This document shows positions 1-64,000 of a DNA stretch of 64,000 nt, piece after piece. The stretch is from Bacteroidota bacterium (GTDB lineage: Bacteria > Bacteroidota > Bacteroidia > Flavobacteriales > Flavobacteriaceae). The notes under the pieces were generated by a model. That model was not told where the DNA came from, ran no database searches, and saw only the letters and a program-made list of their open reading frames with translations. The position numbers were made by a program, and so were the translations under genes. The stretch covers positions 81,133-145,132 of the forward strand of contig JAFDZC010000003.1 of assembly GCA_018267095.1 (NCBI GenBank). Direction: 5' to 3'. How positions within the stretch are numbered: position 1 is the first letter of the stretch; every line of letters begins with the position of its first letter.

Positions 1-177
<177 letters not shown>

Positions 178-212
178 TAGAATGCTGTTATCGTGTTTAT
201 TTGTTTTGCACC

Positions 213-247
213 ACTGCCTCTTTTTGCTGAGGAGAGAGGCAGTTTTT
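213..247 (+). terminator. Intrinsic terminator between thiol-lyase gene and metX
   Basis: ACTGCCTCT (213-221) pairs perfectly with AGAGGCAGT (235-243) around a 13-base loop, and TTTTT follows. The hairpin ends only about a dozen bases before the metX ATG at 259, so it could partly insulate metX from the upstream gene or act as an attenuator. Confidence 0.75.
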
Positions 248-258
248 AAAAAAATGTC

Positions 259-1260
259 ATGAAAAAATTACAAAAAATAGACTTGTTCCACTGGACGCTG
301 CTCAACGGTCGTCACCACCGATATTTGCCTTTGTTTTATGAAGTTTTCGGACGCGATTTGGGCACAGCAACCGTGGTTGTAGTCAATCATGCGCTTACCG
401 GAAATTCAAGTGTTTCAGGCGATGATGGTTGGTGGAAAGAACTCATTGGCTCAGGGAAAACGATTGATACAGATTTCTTGACGGTGGTGGCGTTTAACAT
501 TCCGGGCAATGGATATGATCAAAAGCCTGAAAATCTCATCGCAAATTACCACGACTTTACTGTGCGTGATGTGGCTTTGATTTTTTGGGAAGGCTTGCTG
601 CACTTGAATATTCCGCATGTTTATGCAATCATCGGCGGTAGTTTAGGCGGAGCGATTGCTTGGGAAATGGCGGCTATTCGGCCTCAATCTGTTGAACATT
701 TGATTCCGATTGCTACCGACTGGAAAGCCACCGATTGGGTCATTGCCAACGTATTGATACAAGATCAAATCCTCAACAATTCAGACGATCCGATAGCCGA
801 TGCGCGATTGCATGCGATGCTGTTGTACCGTACACCTGAGTCGCTCAATGAACGATTCAACCGAAAGCAACTGACTGAATCCTCATTTTTTCACATCGAA
901 AGCTGGCTCATCAACCACGGATTAAAACTCAAAAATCGCTTTACCCTAGAAGCCTACAAACTCATGAATCACCTTCTGCGCACCATCGATTTAACACGAG
1001 ATCGAAACGATTTTCTGAGCATTGCTGCCAAAATTAAAGCCGATATTCATTTGGTTAGCGTGAATTCAGATTATTTTTTTACCGCTGCCGAAAATCAAAA
1101 AACCTATCAAATACTCAGCAAAGTCAAACAAAATGTGTTCTACCACGAAATTGAATCCATCCACGGGCACGATGCTTTTTTGATTGAATTCGAACAACTC
1201 TCATCCTTTTTAAACCCCATTTTTAACTCAGTAAAACAAACACAATATGTCAGCGCTTAA
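259..1260 (+). CDS. metX: Homoserine O-acetyltransferase-like alpha/beta hydrolase (MetX family)
   Basis: A 333-residue alpha/beta-hydrolase fold protein. The nucleophile elbow GGSLGG places the catalytic Ser at residue 128. The probable acid is Asp271 (VNSD) and the probable His is 304 in GHDAFL, the end motif typical of MetX. An oxyanion-loop-like NHALTGNS lies near residues 43-50. MetX enzymes acetylate homoserine with acetyl-CoA, supplying the substrate of the sulfhydrylase upstream. The gene overlaps the homoserine dehydrogenase gene by 14 bases, which indicates co-translation and a shared methionine pathway. The family also contains serine acetyltransferases, so homoserine is inferred from context. 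Confidence 0.85.
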   Translation: MKKLQKIDLFHWTLLNGRHHRYLPLFYEVFGRDLGTATVVVVNHALTGNSSVSGDDGWWKELIGSGKTIDTDFLTVVAFNIPGNGYDQKPENLIANYHDFTVRDVALIFWEGLLHLNIPHVYAIIGGSLGGAIAWEMAAIRPQSVEHLIPIATDWKATDWVIANVLIQDQILNNSDDPIADARLHAMLLYRTPESLNERFNRKQLTESSFFHIESWLINHGLKLKNRFTLEAYKLMNHLLRTIDLTRDRNDFLSIAAKIKADIHLVSVNSDYFFTAAENQKTYQILSKVKQNVFYHEIESIHGHDAFLIEFEQLSSFLNPIFNSVKQTQYVSA

Positions 1261-2347
1261 AATCAACATTGTCCTTTTTGGTATTGGCAACATTGGCAGC
1301 ACACTCGTGCGTCAGGTGCTTGAGAGCCGCGCTTTTTTTCTGGAAAACTACAACATCGATTTGCGCTTTCCGGTCATCACCAATTCAACGGTCGCTTTTT
1401 TTGAAAAAGACGGTTTGCCACATCAATGGGAAACCAATTTTGCCCAAGCGGCCATTCCGTTTCAAATCCAAGATATTCTTGATTATGTTCAGGCACGCGA
1501 ATTCGACAACCTCATAGCGGTCGATGCCACAGCGAGTTGGTCTATTTTAGAACACTACACCACACTCATTGAAAACGGTTTTGATTTGGTCGCAGCCAAC
1601 AAAAAAGCCAATACCCAATCGTTTGAATTTTATCAATCATTGCGCGAACATCTGGCGGTTTATCAAAAGCAATTTCTATATGAAACCAATGTTGGGGCTG
1701 CCTTGCCGGTGATTAAAACGTTGCGCAACTTGTATGATTCAGGTGAAAAAATCACGCGTATTCGAGGAGTTTTCTCGGGCTCGTTGAGTTATGTTTTTAA
1801 TCGATTTTCTGAAGAGGAAGCACCTTTTTCAAGTATTCTGGAACAAGCTGAACAACTCGGACTTACCGAACCCGATTCACGCGAGGACTTATCCGGTCAA
1901 GATGTAGCTCGAAAATTATTGATTCTGGCCAGAGAACTCGGTCATGAATTTGAGTTTACCGACGTACAAATTCAATCGCTTTTGCCCACTGATTTGCCCA
2001 CAGGTTTAACGGTGAAGCAATACAAAAACCAGCGTTCAGTGCTTGATCAACCGCTCAGATGCTCGAAAATTGCTCAAGCAGAAAACCGCGTTTTACGCTA
2101 TGTAGGACAATGGGAGGTGGCGCAAAAAACCTTAGAAGTTAAACTGATCTCAGTCCCCAAAAATTCGGCTTTAGGTCAACTCAAAGGCGCTGACAATCTG
2201 ATTGAAATTTATACGACTTCGTACCAAGAGACACCGCTGGTTATTCAAGGAGCGGGTGCCGGTAAAGAAGTCACCGCACGTGGAGTGCTCAGTGATATTT
2301 TGCAATTGGCACAACAGATCAAAACCCGTTCAGCCATCTGGATTTAA
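1247..2347 (+). CDS. hom: Homoserine dehydrogenase
   Basis: A 366-residue enzyme that reduces aspartate semialdehyde to homoserine, feeding methionine and threonine synthesis. The N-terminal Rossmann motif is GIGNIGSTLVRQ. The catalytic domain shows AANKKANT and the signature GVFSGSLSYVFN, followed by LTEPDSREDLSGQDVARK. There is no aspartokinase fusion and no long C-terminal ACT domain, so it is the monofunctional short type. Its start lies inside the metX 3' end. Together with metX and the thiol-lyase it forms a homoserine-to-homocysteine block. Confidence 0.93.
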   Translation: MSALKINIVLFGIGNIGSTLVRQVLESRAFFLENYNIDLRFPVITNSTVAFFEKDGLPHQWETNFAQAAIPFQIQDILDYVQAREFDNLIAVDATASWSILEHYTTLIENGFDLVAANKKANTQSFEFYQSLREHLAVYQKQFLYETNVGAALPVIKTLRNLYDSGEKITRIRGVFSGSLSYVFNRFSEEEAPFSSILEQAEQLGLTEPDSREDLSGQDVARKLLILARELGHEFEFTDVQIQSLLPTDLPTGLTVKQYKNQRSVLDQPLRCSKIAQAENRVLRYVGQWEVAQKTLEVKLISVPKNSALGQLKGADNLIEIYTTSYQETPLVIQGAGAGKEVTARGVLSDILQLAQQIKTRSAIWI

Positions 2348-2372
2348 TTTTATAAAACACAACAAAAATTCC

Positions 2373-3578
2373 ATGCGATTAGATTTTATGGCATTTGCCA
2401 TTCCGTTTTTTCTCTTTTTTATGGGCCTCGAATATTATTTGAGTGTCAAGTGGAACCAAAAAGTGCATCAGTTTCACGAAAGTATTGCCAACATCAATGT
2501 TGGAATTGCCGAGCGATTGTCTGATTTGCTCACAACGGGTTCTTTTTATTTTGTTTTTTCGTGGATTCATGAGCGATATGCTTTTTTTGAGATTAAGCCC
2601 GGAGCGATCACTTGGCTGTTGCTTTTTCTGGCAACCGATTTTGTTTGGTATTGGTATCATCGATTGGGGCATCAAGTCAATATTTTGTGGGCGGCGCATA
2701 TTGTTCACCACCAAAGCGACGATTTTAATTACACGGCTGCTGCCAGAATCACTGTGCTTCAAGCCGTGGCGCGCGGATTGTTTTGGAGTGTTTTACCGCT
2801 TTTGGGTTTTCCGCCCAAAATGATTGTCGTGCTGTTGCTCATCCACGGGACTTATCCTTTTTTTACGCACACCCAACTCATCGGGAAATTGGGTTGGCTT
2901 GAGTACATCATCGTTACACCGTCGCATCACAGGGTACACCACAGCAGCAATCCGGAATATTTAGATAAAAACTACGGCGATATGCTCATTATTTGGGACA
3001 AAATTTTTGGAACCTTCGCGCCCGAAACCACCGAGCCCATCTATGGCTTAACCAAATCACTGAACAGCCAAAGTTTTCTGTGGCAACATTTTCATTATTT
3101 TTTAGAATTGGGTCTGGCTTTTCGGATGGCGCCTTCTGTGCGAGATAAAATTCAAGTTGTTTTCGGAAGTCCAGCTGAATTTGATCCGCGCATGAGGATG
3201 ATACTGGAGCGCAAATTATCTCAGAAAGTTCACACCTCATATTCCGCAAGACTCAAGCGAACCATTCAACTTAAAACGGCTTCTACCATCGCGGTTACTT
3301 TTGCCACCGTTTTATTTTCAAAGTATTTTCAAGCCAATCAATTGGCGCTGATCAGCATTTATATTCTACTCAGTTTAATTGTTACCGGTGCGATGCTCGA
3401 GCAAAAAAGGTGGATTTTTCATTTAGAGTTTATTCGTTTGGGTATCTTTTTATTGGGATTGAGTACGATGAATCAAGCGCTCTATGTTACTTCAGCCTTG
3501 AGCATTTTATTTTTAGGCATCTTGTTGTTTTACAAAACCGCTCAACGAAAATATCAAGCTTTTTTGTTCTCATGCTAA
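2373..3578 (+). CDS. Sterol desaturase / fatty acid hydroxylase superfamily membrane protein
   Basis: A 401-residue integral membrane protein. The diiron-ligand histidine motifs of the fatty acid hydroxylase superfamily are all present: HRLGH, HIVHH and HHRVHH. I chose ATG 2373 (MRLDFMAF) because the in-frame start further upstream (2202) lies well inside hom; this gives a 25-base gap after hom. Hydrophobic segments cover the N terminus, and several more fill the C-terminal 120 residues beyond the hydroxylase domain. The substrate is unknown; family members act on sterols, fatty acyl chains, alkylglycerols or carotenoids. Its place behind hom looks like operon read-through rather than a methionine role. 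Confidence 0.82.
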   Translation: MRLDFMAFAIPFFLFFMGLEYYLSVKWNQKVHQFHESIANINVGIAERLSDLLTTGSFYFVFSWIHERYAFFEIKPGAITWLLLFLATDFVWYWYHRLGHQVNILWAAHIVHHQSDDFNYTAAARITVLQAVARGLFWSVLPLLGFPPKMIVVLLLIHGTYPFFTHTQLIGKLGWLEYIIVTPSHHRVHHSSNPEYLDKNYGDMLIIWDKIFGTFAPETTEPIYGLTKSLNSQSFLWQHFHYFLELGLAFRMAPSVRDKIQVVFGSPAEFDPRMRMILERKLSQKVHTSYSARLKRTIQLKTASTIAVTFATVLFSKYFQANQLALISIYILLSLIVTGAMLEQKRWIFHLEFIRLGIFLLGLSTMNQALYVTSALSILFLGILLFYKTAQRKYQAFLFSC

Positions 3579-3615
3579 TGACTACAACGTTGGCGTAAGT
3601 TTTTTTTAAAAAAGA

Positions 3616-3651
3616 GTTGCAAAAAACAAATTCATACGCGTACTTTGCAAC
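3616..3651 (+). promoter_or_regulatory. Promoter of the SAM-riboswitch/metH transcript with inverted repeat
   Basis: TTG (3617-3619) is followed after 21 bases by TACTTTG (3641-3647), close to the Bacteroidota promoter TTG-N17-23-TAnnTTTG but one T short. The two elements are embedded in a perfect 8-bp inverted repeat, GTTGCAAA (3616-3623) and TTTGCAAC (3644-3651). The transcript would start just before the riboswitch at 3670. Confidence 0.55.
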
Positions 3652-3669
3652 GTTCTTATAAATTATGTC

Positions 3670-3771
3670 GTTATCACGAAAGCGGGAGGGAATAGACCCT
3701 GTGAACGCTTAGCAACCCTACTTCTGTAGAAGGTGCTACATTCTACCTCGTCCAGAACGAGAACAGATAAC
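3670..3771 (+). ncRNA. SAM-I (S-box) riboswitch upstream of metH
   Basis: The region shows the S-box landmarks in order: P1 5' strand GTTATC (3670-3675), GGGAGGGAATAGACCC, GTGAACGCTTAGCAACCC, AAGGTGCTACATTC, a small variable helix, and P1 3' strand AGATAAC (3765-3771). The order and the core sequences match the SAM-I aptamer. It sits upstream of the split metH genes, whose product feeds SAM synthesis, so repression by SAM is the expected logic. Confidence 0.9.
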
Positions 3772-3791
3772 CCAGAGAAATGCTCTCTTTC

Positions 3792-3819
3792 CTGATAACA
3801 CATACTTACACGTTATCAG
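3792..3819 (+). promoter_or_regulatory. Hairpin before metH start, probable riboswitch expression platform
   Basis: CTGATAAC (3792-3799) pairs perfectly with GTTATCAG (3812-3819); the ATG of metH follows at 3821. The stem repeats the riboswitch P1 sequences GTTATC/GATAAC, so strands can be exchanged between P1 and this hairpin. No U-tract follows, which favours control of translation initiation over termination. Confidence 0.6.
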
Positions 3820-3820
3820 T

Positions 3821-4813
3821 ATGCGTATTAATATCAATGAAATTCTAAACCAGCGAATCCTCGTGCTCGACGGTGCCATGGGAACCATGTTGCAACGCAA
3901 TCATTTTGAAGAAGCCGACTTCCGGGGCGAGCGCTTTAAGGATTTTCCACATCCTTTAAAAGGAAACAATGATTTGCTTTCGATTACCCAACCCGAGGCG
4001 GTCAAAGCCGTGCACCGCGCTTATTTTGAAGCCGGAGCCGATATAGTCGAGACCAACACCTTCTCGGGAACCACGATTGGAATGGCCGATTACCACATGG
4101 AAGATTTAGTCTACGAACTCAATTACCAATCCGCAAAAATTGCTCGTGAAGTGGCCGATGAGTTTACCGATAAACCGCGGTTTGTAGCGGGTTCCATTGG
4201 CCCAACCAACCGAACGGCCAGTATGAGTCCGGATGTGAATGATCCGGGTTATCGCGCGGTGACTTTTGACGATTTGAGAATTGCTTATCGTCAGCAAGTA
4301 GAAGCTTTAATCGACGGAGGAGCCGATTTGTTGTTGGTTGAAACCATTTTTGATACGCTCAATGCCAAAGCCGCTTTGTTCGCCATTGAAGAAGTCAAAG
4401 AAGAACGTCAATCAGATATTCCCGTTATGGTTTCCGGAACGATTACAGATGCTTCCGGACGCACCTTATCCGGGCAAACGGTTGAAGCATTTTTGATTTC
4501 AATTGCGCACATTCCGTTGTTGAGCGTTGGTTTCAATTGTGCTTTAGGCGCTGATCAGTTAAAACCGTATTTGAAGCGTTTGGGCCAACATACCCAACTC
4601 AATATTTCAGCGCATCCCAATGCGGGATTGCCCAACGCCTTTGGCCAATACGATCAAACACCTGAAGAAATGCAAAGTTTGATCCGCGATTATTTACAAG
4701 AAAATTTAGTCAACATCATCGGCGGTTGTTGCGGAACCACACCCGAGCATATTCGTGCCATTGCACAAGTAGCGGCTGAATTCGAACCCCGAAAAATAAC
4801 AGCAACCGTCTAA
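3821..4813 (+). CDS. metH: Methionine synthase, homocysteine-binding module (split MetH, part 1)
   Basis: A 330-residue protein equal to the N-terminal homocysteine S-methyltransferase barrel of cobalamin-dependent MetH. Start motif [10 protein letters not shown] and TNTFSGT are present. The zinc ligands are a Cys in VGFNCALG and the Cys pair in [11 protein letters not shown]. It binds and activates homocysteine for methylation. The stop codon overlaps the start of the second half (taATG, one base), so the two proteins are made together. Each half ends at a domain boundary and keeps its catalytic residues, so this is a natural split rather than a frameshift. Confidence 0.93.
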
Positions 4814-7494
4814 TGGCAGATACCACACAGAAATACTTATGTCTTTCCGGATTGGAGCCCTTGATTGTGACTCCGGAATCTAATTTTATCAACGTGGGCG
4901 AGCGCACCAATGTGACGGGCTCTCGCAAGTTTTTGCGTTTGATTAAAGAAGGCAACTACGAAGCAGCGGTAGACATCGCCCGTACTCAAGTAGAAGGCGG
5001 GGCGCAAATCATCGACGTGAACATGGATGAAGGCATGCTCGATGGCGTAGAAGCCATGACTAAATTCCTGAATTTAATTGCAGCCGAACCCGACATTGCG
5101 CGTGTTCCGGTGATGATTGACAGTTCTAAATGGGAAATCATCGAAGCCGGACTCAAAGTCATCCAAGGAAAAGGCGTCGTGAATTCGATTTCTTTGAAAG
5201 AAGGCGAAGCAACCTTTATCCATCATGCCAAACTCATCAAGCGCTACGGAGCGGCTGTGATTGTGATGGCTTTTGATGAGTTGGGTCAAGCCGATACCTA
5301 CGAGCGCCGCATTGAAATTTGTCAACGCAGCTATGATATTTTGGTGAATCGGGTAGGATTTCCGGCGACGGATATCATCTTTGATCCGAATATTTTTCCG
5401 GTCGCCACGGGCATGGACGAACACCGTCGCAATGCACTCGACTTTTTTTTAGCGACCAAATGGATTCGTGAAAACCTTCCTTATGCCCATATTTCAGGCG
5501 GCGTGAGCAATGTGTCGTTTTCGTTTCGAGGCAATGACAAAGTGCGCGAAGCCATGCATTCGGCTTTTTTATATCATGCCATTCAACACGGGATGACGAT
5601 GGGTATTGTGAATCCGGAGATGTTGGAAGTCTATGACGAAATCGAACCGGAATTGCTGGACTATGTTGAAGATGTTTTACTCGATCGCAGAGATGATGCC
5701 ACCGAGCGTTTGTTGGCTTATGCCGAAAATTTAAAGTCGGATACCAAATCCAACGACAAAGCAGTTCAGGAGTGGCGCAATGGTTCGGTACAAGAGCGAT
5801 TGACGCATTCCTTGGTGAAAGGTTTAGACGAGTTCATCGAGCAAGATGTAGAAGAAGCTCGCCAACAAGTCAATCAACCGATTCAAGTGATAGAACAACA
5901 TCTAATGAACGGAATGAACGTCGTGGGCGATTTGTTTGGTTCGGGCAAAATGTTCTTGCCCCAAGTGGTGAAATCAGCGCGTGTTATGAAAAAAGCGGTG
6001 GCGTATTTGTTGCCATTTATCGAAGCCAGTAAAGACGGTCAGTCTTCAAGCGCCGGCAAGGTTTTGATGGCCACCGTAAAAGGCGATGTACATGACATCG
6101 GAAAGAACATTGTGTCGGTGGTATTGGCCTGTAATAACTTTGAAATTATTGATTTGGGTGTGATGGTACCGCCCGAGAAAATTATACAAACGGCTGTTGC
6201 TGAAAATGTAGATATTATCGGATTGAGTGGTTTGATTACGCCGTCTTTGGATGAAATGGTTTATCTCGCCAAAGAAATGGAACGTTTGCATATTTCGATT
6301 CCGATTATGATTGGTGGCGCCACTACTTCGCGTGCGCACACCGCGGTGAAAATTGCTCCAGAATATACCGGAAGTGTGGTGCATGTCAACGATGCTTCGC
6401 GCGCTGTGACGGTAGCCAGCAATTTGTTGCAACCCGAAAATAAAGAAGTTTATGCTGCACAAATTCGAACCGAATACGATGATTTGCGCGAAGGCTATTT
6501 GAACCGCAGCCGCGAAAAGGAATATTTGACCATTGAGGCAGCGCGGGCGAATAAATGTCAACTCGATTGGTCAAGCTACCAACCGGCAAAACCTAATTTT
6601 GTTGGCGTTCAAGAAGTTGAGGTTTCTTTAGCTGAATTGGTGCCGTTTATCGACTGGACACCGTTTTTCCATTCGTGGCAGTTGTTTGGGAAATATCCGG
6701 CCATTTTGAGCGATGAAGTCGTGGGCGAACAAGCGCAACAGTTGTTTGACGATGCCCAAAAAATGTTGGCGCAAATCGTTGATGAAAACTGGTTTACCGC
6801 CAAAGGATTGGTCGGAATATTTCCAGCGAATACCGTCAACGATGATGATATCGAAGTGCTGCCAACAACAGACAATCAAACACCAACAACTTTCCTCACC
6901 CTGCGTCAGCAATCCAAGAAAACCGCAGGCGCACCCAATATGGCTTTGGCCGATTTTATTGCGCCCAAGGAAACCGGGATTCAAGATTACATTGGGTGTT
7001 TTTGTGTGACCACCGGATTTGGCGTAGATGAAAAAGCCGCCCAATTCGAAAAAGCCTTAGACGATTACCACGCGATCATGACCAAAGCTTTGGGCGACCG
7101 CTTGGCCGAGGCTTTTGCCGAATATTTACACCTGAGCGTGCGCAAAGAAATCTGGGGTTATGCCAGCGATGAACAACTAGACAACAACGCTTTGATTGCC
7201 GAAGAATATAAAGGAATTCGTCCGGCACCGGGCTATCCGGCTTGTCCGGACCATTTAGAGAAACCAACGATTTGGAAGTTGCTCGACGTTGAAAAACGCA
7301 TTGGGGTAACACTTACCGAAAGCATGGCGATGTGGCCGGCGGCTTCGGTGTCGGGCTATTATTTGGCGCATCCGCAGAGTAAGTATTTTGGTTTGGGTAA
7401 AATCAAAGACGATCAAGTAGCCGATTATGCCCAGCGCCGTGGAATTACTATTCAAGAAGCGCAAAAATGGTTGGCGCCGAATATGGCTGAATAG
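4813..7494 (+). CDS. metH: Methionine synthase, folate-, cobalamin- and SAM-binding modules (split MetH, part 2)
   Basis: An 893-residue protein with the remaining MetH domains in order. The pterin-binding barrel comes first ([14 protein letters not shown] near residue 27), then the helical cap (about 320-410). The cobalamin domain has the DxHxxG motif DVHDIGKNI, whose His is the lower axial cobalt ligand. The C-terminal SAM-dependent reactivation domain contains [12 protein letters not shown] and [11 protein letters not shown]. With part 1 it transfers a methyl group from methyl-tetrahydrofolate to homocysteine. The methyl donor is made by metF just downstream. Expression is expected to follow the SAM-I riboswitch at 3670. 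Confidence 0.95.
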
Positions 7495-7593
7495 GATATA
7501 GGAATTAGTAAGCGAGAGATTTGATATTAAGAGGAGCAAGTCCAGTGGACTTGAGGTATTTTGTCATAACAAAAGCTTCATCTTGATTCGTCT

Positions 7594-7647
7594 GCGAGAG
7601 GGATAGAGGCAAGCACCGCGTGCAGCCGAAAGCCCGACGGCGGACCC
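7594..7647. repeat. GC-rich intergenic repeat, copy 1 (partial)
   Basis: A 54-base GC-rich patch in the 219-base metH-metF gap. Read on the minus strand it contains GCCGTCGGGCTTT, then GCACGCGGTGCTTGCC and TATCCCTCTCGC, closely matching the right half of the copy at 63545-63646 (GCCGTCGGGTTTT ... AATCCCTCACGC). The rest of this gap shows a small inverted repeat, AAGTCCAGTGGACTT near 7538, and no gene. Confidence 0.6.
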
Positions 7648-7713
7648 AAACATCCAACATAAAAACAGAGCTTGCTACCGCCGGCTCGCCCAAAAAAAGA
7701 AAGAGAATTAATT

Positions 7714-8670
7714 ATGAAAGTAACCCAACATATTGAAAACGCTCAAGGAAAACCATTGTTTTCATTTGAGATTTTACCGCCGCTGAAAGGACAAAATATT
7801 CAGTCGATTTTTGACGGAATTGATCCGCTCATGGAATTCAAACCTCCGTTTATTGATGTGACGTACCACCGCGAGGAATATGAATTCAAAGAACTTGAGA
7901 ACGGTTTGCTGCAAAAGAAAATTGTCAAGAAACGCCCCGGAACGGTGGGTATTTGTGCTGCAATTCAAGGGAAATACAATGTCGATGCGATTCCGCATGT
8001 GTTGTGTGGCGGATTTACCAAAGAAGACACCGAGAATTTGCTCATTGATTTGGATTTTTTGGGCATTGACAATGTCGTGGCCTTGCGCGGCGATGCACTC
8101 AAAACCGAAACCTATTTTAAACCCGAGAAAGACGGCAACAATTATGCTTCTGAACTTGTGGAGCAAATCAATAAGCTCAACCGCGGAATTTATTTGGATG
8201 AAGATTTGAAAAATTCGGCCAAAACCAATTTTTGTATTGGTATTGCGGGTTATCCGGAGAAACACATGGAAGCGCCAAGTTTGGATTCGGATATTCACTT
8301 CTTGAAACAGAAGATAAAAAACGGAGCTGATTACATCATTACGCAACTTTTTTACGACAACAAAAAATATTTTGACTTCGTGGATAAATGCCGTGTCGCC
8401 GGTATTACCGTGCCCATTATTCCCGGACTCAAACCCATTGCGACCAAAAAGCAACTCAATTTGATTCCGCATCGATTTAGTGTGGAGCTTCCGGATGATT
8501 TGATTATGGAAGTAGTGCGTGCCAAAGACAACGATGCCGTGATGCAAGTGGGTATTGAATGGTGCATTGCACAAAGCAAAGAACTTTTGGCAGCGGGTGT
8601 TCCGGTGTTGCATTACTATTCGATGGGCAAGGCAGCCAACATCAAAGCCATTGCGCGCGAGGTATTTTAA
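7714..8670 (+). CDS. metF: Methylenetetrahydrofolate reductase
   Basis: A 318-residue FAD enzyme that reduces 5,10-methylene-THF to 5-methyl-THF, the methyl donor used by MetH. N-terminal FSFEILPPLKG contains the catalytic Glu, followed by FIDVTYH, and VALRGD appears about residue 125. The second half shows GIAGYPEKH, GADYIITQLFYD and PIIPGLKPI. ATG 7714 (MKVTQHIEN) fits family N termini; a longer reading from 7672 would begin in the repeat region. A 219-base gap separates it from metH, so whether the riboswitch reaches it is open. Confidence 0.95.
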   Translation: MKVTQHIENAQGKPLFSFEILPPLKGQNIQSIFDGIDPLMEFKPPFIDVTYHREEYEFKELENGLLQKKIVKKRPGTVGICAAIQGKYNVDAIPHVLCGGFTKEDTENLLIDLDFLGIDNVVALRGDALKTETYFKPEKDGNNYASELVEQINKLNRGIYLDEDLKNSAKTNFCIGIAGYPEKHMEAPSLDSDIHFLKQKIKNGADYIITQLFYDNKKYFDFVDKCRVAGITVPIIPGLKPIATKKQLNLIPHRFSVELPDDLIMEVVRAKDNDAVMQVGIEWCIAQSKELLAAGVPVLHYYSMGKAANIKAIAREVF

Positions 8671-8685
8671 TATTGAATATATTTG
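8651..8685 (+). promoter_or_regulatory. Candidate promoter for the PagL-like gene
   Basis: TATATTTG (8678-8685) is a perfect TAnnTTTG element; TTG at 8651-8653 lies 24 bases upstream, slightly beyond the usual spacing. It overlaps the metF 3' end and precedes the ATG at 8704. Confidence 0.5.
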
Positions 8686-8703
8686 CCGCTTTATTGCAAC
8701 AAA

Positions 8704-9795
8704 ATGCGGATTTATTTGTGGCCTTTTTTACTGTTGGGTTTTCTGGCTTCAGCGCAGCAAAGAGTTGATTCTCCTACGGTTGAAGTGCATTTTTTGCGTG
8801 GAAATGTTTTGCCGCATTCGCCTGAATTATATCATTTAATTACCGGCCATCCCGAAGGCGTGATGCTTCATTACGCGCGCAAAACCTACGGAAATGAAGA
8901 GTGGCAAACTGCTTATAATTTTCCGGATTACGGGTTTTATTTTTTGTACGAAGATTTTAAAAACGAAATCTTGGGCAAGAATTACGCGCTTGGAGCCAAC
9001 TATAAATTCTACTTTCTCAACAGACATTTAACGCTTCAAGTAGGACAAGGCATCGCGATGACCACGCATCCGTATGACAAATACACCAACAGCAAAAATC
9101 GCGCGTTTGGTTCAAAATATATGGGCAACACCAACTTTGTGCTCAATTATAAAAAAGAAAAAATACTTGGCGGATTGGGCCTCGAAGCCGGATTGTTTTT
9201 TACCCATTTTTCAAACGGACGTACCAAATCGCCCAACAGCGGTATCAATACCTACGGCATCAATTTGGGCTTAAATTATGATTTTGAAACAAAGACTTCC
9301 ACTCGCCGCGACAGCATTGTTCCGATGAAGCAATTTTCTGAACCCATAAAATTCAATGCCGTTTTTAGATACGGATTCAACGAAAGCCAAGTCATCGGCA
9401 GCGGACAAAAACCGTTTTATCACGTGGGCATTTATGTCGATAAACGCATCAATCGCAAAAGCGCTTTGCAATTCGGAGTTGATTATTTTGCGACACATTC
9501 CATTAAAGAATACATCAAGTATCGCTCAATAGCCTATTCGTATGAACATGTCGATCCGGATACCGATTATCGCCGCATTGGTTTGTTTGTCGGGCATGAA
9601 TTGTTCATCAATAAATTATCTATTGAAACGCAAGTGGGTTATTATATTTATCGTCCTTTTGAGCTCGACAAACCTTATTACGACCGACTCGGATTTAAGT
9701 ATTACTGGACTCCAAAATTATACAGCGGTGTGGCGGTCAAAACACATGGTTTTTTGGCTGAAGCTATTGAATATGGTGTCGGTGTAAGATTATAA
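8704..9795 (+). CDS. PagL-like acyloxyacyl hydrolase (outer-membrane lipid A deacylase family)
   Basis: A 363-residue exported protein. ATG 8704 gives MRIYLWPFLLLGFLASAQQ, a clear signal peptide; an earlier in-frame ATG at 8683 only adds a hydrophilic tail. The central FTHFSNG motif followed by KSPNSGIN matches the PagL active-site region (His and Ser two residues apart). The remainder alternates aromatic beta-strand segments ending in GVGVRL, as expected for an outer-membrane beta-barrel. PagL removes the 3-position acyl chain of lipid A. Bacteroidota members are longer than proteobacterial PagL. The acidic third residue is not obvious. Confidence 0.75.
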   Translation: MRIYLWPFLLLGFLASAQQRVDSPTVEVHFLRGNVLPHSPELYHLITGHPEGVMLHYARKTYGNEEWQTAYNFPDYGFYFLYEDFKNEILGKNYALGANYKFYFLNRHLTLQVGQGIAMTTHPYDKYTNSKNRAFGSKYMGNTNFVLNYKKEKILGGLGLEAGLFFTHFSNGRTKSPNSGINTYGINLGLNYDFETKTSTRRDSIVPMKQFSEPIKFNAVFRYGFNESQVIGSGQKPFYHVGIYVDKRINRKSALQFGVDYFATHSIKEYIKYRSIAYSYEHVDPDTDYRRIGLFVGHELFINKLSIETQVGYYIYRPFELDKPYYDRLGFKYYWTPKLYSGVAVKTHGFLAEAIEYGVGVRL

Positions 9796-9799
9796 ACTT

Positions 9800-10546
9800 A
9801 TGAAAAGAATAGCCATTTTACTTTTGATAATCCCTTTTTTTGCTGGTTGCGAAAAGCCTTATGATTGTATCAAACCCAGTGGAGCGCTTACTTCAAAAGT
9901 TTATGAAGGTTTGACTTTTACCAAAATTGTCGTCAGCAAACGCATTGGTGTGGTGATTAATCAAGGGGACGAGTACCGCGTCGAGGTCCGCACCGGCGAA
10001 AACTTAATCAATGATATTGAAGTAACGCAAACGGGTGATTTACTCAAGCTTTCAGACAATACCGAATGCAACTGGACACGCAGTTTCGGCGAAACTGTTA
10101 TATACATAACTGCGCCAAATATTACGGATATATATTCAAAATCTGAACAAGAAATCCGCTCCGGCGGTGTGCTTACTTATCCGCATTTGCATCTGACTTT
10201 AATGGATGGTTATGACGGTTTTTCAGGAACCGGAACCGGCGATATTATATTAGAACTCAACAACGAATCGGTTTTTGTTGAAAATAATAACTTCGGTCGA
10301 TTTTATCTAAGCGGTCACACCCAAAAGCTTGAAATTGGTTTTTATGAAAACGGCGGAGTGCTTCGGGCTGAAAACTTATGGGCCGATGTGGTTCAATTAT
10401 ACCATCGCGGCAGCAATGACATGCACGTACGTCCGGTCAACGAAATCCACGGAGGCATTTATAATGTGGGCGATGTATTGTGTTATTCGCATCCGCCGGT
10501 GGTTGATGTGCACGAATATTACCGAGGCGATTTTATTTATAAGTAG
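9800..10546 (+). CDS. Head-GIN (DUF2807) lipoprotein
   Basis: A 248-residue probable lipoprotein: MKRIAILLLIIPFFAGCEK carries a lipobox (FAGC), so the mature protein should be lipid-anchored. The body has the right-handed beta-helix style of DUF2807, with short strand repeats such as VVSKRIGVVINQGDEYRVEV, and SGTGTGDIILELNNESVFVENN. The family is described as putative auto-transporter adhesin or head-GIN domain, but no function is established. It starts four bases after the PagL-like gene and is probably co-transcribed with it. Confidence 0.75.
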   Translation: MKRIAILLLIIPFFAGCEKPYDCIKPSGALTSKVYEGLTFTKIVVSKRIGVVINQGDEYRVEVRTGENLINDIEVTQTGDLLKLSDNTECNWTRSFGETVIYITAPNITDIYSKSEQEIRSGGVLTYPHLHLTLMDGYDGFSGTGTGDIILELNNESVFVENNNFGRFYLSGHTQKLEIGFYENGGVLRAENLWADVVQLYHRGSNDMHVRPVNEIHGGIYNVGDVLCYSHPPVVDVHEYYRGDFIYK

Positions 10547-10553
10547 ATTTTTT

Positions 10554-10640
10554 GGGCAGCGATTCCGGCTGTTCGCTATTATCTCGCGCTGACGCGTGAG
10601 GATAGCCGCTGCCATCCGGGCTGCAAAGTCGCGGGCTCAG
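10554..10640. repeat. GC-rich intergenic repeat, copy 2
   Basis: An 87-base GC-rich element between two convergent genes. It shares GGCTGTTCGCT, a CTCGC block and CGCTGCCATCC with the copy at 29249-29346. Its ends can fold: GGCAGCG (10555-10561) pairs with CGCTGCC (10607-10613). No other terminator is visible between these converging genes, so it may serve that role. Confidence 0.65.
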
Positions 10641-10655
10641 TAAATTTTTCTGAAT

Positions 10656-11555
10656 TTATTTCTTAGTCACTTCTCTAAAAAGCGTTTCGAGATTTTTGCT
10701 CTTCAAATTGAGCTGCAGCGTTTTCAGGCCGTTGTTTTGCGCCAAATCAAACACCGCCGGACGGCAATCAACATCGGCGTTAAAACGCAAAGCCCAAAGA
10801 TTTCCTTGCACATTTTCGCTGGCAGTTAAATAAGCTAGTTGACTCAGAATTTCCGGATTGATGGTTTGGTCAAATTCCACTTCAATGATTTGCTCTTCAA
10901 GGGTTTTTACTGCGGCTTCGATTTTTTTGTCGGTCACAATTTTACCTTGGTCAATAATAATCACACGGTCGCAAATCGCTTCAACTTCTTGCATGATGTG
11001 CGTCGATAAAAAAACCGTTTTGTTTTTGCCTACATTTTTAATTACCTCGCGAATTTCGACCAATTGGTTTGGGTCAAGTCCGGTGGTGGGTTCGTCCAAA
11101 ATCAAAACCGCCGGATCGTGCAAAAGCGCATTGGCCAAGCCCACACGTTGGCGATATCCTTTTGAGAGTTGTCCGATTTTTTTGTGTGCTTCGGCCGAAA
11201 GTCCGGTCAGTTGAATCACTTCATCAATGCGGTTTTTGGCCACGCCGTACACGTCAGCATTAAACGCCAAGTATTCGCGCACATACAAATCCGTATACAA
11301 TGGGTTGTGTTCGGGCAAATAACCAATTGATTTTTGGACTTCTTTGGTTTGCGTTTGCACGTCAAATCCGTTTACGGCAGCACTTCCGGCATCGGCACCC
11401 AAATAAGTTGTCAAGATTTTCATGAGTGTAGATTTTCCGGCACCATTCGGACCTAAGAAACCTACGATTTCACCTTTTTGTACTGAAAATGAAACCTCGT
11501 CTAAAGCCTTCTGACTTCCGTAATTTTTACTGATCGATTGAACTTCGATGGACAT
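10656..11555 (-). CDS. gldA: Gliding-motility ABC transporter ATP-binding protein GldA
   Basis: A 299-residue ABC ATPase. Walker A is GPNGAGKS, the signature is LSKGYRQRVGLA, and Walker B is AVLILDEPTTGLDP, followed by the switch His in STHIMQE. A C-terminal extension of about 80 residues matches the GldA length. ATG 11555 (MSIEVQSISKNYG) was chosen over an upstream TTG. GldA works with the GldF/GldG membrane components in gliding and T9SS-linked motility of flavobacteria; those partners are not in this window. A TTG-N17-TACTTTTG promoter lies just upstream. Confidence 0.88.
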   Translation of the reverse strand: MSIEVQSISKNYGSQKALDEVSFSVQKGEIVGFLGPNGAGKSTLMKILTTYLGADAGSAAVNGFDVQTQTKEVQKSIGYLPEHNPLYTDLYVREYLAFNADVYGVAKNRIDEVIQLTGLSAEAHKKIGQLSKGYRQRVGLANALLHDPAVLILDEPTTGLDPNQLVEIREVIKNVGKNKTVFLSTHIMQEVEAICDRVIIIDQGKIVTDKKIEAAVKTLEEQIIEVEFDQTINPEILSQLAYLTASENVQGNLWALRFNADVDCRPAVFDLAQNNGLKTLQLNLKSKNLETLFREVTKK

Positions 11556-11572
11556 ACACAAAACGTTTGGCA

Positions 11573-11600
11573 CAAAAGTAAAAAAATATGTTCATGGCAA
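11573..11600 (-). promoter_or_regulatory. gldA promoter
   Basis: On the minus strand TTG (11600-11598) and TACTTTTG (11580-11573) are separated by 17 bases, a good match to the Bacteroidota consensus TTG-N17-23-TAnnTTTG. The -7 element ends about 17 bases before the gldA ATG. Confidence 0.75.
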
Positions 11601-11628
11601 GCGAAATATAAAAAGTTAAAGCGGCATT

Positions 11629-11664
11629 ATTTGTTTGATATTTTTATAAATTTGTTAAACAAAA
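11629..11664. promoter_or_regulatory. Candidate TetR operator upstream of tetR
   Basis: ATTTGTTTGA (11629-11638) and TTAAACAAAA (11655-11664) form an imperfect inverted repeat with a 16-base spacer, ending eight bases before the tetR ATG. A TAAATTTG -7-like element (11647-11654) lies in the spacer. The right half also contributes to the short palindrome TTTGTTaAACAAA (11651-11663). The same 36-base layout occurs at 39669-39704 in front of the photoreactivation operon. Confidence 0.65.
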
Positions 11665-11672
11665 TTATTATC

Positions 11673-12335
11673 ATGGCAGCTAAGAAAAAACCAACCGTCA
11701 CCGCTGAACAAATCGTGAGTCTCTACACAGATTTTGTGCTCAAACACGGCAAGAAACCTAGTTCAGTATATAGTTTTATGAGCGAAGCCGGCTTTTCAGA
11801 AGCTGATTTTTATCTGCATTACGCCTCGTTTGAGGCTATCGAGGCGGCTTATTTTTCTGAACTTTTTGCGCATTCATTCAACTTGATTCAGAAATCGGAT
11901 GATTTCGCTCAGTATGATGCAGCGCAAAAGCTCTCTTCGTTTTATTTTACTTTTATAGAAATGGCTACCGCCAACAGAAGCATGGTTTTGTATCTGTTAC
12001 AGTCGAGTAAAAATCCGCTTTCAAATCTGGAAAAACTCAAACCTTTACGCCGAGATTTTTTAAATATGCTCAAGCAGATTCTGCAAGCGCCCATGCAAAC
12101 TCAAAGTGCGCGATTCAATGAAATACAAGCCAAACTGGTTCATGAAGGCGCGTGGATTCAGTTGATGTCCATACTTAAATTCTGGATGGACGACACTTCG
12201 GCAGGCTTTGAAAAGACCGATGTTTTTATTGAAAAATCGGTTCAAGCCGCTTTTGATTTGGTCTACAACAGCCCGATGCAAAGCGTGGTTGATTTGGGAA
12301 AATTTCTCTGGAAAGAAAAAATGACGCAGCACTAA
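11673..12335 (+). CDS. TetR-family transcriptional regulator
   Basis: A 220-residue protein. The N-terminal ~50 residues form a TetR-type helix-turn-helix (VTAEQIVSLYTDFVLKHGKK, then a recognition-helix region around SEADFYLHY). The rest is all-helical, as expected for the ligand-binding dimerisation domain. ATG 11673 (MAAKKKPTVT) follows the operator-like repeat, which suggests autoregulation. The ABC1 kinase gene starts three bases after its stop, and the TIGR03643 gene overlaps that one, making a three-gene operon. The matching site at 39669 suggests it also controls photolyase genes; the ligand or signal is unknown. Confidence 0.8.
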   Translation: MAAKKKPTVTAEQIVSLYTDFVLKHGKKPSSVYSFMSEAGFSEADFYLHYASFEAIEAAYFSELFAHSFNLIQKSDDFAQYDAAQKLSSFYFTFIEMATANRSMVLYLLQSSKNPLSNLEKLKPLRRDFLNMLKQILQAPMQTQSARFNEIQAKLVHEGAWIQLMSILKFWMDDTSAGFEKTDVFIEKSVQAAFDLVYNSPMQSVVDLGKFLWKEKMTQH

Positions 12336-12338
12336 AGC

Positions 12339-13649
12339 ATGAAAAAAATCGATTCTATTCCGACGCGCAAAATTGAACGCGTGGCAAAATTAGTAACCAC
12401 AGGCGTTAAAGTAGGCGGAAATTACCTCAAATACTACGGCGAGAAAGCCATCAATCCGAGCCTGACCAAAGATAAATTGCACGAAGAAAACGCCACCGAT
12501 ATTTACGACGGACTCAAAGAACTCAAAGGCAGTGCGCTCAAAGTAGCCCAAATGCTCAGTATGGAAAAAAACCTTTTGCCACAAAGCTATGTGGAGAAAT
12601 TCTCGCTGTCACAGTTTTCGGTTCCGCCGTTGTCTGCTCCGCTGGTGCGTAAAACTTTTAAAAACAGTTTTAAAAAATATCCCGAAGAGATTTTTGATTC
12701 GTTCACGCCTGATTCGGTCAATGCGGCCAGTATTGGTCAAGTGCACAAAGCCGAGAAAAACGGCCAACAACTCGCGGTAAAAATCCAGTATCCGGGCGTG
12801 CGCGACAGCATCAAAACCGATATCGCGCTGGTCAAACCCATCGCGGTACGTATGTTCAATTTGCAAGGAACTTCAGATGAATATTTTCAAGAAGTTGAAG
12901 ACAAACTCACAGAAGAAACCGATTATCAACTCGAATTGCAACAAAGCGAAGCTGTTCGTATGGCCTGCAGTCAAATTGAAGGTTTGCAGTTTCCGAAATA
13001 TTATCCCGAATATTCGTCCGACAGAATCATCACCATGGATTGGATGCGCGGGCAACATCTTTCAGAGTTCTGTACCACCGAAACCGATGCTCAAAAGCGG
13101 CAGCGCGTAGGGCAGACGCTCTGGAATTTTTATATGTATCAGATTCATGCGCTGCGCAAATTTCACGCTGATCCGCATCCGGGCAATTTTTTGGTGGATA
13201 CCGACGGTCAGTTAATCGCCATTGATTTTGGTTGTATGAAGCAAATTCCGTCTTCGTTTTACAAACCGTATTTTGAAATTTCCAGCCCTGATGTTTTGAA
13301 CGATGCTTTCAAATTCAAGAACAAACTCATCGAACTCGAAATTCTCAAAACCACTGATTCGCCCGCTGAAGAAAAGTTTTTTACCGAGCTTTTTCACGAA
13401 TTACTCACCCTTTTTACCCAACCGATCCAACACGAAGAATTTGATTTTTCAGACGCTTCGTTTCAACAAAAGATTGCCCAATTGAGCGAGAAATTCACTC
13501 AAGACAAAAACCTCAGAAAAATGAATGGCAACCGTGGCTCGAAGCATTTTATCTATGTCAACCGAACTTTTTTTGGCTTGTATAGTTTGATGTTTGACAT
13601 TGGCGCTCGCGTTCGCATCAATGATTTTGAAAAATACCTCAAAGCATGA
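12339..13649 (+). CDS. ABC1/AarF/UbiB-family atypical kinase
   Basis: A 436-residue ABC1-family protein. Family landmarks include LKVAQMLS (variant of the KxGQ motif with Ala in place of Gly), the alanine-rich loop NAASIGQVHKA, the invariant Lys in LAVKIQYPG, the catalytic segment HADPHPGNFL and the metal-binding IDFG. UbiB-like proteins support quinone or isoprenoid lipid metabolism, but the substrate is not established here. It lies in an operon with tetR and the TIGR03643 gene (ATGA overlap). Such operons are often near photolyase genes in flavobacteria, which agrees with the shared operator. No membrane anchor is evident at the C terminus. Confidence 0.88.
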   Translation: MKKIDSIPTRKIERVAKLVTTGVKVGGNYLKYYGEKAINPSLTKDKLHEENATDIYDGLKELKGSALKVAQMLSMEKNLLPQSYVEKFSLSQFSVPPLSAPLVRKTFKNSFKKYPEEIFDSFTPDSVNAASIGQVHKAEKNGQQLAVKIQYPGVRDSIKTDIALVKPIAVRMFNLQGTSDEYFQEVEDKLTEETDYQLELQQSEAVRMACSQIEGLQFPKYYPEYSSDRIITMDWMRGQHLSEFCTTETDAQKRQRVGQTLWNFYMYQIHALRKFHADPHPGNFLVDTDGQLIAIDFGCMKQIPSSFYKPYFEISSPDVLNDAFKFKNKLIELEILKTTDSPAEEKFFTELFHELLTLFTQPIQHEEFDFSDASFQQKIAQLSEKFTQDKNLRKMNGNRGSKHFIYVNRTFFGLYSLMFDIGARVRINDFEKYLKA

Positions 13650-13927
13650 AATCACTCACCGAAGCACAAATAGATCGCATCATCGAAATGGCTTGGGAAG
13701 ACCGAACGCCGTTTGAAGCCATAGAATTTCAGTTTCAATTGTCAGAAGCCGAAGTCATTGAGCTCATGCGCCGCGAGATGAAACCCTCAAGCTTTAGAAT
13801 GTGGCGTGCCCGCGTACAAGGTCGAGCAACCAAGCATTTACAAAAGCGAACTTTTTTAAGCGGAACATTTAAGTGCGATTTACAGCGCAACATCACCGGA
13901 AACAAAATCAGTAAAAGAAGGCGTTAA
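13646..13927 (+). CDS. TIGR03643-family small protein
   Basis: A 93-residue basic protein. The N-terminal half (IDRIIEMAWEDRTPFEAIEF, then LSEAEVIELMRREMKPSSF) resembles a small helix-turn-helix, and RMWRARVQGRATKHLQKR is the conserved basic segment of family TIGR03643. It overlaps the ABC1 kinase gene by four bases (ATGA). Its function is unknown; the helix-turn-helix look and basic tail suggest nucleic-acid binding. The terminal 25 residues are lysine- and arginine-rich and probably disordered. Confidence 0.75.
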   Translation: MKSLTEAQIDRIIEMAWEDRTPFEAIEFQFQLSEAEVIELMRREMKPSSFRMWRARVQGRATKHLQKRTFLSGTFKCDLQRNITGNKISKRRR

Positions 13928-13989
13928 ATTTTCAAAGTTTTTTCACGGTATTATAAAAATGTCTATATTCGTCCAAATCAAATTCATTT

Positions 13990-14052
13990 ATGAATCATAA
14001 CCGTTATTATAACAACCCAATTTATTACTTCCAAAACCGGAAGCTGGGATGA
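13990..14052 (+). CDS. Tyr-rich leader peptide of the aromatic amino acid operon
   Basis: A 20-codon reading frame, MNHNRYYNNPIYYFQNRKLG, lies between the TIGR03643 gene and the aminotransferase. Tyr codons occupy positions 6, 7, 12 and 13 and Phe is position 14. A weak promoter (TATATTCG, 13964-13971) precedes it and an intrinsic terminator follows at 14092. GCTGGGAT at its stop codon (14043-14050) can pair with ATCCCGGC (14094-14101) and so block the terminator. This is the layout of ribosome-mediated attenuation responding to charged tRNA-Tyr/Phe. The genes downstream make Tyr and Phe precursors. Confidence 0.75.
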   Translation: MNHNRYYNNPIYYFQNRKLG

Positions 14053-14091
14053 TATTGGTTATCTGAAATAATTATTAATTCAAAAAGATAC

Positions 14092-14120
14092 AAATCCCGG
14101 CAGTGTTCGGGATTTTTTTA
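14092..14120 (+). terminator. Attenuator terminator before the aromatic operon
   Basis: AAATCCCG (14092-14099) pairs perfectly with CGGGATTT (14108-14115) around an 8-base loop; T residues follow. It ends 14 bases before the aminotransferase ATG and after the leader peptide stop, so it can only act on this operon. Confidence 0.85.
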
Positions 14121-14133
14121 TTTATATGCGCCT

Positions 14134-15291
14134 ATGATTACAACGGCACACCGATTAAACAGCGTTGCAGAATATTATTTCTCGTCTAAATTGCGCGAAG
14201 TCCGGCAGCTCATCGCTCAAGGAAAACCCATTATCAACATGGGTATCGGCAGTCCGGATTTGGCCCCGGACGCTAGCGTGATTCAAGCCATTCAACGGGC
14301 TATGTCCGAACCTTCGGCGCATCAATATCAAAGCTATCAAGGTTTGCCTGAATTACGCATAGCGATGGCGCAATTTTACCAAAAGCATTTTTCAGTCGCG
14401 CTCAATTCCGACTCAGAAATTCTGCCGCTCATGGGCTCCAAAGAAGGCATCATGCATATTTCGATGGCTTTTTTGAATCCGGGCGACCAGGTACTCATTC
14501 CCAATCCGGGTTATCCGACCTATGCATCGGTCACGCAACTTGTGGGCGCCGAACCAATTTTCTATGATTTGTTGCCCGAGCGAAATTGGCAGCCCGATTT
14601 TGAAGCGTTGGAAAAACTCGATTCATCCAAAATCAAACTCATTTGGATTTCCTATCCGCACATGCCCACAGGAACTCCGGCCGATTTGGATTTGCTGGCA
14701 CGCTGGGTTGCTTTGGCAAAAAAGCACAATGCACTATTGGTCAATGATAATCCGTATAGTTTTGTGCTTAATCCAAGACCGACTTCATTGTTGCAAGTAC
14801 AAGGTGCAGAAGGAATTTGTTTGGAACTTAATTCTTTGTCCAAAACGTTCAATATGGCGGGTTGGCGTGTGGGCATGGTTTTAGGAAATGCCGATTTGAT
14901 TCAAGCAGTGCTCCAGGTAAAAAGTAATTTTGACAGTGGTATGTTTTACGGTGTGCAGAAAGGCGCCATTGCAGCATTAAATCTCGATAATACTTGGTTT
15001 GAAGAACAAGATAAAATCTATCAAAAACGCAGAGCTTTGATGCTCAAAATAGTTGAAAAATTAGGATGCAAAACCCGTGCAGATGAAGTAGGCTTGTTCA
15101 TTTGGGCTCAATTGCCCGATGGTGTTTTGGATGCCGAAAAATTTATCGACGAAATATTATACAGCCGACATATCTTTGTGGCACCGGGAACCGTTTTTGG
15201 CAGCAACGGTCAAGGTTATATTCGGTTTTCACTTTGCGTGGACGAAACAAAAATCACCGAGGCATTGTCGCGGTTTAAAGAAGAATTATGA
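14134..15291 (+). CDS. PLP-dependent class I/II aminotransferase (aromatic operon)
   Basis: A 385-residue fold-type I aminotransferase. The PLP Schiff-base lysine is Lys237 in SLSKTFNMAGWR. NPGYPTY and LLVNDNPYSF are other family motifs. The usual NPTG of this fold reads MPTG (SYPHMPTG). Given the leader peptide upstream and tyrA and DAHP synthase downstream, it most likely transaminates an aromatic keto acid or prephenate, although LL-diaminopimelate and aspartate enzymes belong to the same fold. The stop overlaps the tyrA start (ATGA). Confidence 0.85.
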   Translation: MITTAHRLNSVAEYYFSSKLREVRQLIAQGKPIINMGIGSPDLAPDASVIQAIQRAMSEPSAHQYQSYQGLPELRIAMAQFYQKHFSVALNSDSEILPLMGSKEGIMHISMAFLNPGDQVLIPNPGYPTYASVTQLVGAEPIFYDLLPERNWQPDFEALEKLDSSKIKLIWISYPHMPTGTPADLDLLARWVALAKKHNALLVNDNPYSFVLNPRPTSLLQVQGAEGICLELNSLSKTFNMAGWRVGMVLGNADLIQAVLQVKSNFDSGMFYGVQKGAIAALNLDNTWFEEQDKIYQKRRALMLKIVEKLGCKTRADEVGLFIWAQLPDGVLDAEKFIDEILYSRHIFVAPGTVFGSNGQGYIRFSLCVDETKITEALSRFKEEL

Positions 15292-16154
15292 ACGTATTTA
15301 TTATAGGGACTGGACTCATTGGCGGCTCAATGGCACGCGATATTCGAACGCATTATCCGCAGGCCAAAATCTTCGGAATTGATGCCCAAGCCCATCATTT
15401 AGAACAAGCCAAACAACAGAGAATTATTGATGAATCAGCAAATTTTTCTGATTTGGCTATGGCCGATCTCGTCATTGTTTCGGTTCCGGTGGATGCTTGT
15501 CTGGCTTTGTTGCCCGAAGTATTGAACGCGGTATCTGAGCAAGCTTTGGTGCTGGATGTCGGCTCTACCAAATGCCCCATTTGTCAAGCGATCGAGAATC
15601 ATCCTAAACGCGCGCAGTTTTTGGCTGCTCACCCAATTGCCGGAACAGAATTCTCAGGTCCGATGGCTGCCATTTCGGGTTTATTTGTAGGCAAAACCAA
15701 CATCATTTGTGAAGTCGAAAAGACTTCGTTTAAATTGCAAGAAAAAGCACTCGAGATTTTTCAAAAACTCGGTATGCGCATTCGTTATATGAGTCCCAAA
15801 TCGCACGACAAACACATCGCTTATGTGTCGCATTTGTCACACATCAGCTCATTTATGTTGGGCAAAACCGTGATTGAAAAAGAAAAACACGAACGCGATA
15901 TTTTTGATATGGCCGGCAGCGGATTTGAAAGCACCGTTCGACTCGCCAAAAGTTCACCGGCGATGTGGACGCCCATTTTCAAACAAAACAAAAAGCAGGT
16001 GATGCGCGCTTTAGACGAATATATTGCCAATTTATCGCATTTCAGAAACCTGATGGAAAACGAAGATTACGAACTCGTTTTTCAAGAAATGCAACAAGTC
16101 AATCGCATCAAAGAAATTTTAAACGGAATCAACAACCCCAAAACAGCTTCATAA
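15288..16154 (+). CDS. tyrA: Prephenate dehydrogenase
   Basis: A 288-residue NAD-dependent enzyme that decarboxylates prephenate to 4-hydroxyphenylpyruvate for tyrosine synthesis. The N-terminal Rossmann motif is IIGTGLIGGSMARDI. The catalytic region has AAHPIAGTEFSGP and HDKHIAYVSHLSHISSFML, with the conserved histidines. It is the short form, with no fused chorismate mutase; that activity lies in the next gene, which begins one base after its stop. Overlap with the aminotransferase gene and tight spacing define a single operon under the Tyr leader. Confidence 0.92.
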   Translation: MNVFIIGTGLIGGSMARDIRTHYPQAKIFGIDAQAHHLEQAKQQRIIDESANFSDLAMADLVIVSVPVDACLALLPEVLNAVSEQALVLDVGSTKCPICQAIENHPKRAQFLAAHPIAGTEFSGPMAAISGLFVGKTNIICEVEKTSFKLQEKALEIFQKLGMRIRYMSPKSHDKHIAYVSHLSHISSFMLGKTVIEKEKHERDIFDMAGSGFESTVRLAKSSPAMWTPIFKQNKKQVMRALDEYIANLSHFRNLMENEDYELVFQEMQQVNRIKEILNGINNPKTAS

Positions 16155-16155
16155 A

Positions 16156-17241
16156 ATGGAAAACACAAAAGATATGCGCCAATGGCTTGATGATTTTGGG
16201 CTGAGTCATCCGCTGGTGATTGCCGGGCCTTGCAGTGCTGAAACCGAAACCCAAGTTTTGCAAATTGCGCACGAACTCAAAGATTCGGACGTGCGTATTT
16301 TTCGCGCCGGCATCTGGAAACCGCGCACGCGACCGGGCGGATTTGAAGGCGTTGGTGCCATAGGGCTCAAATGGTTGCAACGAGCCAAGGCCGAAACCGG
16401 TTTGCTCATGGCTGTCGAAGTGGCCAATGCAGCGCACGTCAAACTCGCATTAGAACACGATATCGATGTACTTTGGATTGGGGCGCGCACCACGGTAAAT
16501 CCGTTTGCGGTGCAAGAAATCGCCGATGCTTTGCAAGGAACCGATAAAATAGTCTTGGTCAAAAATCCGGTTAATCCTGATTTGTCTTTGTGGATGGGCG
16601 GTGTAGAGCGATTACACGCCGCCGGCATCAAAAAGTTAGGAGTCATTCACCGCGGGTTTTCAACTTATGAAAAAACCAAATACCGAAATATTCCCGAATG
16701 GCAAATTCCGATTGAATTGCAAAGTCGTTTTCCGGATTTACCGCTCATTTGCGATCCGTCGCACATTACCGGAAAGCGCGATATGATTCAAGAAGTTTCG
16801 CAGCAAGCGCTTGATTTGAATTACGACGGGCTCATGATTGAAACGCATATAGATCCGGACCATGCCTGGAGTGATGCCGCACAACAAGTCACCCCGACCG
16901 TTCTGAAACAGATTTTTAAAGATTTGCGCATCCGAAATTTATCGACCGAAGAAAGCGATTTCAATGTTCAAATGGCCCAGTTGCGCACCGAGATTGATTC
17001 AGCCGATAGTAAATTGCTCGAGATTTTGGGCAAACGCATGCAAGTAGCCGAGCGGATTGGCGCACTCAAAAAAGAAAAAAACATCGCTGTTTTGCAAAAC
17101 AAACGCTGGAACGAAATCTTGCATAAAATGACTCAAGAAGGGCAAAGCAAAGGTTTGAGCGAAGATTTTATCTTACGACTTTTCAAGGCGATTCACCAGG
17201 AAAGTATTAGCCATCAGGAGCGGGTGATGAATCAGCGATGA
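16156..17241 (+). CDS. Bifunctional DAHP synthase / chorismate mutase
   Basis: A 361-residue fusion. Residues 1-260 are a DAHP synthase of the KDO8P-synthase-like type (AGPCSAE, KPRTRPGGFEG, GARTTVNPF, CDPSHITGKRD). It condenses PEP and erythrose-4-phosphate as the first shikimate step. Residues 270-355 are an AroQ-type chorismate mutase (MAQLRTEIDSADSKLLEILG, then KRMQVAERIGALK). The mutase half makes prephenate for the tyrA product upstream, and such fusions allow feedback control of the synthase. The operon ends here, with a terminator at 17263. No prephenate dehydratase gene accompanies the cluster. Confidence 0.93.
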   Translation: MENTKDMRQWLDDFGLSHPLVIAGPCSAETETQVLQIAHELKDSDVRIFRAGIWKPRTRPGGFEGVGAIGLKWLQRAKAETGLLMAVEVANAAHVKLALEHDIDVLWIGARTTVNPFAVQEIADALQGTDKIVLVKNPVNPDLSLWMGGVERLHAAGIKKLGVIHRGFSTYEKTKYRNIPEWQIPIELQSRFPDLPLICDPSHITGKRDMIQEVSQQALDLNYDGLMIETHIDPDHAWSDAAQQVTPTVLKQIFKDLRIRNLSTEESDFNVQMAQLRTEIDSADSKLLEILGKRMQVAERIGALKKEKNIAVLQNKRWNEILHKMTQEGQSKGLSEDFILRLFKAIHQESISHQERVMNQR

Positions 17242-17262
17242 AAATCAAATTAAATAATGCAT

Positions 17263-17288
17263 ACCTCCTTTCTTGGGAGGTTTTTTTG
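17263..17288 (+). terminator. Terminator of the aromatic operon
   Basis: ACCTCC (17263-17268) pairs with GGAGGT (17276-17281) over a 7-base loop, followed by a T-run. It lies 21 bases after the bifunctional enzyme gene. Confidence 0.85.
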
Positions 17289-17327
17289 TTATATTGCCGC
17301 CTGTTCAACCTATTTAATTTTTTACAA

Positions 17328-18986
17328 ATGAGAAAAGCTTTTTATGGTTTTTTCTTTTTTGTACTGGCTTTTACTACATTAAATGCTCAGAACAAAATTG
17401 ATAAAATCAACCTGACCTATGGCGAAGAACTTCCGGATGATCGCCAAAAAATAGTAAAAATCATCGGAGAAAATGCCAACAAAATCTACGCTTTGGGTTT
17501 GGCTGACAAAGAGGATTATTTCATCAAGATTTTTGATTCTAAAACCATGAAGCTTTTGTCTTCAAAACCGATTATTATTCCGAGTATGAATAATAAAGAA
17601 GTTGATTTTGAAGATATTTTTATGCTCAACGGAAACCTATACGCCATTGGAAGTGTCTACAACAAAAGCGACAAAACCTTCAATTTAATTGGGGCGAATA
17701 TTTCTGAAAATGGTGTTTTAAGCAACAATACGGTTTCGTTGTTTAATTCGGTGGTGGCCAAAAAATCAGATCGTGGCCAATTTTATTTTAAACAATACAA
17801 TAACAAAGGTGATACTTTGCTCATAATGCACACAGCGCTTTTTGACAAAGAGGATGCAGTAAAATATGAAGTTAAATTATTTGACCAGCAGCTCAAAACT
17901 ATTTTCTTCACCGAAGATAAAGTCCAATTTGACGATCATAAAAAAGACTTTGAATTTATGATTGCCGATTTTGATTTGAATTTTCAGAATGATGTTTTTT
18001 TGGTCATCAACGAAAGCTATCGCGACAGCAAACTGCGACAGCAAATTGAAAAGTTCCAAGTGCACGCTTTTAAAGCAGCCAACGGTTACAAGAAAGAAAT
18101 AATTGACATCAATATCAAAGGCAAAGAAATCATCAACTGCGAATTGATGGCCAACACCAAAAATGTATTGAAATTGGTTGGTTTTTACTCAAGTGTTCGC
18201 GACAACGGTAAAGCAAACAAAGAACTCAAAGGCGTTTATAATGCTACCATTAACCTGAATACCAATACCAATGACAACCTCAAGTTCAACGAATTTGACT
18301 ACGAAACCAAAGTCAAATTGTTGGGCGAGCGCAAAGCCAAAAAAGGAAAAGACCTAAAGCCATTGTACAACATCACAACCCTGATTGAAAAAGAAGATGG
18401 TGGTTTGATTGTTCTGTCTGAGTTTCAGTTTTATTACGTTGGTCGTTCGTCAGGGATTGGACCGATTGCATTTACACCGGTTACCTATAACAAAAATGAA
18501 ATCATTGTCACTTGCCTCAAAGCAGACGGATCACTAGATTGGAGCAACGTAGTGGCTAAAGAACAAGATGCTACGGTAACTACGGTTTCTTTTGTTTTTG
18601 GATTTGGTGCTAGAGACGGAAATTTCACAGTAGGGGGTGCCATCGCCATTCCGTTGGGACAAATGGGTAAAGGTCCGGAATATTTAGGCGCGATTCCTAT
18701 TTATCACAACGAGCAACTGAATATTTTATTCAACGATCATGTGAAAAATAAAGGCATTACCAGTATGGATGAAATCAGGTCTCTAGGAAATTACAACAAT
18801 GCAGTTCCAACCTTATTTATTTTTGATAAACAAGGAAATATCACGCGTAAGGATCCGGAAGAAGTTGTCAAAAATGAACTGGTTATTCGCCCGGGCGTTT
18901 ATTTCAGAAAAAGTGATAACGAATACATAGTTTACTCATCTCGAAAAAGTAAAGACAAACTTGGGCGGATGATTCTCGAAGAATAA
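17328..18986 (+). CDS. Secreted protein of unknown function
   Basis: A 552-residue protein. ATG 17328 begins MRKAFYGFFFFVLAFTTLNAQ, a signal peptide; a longer in-frame reading would start inside the aromatic operon and run through its terminator. The mature part has no motif I recognise. It contains repeated beta-strand-like patterns with Asp/Asn/Lys-rich turns (for example IYALGLADKEDYFIKIFD and LIVLSEFQFYY), suggesting a beta-propeller-type exported protein. A second Phe/Gly-rich segment (FVFGFGARDGNFTVGG) lies near residue 430. It has its own flanking terminators and no apparent link to its neighbours. Base composition looks more AT-rich than the adjoining enzyme genes. Confidence 0.75.
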   Translation: MRKAFYGFFFFVLAFTTLNAQNKIDKINLTYGEELPDDRQKIVKIIGENANKIYALGLADKEDYFIKIFDSKTMKLLSSKPIIIPSMNNKEVDFEDIFMLNGNLYAIGSVYNKSDKTFNLIGANISENGVLSNNTVSLFNSVVAKKSDRGQFYFKQYNNKGDTLLIMHTALFDKEDAVKYEVKLFDQQLKTIFFTEDKVQFDDHKKDFEFMIADFDLNFQNDVFLVINESYRDSKLRQQIEKFQVHAFKAANGYKKEIIDINIKGKEIINCELMANTKNVLKLVGFYSSVRDNGKANKELKGVYNATINLNTNTNDNLKFNEFDYETKVKLLGERKAKKGKDLKPLYNITTLIEKEDGGLIVLSEFQFYYVGRSSGIGPIAFTPVTYNKNEIIVTCLKADGSLDWSNVVAKEQDATVTTVSFVFGFGARDGNFTVGGAIAIPLGQMGKGPEYLGAIPIYHNEQLNILFNDHVKNKGITSMDEIRSLGNYNNAVPTLFIFDKQGNITRKDPEEVVKNELVIRPGVYFRKSDNEYIVYSSRKSKDKLGRMILEE

Positions 18987-18993
18987 ATCAACT

Positions 18994-19024
18994 AAGGCTG
19001 TATTTTAGAATGCAGCCTTTTTTA
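18994..19024 (+). terminator. Terminator after the unknown secreted protein
   Basis: AAGGCTG (18994-19000) pairs with CAGCCTT (19013-19019) around a 12-base loop, followed by a T-run. Confidence 0.85.
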
Positions 19025-19035
19025 TTTAAGACAAC

Positions 19036-19069
19036 TTGTGACAATGCATGGGCTATTTTTTTAAATTTG
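19036..19069 (+). promoter_or_regulatory. rsgA promoter
   Basis: TTG (19036-19038) and a perfect TAAATTTG (19062-19069) are separated by 23 bases, at the upper edge of the Bacteroidota consensus spacing. The rsgA ATG follows at 19089. Confidence 0.65.
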
Positions 19070-19088
19070 CTACAGCTAAAAGGCATTC

Positions 19089-20072
19089 ATGACAGGAATC
19101 GTATACAAATCAACCGGAAGCCATTATGTGGTCAAAAATCAGCAAGGTCAATTGGTTGATTGTCGCATCAAAGGAAAATTCCGCATCAAAGGCATCAAAA
19201 GTACCAACCCGATTGCGGTGGGCGATGTAGTTGATTACGATTTAGACACTTCTACCGATGAGGTTGTCGGGCAAATTCACCACATTCACGACCGCAAGAA
19301 TTACATTGTGCGCAAATCGGTTAATTTATCCAAACAAGTGCACATTATTGCCGCCAACATTGATGTGGTTTTTTTGTTGGTTACGGTGAGCAATCCGCCC
19401 ACAACGACCAGTTTTATCGATCGTTTTTTGGTGACGGCAGAGGCTTATGGCATCGAAGCGGTTTTGGTTTTTAATAAAATTGATGCGCTTGACGAGGCTC
19501 AACTCGACGAACAATTGTATTTACAGCATATCTATACCGAAATCGGCTATCAATGTTTGCGCGTTTCGGCCTTGCAAGGCAAAGGAATCGATGCACTCAA
19601 AGAATTAATGCGCGGAAAAGTGTGTATGTTTTCAGGGCATTCGGGCGTTGGGAAATCTACTTTGGTCAATGCCGTTGAGCCCGGATTTAACCTCAAAACC
19701 ACCCAAGTTTCTGAGCAAAGCGGACAAGGACAACACACCACCACTTTTGCTGAAATGTTTGACGTGTCGTTCGGAGCGCAAATCATCGACACGCCGGGCA
19801 TCAAAGGTTTCGGGATTGTCGACATGCAACCTGGCGAAGTAAGCAGTTATTTTCCGGAGTTTTTCAAGCGACAAGGCGATTGTAAATTCAACAATTGCTT
19901 GCACAAAGAAGAACCGCATTGCGCCATCAAAAAAGCACTGGAAAACGACGAGATTGCTTGGTCACGTTACCGCAGTTACATACAAATTCTCGAAGGCGAA
20001 GACGAGCATTACCGCACCGATATTTACAACGATGACCGTATAGCCAGCGATCAAACCCGAAAATCTGAATAG
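19089..20072 (+). CDS. rsgA: Ribosome small-subunit-dependent GTPase A
   Basis: A 327-residue circularly permuted GTPase that checks late maturation of the 30S subunit. An N-terminal OB-fold (VDCRIKGKFRIKG region) is followed by the permuted G motifs: NKID (G4), GHSGVGKST (G1, about residue 185) and DTPG (G3). The C-terminal zinc site is CKFNNCLHKEEPHC. The order G4-G5-G1-G3 is the hallmark of this family. It starts an independent unit with its own promoter, and dtd follows two bases after its stop. Confidence 0.95.
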   Translation: MTGIVYKSTGSHYVVKNQQGQLVDCRIKGKFRIKGIKSTNPIAVGDVVDYDLDTSTDEVVGQIHHIHDRKNYIVRKSVNLSKQVHIIAANIDVVFLLVTVSNPPTTTSFIDRFLVTAEAYGIEAVLVFNKIDALDEAQLDEQLYLQHIYTEIGYQCLRVSALQGKGIDALKELMRGKVCMFSGHSGVGKSTLVNAVEPGFNLKTTQVSEQSGQGQHTTTFAEMFDVSFGAQIIDTPGIKGFGIVDMQPGEVSSYFPEFFKRQGDCKFNNCLHKEEPHCAIKKALENDEIAWSRYRSYIQILEGEDEHYRTDIYNDDRIASDQTRKSE

Positions 20073-20073
20073 G

Positions 20074-20526
20074 ATGAAAGTGGTGATTCAAAGGGTTGCG
20101 TATGCATCGGTCGAAGTTGAACAAAAAAAAGTAGCCGATATTGGCCAAGGCTTACTCATATTTGTAGGTATTGAAGAAGCCGACAACCAGGAAGACATTG
20201 ATTGGTTGGCCGCCAAAATAGTCAACTTGAGAATTTTTGCCGATGCCAACCAAGTGATGAATTTATCGGTCAAAGATATTCATGGAGATATCATCGTGGT
20301 GAGTCAATTTACTTTGCATGCTTCCACCAAAAAAGGCAATCGACCTTCCTATATCAAAGCGGCCAAACCTGAGATTTCAATTCCGGCCTATGAAAATTTT
20401 GTAAAAGCAATAGAGTCGGTTTTGGGCAAAAAAGTGCAGACCGGAATTTTCGCTGCCGACATGAAAGTTTCACTACTCAATGACGGCCCAGTAACAATTC
20501 TGATGGATTCTAAAAATAAAGAGTGA
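20074..20526 (+). CDS. dtd: D-aminoacyl-tRNA deacylase
   Basis: A 150-residue protein of the usual Dtd length. It hydrolyses D-aminoacyl-tRNAs and so keeps D-amino acids out of protein. The N-terminal MKVVIQRV, the catalytic-pocket SQFTLHA segment and the cross-subunit Gly-Pro motif in NDGPVTI are all present. It is translationally adjacent to rsgA. Confidence 0.95.
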   Translation: MKVVIQRVAYASVEVEQKKVADIGQGLLIFVGIEEADNQEDIDWLAAKIVNLRIFADANQVMNLSVKDIHGDIIVVSQFTLHASTKKGNRPSYIKAAKPEISIPAYENFVKAIESVLGKKVQTGIFAADMKVSLLNDGPVTILMDSKNKE

Positions 20527-20576
20527 ATGTGTTAAAGGTTTCTAAAAAAAATATATTTTTGAAGAAACTACATGCG

Positions 20577-22484
20577 ATGAAACTTTTTTTATGCACTTAC
20601 TTCTTGGCGACGAGTGTTTGTCTATGGGCTCAGAATCCCGATTTTTCTATCAAAAACATTCCGGATAGTCTTAAAATCAATGCCAATGCAATAATACGTT
20701 TCGAACAAAACGATATCCGTATTACCTCACAAAGAAATTTATTTAATAAACTAAAAAGAGTAGTTTCTGTTTTTAATGAAAAAGGCATGGCAGCTATTAA
20801 TGCAGTTGCCTTTTATGACAATAGACAAGATGTGAATTTTATTGAAGCCAAAATTTACGATGAATCAGGTAATGAACAGAGGAAATTTAAAAAGCGAGAC
20901 TTTAGAGATCAATCGGTTTATGATGGTTTTTCTATTGCGTTAGATGGCCGCGTTTTGTTTTTAGATTACACACCGCCTAAGTATCCCTTTACTGTTGTTT
21001 TTGAATGCGAAACTCAATCTTCAAACACTGCTTTTATTCCGTCATGGCAGCCTGTGAGTGACTTTTATTTGGGCATTGAGAAATGTATTTTTAATATTTA
21101 TTGCCCTAAAGAACTTGGTCTGCACATCAAAGAAGCTAATTTGAAGAATTTTAATATTCAGAAAAATATGGCTGATGGGCTACAAACAAGTTATGTATTG
21201 TCAAACTTACCTGCTCAAAAAAGAGAAGATTACAGTGTGTCAACACAAGAAATATATCCGTGGGTTATGTTTGGTATTGAAAATTTTAATTTAGAAAAGA
21301 TTGACGGATTAGCCAAAAATTGGGATGAATTTGGCCAATGGTATTACAATAAAATCTTGAAAGATACAGATGAATTACCTGAAGAGACAAAAGTTAAAGT
21401 TAGAAATTTGACTTCTGGAGTTCAAGACCCATTAGAAAAAGCTAAAATTATTTATAACTATGTTCAGCAAAAGACAAGATATGTAAGTATTCAGCTCGGA
21501 ATCGGAGGTTGGCGCCCGATGCCTGCTAAAGATGTTGATCGATTGGGTTATGGCGATTGTAAAGCGCTGACCAATTACACAAAGTCTTTACTAGATGCTG
21601 TAGACGTAAAAAGTTATCATACCCTTTTATTCGCTGGTGAAAATGTGGCCAAAAACATCGAATCTGATATAGTTTCGATACAAGGAAACCATATGATGTT
21701 GGCGATTCCATATGGAGACAAGTATATTTGGCTTGAATGTACTAGTGCAACTACCCCCTTTGGTTATCAGGCTAATTTTAGCGACAATCGAAAAGTTTTG
21801 GTTGTTAAGCCGAATCAATCTGAGATTGTAAATACCAAAAGTTATCTCAATGCTGACAACAGTCAAAGATCATCAGGAACAATGAAAATCAACGAAAAAG
21901 GTGATGTTTTTGGTGATTTGTCAATGATTTCTAGTGGAGCAAACTATGATAAAAGGTATAGAGTTAGTATGAACTCGAGCTTAGAACAAGAAAAACATTA
22001 CAAGCATTACTTTGATTACATCAATAGTTTGAAAATTGATCCGGTAAAATTCGTCAATAACAAAGCTGAAATTTCTTTAACAGAAAACATTCATTTTTCG
22101 GCCACTAAATATGCAGATGTTATCGGAAACAGAATGATGGTTCCAGTTAATCTTTTTAATAGATTTTCGGATAGCCCAAAAAGAATTCGCAACCGAAAAA
22201 CACCTTTTGAGTTTTCTAAAGGATTCTCTGATTTTGATCAAATAAAAATCGAACTACCTGACGGCTATGCATTAGAGTCAAATATGCAACCACAGAACAT
22301 CACCAATAAATTTGGAACATATCAATCTGAAATCAAAATCCTCGATGAGAAACATTTGTTATTCACCAGAGCTTTTTCAGTCAACCAAGGAAGATATGAA
22401 AATACCCAATATGAAGAATGTAGATTGTTTCTGGAACAAGTAGTAAAATTAGATCAGAGTAAAATAGTCCTAACAAAAAAATAG
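20577..22484 (+). CDS. DUF3857/transglutaminase-like secreted protein, copy 1
   Basis: A 635-residue exported protein; ATG 20577 gives MKLFLCTYFLATSVCLWAQ, a signal peptide. An N-terminal DUF3857 domain (about 30-230) is followed by a transglutaminase-like core. YGDCKALTNY places the catalytic Cys at residue 328, the His lies in GNHMMLAIP, and the third position is Glu in WLECTS. This is the only one of the three tandem paralogues that keeps the Cys. The C-terminal part is a beta domain ending in VLTKK. Function is unknown; periplasmic peptide or protein processing is a possibility. A TATTTTTG -7-like element lies at 20554-20561. Confidence 0.82.
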   Translation: MKLFLCTYFLATSVCLWAQNPDFSIKNIPDSLKINANAIIRFEQNDIRITSQRNLFNKLKRVVSVFNEKGMAAINAVAFYDNRQDVNFIEAKIYDESGNEQRKFKKRDFRDQSVYDGFSIALDGRVLFLDYTPPKYPFTVVFECETQSSNTAFIPSWQPVSDFYLGIEKCIFNIYCPKELGLHIKEANLKNFNIQKNMADGLQTSYVLSNLPAQKREDYSVSTQEIYPWVMFGIENFNLEKIDGLAKNWDEFGQWYYNKILKDTDELPEETKVKVRNLTSGVQDPLEKAKIIYNYVQQKTRYVSIQLGIGGWRPMPAKDVDRLGYGDCKALTNYTKSLLDAVDVKSYHTLLFAGENVAKNIESDIVSIQGNHMMLAIPYGDKYIWLECTSATTPFGYQANFSDNRKVLVVKPNQSEIVNTKSYLNADNSQRSSGTMKINEKGDVFGDLSMISSGANYDKRYRVSMNSSLEQEKHYKHYFDYINSLKIDPVKFVNNKAEISLTENIHFSATKYADVIGNRMMVPVNLFNRFSDSPKRIRNRKTPFEFSKGFSDFDQIKIELPDGYALESNMQPQNITNKFGTYQSEIKILDEKHLLFTRAFSVNQGRYENTQYEECRLFLEQVVKLDQSKIVLTKK

Positions 22485-22487
22485 TTC

Positions 22488-24440
22488 ATGATGAAGATAA
22501 AATTCTTTTTTTTAGTCACCCTGATAGCAATTAATTATATAAGCCAAGCACAAACCAAAGAATTCAAAAAAGTATCGGTTGCTGATCTAAATGAGAAATT
22601 TTACTCAAAAGATTCTTCTGCCGCTGCAGTAGTTTTGTTCAGAATTGGCAGTGTTGATTACCATTTTAATTCTGGGATTTATACGACTACAACAGTTAAA
22701 ACCAGAATCAAAATATATAAAAATGAGGGTTTAAAGCAAGCTGATCAAGTCATATCTTATTACTCAGGTAGCAATTCATCACTTTTATCATTGAATAACT
22801 CATATACTTACAACTTGGTTGACGGAGCTATTGAGAAAACCAAGCTTCAAGCTGAGGGTAAATTCAATGAAAGGATCAACAAATATTGGTCAAAGAAAAA
22901 GTTTACAATGCCCAATGTCAAGGTTGGTTCTATCATAGAATTTGAATATGAATTGCGACAAGAAGGAGTAGCTACGCCGCCTAAATGGGATTTTCAGCTC
23001 AGAATTCCGGTTGCTTATTCAGAGTATACCACTACTGTGCCTGAGTTTTTTAATTTCAAAAAAAATCAGCGTGGATTAATCTTTCCGAAATTAACCGAGG
23101 AGTTGGTGACCAATAATGTTAATTTTTCATCCAATAAATCGGTTTATATTTTAGAGAATGCACCAGCTATTGTTGAGGAACCATTTGTAAGTTCATTAGC
23201 CAATTATACATCTAGTATTAGCTATGAATTGGCTTCTGTTAACATTCCGCCTATATATTCAGGCGGTCATTATCAGAATTTTACCAATTCATGGGAATCT
23301 ATCACCAAACGAGTTTTTAAAGCCACTGATTTTCAGGATGAGTTAGTAAAGACAAAGTATTTTGAAGCTGATGTCAACAACGTGATTAAAGGATTAACTA
23401 GTAATAAAGATAAGGTCAATGCTATTTTTGACTATGTTAAATCAAAAGTCAAATGGAATGAAGTTTATGCCATTGGTTGTGATCAAGGCGTTAAAGAAGC
23501 TTATGAAAAAGGTATCGGAAATTCAGCTGAAATCAATTTGATGCTTATATCAATGCTTCGATATGCGGATATTGCTACCAGTCCAGTTTTGATGAGTACA
23601 CGTGACAATGGGATTGTCTTTTTTCCGAGCTTGATGAATTTGAATCATGTTATAGCAGTTGTAGAAGCTGATAATCAACTACTTTTTTTAGATGCCACTA
23701 ACCCCAATTCCTCACCGGGATTGTTGCCTATTAATGATCTTAATTACAGTGGACGACTTATGCGAAAAGAAGGGAATGTTTCTTATGATGTTGATTTGAC
23801 ACCTAAAACGATATCAAGAGAACTCAATAATTTATCGGTTGTTATTGACGAACAAGGAATCATTCAAGGCAAACTAAGAAAACATTACACCGATTATTTG
23901 GCTTTGAAAAAAAGAGATGAATTGATGAATATAAATCAAGAAGAATATCTTCAGAGTCTTGAAAATGAATTTAATTCAGCTGAAATTTCTGAATATAATT
24001 ATGAAAATGCCAAGGATTTAGAAAAGCCAGCCATTCAATCTTTTGCTTTTACTGCTAAAAATGAGGTTGAAATTATCAACGATAAAATGTATTTGAGCCC
24101 GCTTTTATTTTTATCAAAAACTAAAAATCCTTTTCAGCAGGAAACCAGGACATGTCCTATTGATTTTGGTTTTCCTTTCGAGTATAAATACAATATCAAT
24201 ATTGAGATTCCGGAACAATACAAAGTTGAATCTACACCTGCGCCCGTTACTCTGGTTACAGGCGATAATGTAGGAACTTTCAAATATCTCATTTCAACAA
24301 ATGAAAACAAAATTCAAGCACAATTAACCCTGAATGTTTCATCGCCCATTCTGCCAGAAGACTACTATGAAATCATCAAAGATTTTTACCAAAAAGTTAT
24401 TGATAAAGAGGCCGAAAAAATTGTCCTAACCAAAATCTAA
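22488..24440 (+). CDS. DUF3857/transglutaminase-like secreted protein, copy 2 (no catalytic Cys)
   Basis: A 650-residue exported protein with an N-terminal signal peptide ending near SQAQ. It has the same architecture as its neighbours: DUF3857 (VGSIIEFEYEL) then a transglutaminase fold. Where copy 1 has GDC, this protein has GNSAE, with Ser346 at the Cys position. The His (LNHVIAVVEA) and Asp (LFLDAT) remain. It is therefore unlikely to be an active Cys-type transglutaminase. It starts three bases after copy 1 and clearly resembles copy 3 more than copy 1. Base composition is noticeably AT-rich. Confidence 0.82.
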   Translation: MMKIKFFFLVTLIAINYISQAQTKEFKKVSVADLNEKFYSKDSSAAAVVLFRIGSVDYHFNSGIYTTTTVKTRIKIYKNEGLKQADQVISYYSGSNSSLLSLNNSYTYNLVDGAIEKTKLQAEGKFNERINKYWSKKKFTMPNVKVGSIIEFEYELRQEGVATPPKWDFQLRIPVAYSEYTTTVPEFFNFKKNQRGLIFPKLTEELVTNNVNFSSNKSVYILENAPAIVEEPFVSSLANYTSSISYELASVNIPPIYSGGHYQNFTNSWESITKRVFKATDFQDELVKTKYFEADVNNVIKGLTSNKDKVNAIFDYVKSKVKWNEVYAIGCDQGVKEAYEKGIGNSAEINLMLISMLRYADIATSPVLMSTRDNGIVFFPSLMNLNHVIAVVEADNQLLFLDATNPNSSPGLLPINDLNYSGRLMRKEGNVSYDVDLTPKTISRELNNLSVVIDEQGIIQGKLRKHYTDYLALKKRDELMNINQEEYLQSLENEFNSAEISEYNYENAKDLEKPAIQSFAFTAKNEVEIINDKMYLSPLLFLSKTKNPFQQETRTCPIDFGFPFEYKYNINIEIPEQYKVESTPAPVTLVTGDNVGTFKYLISTNENKIQAQLTLNVSSPILPEDYYEIIKDFYQKVIDKEAEKIVLTKI

Positions 24441-24442
24441 AT

Positions 24443-26407
24443 ATGCAAAAGATTCTGTTTTTTTTGATGTTTTCTTATAGTTTTCTCGGGCTAGCTCAAA
24501 AAAATGAATTAGGAAAAGTAAGCATTGAAGAACTTCAAGAAAAAGTCTACTCGGCCGATACATCCGCCGTCGCCGCCATTACTTTTACCCGAGGGAAAAC
24601 CAAGTTTAGATATTTCGAAAAAAAAGGATTTACCATTGTTCACGAATGTGAATTCAGAATCAAAATTTATAAAAAAGAAGGATTGAGTTGGGCCAATTAC
24701 AAAGTGCCCTATTACATTGGTTACAAAGATCTCAACAATGATGCGGTTACTTTTACCCAAGCAATAACTTATAATTTGGTGGGTAAAGAAATGGTCAAAA
24801 CAAAACTCGGGAATGAAGGCAAATTCAAAAATCAATTGAATGAATACTGGGCTGAAGCTTCTATAACGATGCCCAATGTGCAAGTTGGTTCGGTCATTGA
24901 ATTTAAATACGAATACGAATCACAGGATATAGGCGAGTTTCCAATCTTTTATTTTCAACATTCAATTCCCGTAAAATACGCTGAGTATATATCTGAAATT
25001 CCGGAATATTACTTGTATAAACCGCTCATTCGAGGTTTTGTGCCAGTAAATTCAGAGGTTAAACTTGGCGATGGTTATCAAAATTTTATAAATGAACACA
25101 GTCAGACCGTGAATTTGAGATACCGTCAAGTCAATTCAGTATATAAAGCCGAACAAATTCCAACATTAAAACAAGAGCCTTTTGTGGATCGTCTAGAAAA
25201 TTATCGGTCAGCCATTTATCACGAACTAGAAAAGACGCGCTTTCCGGATATGCCAGAGAAAGATTTGGGCTATACTTGGGAGGGTGTTGCCAAAACAATT
25301 TACAAAGATGAAAGATTTGGAAAAGAACTCGATCAAAGACAATATTTTGAATCTGATTTAGAGAAAATTATAGAAAAGGCAACCACTGATTCCGAGAAGA
25401 TTTCAGCAGTTTTTGAGTTTGTCAAAACTTCAATGAATTGGAACAAAACATTTAGTTATTATGCCAAAAAAGGCGTGAAAAAAGCTTATCAGGACAGAAC
25501 TGGGAATACTGCGGAAATCAATTTTATACTTATCTCAATGCTCAACCGAGCCGGACTCAATGCTTATCCGGTTTTGTTGAGTACGATTGACCACGGAATA
25601 GCGGTTTATCCGAACTTGAGGATTTTTAATCATGTAATTGTAGCCGTTGATCAAGAAGGCAAAAGGATATTACTCGATGCTTCACAAAAAGAAGCCGAGG
25701 TTAATGTATTGCCTGAATTTAATCTGAATTGGACGGGGCGATTAATAAAAAAAGACGGCAGTTCTGAAGAAATCAATTTGTTTCCGACAACACCTTCGCG
25801 CAAAGCGGTCAATATGATGGCCAACATCGGAGCTGACGGAAGCGTTTCGGGCAAGATGCGCATTACCAGAAGTGATTATTTAGCCATTGATTTTAAAGAC
25901 AAATATCAAGGCCAAAGTCAGGAAGAATATACAGATGCATTAGAAAAATCCTTCGGAATGACCGTTTCAAATTACAGCCGCGAGCAAGTCAAAGCAAGGC
26001 CATTGACCGAAAATATAGAGTTTGCGACCAAAACAGATGTATTAAATCAGAATATATACTTGCATCCATTGGTGTTTTTTAATTTTGACAAAAATCCCTT
26101 CCAAAGTCAACAGCGAAAGCTGCCAATTTACTACGGTTATCCAATTCAGTTCAAATATAACATCAGTTTGGTAATTCCTGAAGGCTATGCAATTGAAAGC
26201 ATTCCGGCATCCATTAGTATTTCAACCGGAGAAGAAGTCGGTTTTTTTACTTTTAATTGCGCAGGTGCCGAAAATAAAATACAGGTTTCAGCTACCTTTG
26301 AAATCAAACAATCTGTAATTTCGGGTGATTTTTATGAGCCGCTCAAAGTATTTTACGAGCGAGTCATTCAAAAACAAACCGAAAAAATAATTCTAAAAAA
26401 ACTTTAA
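24443..26407 (+). CDS. DUF3857/transglutaminase-like secreted protein, copy 3 (no catalytic Cys)
   Basis: A 654-residue exported protein with signal peptide MQKILFFLMFSYSFLGLAQ. It shares with copy 2 the segments KFRIKIYKKEGLSWA-like, TMPNVQVGSVIEFKYEYES and a C terminus ending in KIILKKL. The active-site loop reads RTGNTAEINFIL, with Thr356 replacing the catalytic Cys; FNHVIVAVD and LLDAS retain the other positions. The three genes are packed with two- to three-base gaps, an operon produced by tandem duplication. The following nucleotide pyrophosphohydrolase gene starts one base after its stop. Confidence 0.82.
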   Translation: MQKILFFLMFSYSFLGLAQKNELGKVSIEELQEKVYSADTSAVAAITFTRGKTKFRYFEKKGFTIVHECEFRIKIYKKEGLSWANYKVPYYIGYKDLNNDAVTFTQAITYNLVGKEMVKTKLGNEGKFKNQLNEYWAEASITMPNVQVGSVIEFKYEYESQDIGEFPIFYFQHSIPVKYAEYISEIPEYYLYKPLIRGFVPVNSEVKLGDGYQNFINEHSQTVNLRYRQVNSVYKAEQIPTLKQEPFVDRLENYRSAIYHELEKTRFPDMPEKDLGYTWEGVAKTIYKDERFGKELDQRQYFESDLEKIIEKATTDSEKISAVFEFVKTSMNWNKTFSYYAKKGVKKAYQDRTGNTAEINFILISMLNRAGLNAYPVLLSTIDHGIAVYPNLRIFNHVIVAVDQEGKRILLDASQKEAEVNVLPEFNLNWTGRLIKKDGSSEEINLFPTTPSRKAVNMMANIGADGSVSGKMRITRSDYLAIDFKDKYQGQSQEEYTDALEKSFGMTVSNYSREQVKARPLTENIEFATKTDVLNQNIYLHPLVFFNFDKNPFQSQQRKLPIYYGYPIQFKYNISLVIPEGYAIESIPASISISTGEEVGFFTFNCAGAENKIQVSATFEIKQSVISGDFYEPLKVFYERVIQKQTEKIILKKL

Positions 26408-26408
26408 A

Positions 26409-26735
26409 ATGAACCTTCAAAACGCCCAACTCGAAGTAGACAACTGGATTAAAAACCACGGAGTTCGCTATTTTAATGAGCTCACCAATATGGCGCAACT
26501 TACCGAAGAAGTCGGCGAAGTTGCCCGCATCATTGCCCGCAGATATGGCGAACAGTCCGAAAAAGAATCCGACAAAAACAAAGATTTAGGCGAAGAATTG
26601 GCCGATGTGGTTTTTGTAGTTTTATGCTTGGCCAATCAAACCGGAGTTGATTTACAAGCGGCTTTTGACAAAAAAATGGACCTCAAAACCCAGCGCGATC
26701 ACGATCGTCACCACAACAACGAAAAGCTCAAATAG
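26409..26735 (+). CDS. MazG-like nucleotide pyrophosphohydrolase
   Basis: A 108-residue all-alpha NTP pyrophosphohydrolase. The metal-binding acidic motifs are EEVGEVARI and EELADVVFVVLCLAN (EExxE and ExxD pattern). Family members hydrolyse (d)NTPs, often non-canonical ones, to the monophosphate. The target nucleotide cannot be told from sequence. The C terminus (KTQRDHDRHHNNEKLK) is charged and likely disordered. Its TAG stop overlaps the GTG start of aroA. Confidence 0.87.
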   Translation: MNLQNAQLEVDNWIKNHGVRYFNELTNMAQLTEEVGEVARIIARRYGEQSEKESDKNKDLGEELADVVFVVLCLANQTGVDLQAAFDKKMDLKTQRDHDRHHNNEKLK

Positions 26736-27985
26736 TGAACCTCAAGCTGTTTCCATCCAGCCTTCAGTCCAACACAAAACTGGTCATTTCAGGCTCTAAA
26801 TCTGAAACCAATCGCTTGTTGTTGCTTCAGGCTTTGTATCCGGAACTTACCCTTGAAAACACTTCTGATTCTGATGATGCCGATGCCATGCGTCAAGCCA
26901 TTGAGCAATCAAAAAACAATCGTCAAGAAAATTTGGTCATAGATGTTCATCATGCCGGCACTGCCATGCGATTTCTCACTGCTTTTTTTGCCACTCAAAT
27001 TACCGGCGAAGTCACGCTCACAGGCTCAGAGCGCATGCAACAACGGCCCATTAAAATATTGGTGGATGCTTTGCGACAATTGGGCGCTGAGATTCATTAC
27101 CTCAAAGAAGACGGATTTCCGCCGCTGCGTATTATCGGGAAAAAGATTGCCCAAAATCAAATCAACATTTCAGCTGATGTCAGCAGTCAATACATATCGG
27201 CTTTGTTGCTCGTGGCATCTAAACTTGATGACGGCCTTGAAATCATCCTAGAAGGTCAAATTACCTCGTTTCCATACATTAAAATGACACTGTCATTGCT
27301 GGGTGAATTGGGCATAAAAACAGCCTTTGAAAACAACCTTATTCGGATCTGGCCCGCTCATCAGTTAAAACAAAATCATCTGGTTGTTGAATCAGATTGG
27401 TCTTCGGCTTCGTATTGGTATTCGTTTGTTTCGATGTCTGAAATCGGCACCCAAATACAGCTTTCCGATTTCAAACAAAACAGTCTTCAAGGCGACAGCG
27501 CTTTGGTTCAACTCTATGAATCTTTGGGCGTTACTTCCACTTTTTTGCCCAAACATATTTTGCAACTCACCAAAGTTTCAGCGCCTAAAACCCAGTTCTT
27601 TCAAGCCGATTTAAACGATAGTCCGGATTTGGCACAAACCCTAGTGGCCAGTTGTCTCGGATTGGGAATTGCCTGCCAACTCACCGGATTACACACGCTC
27701 AAAATCAAAGAAACCGATCGGCTCCAAGCGCTGCAAACCGAAATTCAAAAACTCGGTGGCAACATCCAAATTACAGGAGATTCATTGTGTCTTGCGCCCG
27801 TTCAGAATCTGAACCACAATGTATCTATTTCGACTTACCAAGACCACCGAATGGCCATGGCTTTTGCACCGTTGGCATTGCGCATTCCGATTGAAATTAA
27901 ACAAGCTGAGGTGGTTTCAAAATCCTATCCCGAGTTTTGGAATGATCTTCAAAAAGCAGGCATTCAAAGCTCAAAAAGCTTTTAA
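26735..27985 (+). CDS. aroA: 3-phosphoshikimate 1-carboxyvinyltransferase (EPSP synthase)
   Basis: A 416-residue enzyme that transfers enolpyruvyl from PEP to shikimate-3-phosphate, the sixth shikimate step. Family motifs present are SGSKSETNR (substrate-binding Lys/Ser), GTAMRFLTAFF, KETDRLQAL and YQDHRMAMAFAPLAL. Translation appears to start at GTG 26735, overlapping the previous stop by one base (taGTG); the next in-frame ATG is too far inside the conserved domain. It links functionally to the DAHP synthase and tyrA operon 10 kb upstream, though the two are separate transcripts. Confidence 0.93.
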   Translation: MNLKLFPSSLQSNTKLVISGSKSETNRLLLLQALYPELTLENTSDSDDADAMRQAIEQSKNNRQENLVIDVHHAGTAMRFLTAFFATQITGEVTLTGSERMQQRPIKILVDALRQLGAEIHYLKEDGFPPLRIIGKKIAQNQINISADVSSQYISALLLVASKLDDGLEIILEGQITSFPYIKMTLSLLGELGIKTAFENNLIRIWPAHQLKQNHLVVESDWSSASYWYSFVSMSEIGTQIQLSDFKQNSLQGDSALVQLYESLGVTSTFLPKHILQLTKVSAPKTQFFQADLNDSPDLAQTLVASCLGLGIACQLTGLHTLKIKETDRLQALQTEIQKLGGNIQITGDSLCLAPVQNLNHNVSISTYQDHRMAMAFAPLALRIPIEIKQAEVVSKSYPEFWNDLQKAGIQSSKSF

Positions 27986-28028
27986 ACCCGCTATGGGTCT
28001 GTGTTTCAAAAAATAAATCACGATTTAC

Positions 28029-28073
28029 TTGACAACGCCTATTTGGGCAACGTATATTTGCGGCCGGTTGCCC
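28029..28073 (+). promoter_or_regulatory. queA promoter overlapped by an inverted repeat
   Basis: TTG (28029-28031), a 21-base spacer and TATATTTG (28053-28060) match the Bacteroidota promoter consensus. A perfect 7-bp inverted repeat, GGGCAAC (28045-28051) and GTTGCCC (28067-28073), straddles the -7 element and the likely transcription start, as an operator would. Confidence 0.7.
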
Positions 28074-28125
28074 AGAAAGTTGTATGAGCCTTTGCTGTGC
28101 CAACCTGAAAAACGAACTGTTCTCT

Positions 28126-29175
28126 ATGAAATTATCACACTTCAACTTTAATCTGCCCAAAGAATTATTGGCAGAATTTCCGGCCGAAAACCGCGACGAA
28201 TCAAGACTTATGGTCGTGAACCGCGCAGCCAAAACCATCGAACATAAAATGTTTAAAGACATCATTGATTATTTTGATGACGGCGATGTTTTTATCATCA
28301 ACAATACCAAAGTTTTTCCGGCTCGTTTGTACGGAAACAAAGAAAAAACCGGAGCGCGCATTGAAGTATTCTTGTTGCGCGAACTCAATTCAGAGCAACG
28401 TTTGTGGGATGTGCTCGTTGATCCGGCGCGTAAAATTCGCATCGGAAACAAACTCTATTTTGGCGATGACGATTCACTCGTGGCTGAAGTAATTGACAAC
28501 ACTACCTCGCGCGGTAGAACCTTGCGTTTCTTGTACGATGGTTCGTATGAAGAGTTCCGTCGCAAACTCAAAGAATTGGGCGAAACTCCGATTCCAAAAT
28601 ACATCAACCGCGAGGTGGTTCCCGAAGATGCCGAGCGTTACCAAACCATTTACGCCAAAAACGAAGGAGCCGTTGCCGCGCCAACAGCTGGTTTACACTT
28701 CTCAAAGCATTTAATGAAACGCCTTGAAATCAAAGGTGTGAACTTTGCCGAAGTAACTTTACACGTGGGTTTAGGAACCTTCAATCCTGTGGAAGTCGAA
28801 GATTTATCGAAACACAAAATGGATTCTGAAGAGTTGTTTATTACCCAAGAAGCGTGCGATATTGTCAACAAAGCTAAAGCGGACAGAAAAAGAGTTTGCG
28901 CTGTCGGAACCACATCCATCCGCGCGATTGAAAGCTCGGTTTCATCGGCCAAAACGCTCAATCCGTTTGTGGGTTGGACCAACAAATTCATTTTTCCTCC
29001 GTACGATTTTAGCATAGCCAATTGTATGATTACCAATTTCCACACGCCAAAATCAACTTTACTCATGATGATTTCGGCTTTCTGCGGACACGATTTGATG
29101 AAAAAAGCCTATGACGAAGCCATCAAAGAAGGCTACCGTTTTTATTCATACGGCGACGCAATGTTGATTATCTAA
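28126..29175 (+). CDS. queA: S-adenosylmethionine:tRNA ribosyltransferase-isomerase
   Basis: A 349-residue QueA, which transfers the ribosyl part of SAM to 7-aminomethyl-7-deazaguanine in tRNA during queuosine synthesis. ATG 28126 ([16 protein letters not shown]) matches family N termini; a longer reading would add a Cys-rich 14-residue tail. Motifs include [34 protein letters not shown], the central [13 protein letters not shown] and [13 protein letters not shown]. queE, another gene in the pathway, is at 53908 in this window but not linked by operon. The gene has its own promoter and terminator. Confidence 0.95.
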
Positions 29176-29200
29176 TCGACTTTGAAATAACCATAAAAAG

Positions 29201-29231
29201 AAATCCCGTTTTAAAGCGGGATTTTTTGTTT
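29201..29231 (+). terminator. queA terminator
   Basis: AAATCCCG (29201-29208) pairs perfectly with CGGGATTT (29217-29224) over an 8-base loop, followed by a T-rich run. Confidence 0.88.
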
Positions 29232-29248
29232 TTAGGTTTGATGTTTTT

Positions 29249-29346
29249 GGGCGTGCCACCGGCTGCGCTGCGCTGCGCCGCTGTCAGGCTGTTCGCTTGT
29301 AGTCCTCGCTATCGCTGCGGGCTACCGCTGCCATCCTTCACGCGGG
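29249..29346. repeat. GC-rich intergenic repeat, copy 3
   Basis: A 98-base element beginning GGGCGTGCCACCGG and ending CCATCCTTCACGCGGG. It is nearly identical, in opposite orientation, to the copy at 39711-39820. The shared order of blocks is GCTGCGCTGCGCCGCTGTC, AGGCTGTTCGCTT, TAGTCCTCGC, CTGCGGGCTA and CGCTGCCATCCTTCACGCGG. It lies between the converging queA and SIMPL-domain genes. Confidence 0.85.
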
Positions 29347-29364
29347 CGTTTCAGCAGAAAATCA

Positions 29365-30096
29365 TCAATCCACCTGATACACCAATTTTACGGTGATATT
29401 CGCAGTTTTGTTTTTTGAAGTGGTATTAAACGATCCGCCATACGAGAAATCCTCTGATGAGTTTTGACCGGTAATCTGAAAAACGCCCATATCTGATTTT
29501 TTCAAATGACCAAGGCTGGCTCCTGCGTTTTGCGCGATGCTCTCGGCACGAATGCGCGCGTCTTTGGTTGCTTCGGCAATCATTTTGATTTTGAGTTCGG
29601 CCAATTTGGTGTAATAATATTCCGGCGGATTCGAGTAAAACTCTACCCCTGAATTGATCAGTTCACTCGATTGACGCGAAATTTCTTCAATGCTGTTCAC
29701 TTCTTTAGATTGAACCGACACGGTTTGCGTGAGGTTAAAACCCGTAAAAGTTTGTTGACGCGTAGTTCCGTTGTCGTTGTAGACATAGTCAAAATCTTTG
29801 TTGAAATTCACTGCCGAAAACACAATATCGGTAGCGGCAATTCCTTTTGAAACCAAATAGTTTTTGATTTTCTCGCGGTCGGCATCCAATGAAGCATAAG
29901 CATCTTTGAGGTTCATGCTTTTTTTAGAAAACGATCCGCTCCAAACAATCAAATCTGAAGTAAAATCTTTTTTGCCCAAACCCGTCACGCTGATGGTGTC
30001 GTTGCTTTGGTTTCGGTTTTTAAAAGCGCTCGAAAATAAAAAGGCGGCCACAATCACGGCGGCGGCAATAATCAGTGCATTGGCTTGATTTCGCAT
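29365..30096 (-). CDS. SIMPL (DUF541) domain membrane-anchored protein
   Basis: A 243-residue protein with an N-terminal hydrophobic anchor (NALIIAAAVIVAAFLFSSAF, about residues 5-24) and no lipobox. The remainder is a SIMPL domain: DTISVTGLGKKDF at the start, the central AELKIKMIAEATKDARIRAE helix and a C-terminal TANITVKLVYQVD strand. SIMPL proteins are periplasmic and are usually described as oligomeric; biochemical roles are poorly known. It is transcribed away from kynU, with a 99-base divergent promoter region between them. Confidence 0.85.
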   Translation of the reverse strand: MRNQANALIIAAAVIVAAFLFSSAFKNRNQSNDTISVTGLGKKDFTSDLIVWSGSFSKKSMNLKDAYASLDADREKIKNYLVSKGIAATDIVFSAVNFNKDFDYVYNDNGTTRQQTFTGFNLTQTVSVQSKEVNSIEEISRQSSELINSGVEFYSNPPEYYYTKLAELKIKMIAEATKDARIRAESIAQNAGASLGHLKKSDMGVFQITGQNSSEDFSYGGSFNTTSKNKTANITVKLVYQVD

Positions 30097-30195
30097 GGTT
30101 CATTCATTTGAAGTTAAAAGTACAGTTTTCTGCTCAGAATTAGCTAACGGCTCAAACGAAATTTTGTTATTTTTACGCACCTTAAAACAACGGCC

Positions 30196-31479
30196 ATGGT
30201 TTTTGAAAACACCCGCGCGTTCGCACAAGAGCTCGATGCTCAAGATCCGCTCAAAGCATACAAAAGCGAATTTATTTTTCCGCAACACAACGGTAAAAAC
30301 GTGATTTACTTTACCGGAAACTCACTCGGATTGCAGCCCAAACGCACCGCGCAATATGTGCAAGAAGTCATGGATGACTGGGCGAATTTGGCTGTCGAAG
30401 GCCATTTTTATGCCAACAAACCTTGGTGGGATTACCACGAAAGGTTCTCGGCGCCACTCAGTACCATTGTGGGCGCTTTGCCTTCAGAAGTAACGGTCAT
30501 GAATACGCTTACAGTGAATTTGCATTTGCTCATGGTGTCGTTTTATCAGCCGCAGGGCAAACGCTATAAAATCATTTGCGAAGAAAAAGCGTTCCCTTCT
30601 GACCAATATTTATTGCAAAGCCAAGTGCGTTTTCACGGATACGAACCTGCCGATGCTATCGTTGAAATCAAACGCCGCGAGGGCGAACACAACATTCGAT
30701 TGGAAGATGTTTTGGCCAAAATTCAAGAAGTAGGCCAGGAGCTGGCTTTGGTTTTTATCGGAGGTGTGAATTACTATACTGGGCAAGTGTTTGACATGCA
30801 GCAAATCACAGCTGCTGGTCACGCGCAAGGTGCCATCGTTGGTTGGGATTTGGCGCACGCTGCCGGAAACATCGAAATGAAATTGCACGATTGGCAAGTT
30901 GATTTTGCCAGTTGGTGCAGCTATAAATACATGAATTCAGGGCCGGGCAATGCTTCGGGTTGTTTTGTGCATGAAAAACACCACCACAACAAAAAACTCC
31001 ATCGATTTGCTGGTTGGTGGGGACACAACAAAGAGCGTCGTTTTAAAATGGAACCCGATTTTGATCCGGTGGCCGGAGCGCATGGTTGGCAGGTGAGCAA
31101 TTTGCCGATTTTATCGCTGGCGCCTTATTTGGCTTCGGTAGAAATGTTTGCTGAAGTAGGTATGCCGGCACTTGTAGCTAAACGCAACCAAATCACGGCC
31201 TATCTCGAATTCATCCTGCAACAAATTGACGCTGAAGTGGACAGCACTTTTGAAATTATCACACCTAAAAACCCAACAGAACGCGCCTCGCAACTTTCGG
31301 TTTTTTTGCATGGCGAAGGCCGCGCTTTGTTTGATTATTTGATGTCCAACGGCGTCATTACTGACTGGCGTGAACCCAATGTCATTCGTTTGGCACCGGT
31401 TCCGCTGTATACTTCTTATGAAGATATGTACGATTTTGGACAAATTCTCAAAGCCGGTATTTTATCTAAAGTAAAATAA
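30196..31479 (+). CDS. kynU: Kynureninase
   Basis: A 427-residue PLP enzyme that cleaves kynurenine or 3-hydroxykynurenine to (3-hydroxy)anthranilate and alanine. The family motifs are FTGNSLGLQPK at the N terminus and GHFYANKPWWDYHE. The Schiff-base lysine is in WCSYKYMNSGPGNASG. GWDLAHAAGN provides the PLP-stacking and Asp positions. kmo, making its 3-hydroxykynurenine substrate, lies 8.4 kb downstream on the same strand. Tryptophan dioxygenase and hydroxyanthranilate dioxygenase genes are not seen here. Confidence 0.95.
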   Translation: MVFENTRAFAQELDAQDPLKAYKSEFIFPQHNGKNVIYFTGNSLGLQPKRTAQYVQEVMDDWANLAVEGHFYANKPWWDYHERFSAPLSTIVGALPSEVTVMNTLTVNLHLLMVSFYQPQGKRYKIICEEKAFPSDQYLLQSQVRFHGYEPADAIVEIKRREGEHNIRLEDVLAKIQEVGQELALVFIGGVNYYTGQVFDMQQITAAGHAQGAIVGWDLAHAAGNIEMKLHDWQVDFASWCSYKYMNSGPGNASGCFVHEKHHHNKKLHRFAGWWGHNKERRFKMEPDFDPVAGAHGWQVSNLPILSLAPYLASVEMFAEVGMPALVAKRNQITAYLEFILQQIDAEVDSTFEIITPKNPTERASQLSVFLHGEGRALFDYLMSNGVITDWREPNVIRLAPVPLYTSYEDMYDFGQILKAGILSKVK

Positions 31480-31481
31480 CT

Positions 31482-33290
31482 TTAGGCCATTTGCGGTTGA
31501 CTGATTTCGAGCGAACTTAATTCGTTTTGCGCATGTTCAAGTTGTTCCAAAATTTGGTTTTGCATCGACTTGAAATACTTTGTTTGGTCGAGCAAATTCT
31601 GATAAAAGGCTATGCCCGAATATAGGTTGTTTCTAAAGGCTTCCCATTTTTTGAATTGCGCAGCGGTAGCTTTTTCAAAATTTTCGGCAATTTCATTTTT
31701 CAGATAGCGCACATACAAACGCAATTCATTGACAAAAAACACCGGACGCTCCGGATGATGCATGACTTGTGTATTTCCATAGATGTGACGAACCATATCC
31801 AATAATGAGATTTCTCGGTCAAAATAAGCCAAATTCGGTCCCGGACAAATCACCACGCCTTGTTGCTGACCCTTTACCGGAAGGCCATTTTCTAAATAAG
31901 ACGTATTAGCCAGCCCGACACATAAACAAGCTTTTTCGGTGATTTTATTTTTTTGTAGATGATAAGCTTCTGAAGACAATTCTTCTTTTTGTGCCTCGAG
32001 TTCTTCGAGTTTGTAATCTTGATATTTTTTGGAGGCCGTGCAAATACCCTTTTCGTCGTATTCTTTGCTCAAGGCCAAAAGTTTTTTCGGGCACGAACTT
32101 CCGGCTTGATTTTGTTCGATGCGTTTTTGCTTGTAAAATTCATTGGTGGTTCCTCTAACGGTATTAAACGGAACGCCCAAAGGTGAAATATTGCTTAAAT
32201 AAAAATCCTTTTCGCGCGCTTGGGCCAAGAGTTTTCGCGTATCAGCATCGACCGAAGTGGCCTCGGGAACGAGTAAAAACGGCGAACCCCAGCCAATCGA
32301 ATCCAGTTGGTAGTAATCCAATAAAAACTGATGTTCTTCGGCTGTGCCTACGCCGCCTTGCGCGGTGATGTTCAGGGGTAAAGTCTGCGTCGGAACCGGT
32401 TTGTTTTTTTGTTCCAGTGCTTTGACCAAAAGGCCATGTGCTGATTCAATGAGTTCGTTCTTTTTCTGTTTGAATTCTTCCAGAATCGGCCCCATCAAAT
32501 AACCGTCGGTGGCAAAAGCGTGCCCGCCGCAATTCAATCCGGATTCAATGCGGTATTCAGAAACCCATAAGCCTTTTTTGGCCAGAAAATTTCCCTGAAT
32601 CATGGCCGATCGAAAATCGCTGACCTTGAGGATGATTTTCTTTTTGAGCTGTGCATTTTCATCTGGATAGAAATCGGCAAAATCTTCTAAATAACTGTAC
32701 AAGCGCGGATTCATTCCGGCCGAAAGCACCAAGGATGAAGTCAATTTGCTCAGCGCAAATCCGCGTAAAGCCGCATGTGCGTCGTTGTATTGCGTGGGTA
32801 AAGCTGTGTTTTTGTAAAAGTTCTCCTTGTCAACTTTGGTCATGATGTTCACGTCAATCGAGCCCGGATGCAAATGGGTTTCGATGTATTTTTTCAAACG
32901 CTCGGTTTGCAGTGCGCCTTCATCTATGAGTTGTTTTAAATGCGCTTTGATTTCAGATTGATTCGGAAGCATCGCCAAATAATTTTCGAGCGCAATTTTG
33001 CTTTCGGACAATTCAATTTTGAACGATTCAAATTTTTCTTTGACCAATTCGTCCATCAAATTCAGATAATGTGTGATGCGTTGCGCGCGGAAATCTTCCA
33101 TTTTCTGAGTGATTTCAGCATACGGTTTTTTGAATTTTGAACTGTAAAAAGCCCGCATTTTTTCGATGAGTTCATCGTCAGTAATAGCCACCACCGATGA
33201 AATGCCGAAATGCGCCAAACGAATCGGTGTGTCAATGGTAAAAGCAAGTCCCATCACGGGAATGTGAAAAGTATGAAGTGGTTGCGTCAT
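31482..33290 (-). CDS. Large FMN-barrel-like protein with Cys-rich C-terminal segment (nitronate monooxygenase-like)
   Basis: A 602-residue protein without a signal peptide; ATG 33290 (MTQPLHTFHIPVMG) was preferred to a TTG 12 bases upstream. The opening resembles the first strand and phosphate loop of nitronate-monooxygenase-type TIM barrels, and CGGHAFATDGYLMGPILEE, QGGVGTAEEH and GWGSPFLLVPEAT resemble their flavin-binding loops. After NISPLGVPFNTVRG comes a Cys-rich stretch (SSCPKKL, KGICTASKKY, KACLCVGLAN, VICPGPNLAYF) laid out like the Cys-containing tail of some clostridial nitronate-monooxygenase homologues. A roughly 110-residue helical insert (about 40-150) is unusual. The fold call is by motif reading only; no function is assigned. 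It converges on kynU with two bases between stops. Confidence 0.55.
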   Translation of the reverse strand: MTQPLHTFHIPVMGLAFTIDTPIRLAHFGISSVVAITDDELIEKMRAFYSSKFKKPYAEITQKMEDFRAQRITHYLNLMDELVKEKFESFKIELSESKIALENYLAMLPNQSEIKAHLKQLIDEGALQTERLKKYIETHLHPGSIDVNIMTKVDKENFYKNTALPTQYNDAHAALRGFALSKLTSSLVLSAGMNPRLYSYLEDFADFYPDENAQLKKKIILKVSDFRSAMIQGNFLAKKGLWVSEYRIESGLNCGGHAFATDGYLMGPILEEFKQKKNELIESAHGLLVKALEQKNKPVPTQTLPLNITAQGGVGTAEEHQFLLDYYQLDSIGWGSPFLLVPEATSVDADTRKLLAQAREKDFYLSNISPLGVPFNTVRGTTNEFYKQKRIEQNQAGSSCPKKLLALSKEYDEKGICTASKKYQDYKLEELEAQKEELSSEAYHLQKNKITEKACLCVGLANTSYLENGLPVKGQQQGVVICPGPNLAYFDREISLLDMVRHIYGNTQVMHHPERPVFFVNELRLYVRYLKNEIAENFEKATAAQFKKWEAFRNNLYSGIAFYQNLLDQTKYFKSMQNQILEQLEHAQNELSSLEISQPQMA

Positions 33291-33382
33291 GTGCCGTTGC
33301 AATTTAAGAATCCGTAAAAGTCTGTATTTGTTAGCATTTAAAACCTGACAATTGTCATGTGGCAGAAATTCTTGGTTTTCTT

Positions 33383-33411
33383 TTGCAATCGAATCAATGC
33401 GACTATCTTTG
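33383..33411 (+). promoter_or_regulatory. Promoter of the arginase-family gene
   Basis: TTG (33383-33385), an 18-base spacer and TATCTTTG (33404-33411) match the TTG-N17-23-TAnnTTTG consensus. The start codon is at 33444. Confidence 0.75.
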
Positions 33412-33443
33412 CGCGACCAAATAAATTTTCAGTTCATCAGATT

Positions 33444-34526
33444 ATGACCAAACAAGAAATCATCGCCAGCTTTGATCCGTCACAACCCGGATTGGCTGAC
33501 CAAACTATATTCGGATTGCCTTTTTCGGCTCAAGACAGTGAAATTATTGTGGTGCCCGTTCCGTGGGAAGTAACGGTGAGCTATGGCGCCGGTGCCTCAG
33601 AAGGACCAGAAGCTATTTTTGAAGCTTCGTTTCAAGTGGACTTACATCATCAAGATTTTCCGGAGCTCTGGAAGCTTGGCATCTATTACGATGACAGCGA
33701 ACTTATATCGTCATGGGCACAAAAAAGCGTTCAGTATAAAGCCATGGCGCAACCGATTATTGAAGCTTTAGAAAGTGGTGAATCGGTAGAAGATCATCCT
33801 AAATTAAAAGCCGATTTACAAACCATCAACCAAGCTTGTCAAGATTTGCACGATCAAGTGCGCGAGCGCGTTTTGTATTGGATGCAACAAGGCAAAAAAG
33901 TAGTTTTGCTCGGCGGTGATCACTCAACGCCACTCGGATATTACCAAGCGATGGCGACCCAGCATGACAACTTTGGGATTTTGCACCTCGATGCCCATAT
34001 GGATTTGCGCATCGCTTATGAAGGTTTTACTTATTCGCATGCGTCGATTATGTATAATGCGCTGCAGATTCCGCAAATCAGCAAAATTGTTCAGATTGGT
34101 ATTCGCGATTTTTGTGCGCAAGAAGTTGAAGTGGTTCAATCGCAAGGCGGACGCGTTCAGGTACACACCGATGCCGACATGAAAGCCAAAACTTTTAAAG
34201 GAATGACATGGGATGCGCAGTGTGACGAAATCATTGCCGCGCTTCCGCAAAAAGTAGCCGTTAGTTTTGATATTGATGGCATGTATTCATGGTATGCACC
34301 ACATACAGGCACGCCGGTTCCGGGCGGTTTCTCTTTTGAACAAGCGACTTATTTGTTCAATAAATTAGCGCAAAGCGGAAAAGAAATCATCGGAATGGAT
34401 TTGGTCGAAGTGGCTCCCGGTGAAGACGATTGGGACGGAAACGTCGGTGCGCGCATGTTGTATCATATGTGTGGCGTTTGGGCACAAAACAACGGACTTG
34501 AAGTCGGAAAGAGAATTAGCTTTTAA
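33444..34526 (+). CDS. Arginase/agmatinase/formimidoylglutamase-family hydrolase
   Basis: A 360-residue ureohydrolase-fold enzyme. The binuclear manganese ligands are visible in GGDHSTPLGY, LDAHMDLR and SFDIDGMYSWYAP. ATG 33444 (MTKQEIIASFDPSQPG) follows the promoter; a longer in-frame reading would run through it. The insertion of about 70 residues before GGDHS and the Trp/Tyr-rich DGMYSWYAP loop distinguish it from classical arginase. Substrate could be agmatine, formiminoglutamate or another guanidino compound; the sequence does not decide. It has its own promoter and terminator. Confidence 0.85.
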   Translation: MTKQEIIASFDPSQPGLADQTIFGLPFSAQDSEIIVVPVPWEVTVSYGAGASEGPEAIFEASFQVDLHHQDFPELWKLGIYYDDSELISSWAQKSVQYKAMAQPIIEALESGESVEDHPKLKADLQTINQACQDLHDQVRERVLYWMQQGKKVVLLGGDHSTPLGYYQAMATQHDNFGILHLDAHMDLRIAYEGFTYSHASIMYNALQIPQISKIVQIGIRDFCAQEVEVVQSQGGRVQVHTDADMKAKTFKGMTWDAQCDEIIAALPQKVAVSFDIDGMYSWYAPHTGTPVPGGFSFEQATYLFNKLAQSGKEIIGMDLVEVAPGEDDWDGNVGARMLYHMCGVWAQNNGLEVGKRISF

Positions 34527-34547
34527 AAAGAAAAATGCTTTATAATG

Positions 34548-34580
34548 AAACCCGCTCTTTTGAGTGGGTTTTTTGTTTTT
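34548..34580 (+). terminator. Terminator after the arginase-family gene
   Basis: AAACCCGCTC (34548-34557) pairs with GAGTGGGTTT (34562-34571), ten base pairs with one G-U, over a TTTT loop, then a T-rich run. Confidence 0.9.
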
Positions 34581-34625
34581 AATTTGGGGTGGTTCTGTAA
34601 AATTAAGAGTGTTTTTTAGTGAATG

Positions 34626-34696
34626 CCCTAAAATTTATATGGTTGAATTTTAAAATTCGTAAAAGTTATTGCTTTGAAAGGCTTAAATTTTTAGGG
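34626..34696. promoter_or_regulatory. Long-range inverted repeat upstream of amt
   Basis: CCCTAAAATTTA (34626-34637) is mirrored by TAAATTTTTAGGG (34684-34696) with one extra base; the 46 bases between contain the palindrome GAATTTTAAAATTC (34645-34658). It sits about 45-115 bases before the amt ATG and could be a regulator-binding pair or RNA stem. No TAnnTTTG element is obvious. Confidence 0.4.
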
Positions 34697-34739
34697 TAAA
34701 ATTCATTTTTTTATTTTTATCCTAATTAAAACGCTAGTT

Positions 34740-36053
34740 ATGAGAAAAATTGTACTGAGTTTTGTCTTGATTTTGCTTTTACTGCTCACGTTGTTTTCCC
34801 ATTTATTATTAGATGAAAATTCCATCCAAACCAGCTTGACACAATTCGATACCGGTGATACCGCTTGGATGCTCGTAGCTACAGCCTTGGTTTTACTGAT
34901 GACACCGGGTTTGGGCTTTTTTTACGGCGGCATGGTCGGCAAGAAAAATGTCATCAGCACCATGATGCAGAGTTTTATGGCCATGGTTATCGTTACCGTG
35001 CTTTGGGTGGTTGTGGCGTTTGGTTTATCGTTTGGCCAGAGCATTGGCGGATTTATTGGCAATCCGACCGATTATATCTTCTTTCAAAAAGTTAGTGTTT
35101 TAAGCGCTTGGCCGCTTGCTCCGACCATTCCTTTTTTGCTCTTTGCCTTGTTTCAAGCCAAGTTTGCCATCATCACGCCGGCACTCGTTACTGGTGCTTT
35201 TGCCGAACGCATTCGTTTTTGGGCGTATCTGCTCTTTATGGTTTTATTCATATTGGTCGTTTATACGCCGCTCGCACATTGCACTTGGCATCCGGATGGC
35301 TTGTTGTTTAAGCTCGGCGTTTTAGATTTTGCAGGTGGAACCGTCGTACATATGAGTGCGGGTTGGGCGGCTTTGGCAGGCGCTATTTTTCTCGGAAAGC
35401 GAAAAACACAAACCTCTAGCCCGGCGCGAATTACCTATGTTTTGCTCGGAACCGGATTGCTGTGGTTTGGTTGGTTCGGATTCAATGCAGGTTCGGCGAT
35501 GGGCGCCAACACAATTGCGGTTCAAGCACTGGGAACTACCACAGTAGCGGCAGCCGCAGCGGCGATGGCTTGGGTATTTCTCGATAAAATTTGGGGACAC
35601 AAACCTTCGGCCATGGGCGCTTGTATAGGTTCGGTGGTGGGATTGGTGGCGATTACTCCGGCAGCCGGTTATGTGAGCATGCCGCATGCCATTTTTATCG
35701 GAATCTTCAGTAGTTGGGTGAGCAATGTGATGGTGTCTAAATTTCCGAAAGGCAAAATTGACGATGCGCTCGATGTGTTTAGTTGCCACGGAGTGGGCGG
35801 TATGGTGGGCATGTTGCTTACAGGCGTTTTTGCTTCCAAACAAGTCAATCCGGCGGTCACTGATCAAGGGTTGATTTTCGGCGAAACCACGTTGTTTTTC
35901 CATCAACTTATTGCGTTGGTTTTGGTATCGATATTCGCCTTTGGAATGTCCTATACCGTGTTTTTTGCGGTAAACAAATTGACCCCGTTGCGCGTGAGCG
36001 AAGAAAAAGAAGAACTCGGCTTAGACATCACCCAACACGGCGAGAATCTTTAA
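34740..36053 (+). CDS. amt: Ammonium transporter (Amt family)
   Basis: A 437-residue inner-membrane ammonium channel. It opens with an N-terminal hydrophobic segment (FVLILLLLLTLFSHLLL) and then the family region WMLVATALVLLMTPGLGFFY with GGMVGKKN. The twin pore histidines lie in GGTVVHMSAGWAAL and FSCHGVGGMVGMLLTGVFA. About eleven transmembrane helices can be counted after the N-terminal segment. No GlnB/GlnK gene adjoins it, although amt and glnK are often paired. The stop overlaps the convergent photolyase gene by a few bases. Confidence 0.95.
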   Translation: MRKIVLSFVLILLLLLTLFSHLLLDENSIQTSLTQFDTGDTAWMLVATALVLLMTPGLGFFYGGMVGKKNVISTMMQSFMAMVIVTVLWVVVAFGLSFGQSIGGFIGNPTDYIFFQKVSVLSAWPLAPTIPFLLFALFQAKFAIITPALVTGAFAERIRFWAYLLFMVLFILVVYTPLAHCTWHPDGLLFKLGVLDFAGGTVVHMSAGWAALAGAIFLGKRKTQTSSPARITYVLLGTGLLWFGWFGFNAGSAMGANTIAVQALGTTTVAAAAAAMAWVFLDKIWGHKPSAMGACIGSVVGLVAITPAAGYVSMPHAIFIGIFSSWVSNVMVSKFPKGKIDDALDVFSCHGVGGMVGMLLTGVFASKQVNPAVTDQGLIFGETTLFFHQLIALVLVSIFAFGMSYTVFFAVNKLTPLRVSEEKEELGLDITQHGENL

Positions 36054-37582
36054 AAAGCATCCGGATTTTGAATGATTTTTTGCGCTCTTTCGCGCATTTG
36101 TGCTCGTTGTTCTGCGGGCATTTTCTCCAGTTGATGATACATCATCGACATTCTTGGGTTGTCTTGTAAATAGGTTCGGTTGACTTCGAGAAAATTCCAA
36201 TACAAACTATTGAATGGGCAGGCTTTTTCGGAGGTTTTTTCTTTGACATGATAACGGCAATTATCGCAGTAATTACTCATTTTTTGGATATAACTTCCTG
36301 AAGAAATATAAGGCTTGGTCGCAATGATTCCACCGTCTGCATATTGACTCATGCCCCGCGTGTTGGGCATTTCGACCCATTCAATCGCATCGATGTACAC
36401 GCCCAAATACCAAGCGTCCACCGCATCGGGATGCAAATGCGTGAGCAACGAAAAATTCCCGATGACCATCAGTCGCTGAATGTGGTGCGCATAAGCATCG
36501 TCGAGACTTTGACCGATGGCGTTTTTGAGACAATTCATTTGCGTTTGTCCGGTCCAGAAAAACGCAGGCAATTTGTTTTCGTGATTGAAATAATTGAGGT
36601 TTTGATATTCGGGCATTTTCGCCCAATAAATTCCGCGTACATATTCACGCCAACCCAGAATCTGCCGAACAAAACCCTCAATCTGAGGCAAAGAAATTTT
36701 ATGGCTGTTTTGTTCAAAAGTCTCAATCGCTTTTTGAATTACTTCGGCCGGCGACAGCATTTTGGTATTCATGGCAAACGACAAACGCGCGTGAAAGAGA
36801 TATTTTTCTCGGCTGTGCATGGCATCTTCATAATCGCCAAAGTGTTCCAGTAAATATTGGCAGAAATAAGTCAATTGTTCCAGACATTGTTGTCGATTGA
36901 TGGGCCACGAAAGCGCTTCTGGATTGATGTTGCCAAAGAAATCTATTTTCTCTGACAGAATTTCCCGGTAGATTTCCGAAACATCATTGTTAAAAATCAT
37001 CGCCGGCGGAACCGGATGTTCACCTTTGTATTTCTTGCGGTTTTCGTGGTCAAAATTCCAAGCGCCGCCCAGAGGTGCATCGCCTTGCATGAGTATTTGG
37101 TGTTTCTTGCGCATGAGTCGGTAGAAACTTTCCATGAGCCACTGTTTTTTGCCTGAAAAATAATCGCGCAATTCAACTCTCGCGGTAAAAAAATGCTCGG
37201 TTGAAAAGCATTCAGAAGCAATAGATAAGTTTGCACAAAAGTGATTCAATTGCTCATCGAGTCGATATTCATCGGGTTGTTGATATTCAAATTTCTCGAT
37301 TGATAATTCACCGATGAAGTGATTTAAAATCTGATCGAGTGGTTTTCGTGCCATCGGATGCTGAATCTTGAGATAAATAACTTGGTGTTTTTGTTTCATC
37401 AAGCCATTGGCAAATGCGCGCATCGCCGCAAAAAAGGCTGAGATTTTTTGTATATGGTGTTTTACATAATTGGTTTCCTGATGCATTTCAACCATCAAAT
37501 AAACGATGCTTTCAGAGGTTTTTTGATACCACGAATGTTGCGCATTGAGCTGATCGCCCAAAATAAGTCGAAGTGTTTTCAT
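36050..37582 (-). CDS. Iron-sulfur bacterial cryptochrome/(6-4) photolyase (FeS-BCP, PhrB-like)
   Basis: A 510-residue photolyase-superfamily protein. It begins MKTLRLILGDQLN, the typical start of the FeS-BCP group (an upstream TTG was rejected). Cys351, Cys439, Cys442 and Cys455 are spaced like the four [4Fe-4S] ligands of Agrobacterium PhrB. FAD-pocket motifs include QILGWREYVRGIYW and DAYAHHIQRLMVIGNF. WNFDHENRKKY is a family signature. The group repairs (6-4) photoproducts or acts as a blue-light sensor. It is the last gene of a four-gene operon, five bases after CryDASH. Confidence 0.93.
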   Translation of the reverse strand: MKTLRLILGDQLNAQHSWYQKTSESIVYLMVEMHQETNYVKHHIQKISAFFAAMRAFANGLMKQKHQVIYLKIQHPMARKPLDQILNHFIGELSIEKFEYQQPDEYRLDEQLNHFCANLSIASECFSTEHFFTARVELRDYFSGKKQWLMESFYRLMRKKHQILMQGDAPLGGAWNFDHENRKKYKGEHPVPPAMIFNNDVSEIYREILSEKIDFFGNINPEALSWPINRQQCLEQLTYFCQYLLEHFGDYEDAMHSREKYLFHARLSFAMNTKMLSPAEVIQKAIETFEQNSHKISLPQIEGFVRQILGWREYVRGIYWAKMPEYQNLNYFNHENKLPAFFWTGQTQMNCLKNAIGQSLDDAYAHHIQRLMVIGNFSLLTHLHPDAVDAWYLGVYIDAIEWVEMPNTRGMSQYADGGIIATKPYISSGSYIQKMSNYCDNCRYHVKEKTSEKACPFNSLYWNFLEVNRTYLQDNPRMSMMYHQLEKMPAEQRAQMRERAQKIIQNPDAF

Positions 37583-37587
37583 AATGC

Positions 37588-38862
37588 TTAAAGCCAAAGT
37601 TTTTGAAAGGCTTGTTGCGGGTCGTACATGTCAGCCTGACGTTTGATGTTGAACATTCTATCGCGCGGATCGTTGCCCACACCGGCGTTGTAGATCCAGT
37701 TTCCGTAGTTGCTGTGCACGTCATAATCGATGAGCATACTCTCAAAATATGCCGCGGCTATGTGCCAATCTTCTTGCCATTGTTTGGCCCAAAAACTCGC
37801 TACATTTTGTCGTCCGCGGTTGCTCATAAAACCGGTTTCGCGCAACTCAATCATGTTGGCATTGACAAAAGGTTCGGGTGTTTTTCCTTCAGTCCACAGT
37901 TTGAATTTGTGTTTGTTTTGATTCCAATGGTAAGGACGATTAAGGATTCCGCCCAAATGGAAAATCTTGTTCTGATGTTTGAGCGAAATATATTTGAAGT
38001 AATCGCGCCAAATCAATTCAAAAATGAGCCAATAGGTATCTTCGTTTTTGACGATGGTTCGTTCAAATTTTCTCACGGCTTCATAAATGGTGCGTGCTGA
38101 AATGCTTCCGTTGGCCAGCCAGAGCGATAGTTTAGAACTGTAATCAGCGCCGATAAGTCCGTTGCGGGTTTGCTTGTAACGCGCTAAATTTTGCGTAATA
38201 AAAAAATAGTCTTCCAATCGGTTGAGCGCTTGCAATTCACCGCCTTTGAACGGAACGGCTGAATTGGGATGCGTTTCAAAATCTTCAAAACCTAAGTCAG
38301 TCAGTGACGGAATTTTATTTTGCGGCTCACTGTAATTTTCAGACGGCATTTGCGGAGCAGCAATAGGTTGTCTCACGCGCGCTAGTTGTTCGGTTTTTTT
38401 TCGGAATTCGGTGAAGACTTCGGGAATTTGTGCCCAATTTTGATAGGGAATATCTTCAGGATGAAACAAAAACTGATCGTAGTTTTCAACCCATTGTACC
38501 TTGGTTTTTTGTTTGATTTGTCGCAGAATGGTTTGTTCTTCTGAAGTCCATTCGGTCATTTTATACACACGGTCAATTTGATGTTGAGAAACCAAATTCG
38601 GTAAAGCCACCTCGGGTTTTTCAAAAATTACTTCTAGCGGAATGTTGATTTTTTCGAGCGATAACCGAAGTTCTGTAAGGGTTTCCAATAAAAATTTAGC
38701 ACGGAATTTTTCGGTTCTTTTAAAACCGTAGTTCGTCGTTTCAAATTGGCGCGGATCTATGCAGTAGACAGCCTGAACCTGCTCGTTTTCTTGACAGGCC
38801 AAACTCAGTGAGACATTGTCGCGGATGCGTAAATCTTGGGTGAACCAAACCAGTGCTTTCAT
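37588..38862 (-). CDS. DASH-family cryptochrome
   Basis: A 424-residue cryptochrome/photolyase. The N-terminal Rossmann-like domain opens [16 protein letters not shown]. The FAD domain shows [35 protein letters not shown] and [21 protein letters not shown], then [20 protein letters not shown]; these are CryDASH signatures. CryDASH proteins repair CPDs mainly in single-stranded DNA and some sense light. The start ATG overlaps the DUF2256 stop (ATGA). The chromophore-binding position cannot be judged by eye. Confidence 0.94.
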
Positions 38863-39005
38863 TGAGTGTTGTTTTTATTTTGACGGCAGCGCTCACTGCA
38901 ATAAACCACAGCATTCCAGTTGCGTTCCCATTTTTTTCGCCAAGCAAACGGACGCTCACAAACCGGACAAATTTTGGTGGGTAAATGCTGTTTTTGGTGC
39001 GTCAT
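38859..39005 (-). CDS. DUF2256 small zinc-ribbon-like protein
   Basis: A 48-residue protein: an [11 protein letters not shown] leader, then [10 protein letters not shown] and the pair YCSERC, giving CPxC plus CxxxC, a likely zinc-binding set of four cysteines, with [12 protein letters not shown] between them. This is the DUF2256 pattern. It is embedded between the flavin reductase and CryDASH genes with four-base overlaps on both sides (ATGA), so it must be translated with them. The family is known for sitting next to cryptochrome/photolyase genes; its function is unknown. Confidence 0.88.
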
Positions 39006-39640
39006 TTTAAAATTGATTCGGTGGGTTTGTGCGGTCGGGCGTATGCGAAGCGGTCGATGATTTGAGGCAACGCATATCCGTCGAGACCATTAATGGCCGC
39101 TACTTTGGCTTGATCTAACCGAATCCAGCCATCTTCGTGCAAAAGCGGTTCAGCAATAAAAATGTGTTCAATGGATGCCACGATCATAATCGTATTGTTT
39201 TCGGCGATGGGATATTCATTAAGGTATTTACAATATAGCTGTACCGGACTTTGGGTTACAAACGGAATAGGTAAATTGTTTTTGAATTCTGGAACCAAAT
39301 CGGTTTGATCAAATTCTGAAATTTCTTCCGGATAAGCGGCAGAACTGTGGTGGGCGCTTTGGATTTGTTCAGCGGTGATGTGGTTGATTGTAAAATAACC
39401 AACTTCACGGATGTTCTGATACGTATTTCTGGGCACAACCGTTGGGCGCACTATAAAACCGATGAGCGCCGGATCGCTGCCCAAATGCGTGATGCTGCTG
39501 AAAATGGCCACATTGGGAATGCCGCTTTTGGATTGCGAAACAATCAGGTTGGCCGATTTGTATCCGGTGGCTGAATTGATCAAATTGAGCCTGAAAATGC
39601 GGTCCATTTGTTGGATTTCGGCTTGAGAAAATGACTTCAT
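39002..39640 (-). CDS. Flavin reductase-family protein
   Basis: A 212-residue FMN-binding split-barrel protein. ATG 39640 ([16 protein letters not shown]) is preferred to a TTG 21 bases upstream. The region [18 protein letters not shown], then [21 protein letters not shown] and [15 protein letters not shown], matches flavin reductase/DIM6-NTAB-like domains. As first gene of the photoreactivation operon it may supply reduced flavin to the FAD enzymes encoded behind it; that link is inference. An operator-like inverted repeat precedes it. Confidence 0.85.
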
Positions 39641-39668
39641 AAAGGAAAGTTTGCGCAACAAAAATACA

Positions 39669-39704
39669 TTTTGTTTAATAAAATAAATAAAAAGTTAAAC
39701 AAAA
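39669..39704. promoter_or_regulatory. Candidate TetR operator of the photoreactivation operon
   Basis: TTTTGTTTAA (39669-39678) and TTAAACAAAA (39695-39704) are a perfect 10-bp inverted repeat with a 16-base spacer, 28 bases before the flavin reductase ATG. A TATTTTTG -7-like element lies on the minus strand at 39666-39659. The site at 11629-11664 before tetR has the same half-sites, two bases different, and the same spacing. Confidence 0.68.
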
Positions 39705-39710
39705 TTTTCA

Positions 39711-39820
39711 GCCGCGTGAAGGATGGCAGCGATAGCCCGCAGCCGCGAGACACGAGCAGGCGAGGACTAAAGCGAACAGCCTGACAGCGGCGCAGCGCAG
39801 CGGAGCCGGTGGCACGCCCC
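39711..39820. repeat. GC-rich intergenic repeat, copy 4
   Basis: A 110-base element, nearly the reverse complement of 29249-29346: it starts GCCGCGTGAAGGATGGCAGCG and ends CCGGTGGCACGCCCC. A roughly 10-base insertion (GAGACACGAGCAGG area) distinguishes the copies. It lies in the divergent region between the photoreactivation operon and kmo, directly beside the operator-like repeat. Confidence 0.85.
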
Positions 39821-39863
39821 ATAATAAAAGTGAATTTTATGCGGCTGAGCCAATATTATTCGC

Positions 39864-39871
39864 TACTTTTG
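39864..39871 (+). promoter_or_regulatory. kmo promoter -7 element
   Basis: TACTTTTG is a perfect TAnnTTTG match 26 bases before the kmo ATG. No TTG is seen at the expected upstream distance, so only the -7 part is called. Confidence 0.5.
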
Positions 39872-39897
39872 ACCCGCTTTTACGATGCAATTTCATC

Positions 39898-41244
39898 ATG
39901 CAACAACCTAAAAAAATCGCAGTAGTCGGTTCGGGTCTGGTGGGCTCGCTCTTGGCTATTTACCTCAAAAAAGCCGGTCATACGGTACATGTTTTTGACC
40001 GCAGCCCCGATATTAGAACTGTTGAATTTTCTGGCCGATCCATTAATTTAGTGATGTCGGATCGCGGTTGGAAAACCCTTGAAGATATTGGTCTGGGCGA
40101 AGAAATCAGGCAAATCGGGATTCCGGTAGACAAACGCGCGATTCACATGCCCGACCGCTCACTTAATTACCAATATTACGGCAAAGAAGGGGAGGCGATT
40201 TTTTCGCTTTCTCGGGGTTTGCTCAATCGTAAAATGGTTGATTTGGCCGAAGCTGCCGGCGTGGAATTCTTCTTTAATCATCGTATTTGGGATGTGACTC
40301 TGAGCGATGCCACGCTGCACATTGGTGAGACTGAACGCGGCGAATGGGACGAGCTCGATTATGATTTGGTGTTTGGTTCAGACGGGGCTTTTTCAAGAGT
40401 TCGCCATCGAATGCAACGCCAGAGTATGTTTAATTATTCTCAGGAATTTTTAAAGCTTGGCTATAAAGAATTGCACATTCCGGCCAACACAGACGGTTCG
40501 CACAAACTCGATAAAAACTCTTTACACATTTGGCCGCGCGGTGATTATATGCTTATGGCGCTGGCCAATACCGACGGGACTTTTACCTGTACGCTGTTTA
40601 TGCCGCACGAAGGCGAGAACTCATTTGCACAGCTCAAAGACCAGGAAACTTTAGAAGCTTTTTTTGCAGAACATTTCCCGGATACGGCTGAAGTGATTCC
40701 GGATTTGGTAGAAGATTTCTTTAAAAACCCGACGAGCTTTTTGGTGACCATGAAGTGTTTTCCGTGGACTTATCAAGACAAAGTAGCGCTTATTGGCGAT
40801 GCTTGCCACGCGATTGTTCCGTTTTACGGACACGGAATGAATGCCGGATTTGAAGACATCACCATTTTGCACCAAATGATGCAACAATACGGCGATGACT
40901 GGCACATGGTTTTTTCAGAATATGAAAAGTCGCGCAAACCCAACGCTGATGCCATTGCTGAGTTATCCTACCGCAATTTTATGGAAATGAGTACCAAAAC
41001 GGCCGATGCGCAGTTTTTGCTTCAGAAGAAAATTGAAAAGTGGTTCTCAGAAAAGCATCCTGATAAGTGGTTGCCGCTCTACAGTCGCGTGACTTTTAGT
41101 TTGCGACCGTATTCAGAGGCTTTGGCTATTGGCAATCGTCAGAACGAGATTATGGAGACGGTGATGAAAACTACAGCCGATATTGAATTGAAATGGAATA
41201 GTCTTGAGGTAGAACAAAAAATCTTAGAACTCCTCAATCAATAA
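39898..41244 (+). CDS. kmo: Kynurenine 3-monooxygenase (FAD-dependent)
   Basis: A 448-residue class A flavoprotein monooxygenase. The N-terminal FAD motif is VVGSGLVGSLLAIYL, followed by VFDRSPDIR. The ribose-contacting motif is VALIGDACHAIVPFYGHG, with MNAGFEDI after it. SGRSINLVMSDRGW and LLNRKMVDLAEAAG are typical of KMO rather than of other aromatic hydroxylases. It hydroxylates kynurenine to 3-hydroxykynurenine, which kynU (30196) cleaves. Length matches bacterial KMO, with a helical C-terminal region. Confidence 0.93.
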   Translation: MQQPKKIAVVGSGLVGSLLAIYLKKAGHTVHVFDRSPDIRTVEFSGRSINLVMSDRGWKTLEDIGLGEEIRQIGIPVDKRAIHMPDRSLNYQYYGKEGEAIFSLSRGLLNRKMVDLAEAAGVEFFFNHRIWDVTLSDATLHIGETERGEWDELDYDLVFGSDGAFSRVRHRMQRQSMFNYSQEFLKLGYKELHIPANTDGSHKLDKNSLHIWPRGDYMLMALANTDGTFTCTLFMPHEGENSFAQLKDQETLEAFFAEHFPDTAEVIPDLVEDFFKNPTSFLVTMKCFPWTYQDKVALIGDACHAIVPFYGHGMNAGFEDITILHQMMQQYGDDWHMVFSEYEKSRKPNADAIAELSYRNFMEMSTKTADAQFLLQKKIEKWFSEKHPDKWLPLYSRVTFSLRPYSEALAIGNRQNEIMETVMKTTADIELKWNSLEVEQKILELLNQ

Positions 41245-41254
41245 TTGAATCTGC

Positions 41255-41767
41255 ATGCGCGTCTACTTTTTTTTGTTCCTCTTTTTGTTGGTTGCTTGTA
41301 GCAATTCGGACTCAAAGGTTTGTGTACAGACAAAGACGATTAAAATCAATTCTGTTCCGCAAGAAGCCGCTTTCGATGGTTTAAAACTGGTTTTTTCAAA
41401 CGATCATTTTAAAGTATATTTTTCGAAATACGCTTCGGTAAACGGCGACATGATTCGAGATGGTTCTGGGCTTTATATTGTGAATCAAAATACCGGAGTG
41501 GCTTATTCGAGTTATGACTTCTTTTCGGGTGAAATCCCGGAAACTGTTAGCGATCCTACCGATTTTTTTACTGTCGCTAGTTTGAAAATTTCAAATAATT
41601 GCGAACAGGTTTTCTTTTCAGACGACATCAACAATTTTATGTGGTTTCCGGGGAATCCTTCATCAATTGCGGAAGGAATTTATCATGCTGAATTGAAATT
41701 AAAACTCGCTGACAATTCAGATGTTTCGGTTAAAACCAATTTTGAAATTATCAAATACGGTTTATAA
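41255..41767 (+). CDS. Small lipoprotein of unknown function
   Basis: A 170-residue protein beginning MRVYFFLFLFLLVACSNSDS, with a clear lipobox (LVAC) and a polar mature start. The rest is rich in beta-strand patterns with aromatic residues (FDGLKLVFSNDHFKVYFSKY, then GLYIVNQNTGVAYSSYDFF). I do not recognise a family. It follows kmo by ten bases and may be co-transcribed. Its 3' end overlaps the convergent cupin gene by six bases. Confidence 0.72.
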   Translation: MRVYFFLFLFLLVACSNSDSKVCVQTKTIKINSVPQEAAFDGLKLVFSNDHFKVYFSKYASVNGDMIRDGSGLYIVNQNTGVAYSSYDFFSGEIPETVSDPTDFFTVASLKISNNCEQVFFSDDINNFMWFPGNPSSIAEGIYHAELKLKLADNSDVSVKTNFEIIKYGL

Positions 41768-42124
41768 TTCTTCTCGATTTACTTTATTAAAATCAAAAGC
41801 CGGTCGGCAAATGGCGATGTATTCACACGGTTCGTCAAACGGATTGGCATATTGCACGCGCACATTTTTGTCAATCTTAATCGATTGCCCGGCTTCAAGA
41901 ATAATCACTTCGCCTTCAATCGTAAATTGTTTTTTGCCTGAAATGATATAAGTGTATTCGTCAAATTCGGGTGTCTGAAAAGGTTCGGACCAATGCGGTG
42001 GCGCAATCATGTGTGCAATAGAAATTTCTGAGTTATTGGTGGCCGCACGACCATGGTGTTCCTCGATGAGTTTTCCGTCGGTGGTGGGCACGACAAAAGG
42101 TGATTTTTGGATTTGGTATTTCAT
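41762..42124 (-). CDS. Cupin-domain protein
   Basis: A 120-residue single-domain cupin. Beta-barrel motif 1 appears as PPHWSEPFQTPEFDEYTYIISG and motif 2 as LEAGQSIKIDKNVRVQYANP. The expected metal-binding His/Glu set is only partly present (HW, E, then no clear final His), so metal binding is uncertain. It is the second gene after the leucine-rich repeat protein, with its ATG overlapping that stop codon by one base (taATG). Function unknown; small cupins are often isomerases or sensor domains. Confidence 0.78.
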   Translation of the reverse strand: MKYQIQKSPFVVPTTDGKLIEEHHGRAATNNSEISIAHMIAPPHWSEPFQTPEFDEYTYIISGKKQFTIEGEVIILEAGQSIKIDKNVRVQYANPFDEPCEYIAICRPAFDFNKVNREEL

Positions 42125-45054
42125 TATTCTTTGATGATTTTTTGAATACTGCTTCCGAGTTCTGAAGTCACGCGAACCAAATACATTCCACGGACTTTGC
42201 CGGATAAATCGAGCGAAGTTTGATGTTCAGCAGCCGAATGACTTTCTAAAACGCGCCCTTGTATGTCGAGTAATTCAACTTTATGAAGATTGCTGTTGGC
42301 CGTTATGTTCAAGATGTTTTTTACCGGATTCGGTGTCATTGAAACTTTTGAGCGTCCAAATTCGTCCAGCGCCAACAAAGAAACCGTTGTTGTGGTTTGG
42401 TTGGTGATGATTGGGAAATTGTAGTCAAAATAAATTTCAGCTTTGTTTTTTACGGCATTGCCCAGAATCAGATTGTTTTTGGTCTTGATTTTAAACGCGA
42501 CAAAACCGTGACTTCCGGGCTCGTCAGCTGATTCGGCCGGAAGATTGATGTTCTGAAAAATAAATTCGGCTTTGTTTCCGGTAATGCGGGTAGTCATTGG
42601 GTGTGAACTCGCGATTAACTGTAAAGAATTCACATCAAAAACTGCGGTATCTAACAAATCTTTGACCACAACAAATTCGGCCGGTGCGGTTCCGGTATTT
42701 TGAAAGCGAATCACATAATGCAAATAATCGCCCACCATTTCCGGGGTGATGTGCTCGCCTTCAAGACAGGTTTTGTCATTGGGATCATAGGAACCAATAG
42801 CCGTTTCATTTAAAGCAAAAGTGTTGTCGTCGGGAGTTTCATCACCCGAAATTGGGCTGATTACCGCAGTAAAACTCAAAACATCTCCTATGTTGACTGG
42901 AGGTGTTTCGGTAGGAGCATTCACATTAAATTGGACATGAATAACGCTACTTTCAAAGGGATAGAGATTGCTGTAATTCCATACCAAATGATTGACAGAT
43001 TGATTGTCAACAGGAAGGCTGGCACTTAAGAAATCCAAAACGGCGTCGTCAAAGGTCAAATCAATGTTTCCGGATTGAATCTGATTTCCTTTGTTTTTAA
43101 TGATGATTCTAAAGTCAACATCAAAACCGGGTCTGACCTGTGTGTATGGAAAAAAGACAACATCTACATCTGGATGAACACCATTGGGTGCAAAGCAGAA
43201 GTTTCGGGTCTGCGTTATATTGTTGACATTCGAGAAGTTGACCACGGTTGAAGCGGGCGTGACTGAGAAATAAGGGTTTTCAAGTGTGGGCGTGATGGTG
43301 TAGTTTCCGGCTTGTGTAAAAAATGAGTAATTTCCGGTAGCATTGGTGAAAGTGGCTCCGGTTTGGGTTCCATCGTTGATGTTCATTTTAATCAAGGGCA
43401 CCAAAAAATCTGACGGATCACAACCATTTCCATTCAAATCATAAGCACTCGCGCCGGTTATGGTATTGTAGTCTCCGCCGGGGGTAAAGGTACAATAAGA
43501 GTTGACCTGCACATTATTATATCCAAAGCCTATTAAATAACTCATAGCGGTAGGAATGTCATTTTCATTTGCGCAAACAAACTGTATATTTGGGCAAAAG
43601 TCTGCGAAAAAACTAGGAAATCCGTGGGTGTAATTGTCTTTAAAATTAATGTATCTAAGGTTCGGATTGCGGGAGAAATCAAGGTACAAATACCCCTGAC
43701 CGTTCGTTAAATCAAGCGATTCAAATAAATTATCAGTACATTGAAGATGATAAACACTATCTGGTATTTCAAGAGTGGTTAAAAGATTGTTATTACAATT
43801 TAAATAAGATAGAAGTGGATTGTGGGATAAATCTAAACTGCTCATTCCTAACCATGAACAATTCAATATTTCTAATGCGGTCTGTTGTGAAATATTGAGG
43901 GTGTTGAATAAATTGCTACTAACATCCAGATATTTTAAATTTACAAATGGGCTTAAATCTATATTGCTGAACTGACAACCAGCTATTTCTAAACGATGTA
44001 AATTGACCAGATTGTTCAGGTTTACAAGAGTAATCTGTTGATTATAGCTGCAATTCAAAATATCTAAGGAGGTTAAATTACCGACCGCTAACGTTTGGAT
44101 TTGATTGCCGCTACAATTCAATTCAATCAAATTTATGAGTCCGGCAACATCCAAACTACTAATTTGATTAGCTGCACAATTCAATCGCTCGAGTTGAATT
44201 AAACTACCAACATCAAGACTGGAGATGAAGTTGTTTGCGCTGCAATCTAATTCTTTAAGATTGCTCAGTGCAGACACGTTTAAGGAATTCAGTGAATTAA
44301 AATGAACATCAAGTTTTTCGAGTTGTGGTAAATTAGTGGTGTTGATTGACATGATGTGATTGCTTCCGGCGCGAACTTCTTTTAAGTGGATTAAATTTGA
44401 AAGATCCAGACTCGTGAGTTGATTGTCTGTACATATCAAGGTTTCAAGATTTGGAACAGCTGATAAGTTGATGCTCGTTAGCGGGCAGTTGGTAAAACTA
44501 AGATTTTTCAAATGTGGTAAACTCGCAAAATTGGTTTCAAATCCGGTAACGTTTTCTAGCTCTATATTTTCAAGATTTGGCAGGCTCGAAAACTGAAAGT
44601 TTGATAAATCACTCTGAACACTAAATAGGTTTTTAACATTCGTCAAACCTGTCATATTTAAATTCGGTAATGTGAAAGCATGATTGATGTATAATTTCTC
44701 CAGATGTATCAATGCGGTTAAATCTATTGATGCCGCAGAAATAGAGTTAATGCTCAACTCGGTTACGTTGGTAAAGGCTTCTAATCCGGTTAAATTGTTG
44801 ATTGGAAAACTGTAGCCTTGTTGATTTACATAATCATTCAAGAAAAAAAGAGTAACGGCTAAAGCTTCACTGGTTTGAATCTGACCATCGTTGTTGGTGT
44901 CAACATCGCTGTCTAAAGTTCCATCTCCGTTGGTGTCAAGCATTAAAGTGCTGGTCAAAAGTTGTTTGAAGTTGGCATCCGGAATGTTCACAACCTGTGC
45001 TGAGGTATTTAAAGAGCACAAAACAAGCGTCAAGAATAAGTAAAAGTTTTTCAT
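42124..45054 (-). CDS. Leucine-rich-repeat surface protein with T9SS type A sorting domain
   Basis: A 976-residue exported protein; ATG 45054 (MKNFYLFLTLVLCSLNTSAQ) gives a signal peptide. Near residue 42 lies LDTNGDGTLDSDVDTNNDGQ, two calcium-binding DxNxDG-type loops. Residues about 85-500 are some 18-20 leucine-rich repeats of the bacterial NLxxLxCSxNQ type, for example NLKELDCSANN. Then follow a carboxypeptidase-regulatory-like beta domain (GASAYDLNGNGCDPSD) and DUF11/DUF7619-like domains. The tail (MTPNPVKNILNI to YLVRVTSELGSSIQKIIKE) is a type A sorting signal. The protein should be secreted by T9SS and held on the cell surface. The partner is unknown. Confidence 0.9.
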   Translation of the reverse strand: MKNFYLFLTLVLCSLNTSAQVVNIPDANFKQLLTSTLMLDTNGDGTLDSDVDTNNDGQIQTSEALAVTLFFLNDYVNQQGYSFPINNLTGLEAFTNVTELSINSISAASIDLTALIHLEKLYINHAFTLPNLNMTGLTNVKNLFSVQSDLSNFQFSSLPNLENIELENVTGFETNFASLPHLKNLSFTNCPLTSINLSAVPNLETLICTDNQLTSLDLSNLIHLKEVRAGSNHIMSINTTNLPQLEKLDVHFNSLNSLNVSALSNLKELDCSANNFISSLDVGSLIQLERLNCAANQISSLDVAGLINLIELNCSGNQIQTLAVGNLTSLDILNCSYNQQITLVNLNNLVNLHRLEIAGCQFSNIDLSPFVNLKYLDVSSNLFNTLNISQQTALEILNCSWLGMSSLDLSHNPLLSYLNCNNNLLTTLEIPDSVYHLQCTDNLFESLDLTNGQGYLYLDFSRNPNLRYINFKDNYTHGFPSFFADFCPNIQFVCANENDIPTAMSYLIGFGYNNVQVNSYCTFTPGGDYNTITGASAYDLNGNGCDPSDFLVPLIKMNINDGTQTGATFTNATGNYSFFTQAGNYTITPTLENPYFSVTPASTVVNFSNVNNITQTRNFCFAPNGVHPDVDVVFFPYTQVRPGFDVDFRIIIKNKGNQIQSGNIDLTFDDAVLDFLSASLPVDNQSVNHLVWNYSNLYPFESSVIHVQFNVNAPTETPPVNIGDVLSFTAVISPISGDETPDDNTFALNETAIGSYDPNDKTCLEGEHITPEMVGDYLHYVIRFQNTGTAPAEFVVVKDLLDTAVFDVNSLQLIASSHPMTTRITGNKAEFIFQNINLPAESADEPGSHGFVAFKIKTKNNLILGNAVKNKAEIYFDYNFPIITNQTTTTVSLLALDEFGRSKVSMTPNPVKNILNITANSNLHKVELLDIQGRVLESHSAAEHQTSLDLSGKVRGMYLVRVTSELGSSIQKIIKE

Positions 45055-45126
45055 AGCGTCCAATTTTTTATAAAGCTATGAAAATCATTTGCAAAAAAGG
45101 AAATTAAATCAAAATAGTCTAGCAAA

Positions 45127-45495
45127 TTACTTTTTAAAAATAAAATACACTGCCAAAACCAAAAAACCAAATCCCACGGCGTGGTTCCATTTAAAGTTTT
45201 CGTTTTTAAAGAAAAGCATAGAGAAAACTACAAAAATAACTAAGGTAATCACTTCTTGAATGACTTTGAGTTGCATGAGATTGAATGGGCCGCCGTTGCC
45301 TTCGTATCCAATTTTGTTGGCCGGAACCTGAAAGAAATATTCAAACAAGGCCAATCCCCAACTGATCAAGACAATCGTAATAAGCGAGGCATTTTCAAAC
45401 CATTTGAGTTCTTTGAATTTTAAATGGCCATACCAAGCCAAAGTCATAAATATATTGGACATAATAAGCAGTCCGATGGTAAGCATACTTTTCAT
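45127..45495 (-). CDS. DMT-family (DUF486) membrane protein
   Basis: A 122-residue protein with four hydrophobic helices. IGLLIMSNIFMTLAWYGHLKF at the N terminus and SWGLALFEYFFQVPANKIGY are the DUF486 signature. The family is distantly related to drug/metabolite transporters and has no assigned substrate. A TAATTTTG -7-like element precedes it on the minus strand (45532-45525). It stands alone. Confidence 0.85.
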   Translation of the reverse strand: MKSMLTIGLLIMSNIFMTLAWYGHLKFKELKWFENASLITIVLISWGLALFEYFFQVPANKIGYEGNGGPFNLMQLKVIQEVITLVIFVVFSMLFFKNENFKWNHAVGFGFLVLAVYFIFKK

Positions 45496-45674
45496 ATGAT
45501 GACAATTTTTTCGTCAAACAAGCGCAAAATTAATGTAGTTGGTCGGTGATTTGCGTCGGTTTTTTTTCTAAAACGATTATTTTAACATTTGGTCGAAAAT
45601 ATAATTCATTATCAATCGCTTAGCTATACTTTAGCTGAAAATTAAACCTATTAATCTATTTAAAATTCTTCCCC

Positions 45675-45941
45675 ATGACCACGAGCATGACCACCTTAGC
45701 ACTCAATCTTTTAATCTCTGAAAGAAGAAATCACCGCCTAGTATTTGCCGGTAAAATCATTGAACTTTTGCAACAAAATAGTCCTAATTCTGAAGACGAA
45801 AAAATTCGCAAAGAAGATTTTGTTTCTGTTATTGGCAAATGTATCCAAAACCCGAATTGTGATGACCGAGGTTTGTTTTTTGAATATGCTCAGTATTATT
45901 CTGACGCCATTCACGGAAAAACAGCTACAGCCATAGCATAA
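45675..45941 (+). CDS. Small hypothetical protein
   Basis: An 88-residue polar, helical protein with no signal peptide or membrane segment. Two Cys, four residues apart (IGKCIQNPNCDDRG), may be coincidental. I recognise no family. Coding is supported by the codon usage and by a 180-base upstream gap suitable for a promoter, but no strong promoter is visible. A repeated AGCT (AGCTATACTTTAGCT near 45624) precedes it. Confidence 0.55.
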   Translation: MTTSMTTLALNLLISERRNHRLVFAGKIIELLQQNSPNSEDEKIRKEDFVSVIGKCIQNPNCDDRGLFFEYAQYYSDAIHGKTATAIA

Positions 45942-45963
45942 TCCAACCTTGTCAACCCAGCGT

Positions 45964-47481
45964 TTACTTTTTCAACATCTTACTTAAAATACTAAACGCA
46001 CCGCGGATAAAACTGGCGCGTGTAACCACTTTGAGCACAGATTTTCCAATAACACTAGCCGTATCTGATTCTTGTTTTGGGCTTTCTTTTTGAGCCTCGG
46101 CAGATTCAGCTGCGGCTTGTTCGTTTGCGGCTTCGAGCTTTTTGGTCAGCATTTCATAAGCGCTTTCTCTATCCACTTCTTGACCGTATTTTTGAACCAA
46201 TTTTGATTGTGCATTGATGGCTTGAATTTCTGTTTCGGACAAGATATCCATGCGGCTTTCGGGTGCACGCAGCATCGTTGCGGCCAGTGGTGTAGGGCTT
46301 CCTTTTTCGCTGAGTGCAGTTACAAGCGCTTCACCAATGCCCAATTCGGTAATGAGTTGGTCGGTTTGATAAAAATCAGAAAGCGGATAGTTGTCGGCGG
46401 TAAGCTTGATGGCTTTTCGGTCGTTGGCGGTAAAAGCCCGAAGCGCATGTTGAATTTTCAAGCCCAATTGCGAGAGCACACCGCTGGGAATATCGTTTGG
46501 ATTTTGGGTGATAAAATAAATGCCGATTCCTTTGGAGCGAATCAATTTGACGATGGTTTCGATTTGTTCGAGTAAAGTTTGACTGGCTTGACTGAAAATC
46601 AGGTGCGCTTCGTCAATGAACAACACCAATTCCGGACGATCAGCATCGCCTTTTTCGGGCATTTGCTGATAAATTTCAGCCAATAAACTCAGCATAAAAG
46701 TCGAAAACAATTTGGGTTTGTCCTGAATGTCGTTCAATCGCAAAATGTTCACATAGCCCATTCCGTTCTGGTCGTAGCGCATCAAATCGGCAATATCAAA
46801 TGACAATTCTCCAAAAAAGAAATCGCCGCCTTGTTGTTCGAGCTCGATGATTTTGCGCAATATGGTTCCGGTGGTTGAGGGTGATATTTTTCCGTAGTCG
46901 GCCTCAATTTCTTCTTTGCCTTCTTCGGTGATGTAATTGATTACTTTTTTGATGTCTTTTAAATCTAAAAGCGGCATTTGATGGTCGTCACAATATTTAA
47001 AAATCACCGAAACCACGCCTGCTTGCGTATCGTTCAAATCTAAAATGCGCGAAAACAATACCGGTCCGAATTCAGAAATAGTCGCTCTGAGTCGAACACC
47101 GGGCTGCTCTGAAAGCGACAAAAGCTCAACCGGGAATTTTTTCGGAGAAAAAGGGACATTAATCTTTTGATGTCTTTCTGTAATGAATGGTTTTTCTTCG
47201 CCTTCTGCCGCAATACCGCTAAAATCGCCTTTGATGTCCATCATCAGCACCGGAACACCCAGAGCCGAAAGTTGCTCTGAAAGCACTTGAATGGTTTTGG
47301 TTTTTCCGGTTCCGGTAGCTCCGGCAATGAGTCCGTGGCGGTTTAAAGTTTTAAGCGGAATTTTAACTTGTGCTTCGGCTTGCACTTGGCCGTTGAGTAG
47401 AGCTGCGCCCAAAACAATATGTTCGCCCGCGCAGTTGTATCCTTGTTGAATTGATGGTATAAAGTCAGAAGTTCTAGACAT
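45964..47481 (-). CDS. HerA-like helicase-domain ATPase (DUF853)
   Basis: A 505-residue P-loop ATPase. Walker A is GATGTGKTKT (about residue 53) and Walker B is ELVLFIDEAHLIF. The sensor segment ITQNPNDIPSGVLSQLGLKIQ and RKAIKLTADNYP region are typical of DUF853. The last 60 residues form a coiled, charged linker (EAANEQAAAESAEAQKESPK) then a hydrophobic KVVTRASFIRGAF helix. Its role is unknown; relatives are proposed to move DNA or membrane-associated substrates. No NurA-type nuclease accompanies it. Confidence 0.87.
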   Translation of the reverse strand: MSRTSDFIPSIQQGYNCAGEHIVLGAALLNGQVQAEAQVKIPLKTLNRHGLIAGATGTGKTKTIQVLSEQLSALGVPVLMMDIKGDFSGIAAEGEEKPFITERHQKINVPFSPKKFPVELLSLSEQPGVRLRATISEFGPVLFSRILDLNDTQAGVVSVIFKYCDDHQMPLLDLKDIKKVINYITEEGKEEIEADYGKISPSTTGTILRKIIELEQQGGDFFFGELSFDIADLMRYDQNGMGYVNILRLNDIQDKPKLFSTFMLSLLAEIYQQMPEKGDADRPELVLFIDEAHLIFSQASQTLLEQIETIVKLIRSKGIGIYFITQNPNDIPSGVLSQLGLKIQHALRAFTANDRKAIKLTADNYPLSDFYQTDQLITELGIGEALVTALSEKGSPTPLAATMLRAPESRMDILSETEIQAINAQSKLVQKYGQEVDRESAYEMLTKKLEAANEQAAAESAEAQKESPKQESDTASVIGKSVLKVVTRASFIRGAFSILSKMLKK

Positions 47482-47763
47482 AGAAACGTATTATAATATG
47501 GTGAGGCAAGTTAATTTTTAAATTTTAAAATTCCACAAAACCCATGAAGAACAATTTCAAAGGTAATTTGTCGTTTTAAACTGAGTTCTGTGGTTGTAAA
47601 ATTCTCATTTTTTTATAAAAATGACTGATTTAATCTCAGTGAAAAAACCACTTTCAGAAGGAATAATAGATTTGTTGTCAATAGAATCAAATGGCCGATT
47701 TTATTGGGTTTTATATTAACTTCAATTAAATTAAAAAAAGTTTTTTTATTAGAACTAAAAAAT

Positions 47764-47771
47764 TAAATTTG
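47764..47771 (+). promoter_or_regulatory. -7 element of the exbB-tonB operon
   Basis: TAAATTTG matches TAnnTTTG exactly, 65 bases before the exbB ATG; no convincing TTG is seen upstream. The 355-base gap 47482-47836 otherwise holds only AT-rich sequence with no gene. Confidence 0.5.
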
Positions 47772-47836
47772 CCTCAATTCAAGTTTATTTAACAACTAAA
47801 ACTATAATTATCTAAAAAAACTAAAATTTTAAAGAA

Positions 47837-48655
47837 ATGGCAAACGTTAAAAAAGAAAGTTCAAATGCTGGAGGAATGTTCTCCGGAATTGTTATCGCAG
47901 GATGTATTTTGGTAGGATGGCTCATCTGGAACTTTATTATGGGTAATGGCTCTAACTTCGAAGGAGGAGTTAATACTGGCCACCCACTACCAGGAAACTA
48001 TTTGGCAATGGTGTATAAAGGAGGGCCAATTGTACCAGTTTTGATGGGGCTTTTATTGATGGTAATCGTATTTTCTTTTGAGCGTTACATCGTTATCAAC
48101 AAAGCTGCAGGAAAAGGAAACTTGGATCAATTCATGAAATCAGTTCAAGGAAGCATTTCTAAAGGAGATATTGACGGAGCTTTAGCTGCTTGTGATAAAC
48201 AACAAGGTTCAGTGGCTAATGCTATCAAAGCTGCTTTGGTTAAATACCAAGAAGTGAAAAAAGAAGGTTTTGACAGCGAGGCTGCATCAGAAATGATTCA
48301 CACTGAAATTGAAGAGGCTACTTCACTTGAAATGCCAATGTTAGAGAAAAATATGACTATTATCTCAACTTTGGTTTCATTGGGTACACTCGCAGGTCTT
48401 TTTGGAACTGTAACCGGTATGATTAAAGCGTTTGCGGCTTTAGCAACTGCGGGTACTCCTGACCAAGCGATGTTGGCAAACGGTATTTCTGAGGCATTGA
48501 TCAACACAGCTACAGGTATCTCAACTTCAGCTTTATCAATCATCGCTTATAACTTGTTTACATCTAAAATTGACACTTTGACTTACTCAATTGATGAGGC
48601 AGGTGCTACGATTGTAAACACATACAGACACTTCAGAGGATCTTCTAAAAACTAA
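47837..48655 (+). CDS. exbB: MotA/TolQ/ExbB proton channel-family protein
   Basis: A 272-residue inner-membrane protein. Helices lie at about residues 14-36, 58-82, 165-190 and 210-235. GTLAGLFGTVTGMIKAFAAL and ISEALINTATGISTSAL are the two ExbB/MotA core helix motifs. It forms the stator ring that lets protons drive TonB. It heads the cluster exbB-exbD-exbD-tonB-hypothetical-pstS-TPR. The codon usage at this end is visibly richer in A and T than in the enzyme genes of the window. Confidence 0.94.
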   Translation: MANVKKESSNAGGMFSGIVIAGCILVGWLIWNFIMGNGSNFEGGVNTGHPLPGNYLAMVYKGGPIVPVLMGLLLMVIVFSFERYIVINKAAGKGNLDQFMKSVQGSISKGDIDGALAACDKQQGSVANAIKAALVKYQEVKKEGFDSEAASEMIHTEIEEATSLEMPMLEKNMTIISTLVSLGTLAGLFGTVTGMIKAFAALATAGTPDQAMLANGISEALINTATGISTSALSIIAYNLFTSKIDTLTYSIDEAGATIVNTYRHFRGSSKN

Positions 48656-48708
48656 TAACCATATTGGCAGAGGTTAACTCCTTTGCACATAATGAATCAA
48701 TTATAAAT

Positions 48709-49338
48709 ATGGCTAAAGTAAAGACATCTAAAAAAGCGGCGTCTATCGACATGACCGCGATGTGTGACGTGGCTTTCTTGTTGTTGACATTCTTTATTTT
48801 GACTGCAACTGCAAAAATGCCAGAACCACTTCCGGTCGATACACCGTCGTCTACTGTTCAGACCAAATTACCTGAGTCAGGCTTGGTGACCATCACTATT
48901 GGTAAAAGCCAAGGAAAAGATCAGGTGTTTTTTGGGATGAAAGACAGAGCAGTTCGTTCAGGTGCCCTAGAATATATGGCCCAGAAATACAAAGTGGATT
49001 TTACTGATGCTGAAAAAGCTCAGTTTGAACTCATCGATGAATTTGGTGTGCCTGTTGAAAGCCTGAAGCAATTATTGGCTTTAAAATCTTCAGACCGCAT
49101 CAAACCGGGAATCCAACCTGGAATTCCTTATGACTCGATCAACAACCAGTTGCAAGATTGGATCCAATACGCCAGAAAAGCAAACATTGATAACGGAGCT
49201 GACAAAGAGCTTCAGTTTGCTATCAAAGGCGATGCTAAAGAGAAATATCCGCAGATCAAACGCGTCATGGATATTTTACAAGACCAAAAAATCAATAGCT
49301 TCAATTTAGTTACTGGTTTAAGAGGAAAAGATTACTAA
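48709..49338 (+). CDS. exbD: ExbD/TolR-family biopolymer transport protein 1
   Basis: A 209-residue protein; ATG 48709 (MAKVKTSKKAASID) was chosen over a TTG at 48664. The single transmembrane helix carries the essential Asp: DMTAMCDVAFLLLTFFILT. The periplasmic part is longer than the usual ExbD of about 140 residues, with a roughly 60-residue insertion before the C-terminal ExbD-fold strands (KELQFAIKGDAKEKYPQIKR). Two different ExbDs in tandem are common in flavobacteria. They act with ExbB as the proton-powered motor. Confidence 0.92.
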   Translation: MAKVKTSKKAASIDMTAMCDVAFLLLTFFILTATAKMPEPLPVDTPSSTVQTKLPESGLVTITIGKSQGKDQVFFGMKDRAVRSGALEYMAQKYKVDFTDAEKAQFELIDEFGVPVESLKQLLALKSSDRIKPGIQPGIPYDSINNQLQDWIQYARKANIDNGADKELQFAIKGDAKEKYPQIKRVMDILQDQKINSFNLVTGLRGKDY

Positions 49339-49355
49339 AAAAAGAATTTAGAAAA

Positions 49356-49958
49356 ATGGCTGAATTAAATACCAACGACGGCGGTGGCAAGAAAGGCGAC
49401 GGCAAGGTCAGAAGTAAGAAGCAGAATTCCAAAGTAGATTTGACCGCAATGGTTGACTTGGCGTTCTTGTTGATTACGTTCTTTATGTTGACCACTTCGC
49501 TATCTAAACCACAGTCGATGAACTTGGGCTTGCCTGATAAAGATCCGGATCCAAAAAACAACAAAGATGTTAAGGTGGATGAAAATCGTACCATGACTAT
49601 TTTGTTAGGAGAGAACAACCAGCTCAAATATTACATGGGATTGTTGGCTACTCCTAAGATTGCTCCCAAGGCAAGTACCTATGGTAAAGACGGTATTCGT
49701 GTGGAACTCTTGAAACAGAAAAAAGGAGTTATTGAATATACCGGTAATAAAGACAAAGGTTTGATTGTCATTATCAAACCTAGCAAAAAGTCAAGTTACA
49801 AAAACTTGGTGGATATCCTTGACGAAATGGCCATTGTTGATGTGCCTACTTACGCAATTGTAAATGATATTTCGCCGGAAGAAAGCAAATTGATCAATAC
49901 AGGAAGTGATGCATCAACTCCGGAACCACCGGCAACACCGTCAACTCCTAACCCTTAA
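49356..49958 (+). CDS. exbD: ExbD/TolR-family biopolymer transport protein 2
   Basis: A 200-residue second ExbD. A Lys/Gly-rich N terminus (GGGKKGDGKVRSKKQNSK) precedes the transmembrane segment DLTAMVDLAFLLITFFMLT with the proton-accepting Asp. The C-terminal tail is Pro/Thr-rich (TPEPPATPSTPNP). It starts 17 bases after the first exbD. The two proteins probably form a hetero-pair in the ExbB ring; that is inference from their conserved pairing. Confidence 0.92.
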   Translation: MAELNTNDGGGKKGDGKVRSKKQNSKVDLTAMVDLAFLLITFFMLTTSLSKPQSMNLGLPDKDPDPKNNKDVKVDENRTMTILLGENNQLKYYMGLLATPKIAPKASTYGKDGIRVELLKQKKGVIEYTGNKDKGLIVIIKPSKKSSYKNLVDILDEMAIVDVPTYAIVNDISPEESKLINTGSDASTPEPPATPSTPNP

Positions 49959-49978
49959 TCTAATTAAAAAAGAAAGAC

Positions 49979-50773
49979 ATGAAATTAGATTTATTAAAAA
50001 ATCAATGGCTTGATATAGTATTCGAAGGTCGTAACAAAAGTTACGGTGCTTATGATTTAAGAAAATCAGATACAAAAAACACCTCACGTGCTTTTGTTAT
50101 GGGTGCGTTAGTTTTTGCTTTTCTGGTGAGTATTCCGATGTTGGCAAAGCTTATTCCCGATTCTTCAGACGATGATGCGAGCCTCGATAAGAAAATTGTT
50201 ACGGTTAAGTTGCCGCCTAAGGAAAAACCAAAAGAAAATCTTCCACCGCCACCGCCACCGCCACCTAAAGTGGATCAAGTAAAATTTGTGAAACCGGTTG
50301 TGGCTAAAGCTGAAGAAGTGGTTGAAGAACCACCTAAAGTAAAAGACATTGTTGACAAAAAGTTAGGAGCAGAAACCATCAAAGGTGATCCTGATGCTGA
50401 GCTAACAGTTGAACCAGTAGGAAATGGCCCTAAAGAAGTGGTCGAAGAGGACAACAATATCTACAACACTGCAGGGATTGAGGTCAAACCTGATTTTCCA
50501 GGGGGATTGGAAAAATTCTACAAGTTTGTGGGTAAAAATTTCCAAGCTCCGGACGACGAAGATTTCCCGGGTGGAAAGGTATTCGTGACTTTTGTTGTTG
50601 AAAAAGACGGTTCGCTTACTGATATTAAAGTTCTTCGCGATGCCGGATACGGTACAGGAAAAGAAGCTATGCGCGTTCTTAAATCTTGTCCGCGTTGGAA
50701 TCCTGGTGAGCAGAATGGTAAAAAAGTAAGGGTATTGTATTCATTACCAATTACGGTTAACAGAGCAGAATAA
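49979..50773 (+). CDS. tonB: Energy transducer TonB
   Basis: A 264-residue TonB. The transmembrane helix is at about residues 38-60 (VMGALVFAFLVSIPMLAKLI). Next comes a Pro/Lys-rich spacer with LPPPPPPPPKV, then acidic linker repeats (KAEEVVEEPPKVKD). The C-terminal domain (about 165-264) shows KPDFPGGLEKFYKFVG and GKVFVTFVVEKDGSLTDIKVLRD, ending with RVLYSLPITV. It couples the motor to outer-membrane TonB-dependent receptors. The stop overlaps the next start by one base. Confidence 0.93.
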   Translation: MKLDLLKNQWLDIVFEGRNKSYGAYDLRKSDTKNTSRAFVMGALVFAFLVSIPMLAKLIPDSSDDDASLDKKIVTVKLPPKEKPKENLPPPPPPPPKVDQVKFVKPVVAKAEEVVEEPPKVKDIVDKKLGAETIKGDPDAELTVEPVGNGPKEVVEEDNNIYNTAGIEVKPDFPGGLEKFYKFVGKNFQAPDDEDFPGGKVFVTFVVEKDGSLTDIKVLRDAGYGTGKEAMRVLKSCPRWNPGEQNGKKVRVLYSLPITVNRAE

Positions 50774-51009
50774 TGTTTACCAACATATTTAAAAACTTGA
50801 TGAAGAAATCGCTTAAAGAGCGATTTCTTCTCGTTATAGGCATATTGTTCTTTTTGGCTTACCTAATTTTGGGTTTGATGATTATTTTCTGGAAAAAACT
50901 GCCGTTAAATCTGAGCTCGACTGCTCGTTGGGCTTTTGGAATTTTACTCATTGTATACGCATTGATACGTTTTGTGCGTTTAATGAATGCTAATCAAACA
51001 CAAGAATGA
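50773..51009 (+). CDS. Small two-helix membrane protein in tonB operon
   Basis: A 78-residue protein with two hydrophobic helices (LLVIGILFFLAYLILGLMII and WAFGILLIVYALIRFVRLM). The start overlaps the tonB stop (taATG) and its stop overlaps the pstS-like start (ATGA), so it is a true part of the operon. Function unknown. An unusually strong 12-bp hairpin (50802-50830) lies inside its first codons. Confidence 0.8.
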   Translation: MFTNIFKNLMKKSLKERFLLVIGILFFLAYLILGLMIIFWKKLPLNLSSTARWAFGILLIVYALIRFVRLMNANQTQE

Positions 51010-51920
51010 AAAAAATACAGTTGTTATCAATAATCTTTCTGGCTGCTTTTGCAGTGGTTAATTGTAAAAAGTCGGATGAAAACCAAGAAGAAACTATACT
51101 CAAAGGCGAAGCTACGGTTTTGGTGGATCAAACCTTGAAACCTATTGTAGAAGACCAAGTTTTAATTTTTGAAGATAGGTATCCAGCCAAGATTAATATT
51201 GTTGCGCAACCTGAAGCAGAGATTATTCAGTCATTGGCCAATGATCACAAAAAAATTGCTGTGCTTTCTAGAAAATTATCAGCTGAAGAAATAAAGTATT
51301 TCAACAACCAAAAAATATTTCCAAAGTTAACGCCGTTTGCCAAAGATGGGATAGCATTAATCAAGCAAAAGTCAACAAATGACACTTTGATTTCAATGCA
51401 ACAAATTATTGAGTTAATGCAAGGAAAAACCGTTGGTAATTTCAAAGGATTGGTTTTTGACAATCCAAATTCAAGTACAGCACGACAACTATGTGCTTTG
51501 GCAGGTTTAAAAAAAATGCCTGAAAAAAATGTGTTTTCATTTAACACGAACGAAGAAGTAATCAAATACGTTGCTAACAATAGTGGAATGATAGGAGTTG
51601 TCGGAATTAATTTTATCTTTGAACCCTCAAATGAAATTCAAGACAACCTCAAAAAAATCAGCGTTTTGAGTGTCAAAAACAATCAAGATCAGCAGTTTTA
51701 TTTTCCGAGCCAAGACAACATCGCATCGGCAAAATATCCTCTGGCACGTGATTTGTTTGTAGCCAATTGCCAAGGATACACCGGACTTGGAATGGGATTT
51801 GCCTCATTTGTGGCCGGTGAAGTTGGTCAAAGAATCGTGTTGAAGTCCGGATTGGTTCCCGAACATTTTCCATCGAGAAAGATTCTGATCAGAAACACTA
51901 TTACAAACGAGAAAAAATAA
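51006..51920 (+). CDS. PstS-like substrate-binding lipoprotein
   Basis: A 304-residue lipoprotein: signal peptide and lipobox (FAVVNC) at the N terminus. The body is a periplasmic binding-protein fold of the PstS type (ATVLVDQTLKPIVEDQVLIF, then FAKDGIALI, FDNPNSSTARQLCALAG). It is annotated by comparison with phosphate-binding proteins, but it sits inside the TonB operon with no Pst permease or ATPase genes. A non-transport role, such as a TonB-linked sensor, is as likely as phosphate uptake. Confidence 0.8.
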   Translation: MKKIQLLSIIFLAAFAVVNCKKSDENQEETILKGEATVLVDQTLKPIVEDQVLIFEDRYPAKINIVAQPEAEIIQSLANDHKKIAVLSRKLSAEEIKYFNNQKIFPKLTPFAKDGIALIKQKSTNDTLISMQQIIELMQGKTVGNFKGLVFDNPNSSTARQLCALAGLKKMPEKNVFSFNTNEEVIKYVANNSGMIGVVGINFIFEPSNEIQDNLKKISVLSVKNNQDQQFYFPSQDNIASAKYPLARDLFVANCQGYTGLGMGFASFVAGEVGQRIVLKSGLVPEHFPSRKILIRNTITNEKK

Positions 51921-51937
51921 ATTTAATATAACCAACC

Positions 51938-53602
51938 ATGAACACATTAAAGATTTTTAGCCTGTTGTTATTAGGAACAGCGACCATCGGACAAGCTCAA
52001 GACATTGAGCAAGCCAAAAAAGCGATGGATGCCGAACAGTATGAAAAGGCAAAATCAATGCTCAAATCTATCATCCAAGCCAAACCTTCAAATGGTAAAG
52101 CTACTTTCTTTTTAGGCAATGTTTACCTAAAACAAAACATAGAAGATTCTGCTAAAATATATTTTCAAAAAGGATTAACTGCCTCTGAAAGTGGTCGTTG
52201 GAACTACATTGGTTTAGGTCAAATCGATTTAGATAACAACAATGTCACGGGTGCTAAAACCAACTTTGACACCGCGACCAAAGACATGAAAAAGAAAGAC
52301 ATTGAAGAATTTGTATACGTGGCCAAAGCTTATATGAACAGCGATAAACACGATTACAAAACCGCTTTAGAATATCTCAACAAAGCCAAAGCCATCAATC
52401 CAACCGATGCATTGGTTCAGTTAACTTTGGGTGACGCTTATTATGGTGAGAAAAACCAAAACGAAGCATATGCCGCTTATCGCAATGCTTTTCAAACAGA
52501 TCCTACTTTAATTCGCGCCAAAATGCAATTGGGTGTTTTGCTCAAAGGAGCCAAATCTTATACCGAAGCCGTTAAAGCTTTTGACAATGTAATTGCTGCG
52601 GATGCCAATTACGGACCGGTGTATCGCGAACTAGCCGAAACCTATTATTATTGGGGCAACAACGAACCAAAAAAATACAACGAGTACATTCAAAAAGCCT
52701 TGAGTTATTATGAGAAATACATGAGTATGACTGATTACTCACTTACCTCAAGAATGCGTCATGCTGATTTCTTGATTTTGGCCAAAGACTATAAAGCGCT
52801 TGAAGTCGAGGCCAACAAAATGAAAGAGTTGGACAAAGTCAATCCAAGAATCTTGCGTTATTTAGGATATTCAGCTTATGAGAACGGAAACATCGATGTA
52901 GCCATCAAATCGCTCCAAGATTTTATCAGTAGCCCAACCAACAAAATCATCGCGCGTGATTATTTATATCTCGGATTGGCCAAACTCAGAAAAGCCAATA
53001 ACATCGAAACCAAAACGCTTGATCAAAATATCTTCAATGCCGGAGTAGCCGATATCAAAAAATCGGTCGAAATGGAAATCAACATGACCAATGATTTGAG
53101 CGAAGTAGGTAAAAAATTCTACGAGCAAAAATTGTTTAAAGAAGCTTCTGTCATCTATGAAATTGCCACAAGCAACGTCAATTCAAAAAATTATTTGTTA
53201 GACAATTTTTATTTAGGTAACTCATTATACTACAACAATACCCGTAAAGATGTAGTAAAACCGGATCCGATTGAATTGCAAAAAGCCGACGCAGCCTTTG
53301 GAAAAGTCATCGAAGCTTCGCCAACTACTCAAGATGCTTACATTTTCAGGGCTCGTGCTAACCGTTTGCTCGAAAACGAAGAAATGATCATCAAATACTA
53401 CGAGGAATATCTCAAAGTGGTCACCGAAAAAGGCCCGGATGAAGTAGCCAAAAACAAAGCTAAATTCATCGAGAGCTATAATAATATCGCGGCAAGCTAT
53501 GCCAATACCGATAAGGCCAAAGCCAAAGAATATTTCAATAAAACTTTGGCGCTCGATCCGACCAATTCATACGCCACCGAGTCGCTCAAGACTTTAAAAT
53601 AA
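51938..53602 (+). CDS. Secreted tetratricopeptide-repeat protein
   Basis: A 554-residue protein with a signal peptide (MNTLKIFSLLLLGTATIGQAQ). The remainder is built of TPR-like helix pairs, for example AYMNSDKHDYKTALEYLNKA followed by NPTDALVQLTLGDAYYGE, and LGVLLKGAKSYTEAVKAFDNV. About ten repeats are countable. It closes the exbB-tonB operon, 17 bases after the PstS-like gene, and a strong terminator follows. It may scaffold other periplasmic parts of the system; that is inference. Confidence 0.88.
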   Translation: MNTLKIFSLLLLGTATIGQAQDIEQAKKAMDAEQYEKAKSMLKSIIQAKPSNGKATFFLGNVYLKQNIEDSAKIYFQKGLTASESGRWNYIGLGQIDLDNNNVTGAKTNFDTATKDMKKKDIEEFVYVAKAYMNSDKHDYKTALEYLNKAKAINPTDALVQLTLGDAYYGEKNQNEAYAAYRNAFQTDPTLIRAKMQLGVLLKGAKSYTEAVKAFDNVIAADANYGPVYRELAETYYYWGNNEPKKYNEYIQKALSYYEKYMSMTDYSLTSRMRHADFLILAKDYKALEVEANKMKELDKVNPRILRYLGYSAYENGNIDVAIKSLQDFISSPTNKIIARDYLYLGLAKLRKANNIETKTLDQNIFNAGVADIKKSVEMEINMTNDLSEVGKKFYEQKLFKEASVIYEIATSNVNSKNYLLDNFYLGNSLYYNNTRKDVVKPDPIELQKADAAFGKVIEASPTTQDAYIFRARANRLLENEEMIIKYYEEYLKVVTEKGPDEVAKNKAKFIESYNNIAASYANTDKAKAKEYFNKTLALDPTNSYATESLKTLK

Positions 53603-53621
53603 AATACCTTTTTCAATTTTT

Positions 53622-53653
53622 AAAACCGATAGTTCAAAGCTGTCGGTTTTTTT
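53622..53653 (+). terminator. Terminator of the tonB operon
   Basis: AAAACCGATAG (53622-53632) pairs with CTGTCGGTTTT (53640-53650), eleven base pairs with one G-U, around TTCAAAG; T residues follow. Confidence 0.9.
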
Positions 53654-53697
53654 ATGTGTAGCTTTTTCCTGCTATGCGCTGCAAGCTTTTTGCCTGT

Positions 53698-53798
53698 GGG
53701 CGTTTTTGTCATCGCCTTCACAAAGCTTCCGCTGGTCGCTTTATAAAGTCGGCCCAAACAAACCCTCAGCCGGCAAAGGCTTTTCGCTGCTATCAGGG
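53698..53798. repeat. Possible degenerate member of the GC-rich repeat family
   Basis: Within the gene-free stretch 53654-53895, GGGCG, GCTGGTCGCTTTA and TCGCTGCTATC occur in the same order as GGGCGTGCC, GGCTGTTCGCTTTA and CGCTGCCATCC of the other copies. The match is weak. The same gap has a CTTTATAAAG palindrome and no gene. Confidence 0.35.
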
Positions 53799-53895
53799 CT
53801 AGAATGCGCTTCGCTAGAATGAATAGTTTGTCAGAAAGATATTTTCACGTTCTGACTTCTTTGTCGAAAGCGGTTTTAATTGCGCGCTCTTTTCC

Positions 53896-53903
53896 TATCT
53901 TTG
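53896..53903 (+). promoter_or_regulatory. queE -7 element, probable leaderless transcript
   Basis: TATCTTTG (53896-53903) matches TAnnTTTG and ends five bases before the queE ATG at 53908. Transcription would start at or within a few bases of the start codon. The -33 TTG is not clear. Confidence 0.6.
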
Positions 53904-53907
53904 CCGC

Positions 53908-54540
53908 ATGTTATCCAAAGAAACACAAATTGCCGTTGAAAAAGGCACCATGCTTCCGCTCATGGAAGAATTCTACACCATCCAAGGCGAGGGTTTTCAC
54001 ACCGGAACCGCCGCTTATTTCATCCGTATTGGCGGTTGCGATGTCGGTTGTCATTGGTGCGATGTCAAAGAAAGTTGGAACGCTCAGTTGCATCCGCCTA
54101 CAGCTATTGAGCCTATAGCGCTCAATGCCCAAAAATATGCTGATACTGTTGTCGTTACTGGCGGTGAGCCACTCACTTGGAATATGCAACCATTGACTCA
54201 GTTGTTACACGACAAAGAGCTCAAAGTGCACATCGAAACTTCAGGAGCTTATCCTATTTCGGGCCTGTGGGATTGGTTTTGTCTTTCTCCTAAAAAAAAC
54301 AAACTTCCGGTACAAGCCGCTTATGATCGTGCCGACGAACTCAAAGTCATCATCTACAACAAACACGATTTTATTTTTGCCGAGGAACAAGCCGAAAAAG
54401 TCAATCCGAAGGCTATTTTGTTTTTACAACCCGAATGGAGTAAAAAAGAAGAAATGACCCCGCTGATTGTCGATTATGTGATGAATCATCCCAAATGGCG
54501 CGTATCACTACAAACACACAAATATTTAAACATTCCCTAA
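53908..54540 (+). CDS. queE: 7-carboxy-7-deazaguanine synthase
   Basis: A 210-residue radical SAM enzyme. GGCDVGCHWCDVKESW carries the CxxxCxxC iron-sulfur motif, and YTIQGEGFHTGTAAYFIR just before it is the QueE start signature. VVTGGEPL is the SAM-binding GGE motif. It converts 6-carboxytetrahydropterin to 7-carboxy-7-deazaguanine in queuosine synthesis; queA at 28126 acts later in the same pathway. queC and queD are not in this window. The next gene starts three bases after its stop. Confidence 0.93.
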   Translation: MLSKETQIAVEKGTMLPLMEEFYTIQGEGFHTGTAAYFIRIGGCDVGCHWCDVKESWNAQLHPPTAIEPIALNAQKYADTVVVTGGEPLTWNMQPLTQLLHDKELKVHIETSGAYPISGLWDWFCLSPKKNKLPVQAAYDRADELKVIIYNKHDFIFAEEQAEKVNPKAILFLQPEWSKKEEMTPLIVDYVMNHPKWRVSLQTHKYLNIP

Positions 54541-54543
54541 GTT

Positions 54544-54936
54544 ATGAAAGCCAAGTATTTTTTTCTGTTTCTGATTTGTTTTGTATCCTCAATGACTTAT
54601 GCCCAAATTGGCGGTGAGGACGAAGTATACCTCAATGGCGGTGGCGAATTAATTCAACCCAAATTTCAAGGCGGTGGTTTAGAAAAATTTCAAGAGTTTG
54701 TCAAAGAGCATTTTGATTATACCAAAGTCAAAAAAGCCGGAAGTATGTTGGCTTCCTTCACGATTGAAACCGACGGTTCGGTCAAAAAAGTAAAAATCCT
54801 CAAAATGATTGATGTTGATTCAGGGCTCGAACTTATGCGCGTACTGAATCTATCGCCCAAATGGGAACCGGCCAAACGCGCCGGAAAACCCGTCAGCATT
54901 GAAATAAAATATCCGATGAATTTCAAACATCAATAA
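54544..54936 (+). CDS. Secreted TonB C-terminal-domain protein 1
   Basis: A 130-residue exported protein with signal peptide MKAKYFFLFLICFVSSMTYAQ. The mature part is a lone TonB-like C-terminal domain: PKFQGGGLEKFQEFVKEHFD, ASFTIETDGSVKKVKILKM, and a closing VSIEIKYPMNF. It lacks the transmembrane helix and Pro-rich spacer that TonB needs to reach across the periplasm, so it cannot be an energy transducer by itself. Function unknown. It is followed two bases later by a paralogue. Confidence 0.78.
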   Translation: MKAKYFFLFLICFVSSMTYAQIGGEDEVYLNGGGELIQPKFQGGGLEKFQEFVKEHFDYTKVKKAGSMLASFTIETDGSVKKVKILKMIDVDSGLELMRVLNLSPKWEPAKRAGKPVSIEIKYPMNFKHQ

Positions 54937-54938
54937 AT

Positions 54939-55355
54939 ATGAAAGCGGTTTCGCGGTTAAAGTTTTTCTGTTTGATTGCCTTTTGTTTTGTTACAAAGAT
55001 GCAGGCTCAAGAAGAAACCATCGCCGCAGAAGCACCTATTTTCGAAATCAAAGAGGTTGATCAACAACCTGATTTTCCGGGTGGCCTCGATCGGTTTTAC
55101 GACTACTTCAACAGTAAATTAAAAAAGCCTGACGTTCCTGATCTCATCGGAAAAGTATTTATCTCGTTCATCGTAGAACCCGACGGAACGCTTACAGATG
55201 CAAGCGTATACAGAGATATTGGTTTTGGCATCGGCGAACAAGCACTCAAAATAGTCGAAGAATCCCCGCATTGGATTGCCGGTCGCAAAGATGGCAAACG
55301 CGTTCGGGTTCATTATTTACTTCCCATTGGAATTTACACAGGCAAACATGATTAA
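54939..55355 (+). CDS. Secreted TonB C-terminal-domain protein 2
   Basis: A 138-residue exported protein with a signal peptide ending near KMQAQ. QQPDFPGGLDRFYDYFNSKL, KVFISFIVEPDGTLTDASVY and RVRVHYLLPIGIY repeat, with changes, the end of the full TonB at 49979. It resembles that TonB more than protein 1 does. As in protein 1, there is no membrane helix in the mature part. Its stop lies eight bases inside the aminotransferase gene. Confidence 0.8.
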   Translation: MKAVSRLKFFCLIAFCFVTKMQAQEETIAAEAPIFEIKEVDQQPDFPGGLDRFYDYFNSKLKKPDVPDLIGKVFISFIVEPDGTLTDASVYRDIGFGIGEQALKIVEESPHWIAGRKDGKRVRVHYLLPIGIYTGKHD

Positions 55356-56505
55356 ATCACAATTTTACCTCGACCCCGAAATTACTTTTCTCAACCACGG
55401 TTCCTTTGGCGCTTGCCCGAAACCTATTTTTGAGAATTATCAATATTGGCAAGCTGAACTCGAAAAGCAGCCCGTTTGTTTTTTGCAAAAAGACTTGCCG
55501 GCTTATTTAAAAGCTTCCAAAAATGCATTCGCAGACTATATTCATTGTGACGCAGATGATTTCTTTTTTACGCCCAATCCAACTACGGCCATCAATACCG
55601 TGATGCGCAGTATCAAGTTGGCACCCGGCGATGAAATCCTCACGACCAACCACGAATATGGCGCCATGGATCGAACTTGGAATTATTATGCCCGTCAATC
55701 GGGAGCACGGTATATTCGTCAAGATATTTCGTTGCCCATCACTTCCAAAGAACAAATCTTAGAACAATTCTGGAGTGGTTACACATCCAAAACCAAAGTT
55801 GTTTTTCTCAACCAAATCTCCAGTGCTACGGCATTGATTTTTCCGGTAAAGGAGATTTGCGAAAAGGCCAGAGCTCTGGGATTAATTACCATTATTGACG
55901 GTGCTCATGTCCCGGGTCATATTGATTTGAATCTCACAGAACTCAATGCTGATTATTACACAGGCACCTTGCACAAATGGATGTTGGCGCCCAAAGGATG
56001 CTCGTTTTTATATGTGCGCAAACAACTTCAAGACAGCCTTGATCCGCTGGTGGTAAGTTGGGGTTATGACAGTATTGCACCCGGTAAAAGTCGTTTTTTA
56101 GATTACCACGAGCAACAAGGAACACGAGATGTTTCCGCTTTTTTAACCGCTCCGGCGGCCATTCAATTTCTCAAAGAAAATCATTGGCAAGAGCAGTCAC
56201 TCAAATGCAAACAAACCATTTTAGAAGTCTATGCCGATTTTTGCCAAGTTGTCGGAACTGAGCCGATTTGCCCGGTTACTTCGGAGTTTTTAGGGCAGAT
56301 GTGTAGCATTCCCATCAAAACTCAAAAACCTTTTGAACTCAAAGAAATGCTTTATAATCAGTACAAAATTGAAATCCCAGTCATGAATATTGACCACGGA
56401 TTTTTTATCAGAATTTCATTGAATGCATACAATGACGCGCGCGATTTAGAAATTTTAAAAAATGCTCTGATTCAAATTCGACAAACCAACGATCTACTTC
56501 AGTAG
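55348..56505 (+). CDS. Class V aminotransferase-fold PLP enzyme
   Basis: A 385-residue enzyme; ATG 55348 (MIKSQFYLDPEITFLNHGSFG) is the family-like start, giving an eight-base overlap with the previous gene. FLNHGSFG and NPTTAINTVMRS are typical of the isopenicillin-N-epimerase-like/cysteine-desulfurase fold. The Schiff-base lysine lies in YTGTLHKWMLAPKG, and IDGAHVPGH supplies the PLP-binding Asp and His. Reaction unknown; related proteins are epimerases, desulfurases or hercynylcysteine lyases. Confidence 0.85.
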   Translation: MIKSQFYLDPEITFLNHGSFGACPKPIFENYQYWQAELEKQPVCFLQKDLPAYLKASKNAFADYIHCDADDFFFTPNPTTAINTVMRSIKLAPGDEILTTNHEYGAMDRTWNYYARQSGARYIRQDISLPITSKEQILEQFWSGYTSKTKVVFLNQISSATALIFPVKEICEKARALGLITIIDGAHVPGHIDLNLTELNADYYTGTLHKWMLAPKGCSFLYVRKQLQDSLDPLVVSWGYDSIAPGKSRFLDYHEQQGTRDVSAFLTAPAAIQFLKENHWQEQSLKCKQTILEVYADFCQVVGTEPICPVTSEFLGQMCSIPIKTQKPFELKEMLYNQYKIEIPVMNIDHGFFIRISLNAYNDARDLEILKNALIQIRQTNDLLQ

Positions 56506-56598
56506 TTATTTCTAAGGACGACACAGCTAAAATCTCAATTTAGTTTGTATCATTGTACAGATTATCGGCTAATTTTTATTGGGTAAATCGCACCACAG

Positions 56599-57651
56599 AT
56601 GAAGCTTAAATATTACCACAACCTAGATGGATTCAGAGCCATTGCTGCTTTTGGCGTTGTCATTGCTCATTTTTTTACCTTGGAACGCCTCGGTGGTTCG
56701 TCCGGTTTATTTGCTCTGGCGCAACAAGGAAATTCAGGTGTTTCACTTTTTTTTGTGCTCTCGGGCTTTGTCATTACCAGAATTTTATTGCAGTCGGTTG
56801 ATAGCCCCCGATATTTTATCAATTTTTACGGTCGGCGAACACTTCGTATTTTTCCGCTGTATTACTTAGCGCTCTGTTGCTACGTTTTTATTCCCGCATT
56901 GTTGCATTGGGTTAGTTCACCTCCGCCGTTTTCAGAAAGTTGGTATCATTTTGCCTATTTGCAGAATTTCGCCCGAACCTTTAATTGGCCCAGTCAAGGC
57001 CCCGGGCATTATTGGTCATTGGCTGTTGAAGAACATTTTTATCTGATTTGGCCAGCTGTGGTGTATGCTTGTCGCGGAAAACATCAACAAAAATTATTGT
57101 CCGTTTCCATTGGTTTTATTGTCATGGCGGCTGCCTTGCGTTGGATTATGTTTAGCCGTGGGATGGATATAAACGTATTTACTTTTACCCGTTTAGATCA
57201 ACTTTCTATGGGTTGTATTTTGGCTATTTTAGAAAGTCGAGGATGGCTAGAGAAATCGGGTAGAGATAAAACTTTTTTAGGATTAATGTTTCTGGGGGTA
57301 TTAAGTATTGGGCTTTGTAGTCGTATGTCAGATCTTATGATGAATGTCGCCAAACATTTAGCGTATGGTTTGCTTTATCTGGGTCTTATAGGATATGCCA
57401 TTACCACAACTTCAGAGCATTGGATGAACCGATTTTTGAATCTTTCAATCATGCAATATTTGGGTAAAATTAGTTATGGATTGTACGTATGGCATGTTTT
57501 GGTTCTGATATTTTTTGAGCATTATAGTACACCGGGCAATTGTTGGATTGATTTTGTATTGATTTCGGTTGCTTCAATAGCGGTTTCATCTGTTTCATGG
57601 TACTTTTTTGAAAAGAAATTTTTGACCCTTAAAAAGTATTTTGAACACTAA
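56599..57651 (+). CDS. Acyltransferase 3-family integral membrane protein
   Basis: A 350-residue polytopic membrane protein with about ten helices. N-terminal YHNLDGFRAIAAFGVVIAHF has the conserved Arg and catalytic-site His of family 3. VSLFFVLSGFVITRILL, RRTLRIFPLYYLAL and YWSLAVEEHFYLIWP are further family signatures. These enzymes move acyl groups, often O-acetyl, onto cell-surface glycans or lipids; the acceptor is unknown. It stands alone, 93 bases after the aminotransferase gene. Confidence 0.9.
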   Translation: MKLKYYHNLDGFRAIAAFGVVIAHFFTLERLGGSSGLFALAQQGNSGVSLFFVLSGFVITRILLQSVDSPRYFINFYGRRTLRIFPLYYLALCCYVFIPALLHWVSSPPPFSESWYHFAYLQNFARTFNWPSQGPGHYWSLAVEEHFYLIWPAVVYACRGKHQQKLLSVSIGFIVMAAALRWIMFSRGMDINVFTFTRLDQLSMGCILAILESRGWLEKSGRDKTFLGLMFLGVLSIGLCSRMSDLMMNVAKHLAYGLLYLGLIGYAITTTSEHWMNRFLNLSIMQYLGKISYGLYVWHVLVLIFFEHYSTPGNCWIDFVLISVASIAVSSVSWYFFEKKFLTLKKYFEH

Positions 57652-57685
57652 CCAGATTCTGATTATTTTTTTGAAATTGAGCTAG

Positions 57686-57715
57686 TTGAAATCTGATTTT
57701 TTGTTTGTAATATTG
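57686..57715 (+). promoter_or_regulatory. Promoter of the M43 protease gene
   Basis: TTG (57686-57688), a 19-base spacer and TAATATTG (57708-57715), one mismatch from TAnnTTTG, precede the ATG at 57740. Confidence 0.55.
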
Positions 57716-57739
57716 CCCAGTTAAAACCAAACTATTATT

Positions 57740-58975
57740 ATGAAAAAGCAAATTACCCTACTAATGGCAGTTTTTTCTTTAACTGCAATGGCCCAAAGAA
57801 AATGTGCCACTATGGACAAAGTGCACGAAAGAATGGCCAATGATCCGGCCTTTGCTGAAAAGCACAAAGAAATGATGGATTATATTTACAATCCGCAAAC
57901 TCCCAGAAACGTATTTAATCGTGGAATCAATCAACCGGCTACAGTGGTTACGATTCCGGTAGTTTTTCACGTTTTATATGCCAACTCAGCACAAAATGTT
58001 ACCGATGCTCAAATTCAAACGCAATTAGATGTTCTTAACAAAGATTACCGAAAGCTCAATACTGATTTTACTGCTGTAGTTCCGGCAGCTTTCAGGCCTT
58101 TTGCTGCTGATATGGAAATCGTATTTTGCAAAGCTACACGCACCCCGGCGGGTGTTGCCTCTACCGGAATTGTTAGAAAACAAGTATCAGCAAGTTTTAA
58201 TATGGAGAACAATTATTATAAGACTTCTGGCGATCCGGCTTGGGATCCAAGTAAATATCTCAACGTTTGGATCGGAAACTTAGGAAGTACTATTTTAGGT
58301 TTTGCTTACTTACCAGGCGATGCGCCAACAATCGGTGAAGATGGACTTTGTATCAATTACACGGCTTTCGGAACCACCGGAACTGCTGTAGCACCATTTA
58401 ATAAAGGCCGTACGGCTACCCACGAAATTGGGCATTACTTCGGATTAGATCACCCATGGGGAGATGGTTCGTGCAATGGTGATGACGGAGTTGCTGATAC
58501 GCCTGCTACTTATCAAGAATATTACAATTGTCCTACTTTTCCATCAAATACCTATGCCTGTACGAGCACAACCAATGGTTCCATGTTCATGAATTATATG
58601 GATTATGTAGACGATGCATGTATGGCCTTTTTTACCGCGGGCCAAAAGGCCGTTGTTCAAGCTACTTTGTCAGGACCTCGCGTCAGTTTGCTAACATCCA
58701 ATGGCTGTGCTGCTTTGGGATTGAACGATGTTGAGGCCATTCAAGCCATTGCTTGTTATCCGAACCCGGCCTCAAAATATTTTATGATTTCATCGCCGCA
58801 AACCCAAATCGATGAAGTTGAAATTTTCAATGATTTAGGGCAATTGGTCAAAACCCAAAAACTCACCCAAGTCAACAACGAAATCAACATCGAATCTTTG
58901 GCTACAGGAACTTATTATTTGCGTATTTACAACCAAGGCGAGTTTGTAAAATCAGACAAAATCATCAAGAAATAA
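57740..58975 (+). CDS. M43 (pappalysin-type) zinc metalloprotease with T9SS sorting domain
   Basis: A 411-residue exported protease with a signal peptide ending MAQ. The zinc motif HEIGHYFGLDH (HExxHxxGxxH) lies near residue 227, and the Met-turn is in MFMNYMDYVDDACM. The Cys-rich WGDGSCNGDDGVADTP segment after the zinc site is typical of M43. The C-terminal 75 residues (CYPNPASKYFMI to KSDKIIKK) form a T9SS type A sorting domain. The enzyme should be secreted or surface-displayed. A terminator follows directly. Confidence 0.93.
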   Translation: MKKQITLLMAVFSLTAMAQRKCATMDKVHERMANDPAFAEKHKEMMDYIYNPQTPRNVFNRGINQPATVVTIPVVFHVLYANSAQNVTDAQIQTQLDVLNKDYRKLNTDFTAVVPAAFRPFAADMEIVFCKATRTPAGVASTGIVRKQVSASFNMENNYYKTSGDPAWDPSKYLNVWIGNLGSTILGFAYLPGDAPTIGEDGLCINYTAFGTTGTAVAPFNKGRTATHEIGHYFGLDHPWGDGSCNGDDGVADTPATYQEYYNCPTFPSNTYACTSTTNGSMFMNYMDYVDDACMAFFTAGQKAVVQATLSGPRVSLLTSNGCAALGLNDVEAIQAIACYPNPASKYFMISSPQTQIDEVEIFNDLGQLVKTQKLTQVNNEINIESLATGTYYLRIYNQGEFVKSDKIIKK

Positions 58976-58993
58976 TCTTCTTCAGATAAAAAC

Positions 58994-59027
58994 AAAACCG
59001 GAAGTGTATTGCTTCCGGTTTTTTTTT
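58994..59027. terminator. Terminator between M43 gene and converging DinB gene
   Basis: AAAACCGGAAG (58994-59004) pairs perfectly with CTTCCGGTTTT (59012-59022), eleven base pairs, over TGTATTG. A T-run follows on the plus strand, and A residues on the other side provide a U-tract for the minus strand, so it can serve both genes. Confidence 0.92.
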
Positions 59028-59574
59028 ATGTCCATTGCTGTCGTTTTTTAAGCTCGGTAATATGCGCCAGATGGTGGTTTCCATGCCAAGCATAAATCCC
59101 GATAAGTTCTTCTAATCTGAATTTTTTTCCATGCTCCGGATGAATAAAACTGCGCTGGAGCTCTTCTTCTGAAAGGTTTTTCATCAAATAAACTATTCGT
59201 TGGTGCAATCCTTCCAAAAGCAACAAGCTTGCCGCAATCGGCATTTTTTTTTCGTCTTGCATATCCGTCCAACGATCTTCGTAATAAAATTTGATGGTCG
59301 GCGTATCTTCAGTTAAAGCCCATTTCATCCGAATCAAACAATTCATATGGCTGTCAGCACAATGATGCACCACTTGACGAATGGTCCAACCGCCCGGTCG
59401 ATAAGGCGTGTCGAGTTGATGGTCGTTTAAATGTTCCACTTCTTTTTTTAACCGCTCCGGAAAAGACTCAATTTGCCCGATGCAGTTTGCTATATATTCT
59501 GAAGTATATTCCGCGGGCGCGATAAAATTCCCAATCGGATAACGCAATTGTTCTAAAGTAAGTTCGGTCATCAT
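59026..59574 (-). CDS. DinB/YfiT-family putative metal-dependent (bacillithiol) transferase
   Basis: A 182-residue four-helix DinB-superfamily protein. Metal-ligand histidines lie in VVHHCADSHMN and WHGNHHLAHI. YPIGNFIAP at the N terminus and RPGGWTIRQVVHHCADSH are typical of the YfiT/BstA group, which includes bacillithiol S-transferases. ATG 59574 overlaps the methyltransferase stop (ATGA); a TTG six bases upstream is possible but less likely. The thiol acceptor is inferred from family use of bacillithiol in Bacteroidota. Confidence 0.85.
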   Translation of the reverse strand: MMTELTLEQLRYPIGNFIAPAEYTSEYIANCIGQIESFPERLKKEVEHLNDHQLDTPYRPGGWTIRQVVHHCADSHMNCLIRMKWALTEDTPTIKFYYEDRWTDMQDEKKMPIAASLLLLEGLHQRIVYLMKNLSEEELQRSFIHPEHGKKFRLEELIGIYAWHGNHHLAHITELKKRQQWT

Positions 59575-60278
59575 ATCCAAAGTTTAGCTAAATAATCATA
59601 ATGTTCGCCTTCTAAAATCAATGCACATTGCAAACCATTGGCGTGTGCAGCATTTTGTAGGGTATTGTAATCAATATACATCCAATCAAAAGGTTTTTCA
59701 TGCTCACCTTTGTACGAGATGTTGAACACGACTTCGCCGTAATACGCCTCGTTCGATGGAATCCATTTGCCGCCGTCTTCATCTTCGTCAAACATGTAAA
59801 TGATGTCCGAACTGTCCAGTAAAATCTGACCTCCGGGCGCTAAGAGCAATTTTAGTTTTTGCAAAAAAACCGAAATATTCTTGAGCCTTCCACACATACC
59901 GGCGCCGTTCATGAGCAAGAGCAAAGTGTCGTATTGTTCGCCTTCGAGTTCTAATACATTAAGCGCGCGGGCATTTTGAATTCCGCGTAGCTCGCATGCT
60001 TTAATCGCGTTGGGCGAAATATCCACCGAAAAAACTTCGCAAGTTGTGTTTTCTTGTAAATACAAACTGTGGCTTCCGGCACCGCAACCAATGTCGAGCA
60101 CTTTTCCGCGAGCCAATTGTAAGGCTTTTTGTTCGAGTTTGGGCATCTGTTCAAATGAACGAAACAAATAGGCCACACTCATGGGGTCGGCTTCAGAAAT
60201 CGAAGTTTCAGTAATTATATCTTCAGGTTGATTGTTGGTTTGATAATCCAGGATGGCTTTTCCGAATAAATCTTTCAT
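59571..60278 (-). CDS. Class I SAM-dependent methyltransferase
   Basis: A 235-residue methyltransferase. SAM-binding motif I is VLDIGCGAGSHSLYLQ (about residue 61), with FSVDISPNAIKACELRG as motif II and LEGEQYDTLLLLMNGAG as motif III. The N terminus (about 1-55) is a short helical extension. Substrate unknown. It is the first gene of a two-gene minus-strand unit with the DinB/YfiT gene (ATGA overlap). Confidence 0.88.
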   Translation of the reverse strand: MKDLFGKAILDYQTNNQPEDIITETSISEADPMSVAYLFRSFEQMPKLEQKALQLARGKVLDIGCGAGSHSLYLQENTTCEVFSVDISPNAIKACELRGIQNARALNVLELEGEQYDTLLLLMNGAGMCGRLKNISVFLQKLKLLLAPGGQILLDSSDIIYMFDEDEDGGKWIPSNEAYYGEVVFNISYKGEHEKPFDWMYIDYNTLQNAAHANGLQCALILEGEHYDYLAKLWI

Positions 60279-60333
60279 AGGTAGTTTATATTTGTTTTTT
60301 AGCGGTCAAATGCAGTCGCTGCGCTCGAGTCAT

Positions 60334-60365
60334 TTGTCGACTTTGTTTGAAGTTGTTTACCTTTG
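60334..60365 (+). promoter_or_regulatory. Promoter of the YkgJ-family gene
   Basis: TTG (60334-60336), a 21-base spacer and TACCTTTG (60358-60365) match the Bacteroidota consensus exactly; the ATG follows at 60383. Confidence 0.78.
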
Positions 60366-60382
60366 ACGCAATCAATTGTATT

Positions 60383-60883
60383 ATGGGTTTAAAACCTTCA
60401 CTGAACGATATTCAAAAGCTGGCCAAAGATAAGCAGAACGAAAACAAAAAGTATTTCGACAAGCTCAAAAAGAAGCCGCCCAAGAATTTAGATTATCTAA
60501 TGCAGGATTTGCACGAGGCCGAGTTTCGCAAAACCGATTGCTTGCAATGCGCTAATTGTTGCAAAACCACTGGTCCGCTTTTTACTTCAGCCGATATTGA
60601 GCGGATTGCCAAACATTTCAGACTCAAGCCGCAGCAATTCATCGATCAGTATTTGCGTATTGATGAAGACAACGATTATGTTTTGCAAAGCGTGCCGTGT
60701 ACTTTTCTCGATGCCGATAATTACTGTTCAATCTATGAAGTTCGACCCAAAGCTTGTCGCGAATTTCCGCATACTGACCGTCAGAAGTTTTATCAAATTG
60801 CCGATTTGACCCTAAAGAATGTGGCTATTTGTCCGGCGGCCTATAACATTGTCGAGGAAATGAAAAAGCGTTTGCCGCTTTAG
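60383..60883 (+). CDS. YkgJ-family cysteine-cluster protein
   Basis: A 166-residue protein; ATG 60383 (MGLKPSLNDIQ) lies after the promoter, and an in-frame start at 60347 would precede it. The Cys set CLQCANCCKTTG, PCTFLDADNYCSIYEVRP and ACREFP plus a later Cys is the UPF0153/YkgJ signature, an Fe-S or zinc-binding module. Role unknown. The stop overlaps the convergent NamZ gene by four bases. Confidence 0.88.
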   Translation: MGLKPSLNDIQKLAKDKQNENKKYFDKLKKKPPKNLDYLMQDLHEAEFRKTDCLQCANCCKTTGPLFTSADIERIAKHFRLKPQQFIDQYLRIDEDNDYVLQSVPCTFLDADNYCSIYEVRPKACREFPHTDRQKFYQIADLTLKNVAICPAAYNIVEEMKKRLPL

Positions 60884-62226
60884 TTCGTCGTCAAGAAACT
60901 GTCTGGGTAAATCAGATATTTTTGGCGCATTTCTCTGAATTTACTCAAACCGGATTTCCAAGTGGCGCGAATTTCTTCTTCCGACATGCCGCCTTCAATT
61001 TGACGCTGCAATTTTTTGCTGCCCGCGAGTTTGGTAAAATACGAATTGAAAAACTTCTCGGGTTGTTCGGTATTTCGATACGCATCGATGAGCCATTTCA
61101 ATTCCAAGTGATTGATTTTTGGGATATGCGATAAATCTTCACCGCAGCATTCTTTGCCGTTTTGCGGTGGCTCTTTAGAACCCGCATTGGGTTTGGGCGT
61201 AAAGCTGTAGTGATACGAAGTCAAAAAAGGCGAGCCGTAAATCTGAAATTGTTTGTCGGTTCCGCGGCCCACACTGACGTTGGTTCCTTCAAAAAAGCAC
61301 AAACTCGCATATAAATTAATAGCTTGGTCGTTGGGCAAATTCGGCGAAGGGCGCACAGGCAGGCTGTACTGCATTTCGCGACGGTAATTCTCGCAAGGCA
61401 CAATTTTAAGCGGACATTGCAAACTGTCTTTAAGCCAGCGTTCTCCATTGATCATCAGCGCATATTCGCCAATGGTCATGCCGTGCAACACCGGAATTTC
61501 GTGCATGCCCACAAAACTGCTGTATTCTTTTTCCAAAATCGGTCCATCCACAATGGCACCATTCGGATTCGGTCGATCTAAAATCACTAGCTCAATATGG
61601 TTTTCGGCACAAGCTTCCATCACGTAATGTAAAGACGATATATAGGTATAAAAGCGCGCGCCCACATCTTGCAAGTCAAAAATCAACACTTCAATGCCCG
61701 ACAATTGTTCTTTTGAAGGTTTTTTACTGTTGCCATACAAGGATATAATCGGAATTCCGGTTTTGACATCTTTTCCGTCTACAATCAATTCTCCATCAGC
61801 ACCTTCGCCTCGAAAGCCGTGTTCTGGGGCATAAATTTTCACCAAATCTACTTTGGTTTTTTGGGTCAGGTAATCTACTATGTGCATGGTCTCAGATTTC
61901 ATGCCTGATTGTTGCATGTGGTTTACCGTATCTATATAAGTATAAGGATATTCATAAGTGATTTGTCCGCTCGGATTGGTGAGGGCCCCCACTTTTTTGT
62001 TGCGCAACAAACCCAAATAACTCTCGATGTTGTCGGCTCCGGTCAAAAATTTAGTCGAGGCCACTTTGCTTTTGACCATTACTTTGGCTGGCAATGACGG
62101 ATTGACCACCGTAGCCTGCGGAGTTTTACAAGCAACCGCCAATAATCCCACCACAGTTATGGCTAAAACGGACTTCCAATAAAAAATATGGAAATGGTCG
62201 GTCGTATGAGTGTTTGTCAAAATCAT
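60880..62226 (-). CDS. namZ: Exo-beta-N-acetylmuramidase NamZ-family (DUF1343) lipoprotein
   Basis: A 448-residue protein. A late signal segment (WKSVLAITVVGLLAVACKTPQ) carries a lipobox ending in Cys33, preceded by an unusually long polar N terminus. The DUF1343 domain follows: VGALTNPSGQ, KIYAPEHGFRGEGADGE, YGNSKKPSKEQL, FDLQDVGARFYTYISSL and HGMTIGEYALMINGE. NamZ enzymes release N-acetylmuramic acid from peptidoglycan ends for recycling. No muropeptide-recycling genes adjoin it. It is divergent from the permease gene. Confidence 0.88.
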   Translation of the reverse strand: MILTNTHTTDHFHIFYWKSVLAITVVGLLAVACKTPQATVVNPSLPAKVMVKSKVASTKFLTGADNIESYLGLLRNKKVGALTNPSGQITYEYPYTYIDTVNHMQQSGMKSETMHIVDYLTQKTKVDLVKIYAPEHGFRGEGADGELIVDGKDVKTGIPIISLYGNSKKPSKEQLSGIEVLIFDLQDVGARFYTYISSLHYVMEACAENHIELVILDRPNPNGAIVDGPILEKEYSSFVGMHEIPVLHGMTIGEYALMINGERWLKDSLQCPLKIVPCENYRREMQYSLPVRPSPNLPNDQAINLYASLCFFEGTNVSVGRGTDKQFQIYGSPFLTSYHYSFTPKPNAGSKEPPQNGKECCGEDLSHIPKINHLELKWLIDAYRNTEQPEKFFNSYFTKLAGSKKLQRQIEGGMSEEEIRATWKSGLSKFREMRQKYLIYPDSFLTTN

Positions 62227-62298
62227 GCGTCAGAATTAATCCCCCCAAATTCGGTAAATCGTATCTAAAGCTGTACTTTTGGGCCAAAACGTACCAGA

Positions 62299-63534
62299 TT
62301 GAATCTCGAATATTTTATTGCCAAAAGGCTTGTGACCGATAAAGGGCGTAAAAGTAGTATTTCTGCGCCAATTATAAAAATTGCCATCGCCGCCATCGCC
62401 ATCGGAATGATGATGATGATTGTCTCGGTGGCCACCGGTATTGGTTTGCAGCAAAAAATCCGAGAGAAAGTCTCAGCCTTCAACGGTCATATTATTATTT
62501 CTAATTACGACGACAATCAATCGCAGGGAAGTGTGATGCCGCTTTCGTTGCGTCAAGATTTTTATCCAAAATTCACCAAAGTCAGCGGAGTCAGTCATGT
62601 ACAAGCGGTGGCCAGTAAGGCGGGAATCATCCGTACCGCCGATGCTTTTGAAGGAATTGTCTTTAAAGGAGTCGGCAAAGATTACCTCTGGAAAAACATC
62701 GAAGAATACATCATACAAGGCCGCAAGCCTAATTTATCCGGGGCGCTCAATAATGAAGTGCTGATTTCAGATTACCTCGCACGTCGCCTCAAACTCAAAC
62801 TCGGCGATACGTTCAATACGTTCTTCATGAAAGAAAGCGGGAACCAACTGCCCAATCTGCGCGTTTTTAAAATCGTCGGTATTTACAATTCAGGGTTGCA
62901 AGAATTCGATTCGTCTTTTTTACTCGGAGATATTCGCCACGTGCAGCGCATCAACAAATGGGCGCTCGATCAAGTAGGCGCTTTTGAAGTTTTTCTCGAT
63001 GATTTTACCGCTATTCAAACCAAAGGCAAAGAAATCTACGAAAACATCAGTTCCACACTTGACAGCCAAACCATCGCAGAGAAGTACTACTTTATATTCG
63101 AATGGCTCGAGCTGTTTGACTTCAATATAGTAGTCATCCTCGTGGTCATGATTGCTGTGGCCACCATCAACATGGTCGTGGCGCTTTTGGTGCTCATTCT
63201 TGAACGCACGCAAATGATCGGAATCCTCAAATCACTCGGAGCGGCCAATTGGAGTGTACGCAAAATATTTCTGTACAACGCTTTTTATCTCATCGTCCGC
63301 GGACTGTTTTGGGGCAATTTACTGGGCGTCGGACTGGTTTTAATTCAGCAATACACCGGAATTATCCAACTCAATCCCGAAAATTACTACGTAAGCGTGG
63401 CCCCAGTTTCACTGAGTTTTTGGCATTGGCTCGCGCTCAACGTAGGCACAGCAGCGGTTTGTTTGCTGGTTTTGTTGGTACCGTCCTATATTATTACCAA
63501 AATTTCACCCATCAAAGCCATTCGTTTCGATTAA
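62299..63534 (+). CDS. FtsX/LolE-type ABC transporter permease
   Basis: A 411-residue permease with four membrane helices: one near residue 28-50 (KIAIAAIAIGMMMMIVSVAT) and three in the last 150 residues. A large periplasmic MacB-type domain lies between. The likely start is TTG 62299 (MNLEYFIAKRLVTDK): an in-frame stop lies at 62266-62268, no ATG or GTG occurs between, and the first ATG falls inside the first membrane helix. The sequence resembles LolC/LolE lipoprotein-release permeases; the ATPase is encoded elsewhere. It is divergent from namZ with 72 bases between starts. Confidence 0.85.
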   Translation: MNLEYFIAKRLVTDKGRKSSISAPIIKIAIAAIAIGMMMMIVSVATGIGLQQKIREKVSAFNGHIIISNYDDNQSQGSVMPLSLRQDFYPKFTKVSGVSHVQAVASKAGIIRTADAFEGIVFKGVGKDYLWKNIEEYIIQGRKPNLSGALNNEVLISDYLARRLKLKLGDTFNTFFMKESGNQLPNLRVFKIVGIYNSGLQEFDSSFLLGDIRHVQRINKWALDQVGAFEVFLDDFTAIQTKGKEIYENISSTLDSQTIAEKYYFIFEWLELFDFNIVVILVVMIAVATINMVVALLVLILERTQMIGILKSLGAANWSVRKIFLYNAFYLIVRGLFWGNLLGVGLVLIQQYTGIIQLNPENYYVSVAPVSLSFWHWLALNVGTAAVCLLVLLVPSYIITKISPIKAIRFD

Positions 63535-63544
63535 TTTTTTCATT

Positions 63545-63646
63545 GGGCGTGCCGGCTCGTTTAGCTTTTGTTTGTTTGGTTAGTTTGTTTTCTCGCCGTC
63601 GGGTTTTACGCAGTGCGCGGCACTTAGCTTCAATCCCTCACGCGGC
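63545..63646. repeat. GC-rich intergenic repeat, copy 5
   Basis: The element begins GGGCGTGCCGGCTCG and ends CAATCCCTCACGCGG, the same termini as the copy at 29249-29346 (GGGCGTGCC...CCATCCTTCACGCGG). Its right half matches 7594-7647. The 466-base stretch 63535-64000 has no other repeat and no credible gene. Confidence 0.65.
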
Positions 63647-63814
63647 AAATTCTACCGCATGTGCATTGTTTAAAATTCAAACTATCGAACCCGCAAGAAT
63701 AGTTCGGTGCGTGTTAAGGTTTGATGTTTCTGAAAAGTTCAAAAAAAGTTTGTTGATTAAGTTTCCGGTTTTCAGTGGTTTGAAAAAAACCTTTAAATTT
63801 TTTTTCTAAAAAGT

Positions 63815-63844
63815 TTGGATAAGAGAAAAAGGTTTGTACTTTTG
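63815..63844 (+). promoter_or_regulatory. Strong promoter, probably of an rRNA operon
   Basis: TTG (63815-63817), a 19-base spacer and TACTTTTG (63837-63844) are a near-ideal Bacteroidota promoter. An A/T-rich stretch precedes it (63781-63812), as often at rRNA promoters. Confidence 0.75.
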
Positions 63845-64000
63845 CACCCGCTTTGAGAATGAAGCGGGAATAAAGATAAGTTCATAGACATATTGAATTG
63901 ACAGCCGTTTCGAGGTTTGATGACCTTGAAACAATGTAGAGCGTAAATTAAGAATCACACCCAAGAGATTCGGAAAAAATAGAGTTTTAGCTAGCATCTG
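63845..64000 (+). other. Probable 16S rRNA operon leader (gene itself outside window)
   Basis: The transcribed stretch begins CACCCGCTT, with hairpin CCCGCTT (63847-63853) and AAGCGGG (63862-63868), followed by AATAAAGATAAGTTCATAGA and TATTGAATTGACAGCCGTTT. I recognise this as the leader that precedes 16S rRNA in Flavobacterium-type genomes. No rRNA gene sequence is reached before position 64000, so the call rests on leader similarity from memory. Confidence 0.6.

Follow-up and report, generated by a model that had tools for sequence, protein, structure and literature searches.

The two operator sites in the window (the whole 64,000-nucleotide stretch of Bacteroidota DNA analysed here) are copies of a control element widespread in Bacteroidia, and their regulator is probably a CarH/LitR-related MerR-type protein with a B12-binding domain, encoded outside the window and predicted from sequence to act as a dark repressor that is released by light. 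The sequence shows the sites, a favoured spacing, the genes beside them, their occurrence together with MerR and the agreement of recognition helix with operator; binding, repression and the involvement of cobalamin and light are inferred. The sequence-only reading had placed a shared operator and one regulon, perhaps light-, flavin- or quinone-responsive, under the TetR protein encoded beside the first site; the shared operator stands and one light-related regulon is supported, whereas TetR as the regulator is not, given the MerR co-occurrence, tetR genes that lack the site and the helix-operator match.

The operator in the window, its genome and its relatives

The first copy (ATTTGTTTGA-N16-TTAAACAAAA, 11629..11664, plus strand) lies 5' of tetR and is one mismatch away from a perfect 9-bp inverted repeat over its 34-bp core, and the second (TTTTGTTTAA-N16-TTAAACAAAA, 39669..39704, minus strand) lies 5' of the flavin reductase-photolyase operon and is a perfect 10-bp inverted repeat. 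Positions and sequences were verified as first described, and so were the distances to the start codons: the tetR ATG (11673) follows after 8 bases, that of flavin reductase (39640, minus strand) after 28. The putative target operon of the first copy, on the plus strand, encodes a TetR_C_23 protein (11673..12335; PF17931), which in the preferred reading is a target and not the regulator, an ABC1 (UbiB-like) kinase family protein (12339..13649; PF03109) and a DUF2805/TIGR03643 protein (13646..13927; PF10985 and TIGR03643). That of the second copy, on the minus strand, encodes a flavin reductase-like protein (39002..39640; PF01613, Flavin_Reduct), a DUF2256 protein (38859..39005; PF10013), a DASH-family cryptochrome/photolyase (37588..38862; TIGR02765 above cut-off) and a photolyase-related DPRP protein (36050..37597; PF04244), and for both operons the profiles uphold the gene names given earlier, the iron-sulphur label of the DPRP protein being putative.

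The 36-bp pattern has no further occurrence in the window and appeared 0 times in 100 shuffles of it, and the initial remark that there is no third copy holds at this scale but fails for the genome, which has five further exact or near-exact copies in four regions. Exact cores are found at C2:100260 and C16:426759, a copy with one mismatch at C18:2071 and copies with two mismatches at C16:426801 and C14:105982; downstream of these further copies are an operon with SRPBCC, SDR and photolyase genes, genes for a fasciclin and a DUF4397 protein, and the carotenoid operon merR-crtI-crtB-crtZ. Four other two-mismatch matches fall within ORFs (three) or directly 5' of a DUF2089 gene (C16:238819), and counts at up to three mismatches are at noise level in this genome (35/33 vs 46/45 for the reversed control). 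The start codon of the genome's own merR is covered by a site with three mismatches, as it is by a site in many relatives' merR loci.

Across the family, 54 of 120 genera contain an exact match to the 34-bp core, with 87 sites in all, whereas the reversed pattern is present in 1 of 120. Neighbourhoods were taken from 71 of the 83 exact sites outside the window's own genome, and at 43 of them the nearest gene encodes a homologue of one of the reference proteins from that genome. The sequence-only reading would have been refuted by an abundance of matches at AT-rich promoters of unrelated genes, which was not seen, as the reversed control indicates; yet the nearest gene is of another kind at 24 of the 71 sites, 4 sites are placed between convergent genes and another 2 inside ORFs, all of which counts against the preferred reading. 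A site with spacing 16 is present in 25 of 30 TetR23 loci of relatives (whole locus scanned, at most two mismatches), and this spacer length stands out against other spacings. Within the genus, 16 loci (the window's own among them) encode a flavin reductase of 58% identity or more, and 13 of these have the photolyase-operon site; of the three that lack it, L400 is truncated at the 5' end. Where the flavin reductase is 35-42% identical, the site is present in 0 of 8 loci. As the sequence-only reading had anticipated, these gene types are clustered in some relatives, with the run TetR23-ABC1-flavin reductase-unknown-SDR in L096, TIGR03643, TetR23 and ABC1 in a single run in L064, and flavin reductase, two photolyase-like genes, TIGR03643, SRPBCC and SDR grouped in L081.

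Of 77 proteorhodopsin genes (80 loci sampled, 3 without upstream DNA), 60 also have the operator in the 150 bp before the gene, where 0.35 would be expected; control of proteorhodopsin in flavobacteria has been described as open (PMC3587595). None of the 4 rhodopsin loci from Polaribacter has the site, and Dokdonia PRO95 has been described as expressing its rhodopsin constitutively (PMC3587595); both results slightly lower our confidence in a light-released MerR regulator. Chance occurrence in AT-rich DNA is rejected on the basis of the shuffles, the reversed control of the 34-bp core, the spacing-16 preference and the proteorhodopsin enrichment.

A MerR-type protein related to CarH and LitR

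The site is present in 52 of the 87 genomes that encode a strong MerR (CarH-related, with B12 domain) and in 2 of the 33 that do not. Against this association stand the 35 strong-MerR genomes that lack the exact site, although weaker sites are common, and G079, where no MerR was found in a genome that is 81% complete.

MerR helix type and operator base segregate. At the 96 loci with a hydrophobic helix residue (Ile, Val, Met or Ala), the site is of TT type at 80, CT at 5 and CC at 0, with no site at 11, and at the 7 loci with Lys it is of CC type at 5, with no site at 2; no helix could be read at 5 of 108 loci, and L232 and L255 were left out, their genomes being already represented. Among loci with a site, TTTGTT thus accompanies 80 of 85 hydrophobic-type helices and TTTGTC all 5 of the Lys type. 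Three observations weigh on the other side: the C-type motif is present in 3 of 120 genomes, each of Lys type, but its reversed control likewise hits 3 of 120; the MerR of G025 carries Ile and in other respects resembles the Lys type more closely; and Lys-type proteins probably form a single clade, so that the change in helix and operator may be a single event. In G066, C-type sites precede fasciclin, CIA30-SDR, Porph_ging and FolE genes.

In the window's own genome, merR lies on contig C14 (L022:8018-8917) as the first gene of the carotenoid operon, and a corrinoid adenosyltransferase is encoded as well. The MerR protein features a MerR DNA-binding domain (PF13411 and PF00376 above cut-off) and a four-helix B12-binding_2 domain (PF02607 above cut-off), and its closest solved structure is CarH, over two aligned stretches. 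Like CarH (Thermus, Bacillus, Myxococcus) and class I LitR, it combines a MerR domain with a B12-binding part carrying residues of the Wx9EH motif (W and E in 9/9 MerR sequences, H after E in 8/9) and of the E/D-x-H-x-x-G motif (E, H and G invariant in 9/9), adjoins carotenoid genes and has sites at promoters and starts. The E-x-H-x-x-G region aligns to CarH, with no Pfam match to the Rossmann B12-binding domain. Two differences count against the preferred reading: the NCBIfam CarH equivalog, still the best family match, scores 57.8 bits, far below the cut-off of 400, and in place of the tandem 11-bp direct repeat nAnnTnnACAn described for CarH (PMC8156234) the operator is an inverted repeat, TTTGTTTAA-N16-TTAAACAAA, with a 16-bp spacer. 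Unlike those of CarH, the sites here also lie at photolyase, fasciclin, TetR23-ABC1 and proteorhodopsin genes. The class II LitR proteins of Pseudomonas (PplR1-3, PmlR2) are described as MerR-type light regulators with a dispersed regulon that includes photolyase, a cryptochrome-like protein and FolE (PMC9758184), reminiscent of the photolyases and DASH cryptochrome here and of FolE in G066. As described in the same source, they differ from the present system in their operator (T(G/A)TACA / TGTACA-N12-TGTACA), their LOV partner and a B12 region of which only the four-helix part is kept. Among the open-access matches listed, no title or abstract opening joined CarH/LitR to flavobacterial photolyases or proteorhodopsin.

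Alternatives to the proposed light-released MerR repressor

The MerR protein might bind the sites and yet respond to an input other than light sensed by its own cobalamin, for instance a redox signal or a partner photoreceptor, as class II LitR acts through its LOV partner (PMC9758184). We consider this unlikely: the Gln that follows the motif Trp in 8 of 9 sequences, where Thermus CarH has His in the structure alignment, and the missing Rossmann match would be compatible with it, but the invariant W, E and E-x-H-x-x-G residues, the best match to CarH and the light-related targets point the other way.

Binding of both sites by the window's TetR protein, with control of itself and of the photolyase operon, would agree with the site at tetR's own promoter and with the frequency of sites in TetR23 loci. 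The motif occurs, however, in 39 of 68 genomes with both MerR and TetR, in 13 of 19 that have MerR without TetR, in 2 of 8 that have TetR without MerR and in 0 of 25 with neither, so that the operator is not found with, and only with, TetR, and among MerR genomes the presence of TetR makes no difference to motif frequency (P 0.44). Moreover, of 6 genomes whose MerR is of Lys type, has an unread helix or was not found, 4 have no site at tetR (Lys type in G014 and G040, helix not read in G007, no MerR found in G059), and in the Lys-type genomes G038 and G066 the tetR site is of TTTGTC type or mixed. In Pfam the protein shares TetR_C_23 with the TetR family and has no match to the TetR N-terminal/DNA-binding domain; against solved structures it has weak matches to TetR regulators, N-terminal part included (best E 0.028), and the recognition-helix region is variable by eye among orthologues. 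Since the motif does not track the presence of TetR and the operator bases change with the MerR helix, TetR as the regulator is not supported, and as the binder it is rejected, having very little likelihood left.

The TetR-fold protein COQ9 is a lipid-binding partner in quinone synthesis. The tetR gene adjoins an ABC1 (UbiB/COQ8-like) kinase gene, and a COQ9-like role of the TetR protein is an idea only; when the protein was compared by sequence with solved structures, COQ9 was not among its matches.

If the motif were instead a promoter element read by an alternative sigma factor, such as the second RpoD proposed for rhodopsin genes in Dokdonia (PMC3587595), this would account for sites near gene starts. 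We judge it unlikely, since the element forms a complete inverted repeat, varies together with the MerR helix and is variably placed, ending at or overlapping the ATG at 7 crtI genes, standing upstream of a TATCTTTG at 4 TetR23 genes and lying 12 to 103 bp 5' of rhodopsin genes.

Proposed mechanism and meaning for Bacteroidia

With the CarH/LitR-related protein as regulator, the cobalamin-loaded form would in the dark bind the two inverted half-sites TTTGTTTAA, with centres 25 bp apart, and cover each target's promoter or start region, blocking transcription. Light would then break the cobalt-carbon bond of the cobalamin and release the regulator, which would switch on carotenoid synthesis, photolyases, DASH cryptochrome, SRPBCC-SDR, fasciclin and DUF4397 proteins, together with the TetR23-ABC1-TIGR03643 operon and the regulator's own operon; in relatives that have it, proteorhodopsin would join the induced set.

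More broadly, we lean towards the view that a CarH-like B12 photoreceptor serves as the master light switch in much of Bacteroidia, acting through one conserved inverted-repeat operator (re-coded in one group, with a change in the helix) on the genes for carotenoid synthesis and photorepair, as well as on proteorhodopsin in many flavobacteria. A branch of CarH-like regulators thereby gains a candidate pair of operator and recognition helix, and the uncharacterised TIGR03643, DUF2256, TetR_C_23-ABC1, fasciclin and DUF4397 genes are tied to a probable light regulon. The operator before so many proteorhodopsin genes points to a single kind of regulator with a single light-sensing cofactor, suggesting a link between B12 supply and phototrophy; if this is true, the supply of vitamin B12 would gate light-driven energy capture.

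Operator copies in the genome and the family

The two 36-bp inverted repeats lie where the sequence-only reading placed them, at 11629-11664 before tetR and at 39669-39704 before the flavin reductase-DUF2256-CryDASH-photolyase operon, at the described distances from tetR and the flavin reductase gene, and the gene names in both operons are confirmed. Its remark that there was no third copy holds for the window, which has no further match (0 in 100 shuffles), but not for the genome, which has more. Searching with the 34-bp core TTTGTTTRA-N16-TTAAACAAA at up to two mismatches, we located five places in four regions besides the window sites: exact cores before SRPBCC-SDR-photolyase-photolyase (C2:100260; C-numbers are contigs) and before a fasciclin gene (C16:426759), a two-mismatch copy before the same fasciclin gene (C16:426801), a one-mismatch copy before a DUF4397 gene (C18:2071), and a two-mismatch copy (C14:105982) at merR-crtI-crtB-crtZ, whose first gene encodes a MerR-type B12-domain protein related to CarH. 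Four other two-mismatch matches fall within ORFs (three) or directly before a DUF2089 gene (C16:238819), and with three mismatches allowed the matches do not rise above background (35/33 vs 46/45 for the reversed control). In the C16:238819 region (L010:1216-1938; L-numbers are fetched loci), the gene after the DUF2089 gene is TIGR03643-like by eye.

The scan of relatives proposed in the earlier reading returned the exact motif TTTGTTTRA-N16-TYAAACAAA in 54 genomes (87 sites) among 120 genera of the family, against one genome for the pattern read backwards. Outside the own genome, 71 of 83 sites were fetched and their nearest genes compared with a reference set of 18 proteins encoded around the own-genome sites: 43 were homologues of these (fasciclin 19, CrtI 8, SRPBCC 6, TetR23, the TetR_C_23 protein encoded in the window, 4, MerR 2, and SDR, FlavRed, CryDASH and TIGR03643 one each), 24 were of another kind, and four sites had no gene; four of the 71 lie between convergent genes and two within an ORF. 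The 24 include a group of HSP90-like proteins with four members, one of which was checked against Pfam, as well as two rhodopsins, CIA30, Porph_ging and a protein of the fatty-acid-desaturase family. The photolyase-operon site is present in 13 of the 16 loci from the same genus, own locus counted, whose flavin reductase is at least 58% identical; of the three that lack it, L400 is truncated at the 5' end. None of eight loci with flavin reductase at 35-42% identity has it. The proposal that both operons belong to one light-related regulon is well supported.

We also note that htpG-like genes stand behind the sites in L109, L091, L089 and L108, the last site lying between htpG and tetR, and that exact sites at L095:5001, L100:5001 and L102:5001 lie just beyond the ABC1 3' end, between convergent genes, where no target gene start was found. 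In the window, a flavin hydroxylase gene (39898-41244), kynurenine-monooxygenase-like by eye and with VioC as top NCBIfam match far under the cut-off, starts about 190 bp away on the opposite side of the photolyase operator. A G+C-rich repeat starting GCGTGAAGGATGGCAGC adjoins this operator at 39714-39730 (+), with another copy at 29327-29343 (-) and five copies across the genome.

MerR or TetR as the binding protein

MerR and TetR each have a site at their own gene. In the 120 genomes, MerR occurs in a strong form in 87 and in a weak form in nine, and TetR in 76; counted by genus and without kinship correction, the motif is present in 39 of the 68 genomes that have both strong MerR and TetR, in 13 of the 19 that have strong MerR but no TetR, in two of the eight with TetR alone and in none of the 25 that have neither. 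The two motif-bearing genomes lacking strong MerR are G025, with a weak-form MerR, and G079, which is 81% complete. The exact site is missing in 35 of the 87 strong-MerR genomes, and in all 11 of these whose merR region was inspected weaker sites (1 to 4 mismatches) are present.

The recognition-helix motif reads HTIRIWEKRY in strong MerR, HTLRKWE(S/T)RY in weak MerR and HTLRIWERRY in G025. In the 103 MerR loci whose helix could be read, scored by the best site anywhere in the locus, the 96 with a hydrophobic residue (I, V, M, A) comprise 80 with two TTTGTT (T-type) half-sites, five mixed, none with two TTTGTC (C-type) half-sites and 11 without a site, and the seven with Lys comprise five with two C-type half-sites, at unchanged 16-bp spacing, and two without a site. 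Genome-wide, the C-type motif occurs in three of 120 genomes (eight sites), all Lys-type, a count that is weak by itself because the reversed control also matches three of 120 (one site each). Six of the eight sites belong to G066: one before fasciclin, two in the fasciclin-merR gap, and one each before CIA30-SDR, a Porph_ging protein and a pterin-synthase-like gene followed by FolE; pterin-synthase-like/FolE excepted, these neighbour kinds also adjoin T-type sites. Lys-type MerR is probably one clade, so the helix-operator change may be a single event.

At tetR itself, the site is of the TTTGTT type in eight of eight further strong-MerR genomes (up to three mismatches; over 200 bp away from the predicted start in two of them) and is lacking in four of six genomes with Lys-type, unread or absent MerR, the other two being G038 (TTTGTC-type, three mismatches) and G066 (mixed); G025 has an exact T-type site. 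As MerR helix, operator type and tetR sites vary together, the operator goes with MerR and not with TetR. This tracking, across genomes and tetR loci, speaks against TetR as the operator-binding switch, the role first proposed for it; the window TetR looks like a target instead. With its adjoining ABC1 (UbiB/COQ8-like) kinase (11673-13649), this TetR-fold protein is reminiscent of the quinone-synthesis pair COQ9-COQ8.

Operator geometry and proteorhodopsin genes

When whole loci were scanned for half-sites (up to two mismatches) at any spacing from 8 to 26, spacing 16 peaked in MerR (21/30), TetR23 (25/30) and rhodopsin (11/24) loci, with at most 5 pairs at any other spacing of a set and 0.0 to 0.4 loci per set in shuffles; the photolyase-locus scan gave 5 matches at spacing 12. 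Spacing 16 likewise occurs in 41 of 54 MerR loci outside the family (63 pairs), with a minor class at 17 (19 pairs). The surroundings of 75 exact sites contain 17 second copies (up to four mismatches) at a distance of 20-80 bp, nine of them at 40-44 bp, against one at control offsets. Pairs at 40-44 bp, about four helical turns, are seen in L020 (6760 and 6802), L054, L060, L061, L076, L077 and L084, mainly at fasciclin and rhodopsin genes. In seven crtI genes the site overlaps the ATG or ends directly at it, in many loci, own included, it covers the merR start codon (about three mismatches), and TATCTTTG stands just downstream of each of four oriented TetR23 sites; such variable placement would suit a repressor more than a promoter element.

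Proteorhodopsin is absent from the window's genome. A rhodopsin gene is present in 24 family genomes, 19 with strong MerR; 11 of these 19 have a site 7-24 bp before its start (up to three mismatches), none of four MerR-negative family genomes has one, and the rhodopsin locus of the incomplete G079 does. Among rhodopsin loci from named genomes (the best 80 of 587 matches), of which 77 were scannable, the operator lies within 150 bp upstream in 60 loci at up to two mismatches (0.35 expected from shuffles; other spacings at most 9) and in 47 at up to one (0.00 expected), the 60 not being independent events because these loci are interrelated. Those with the operator include Winogradskyella, Lacinutrix, Olleya, Pricia, many Flavobacterium and one Dokdonia MAG; in the same best 80, none of four Polaribacter loci has it. 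Published work describes rhodopsin regulation as open, suggests a second RpoD and calls expression in strain PRO95 constitutive (PMC3587595), and reports more numerous photolyase genes in rhodopsin-bearing Flavobacteriia (PMC5932025).

A probable CarH-like regulator in Bacteroidia

The own genome encodes one MerR of CarH-like kind and one corrinoid adenosyltransferase. By profile, CarH is the top solved match of this MerR, in two stretches, Pfam assigns MerR and B12-binding_2, and the Trp, Glu, His and Gly of the B12 motifs are invariant in nine of nine MerR sequences; its 57.8 bits are far under the NCBIfam CarH cut-off of 400. At the level of the order, 68 of 148 genomes have relatives of it, and at that of the class 87 of 149 do, with 30 matches each furnishing the loci. 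Among the matches listed, many families outside the own one place the operator between merR and a gene of about 170 aa that has crtI or a photolyase gene after it; both such 170-aa genes scanned (L241:2553-3053, L265:2512-3057) encode ECF-type sigma factors, through which the regulator may act outside the family. CarH, as described in PMC8156234, sits on its operators as adenosylcobalamin tetramers in the dark and is disassembled by light. The sites are best explained by a B12 photoreceptor of CarH-like kind whose operator is distinct and widely conserved, in which case dark binding and release by light would carry over to the MerR branch described here.
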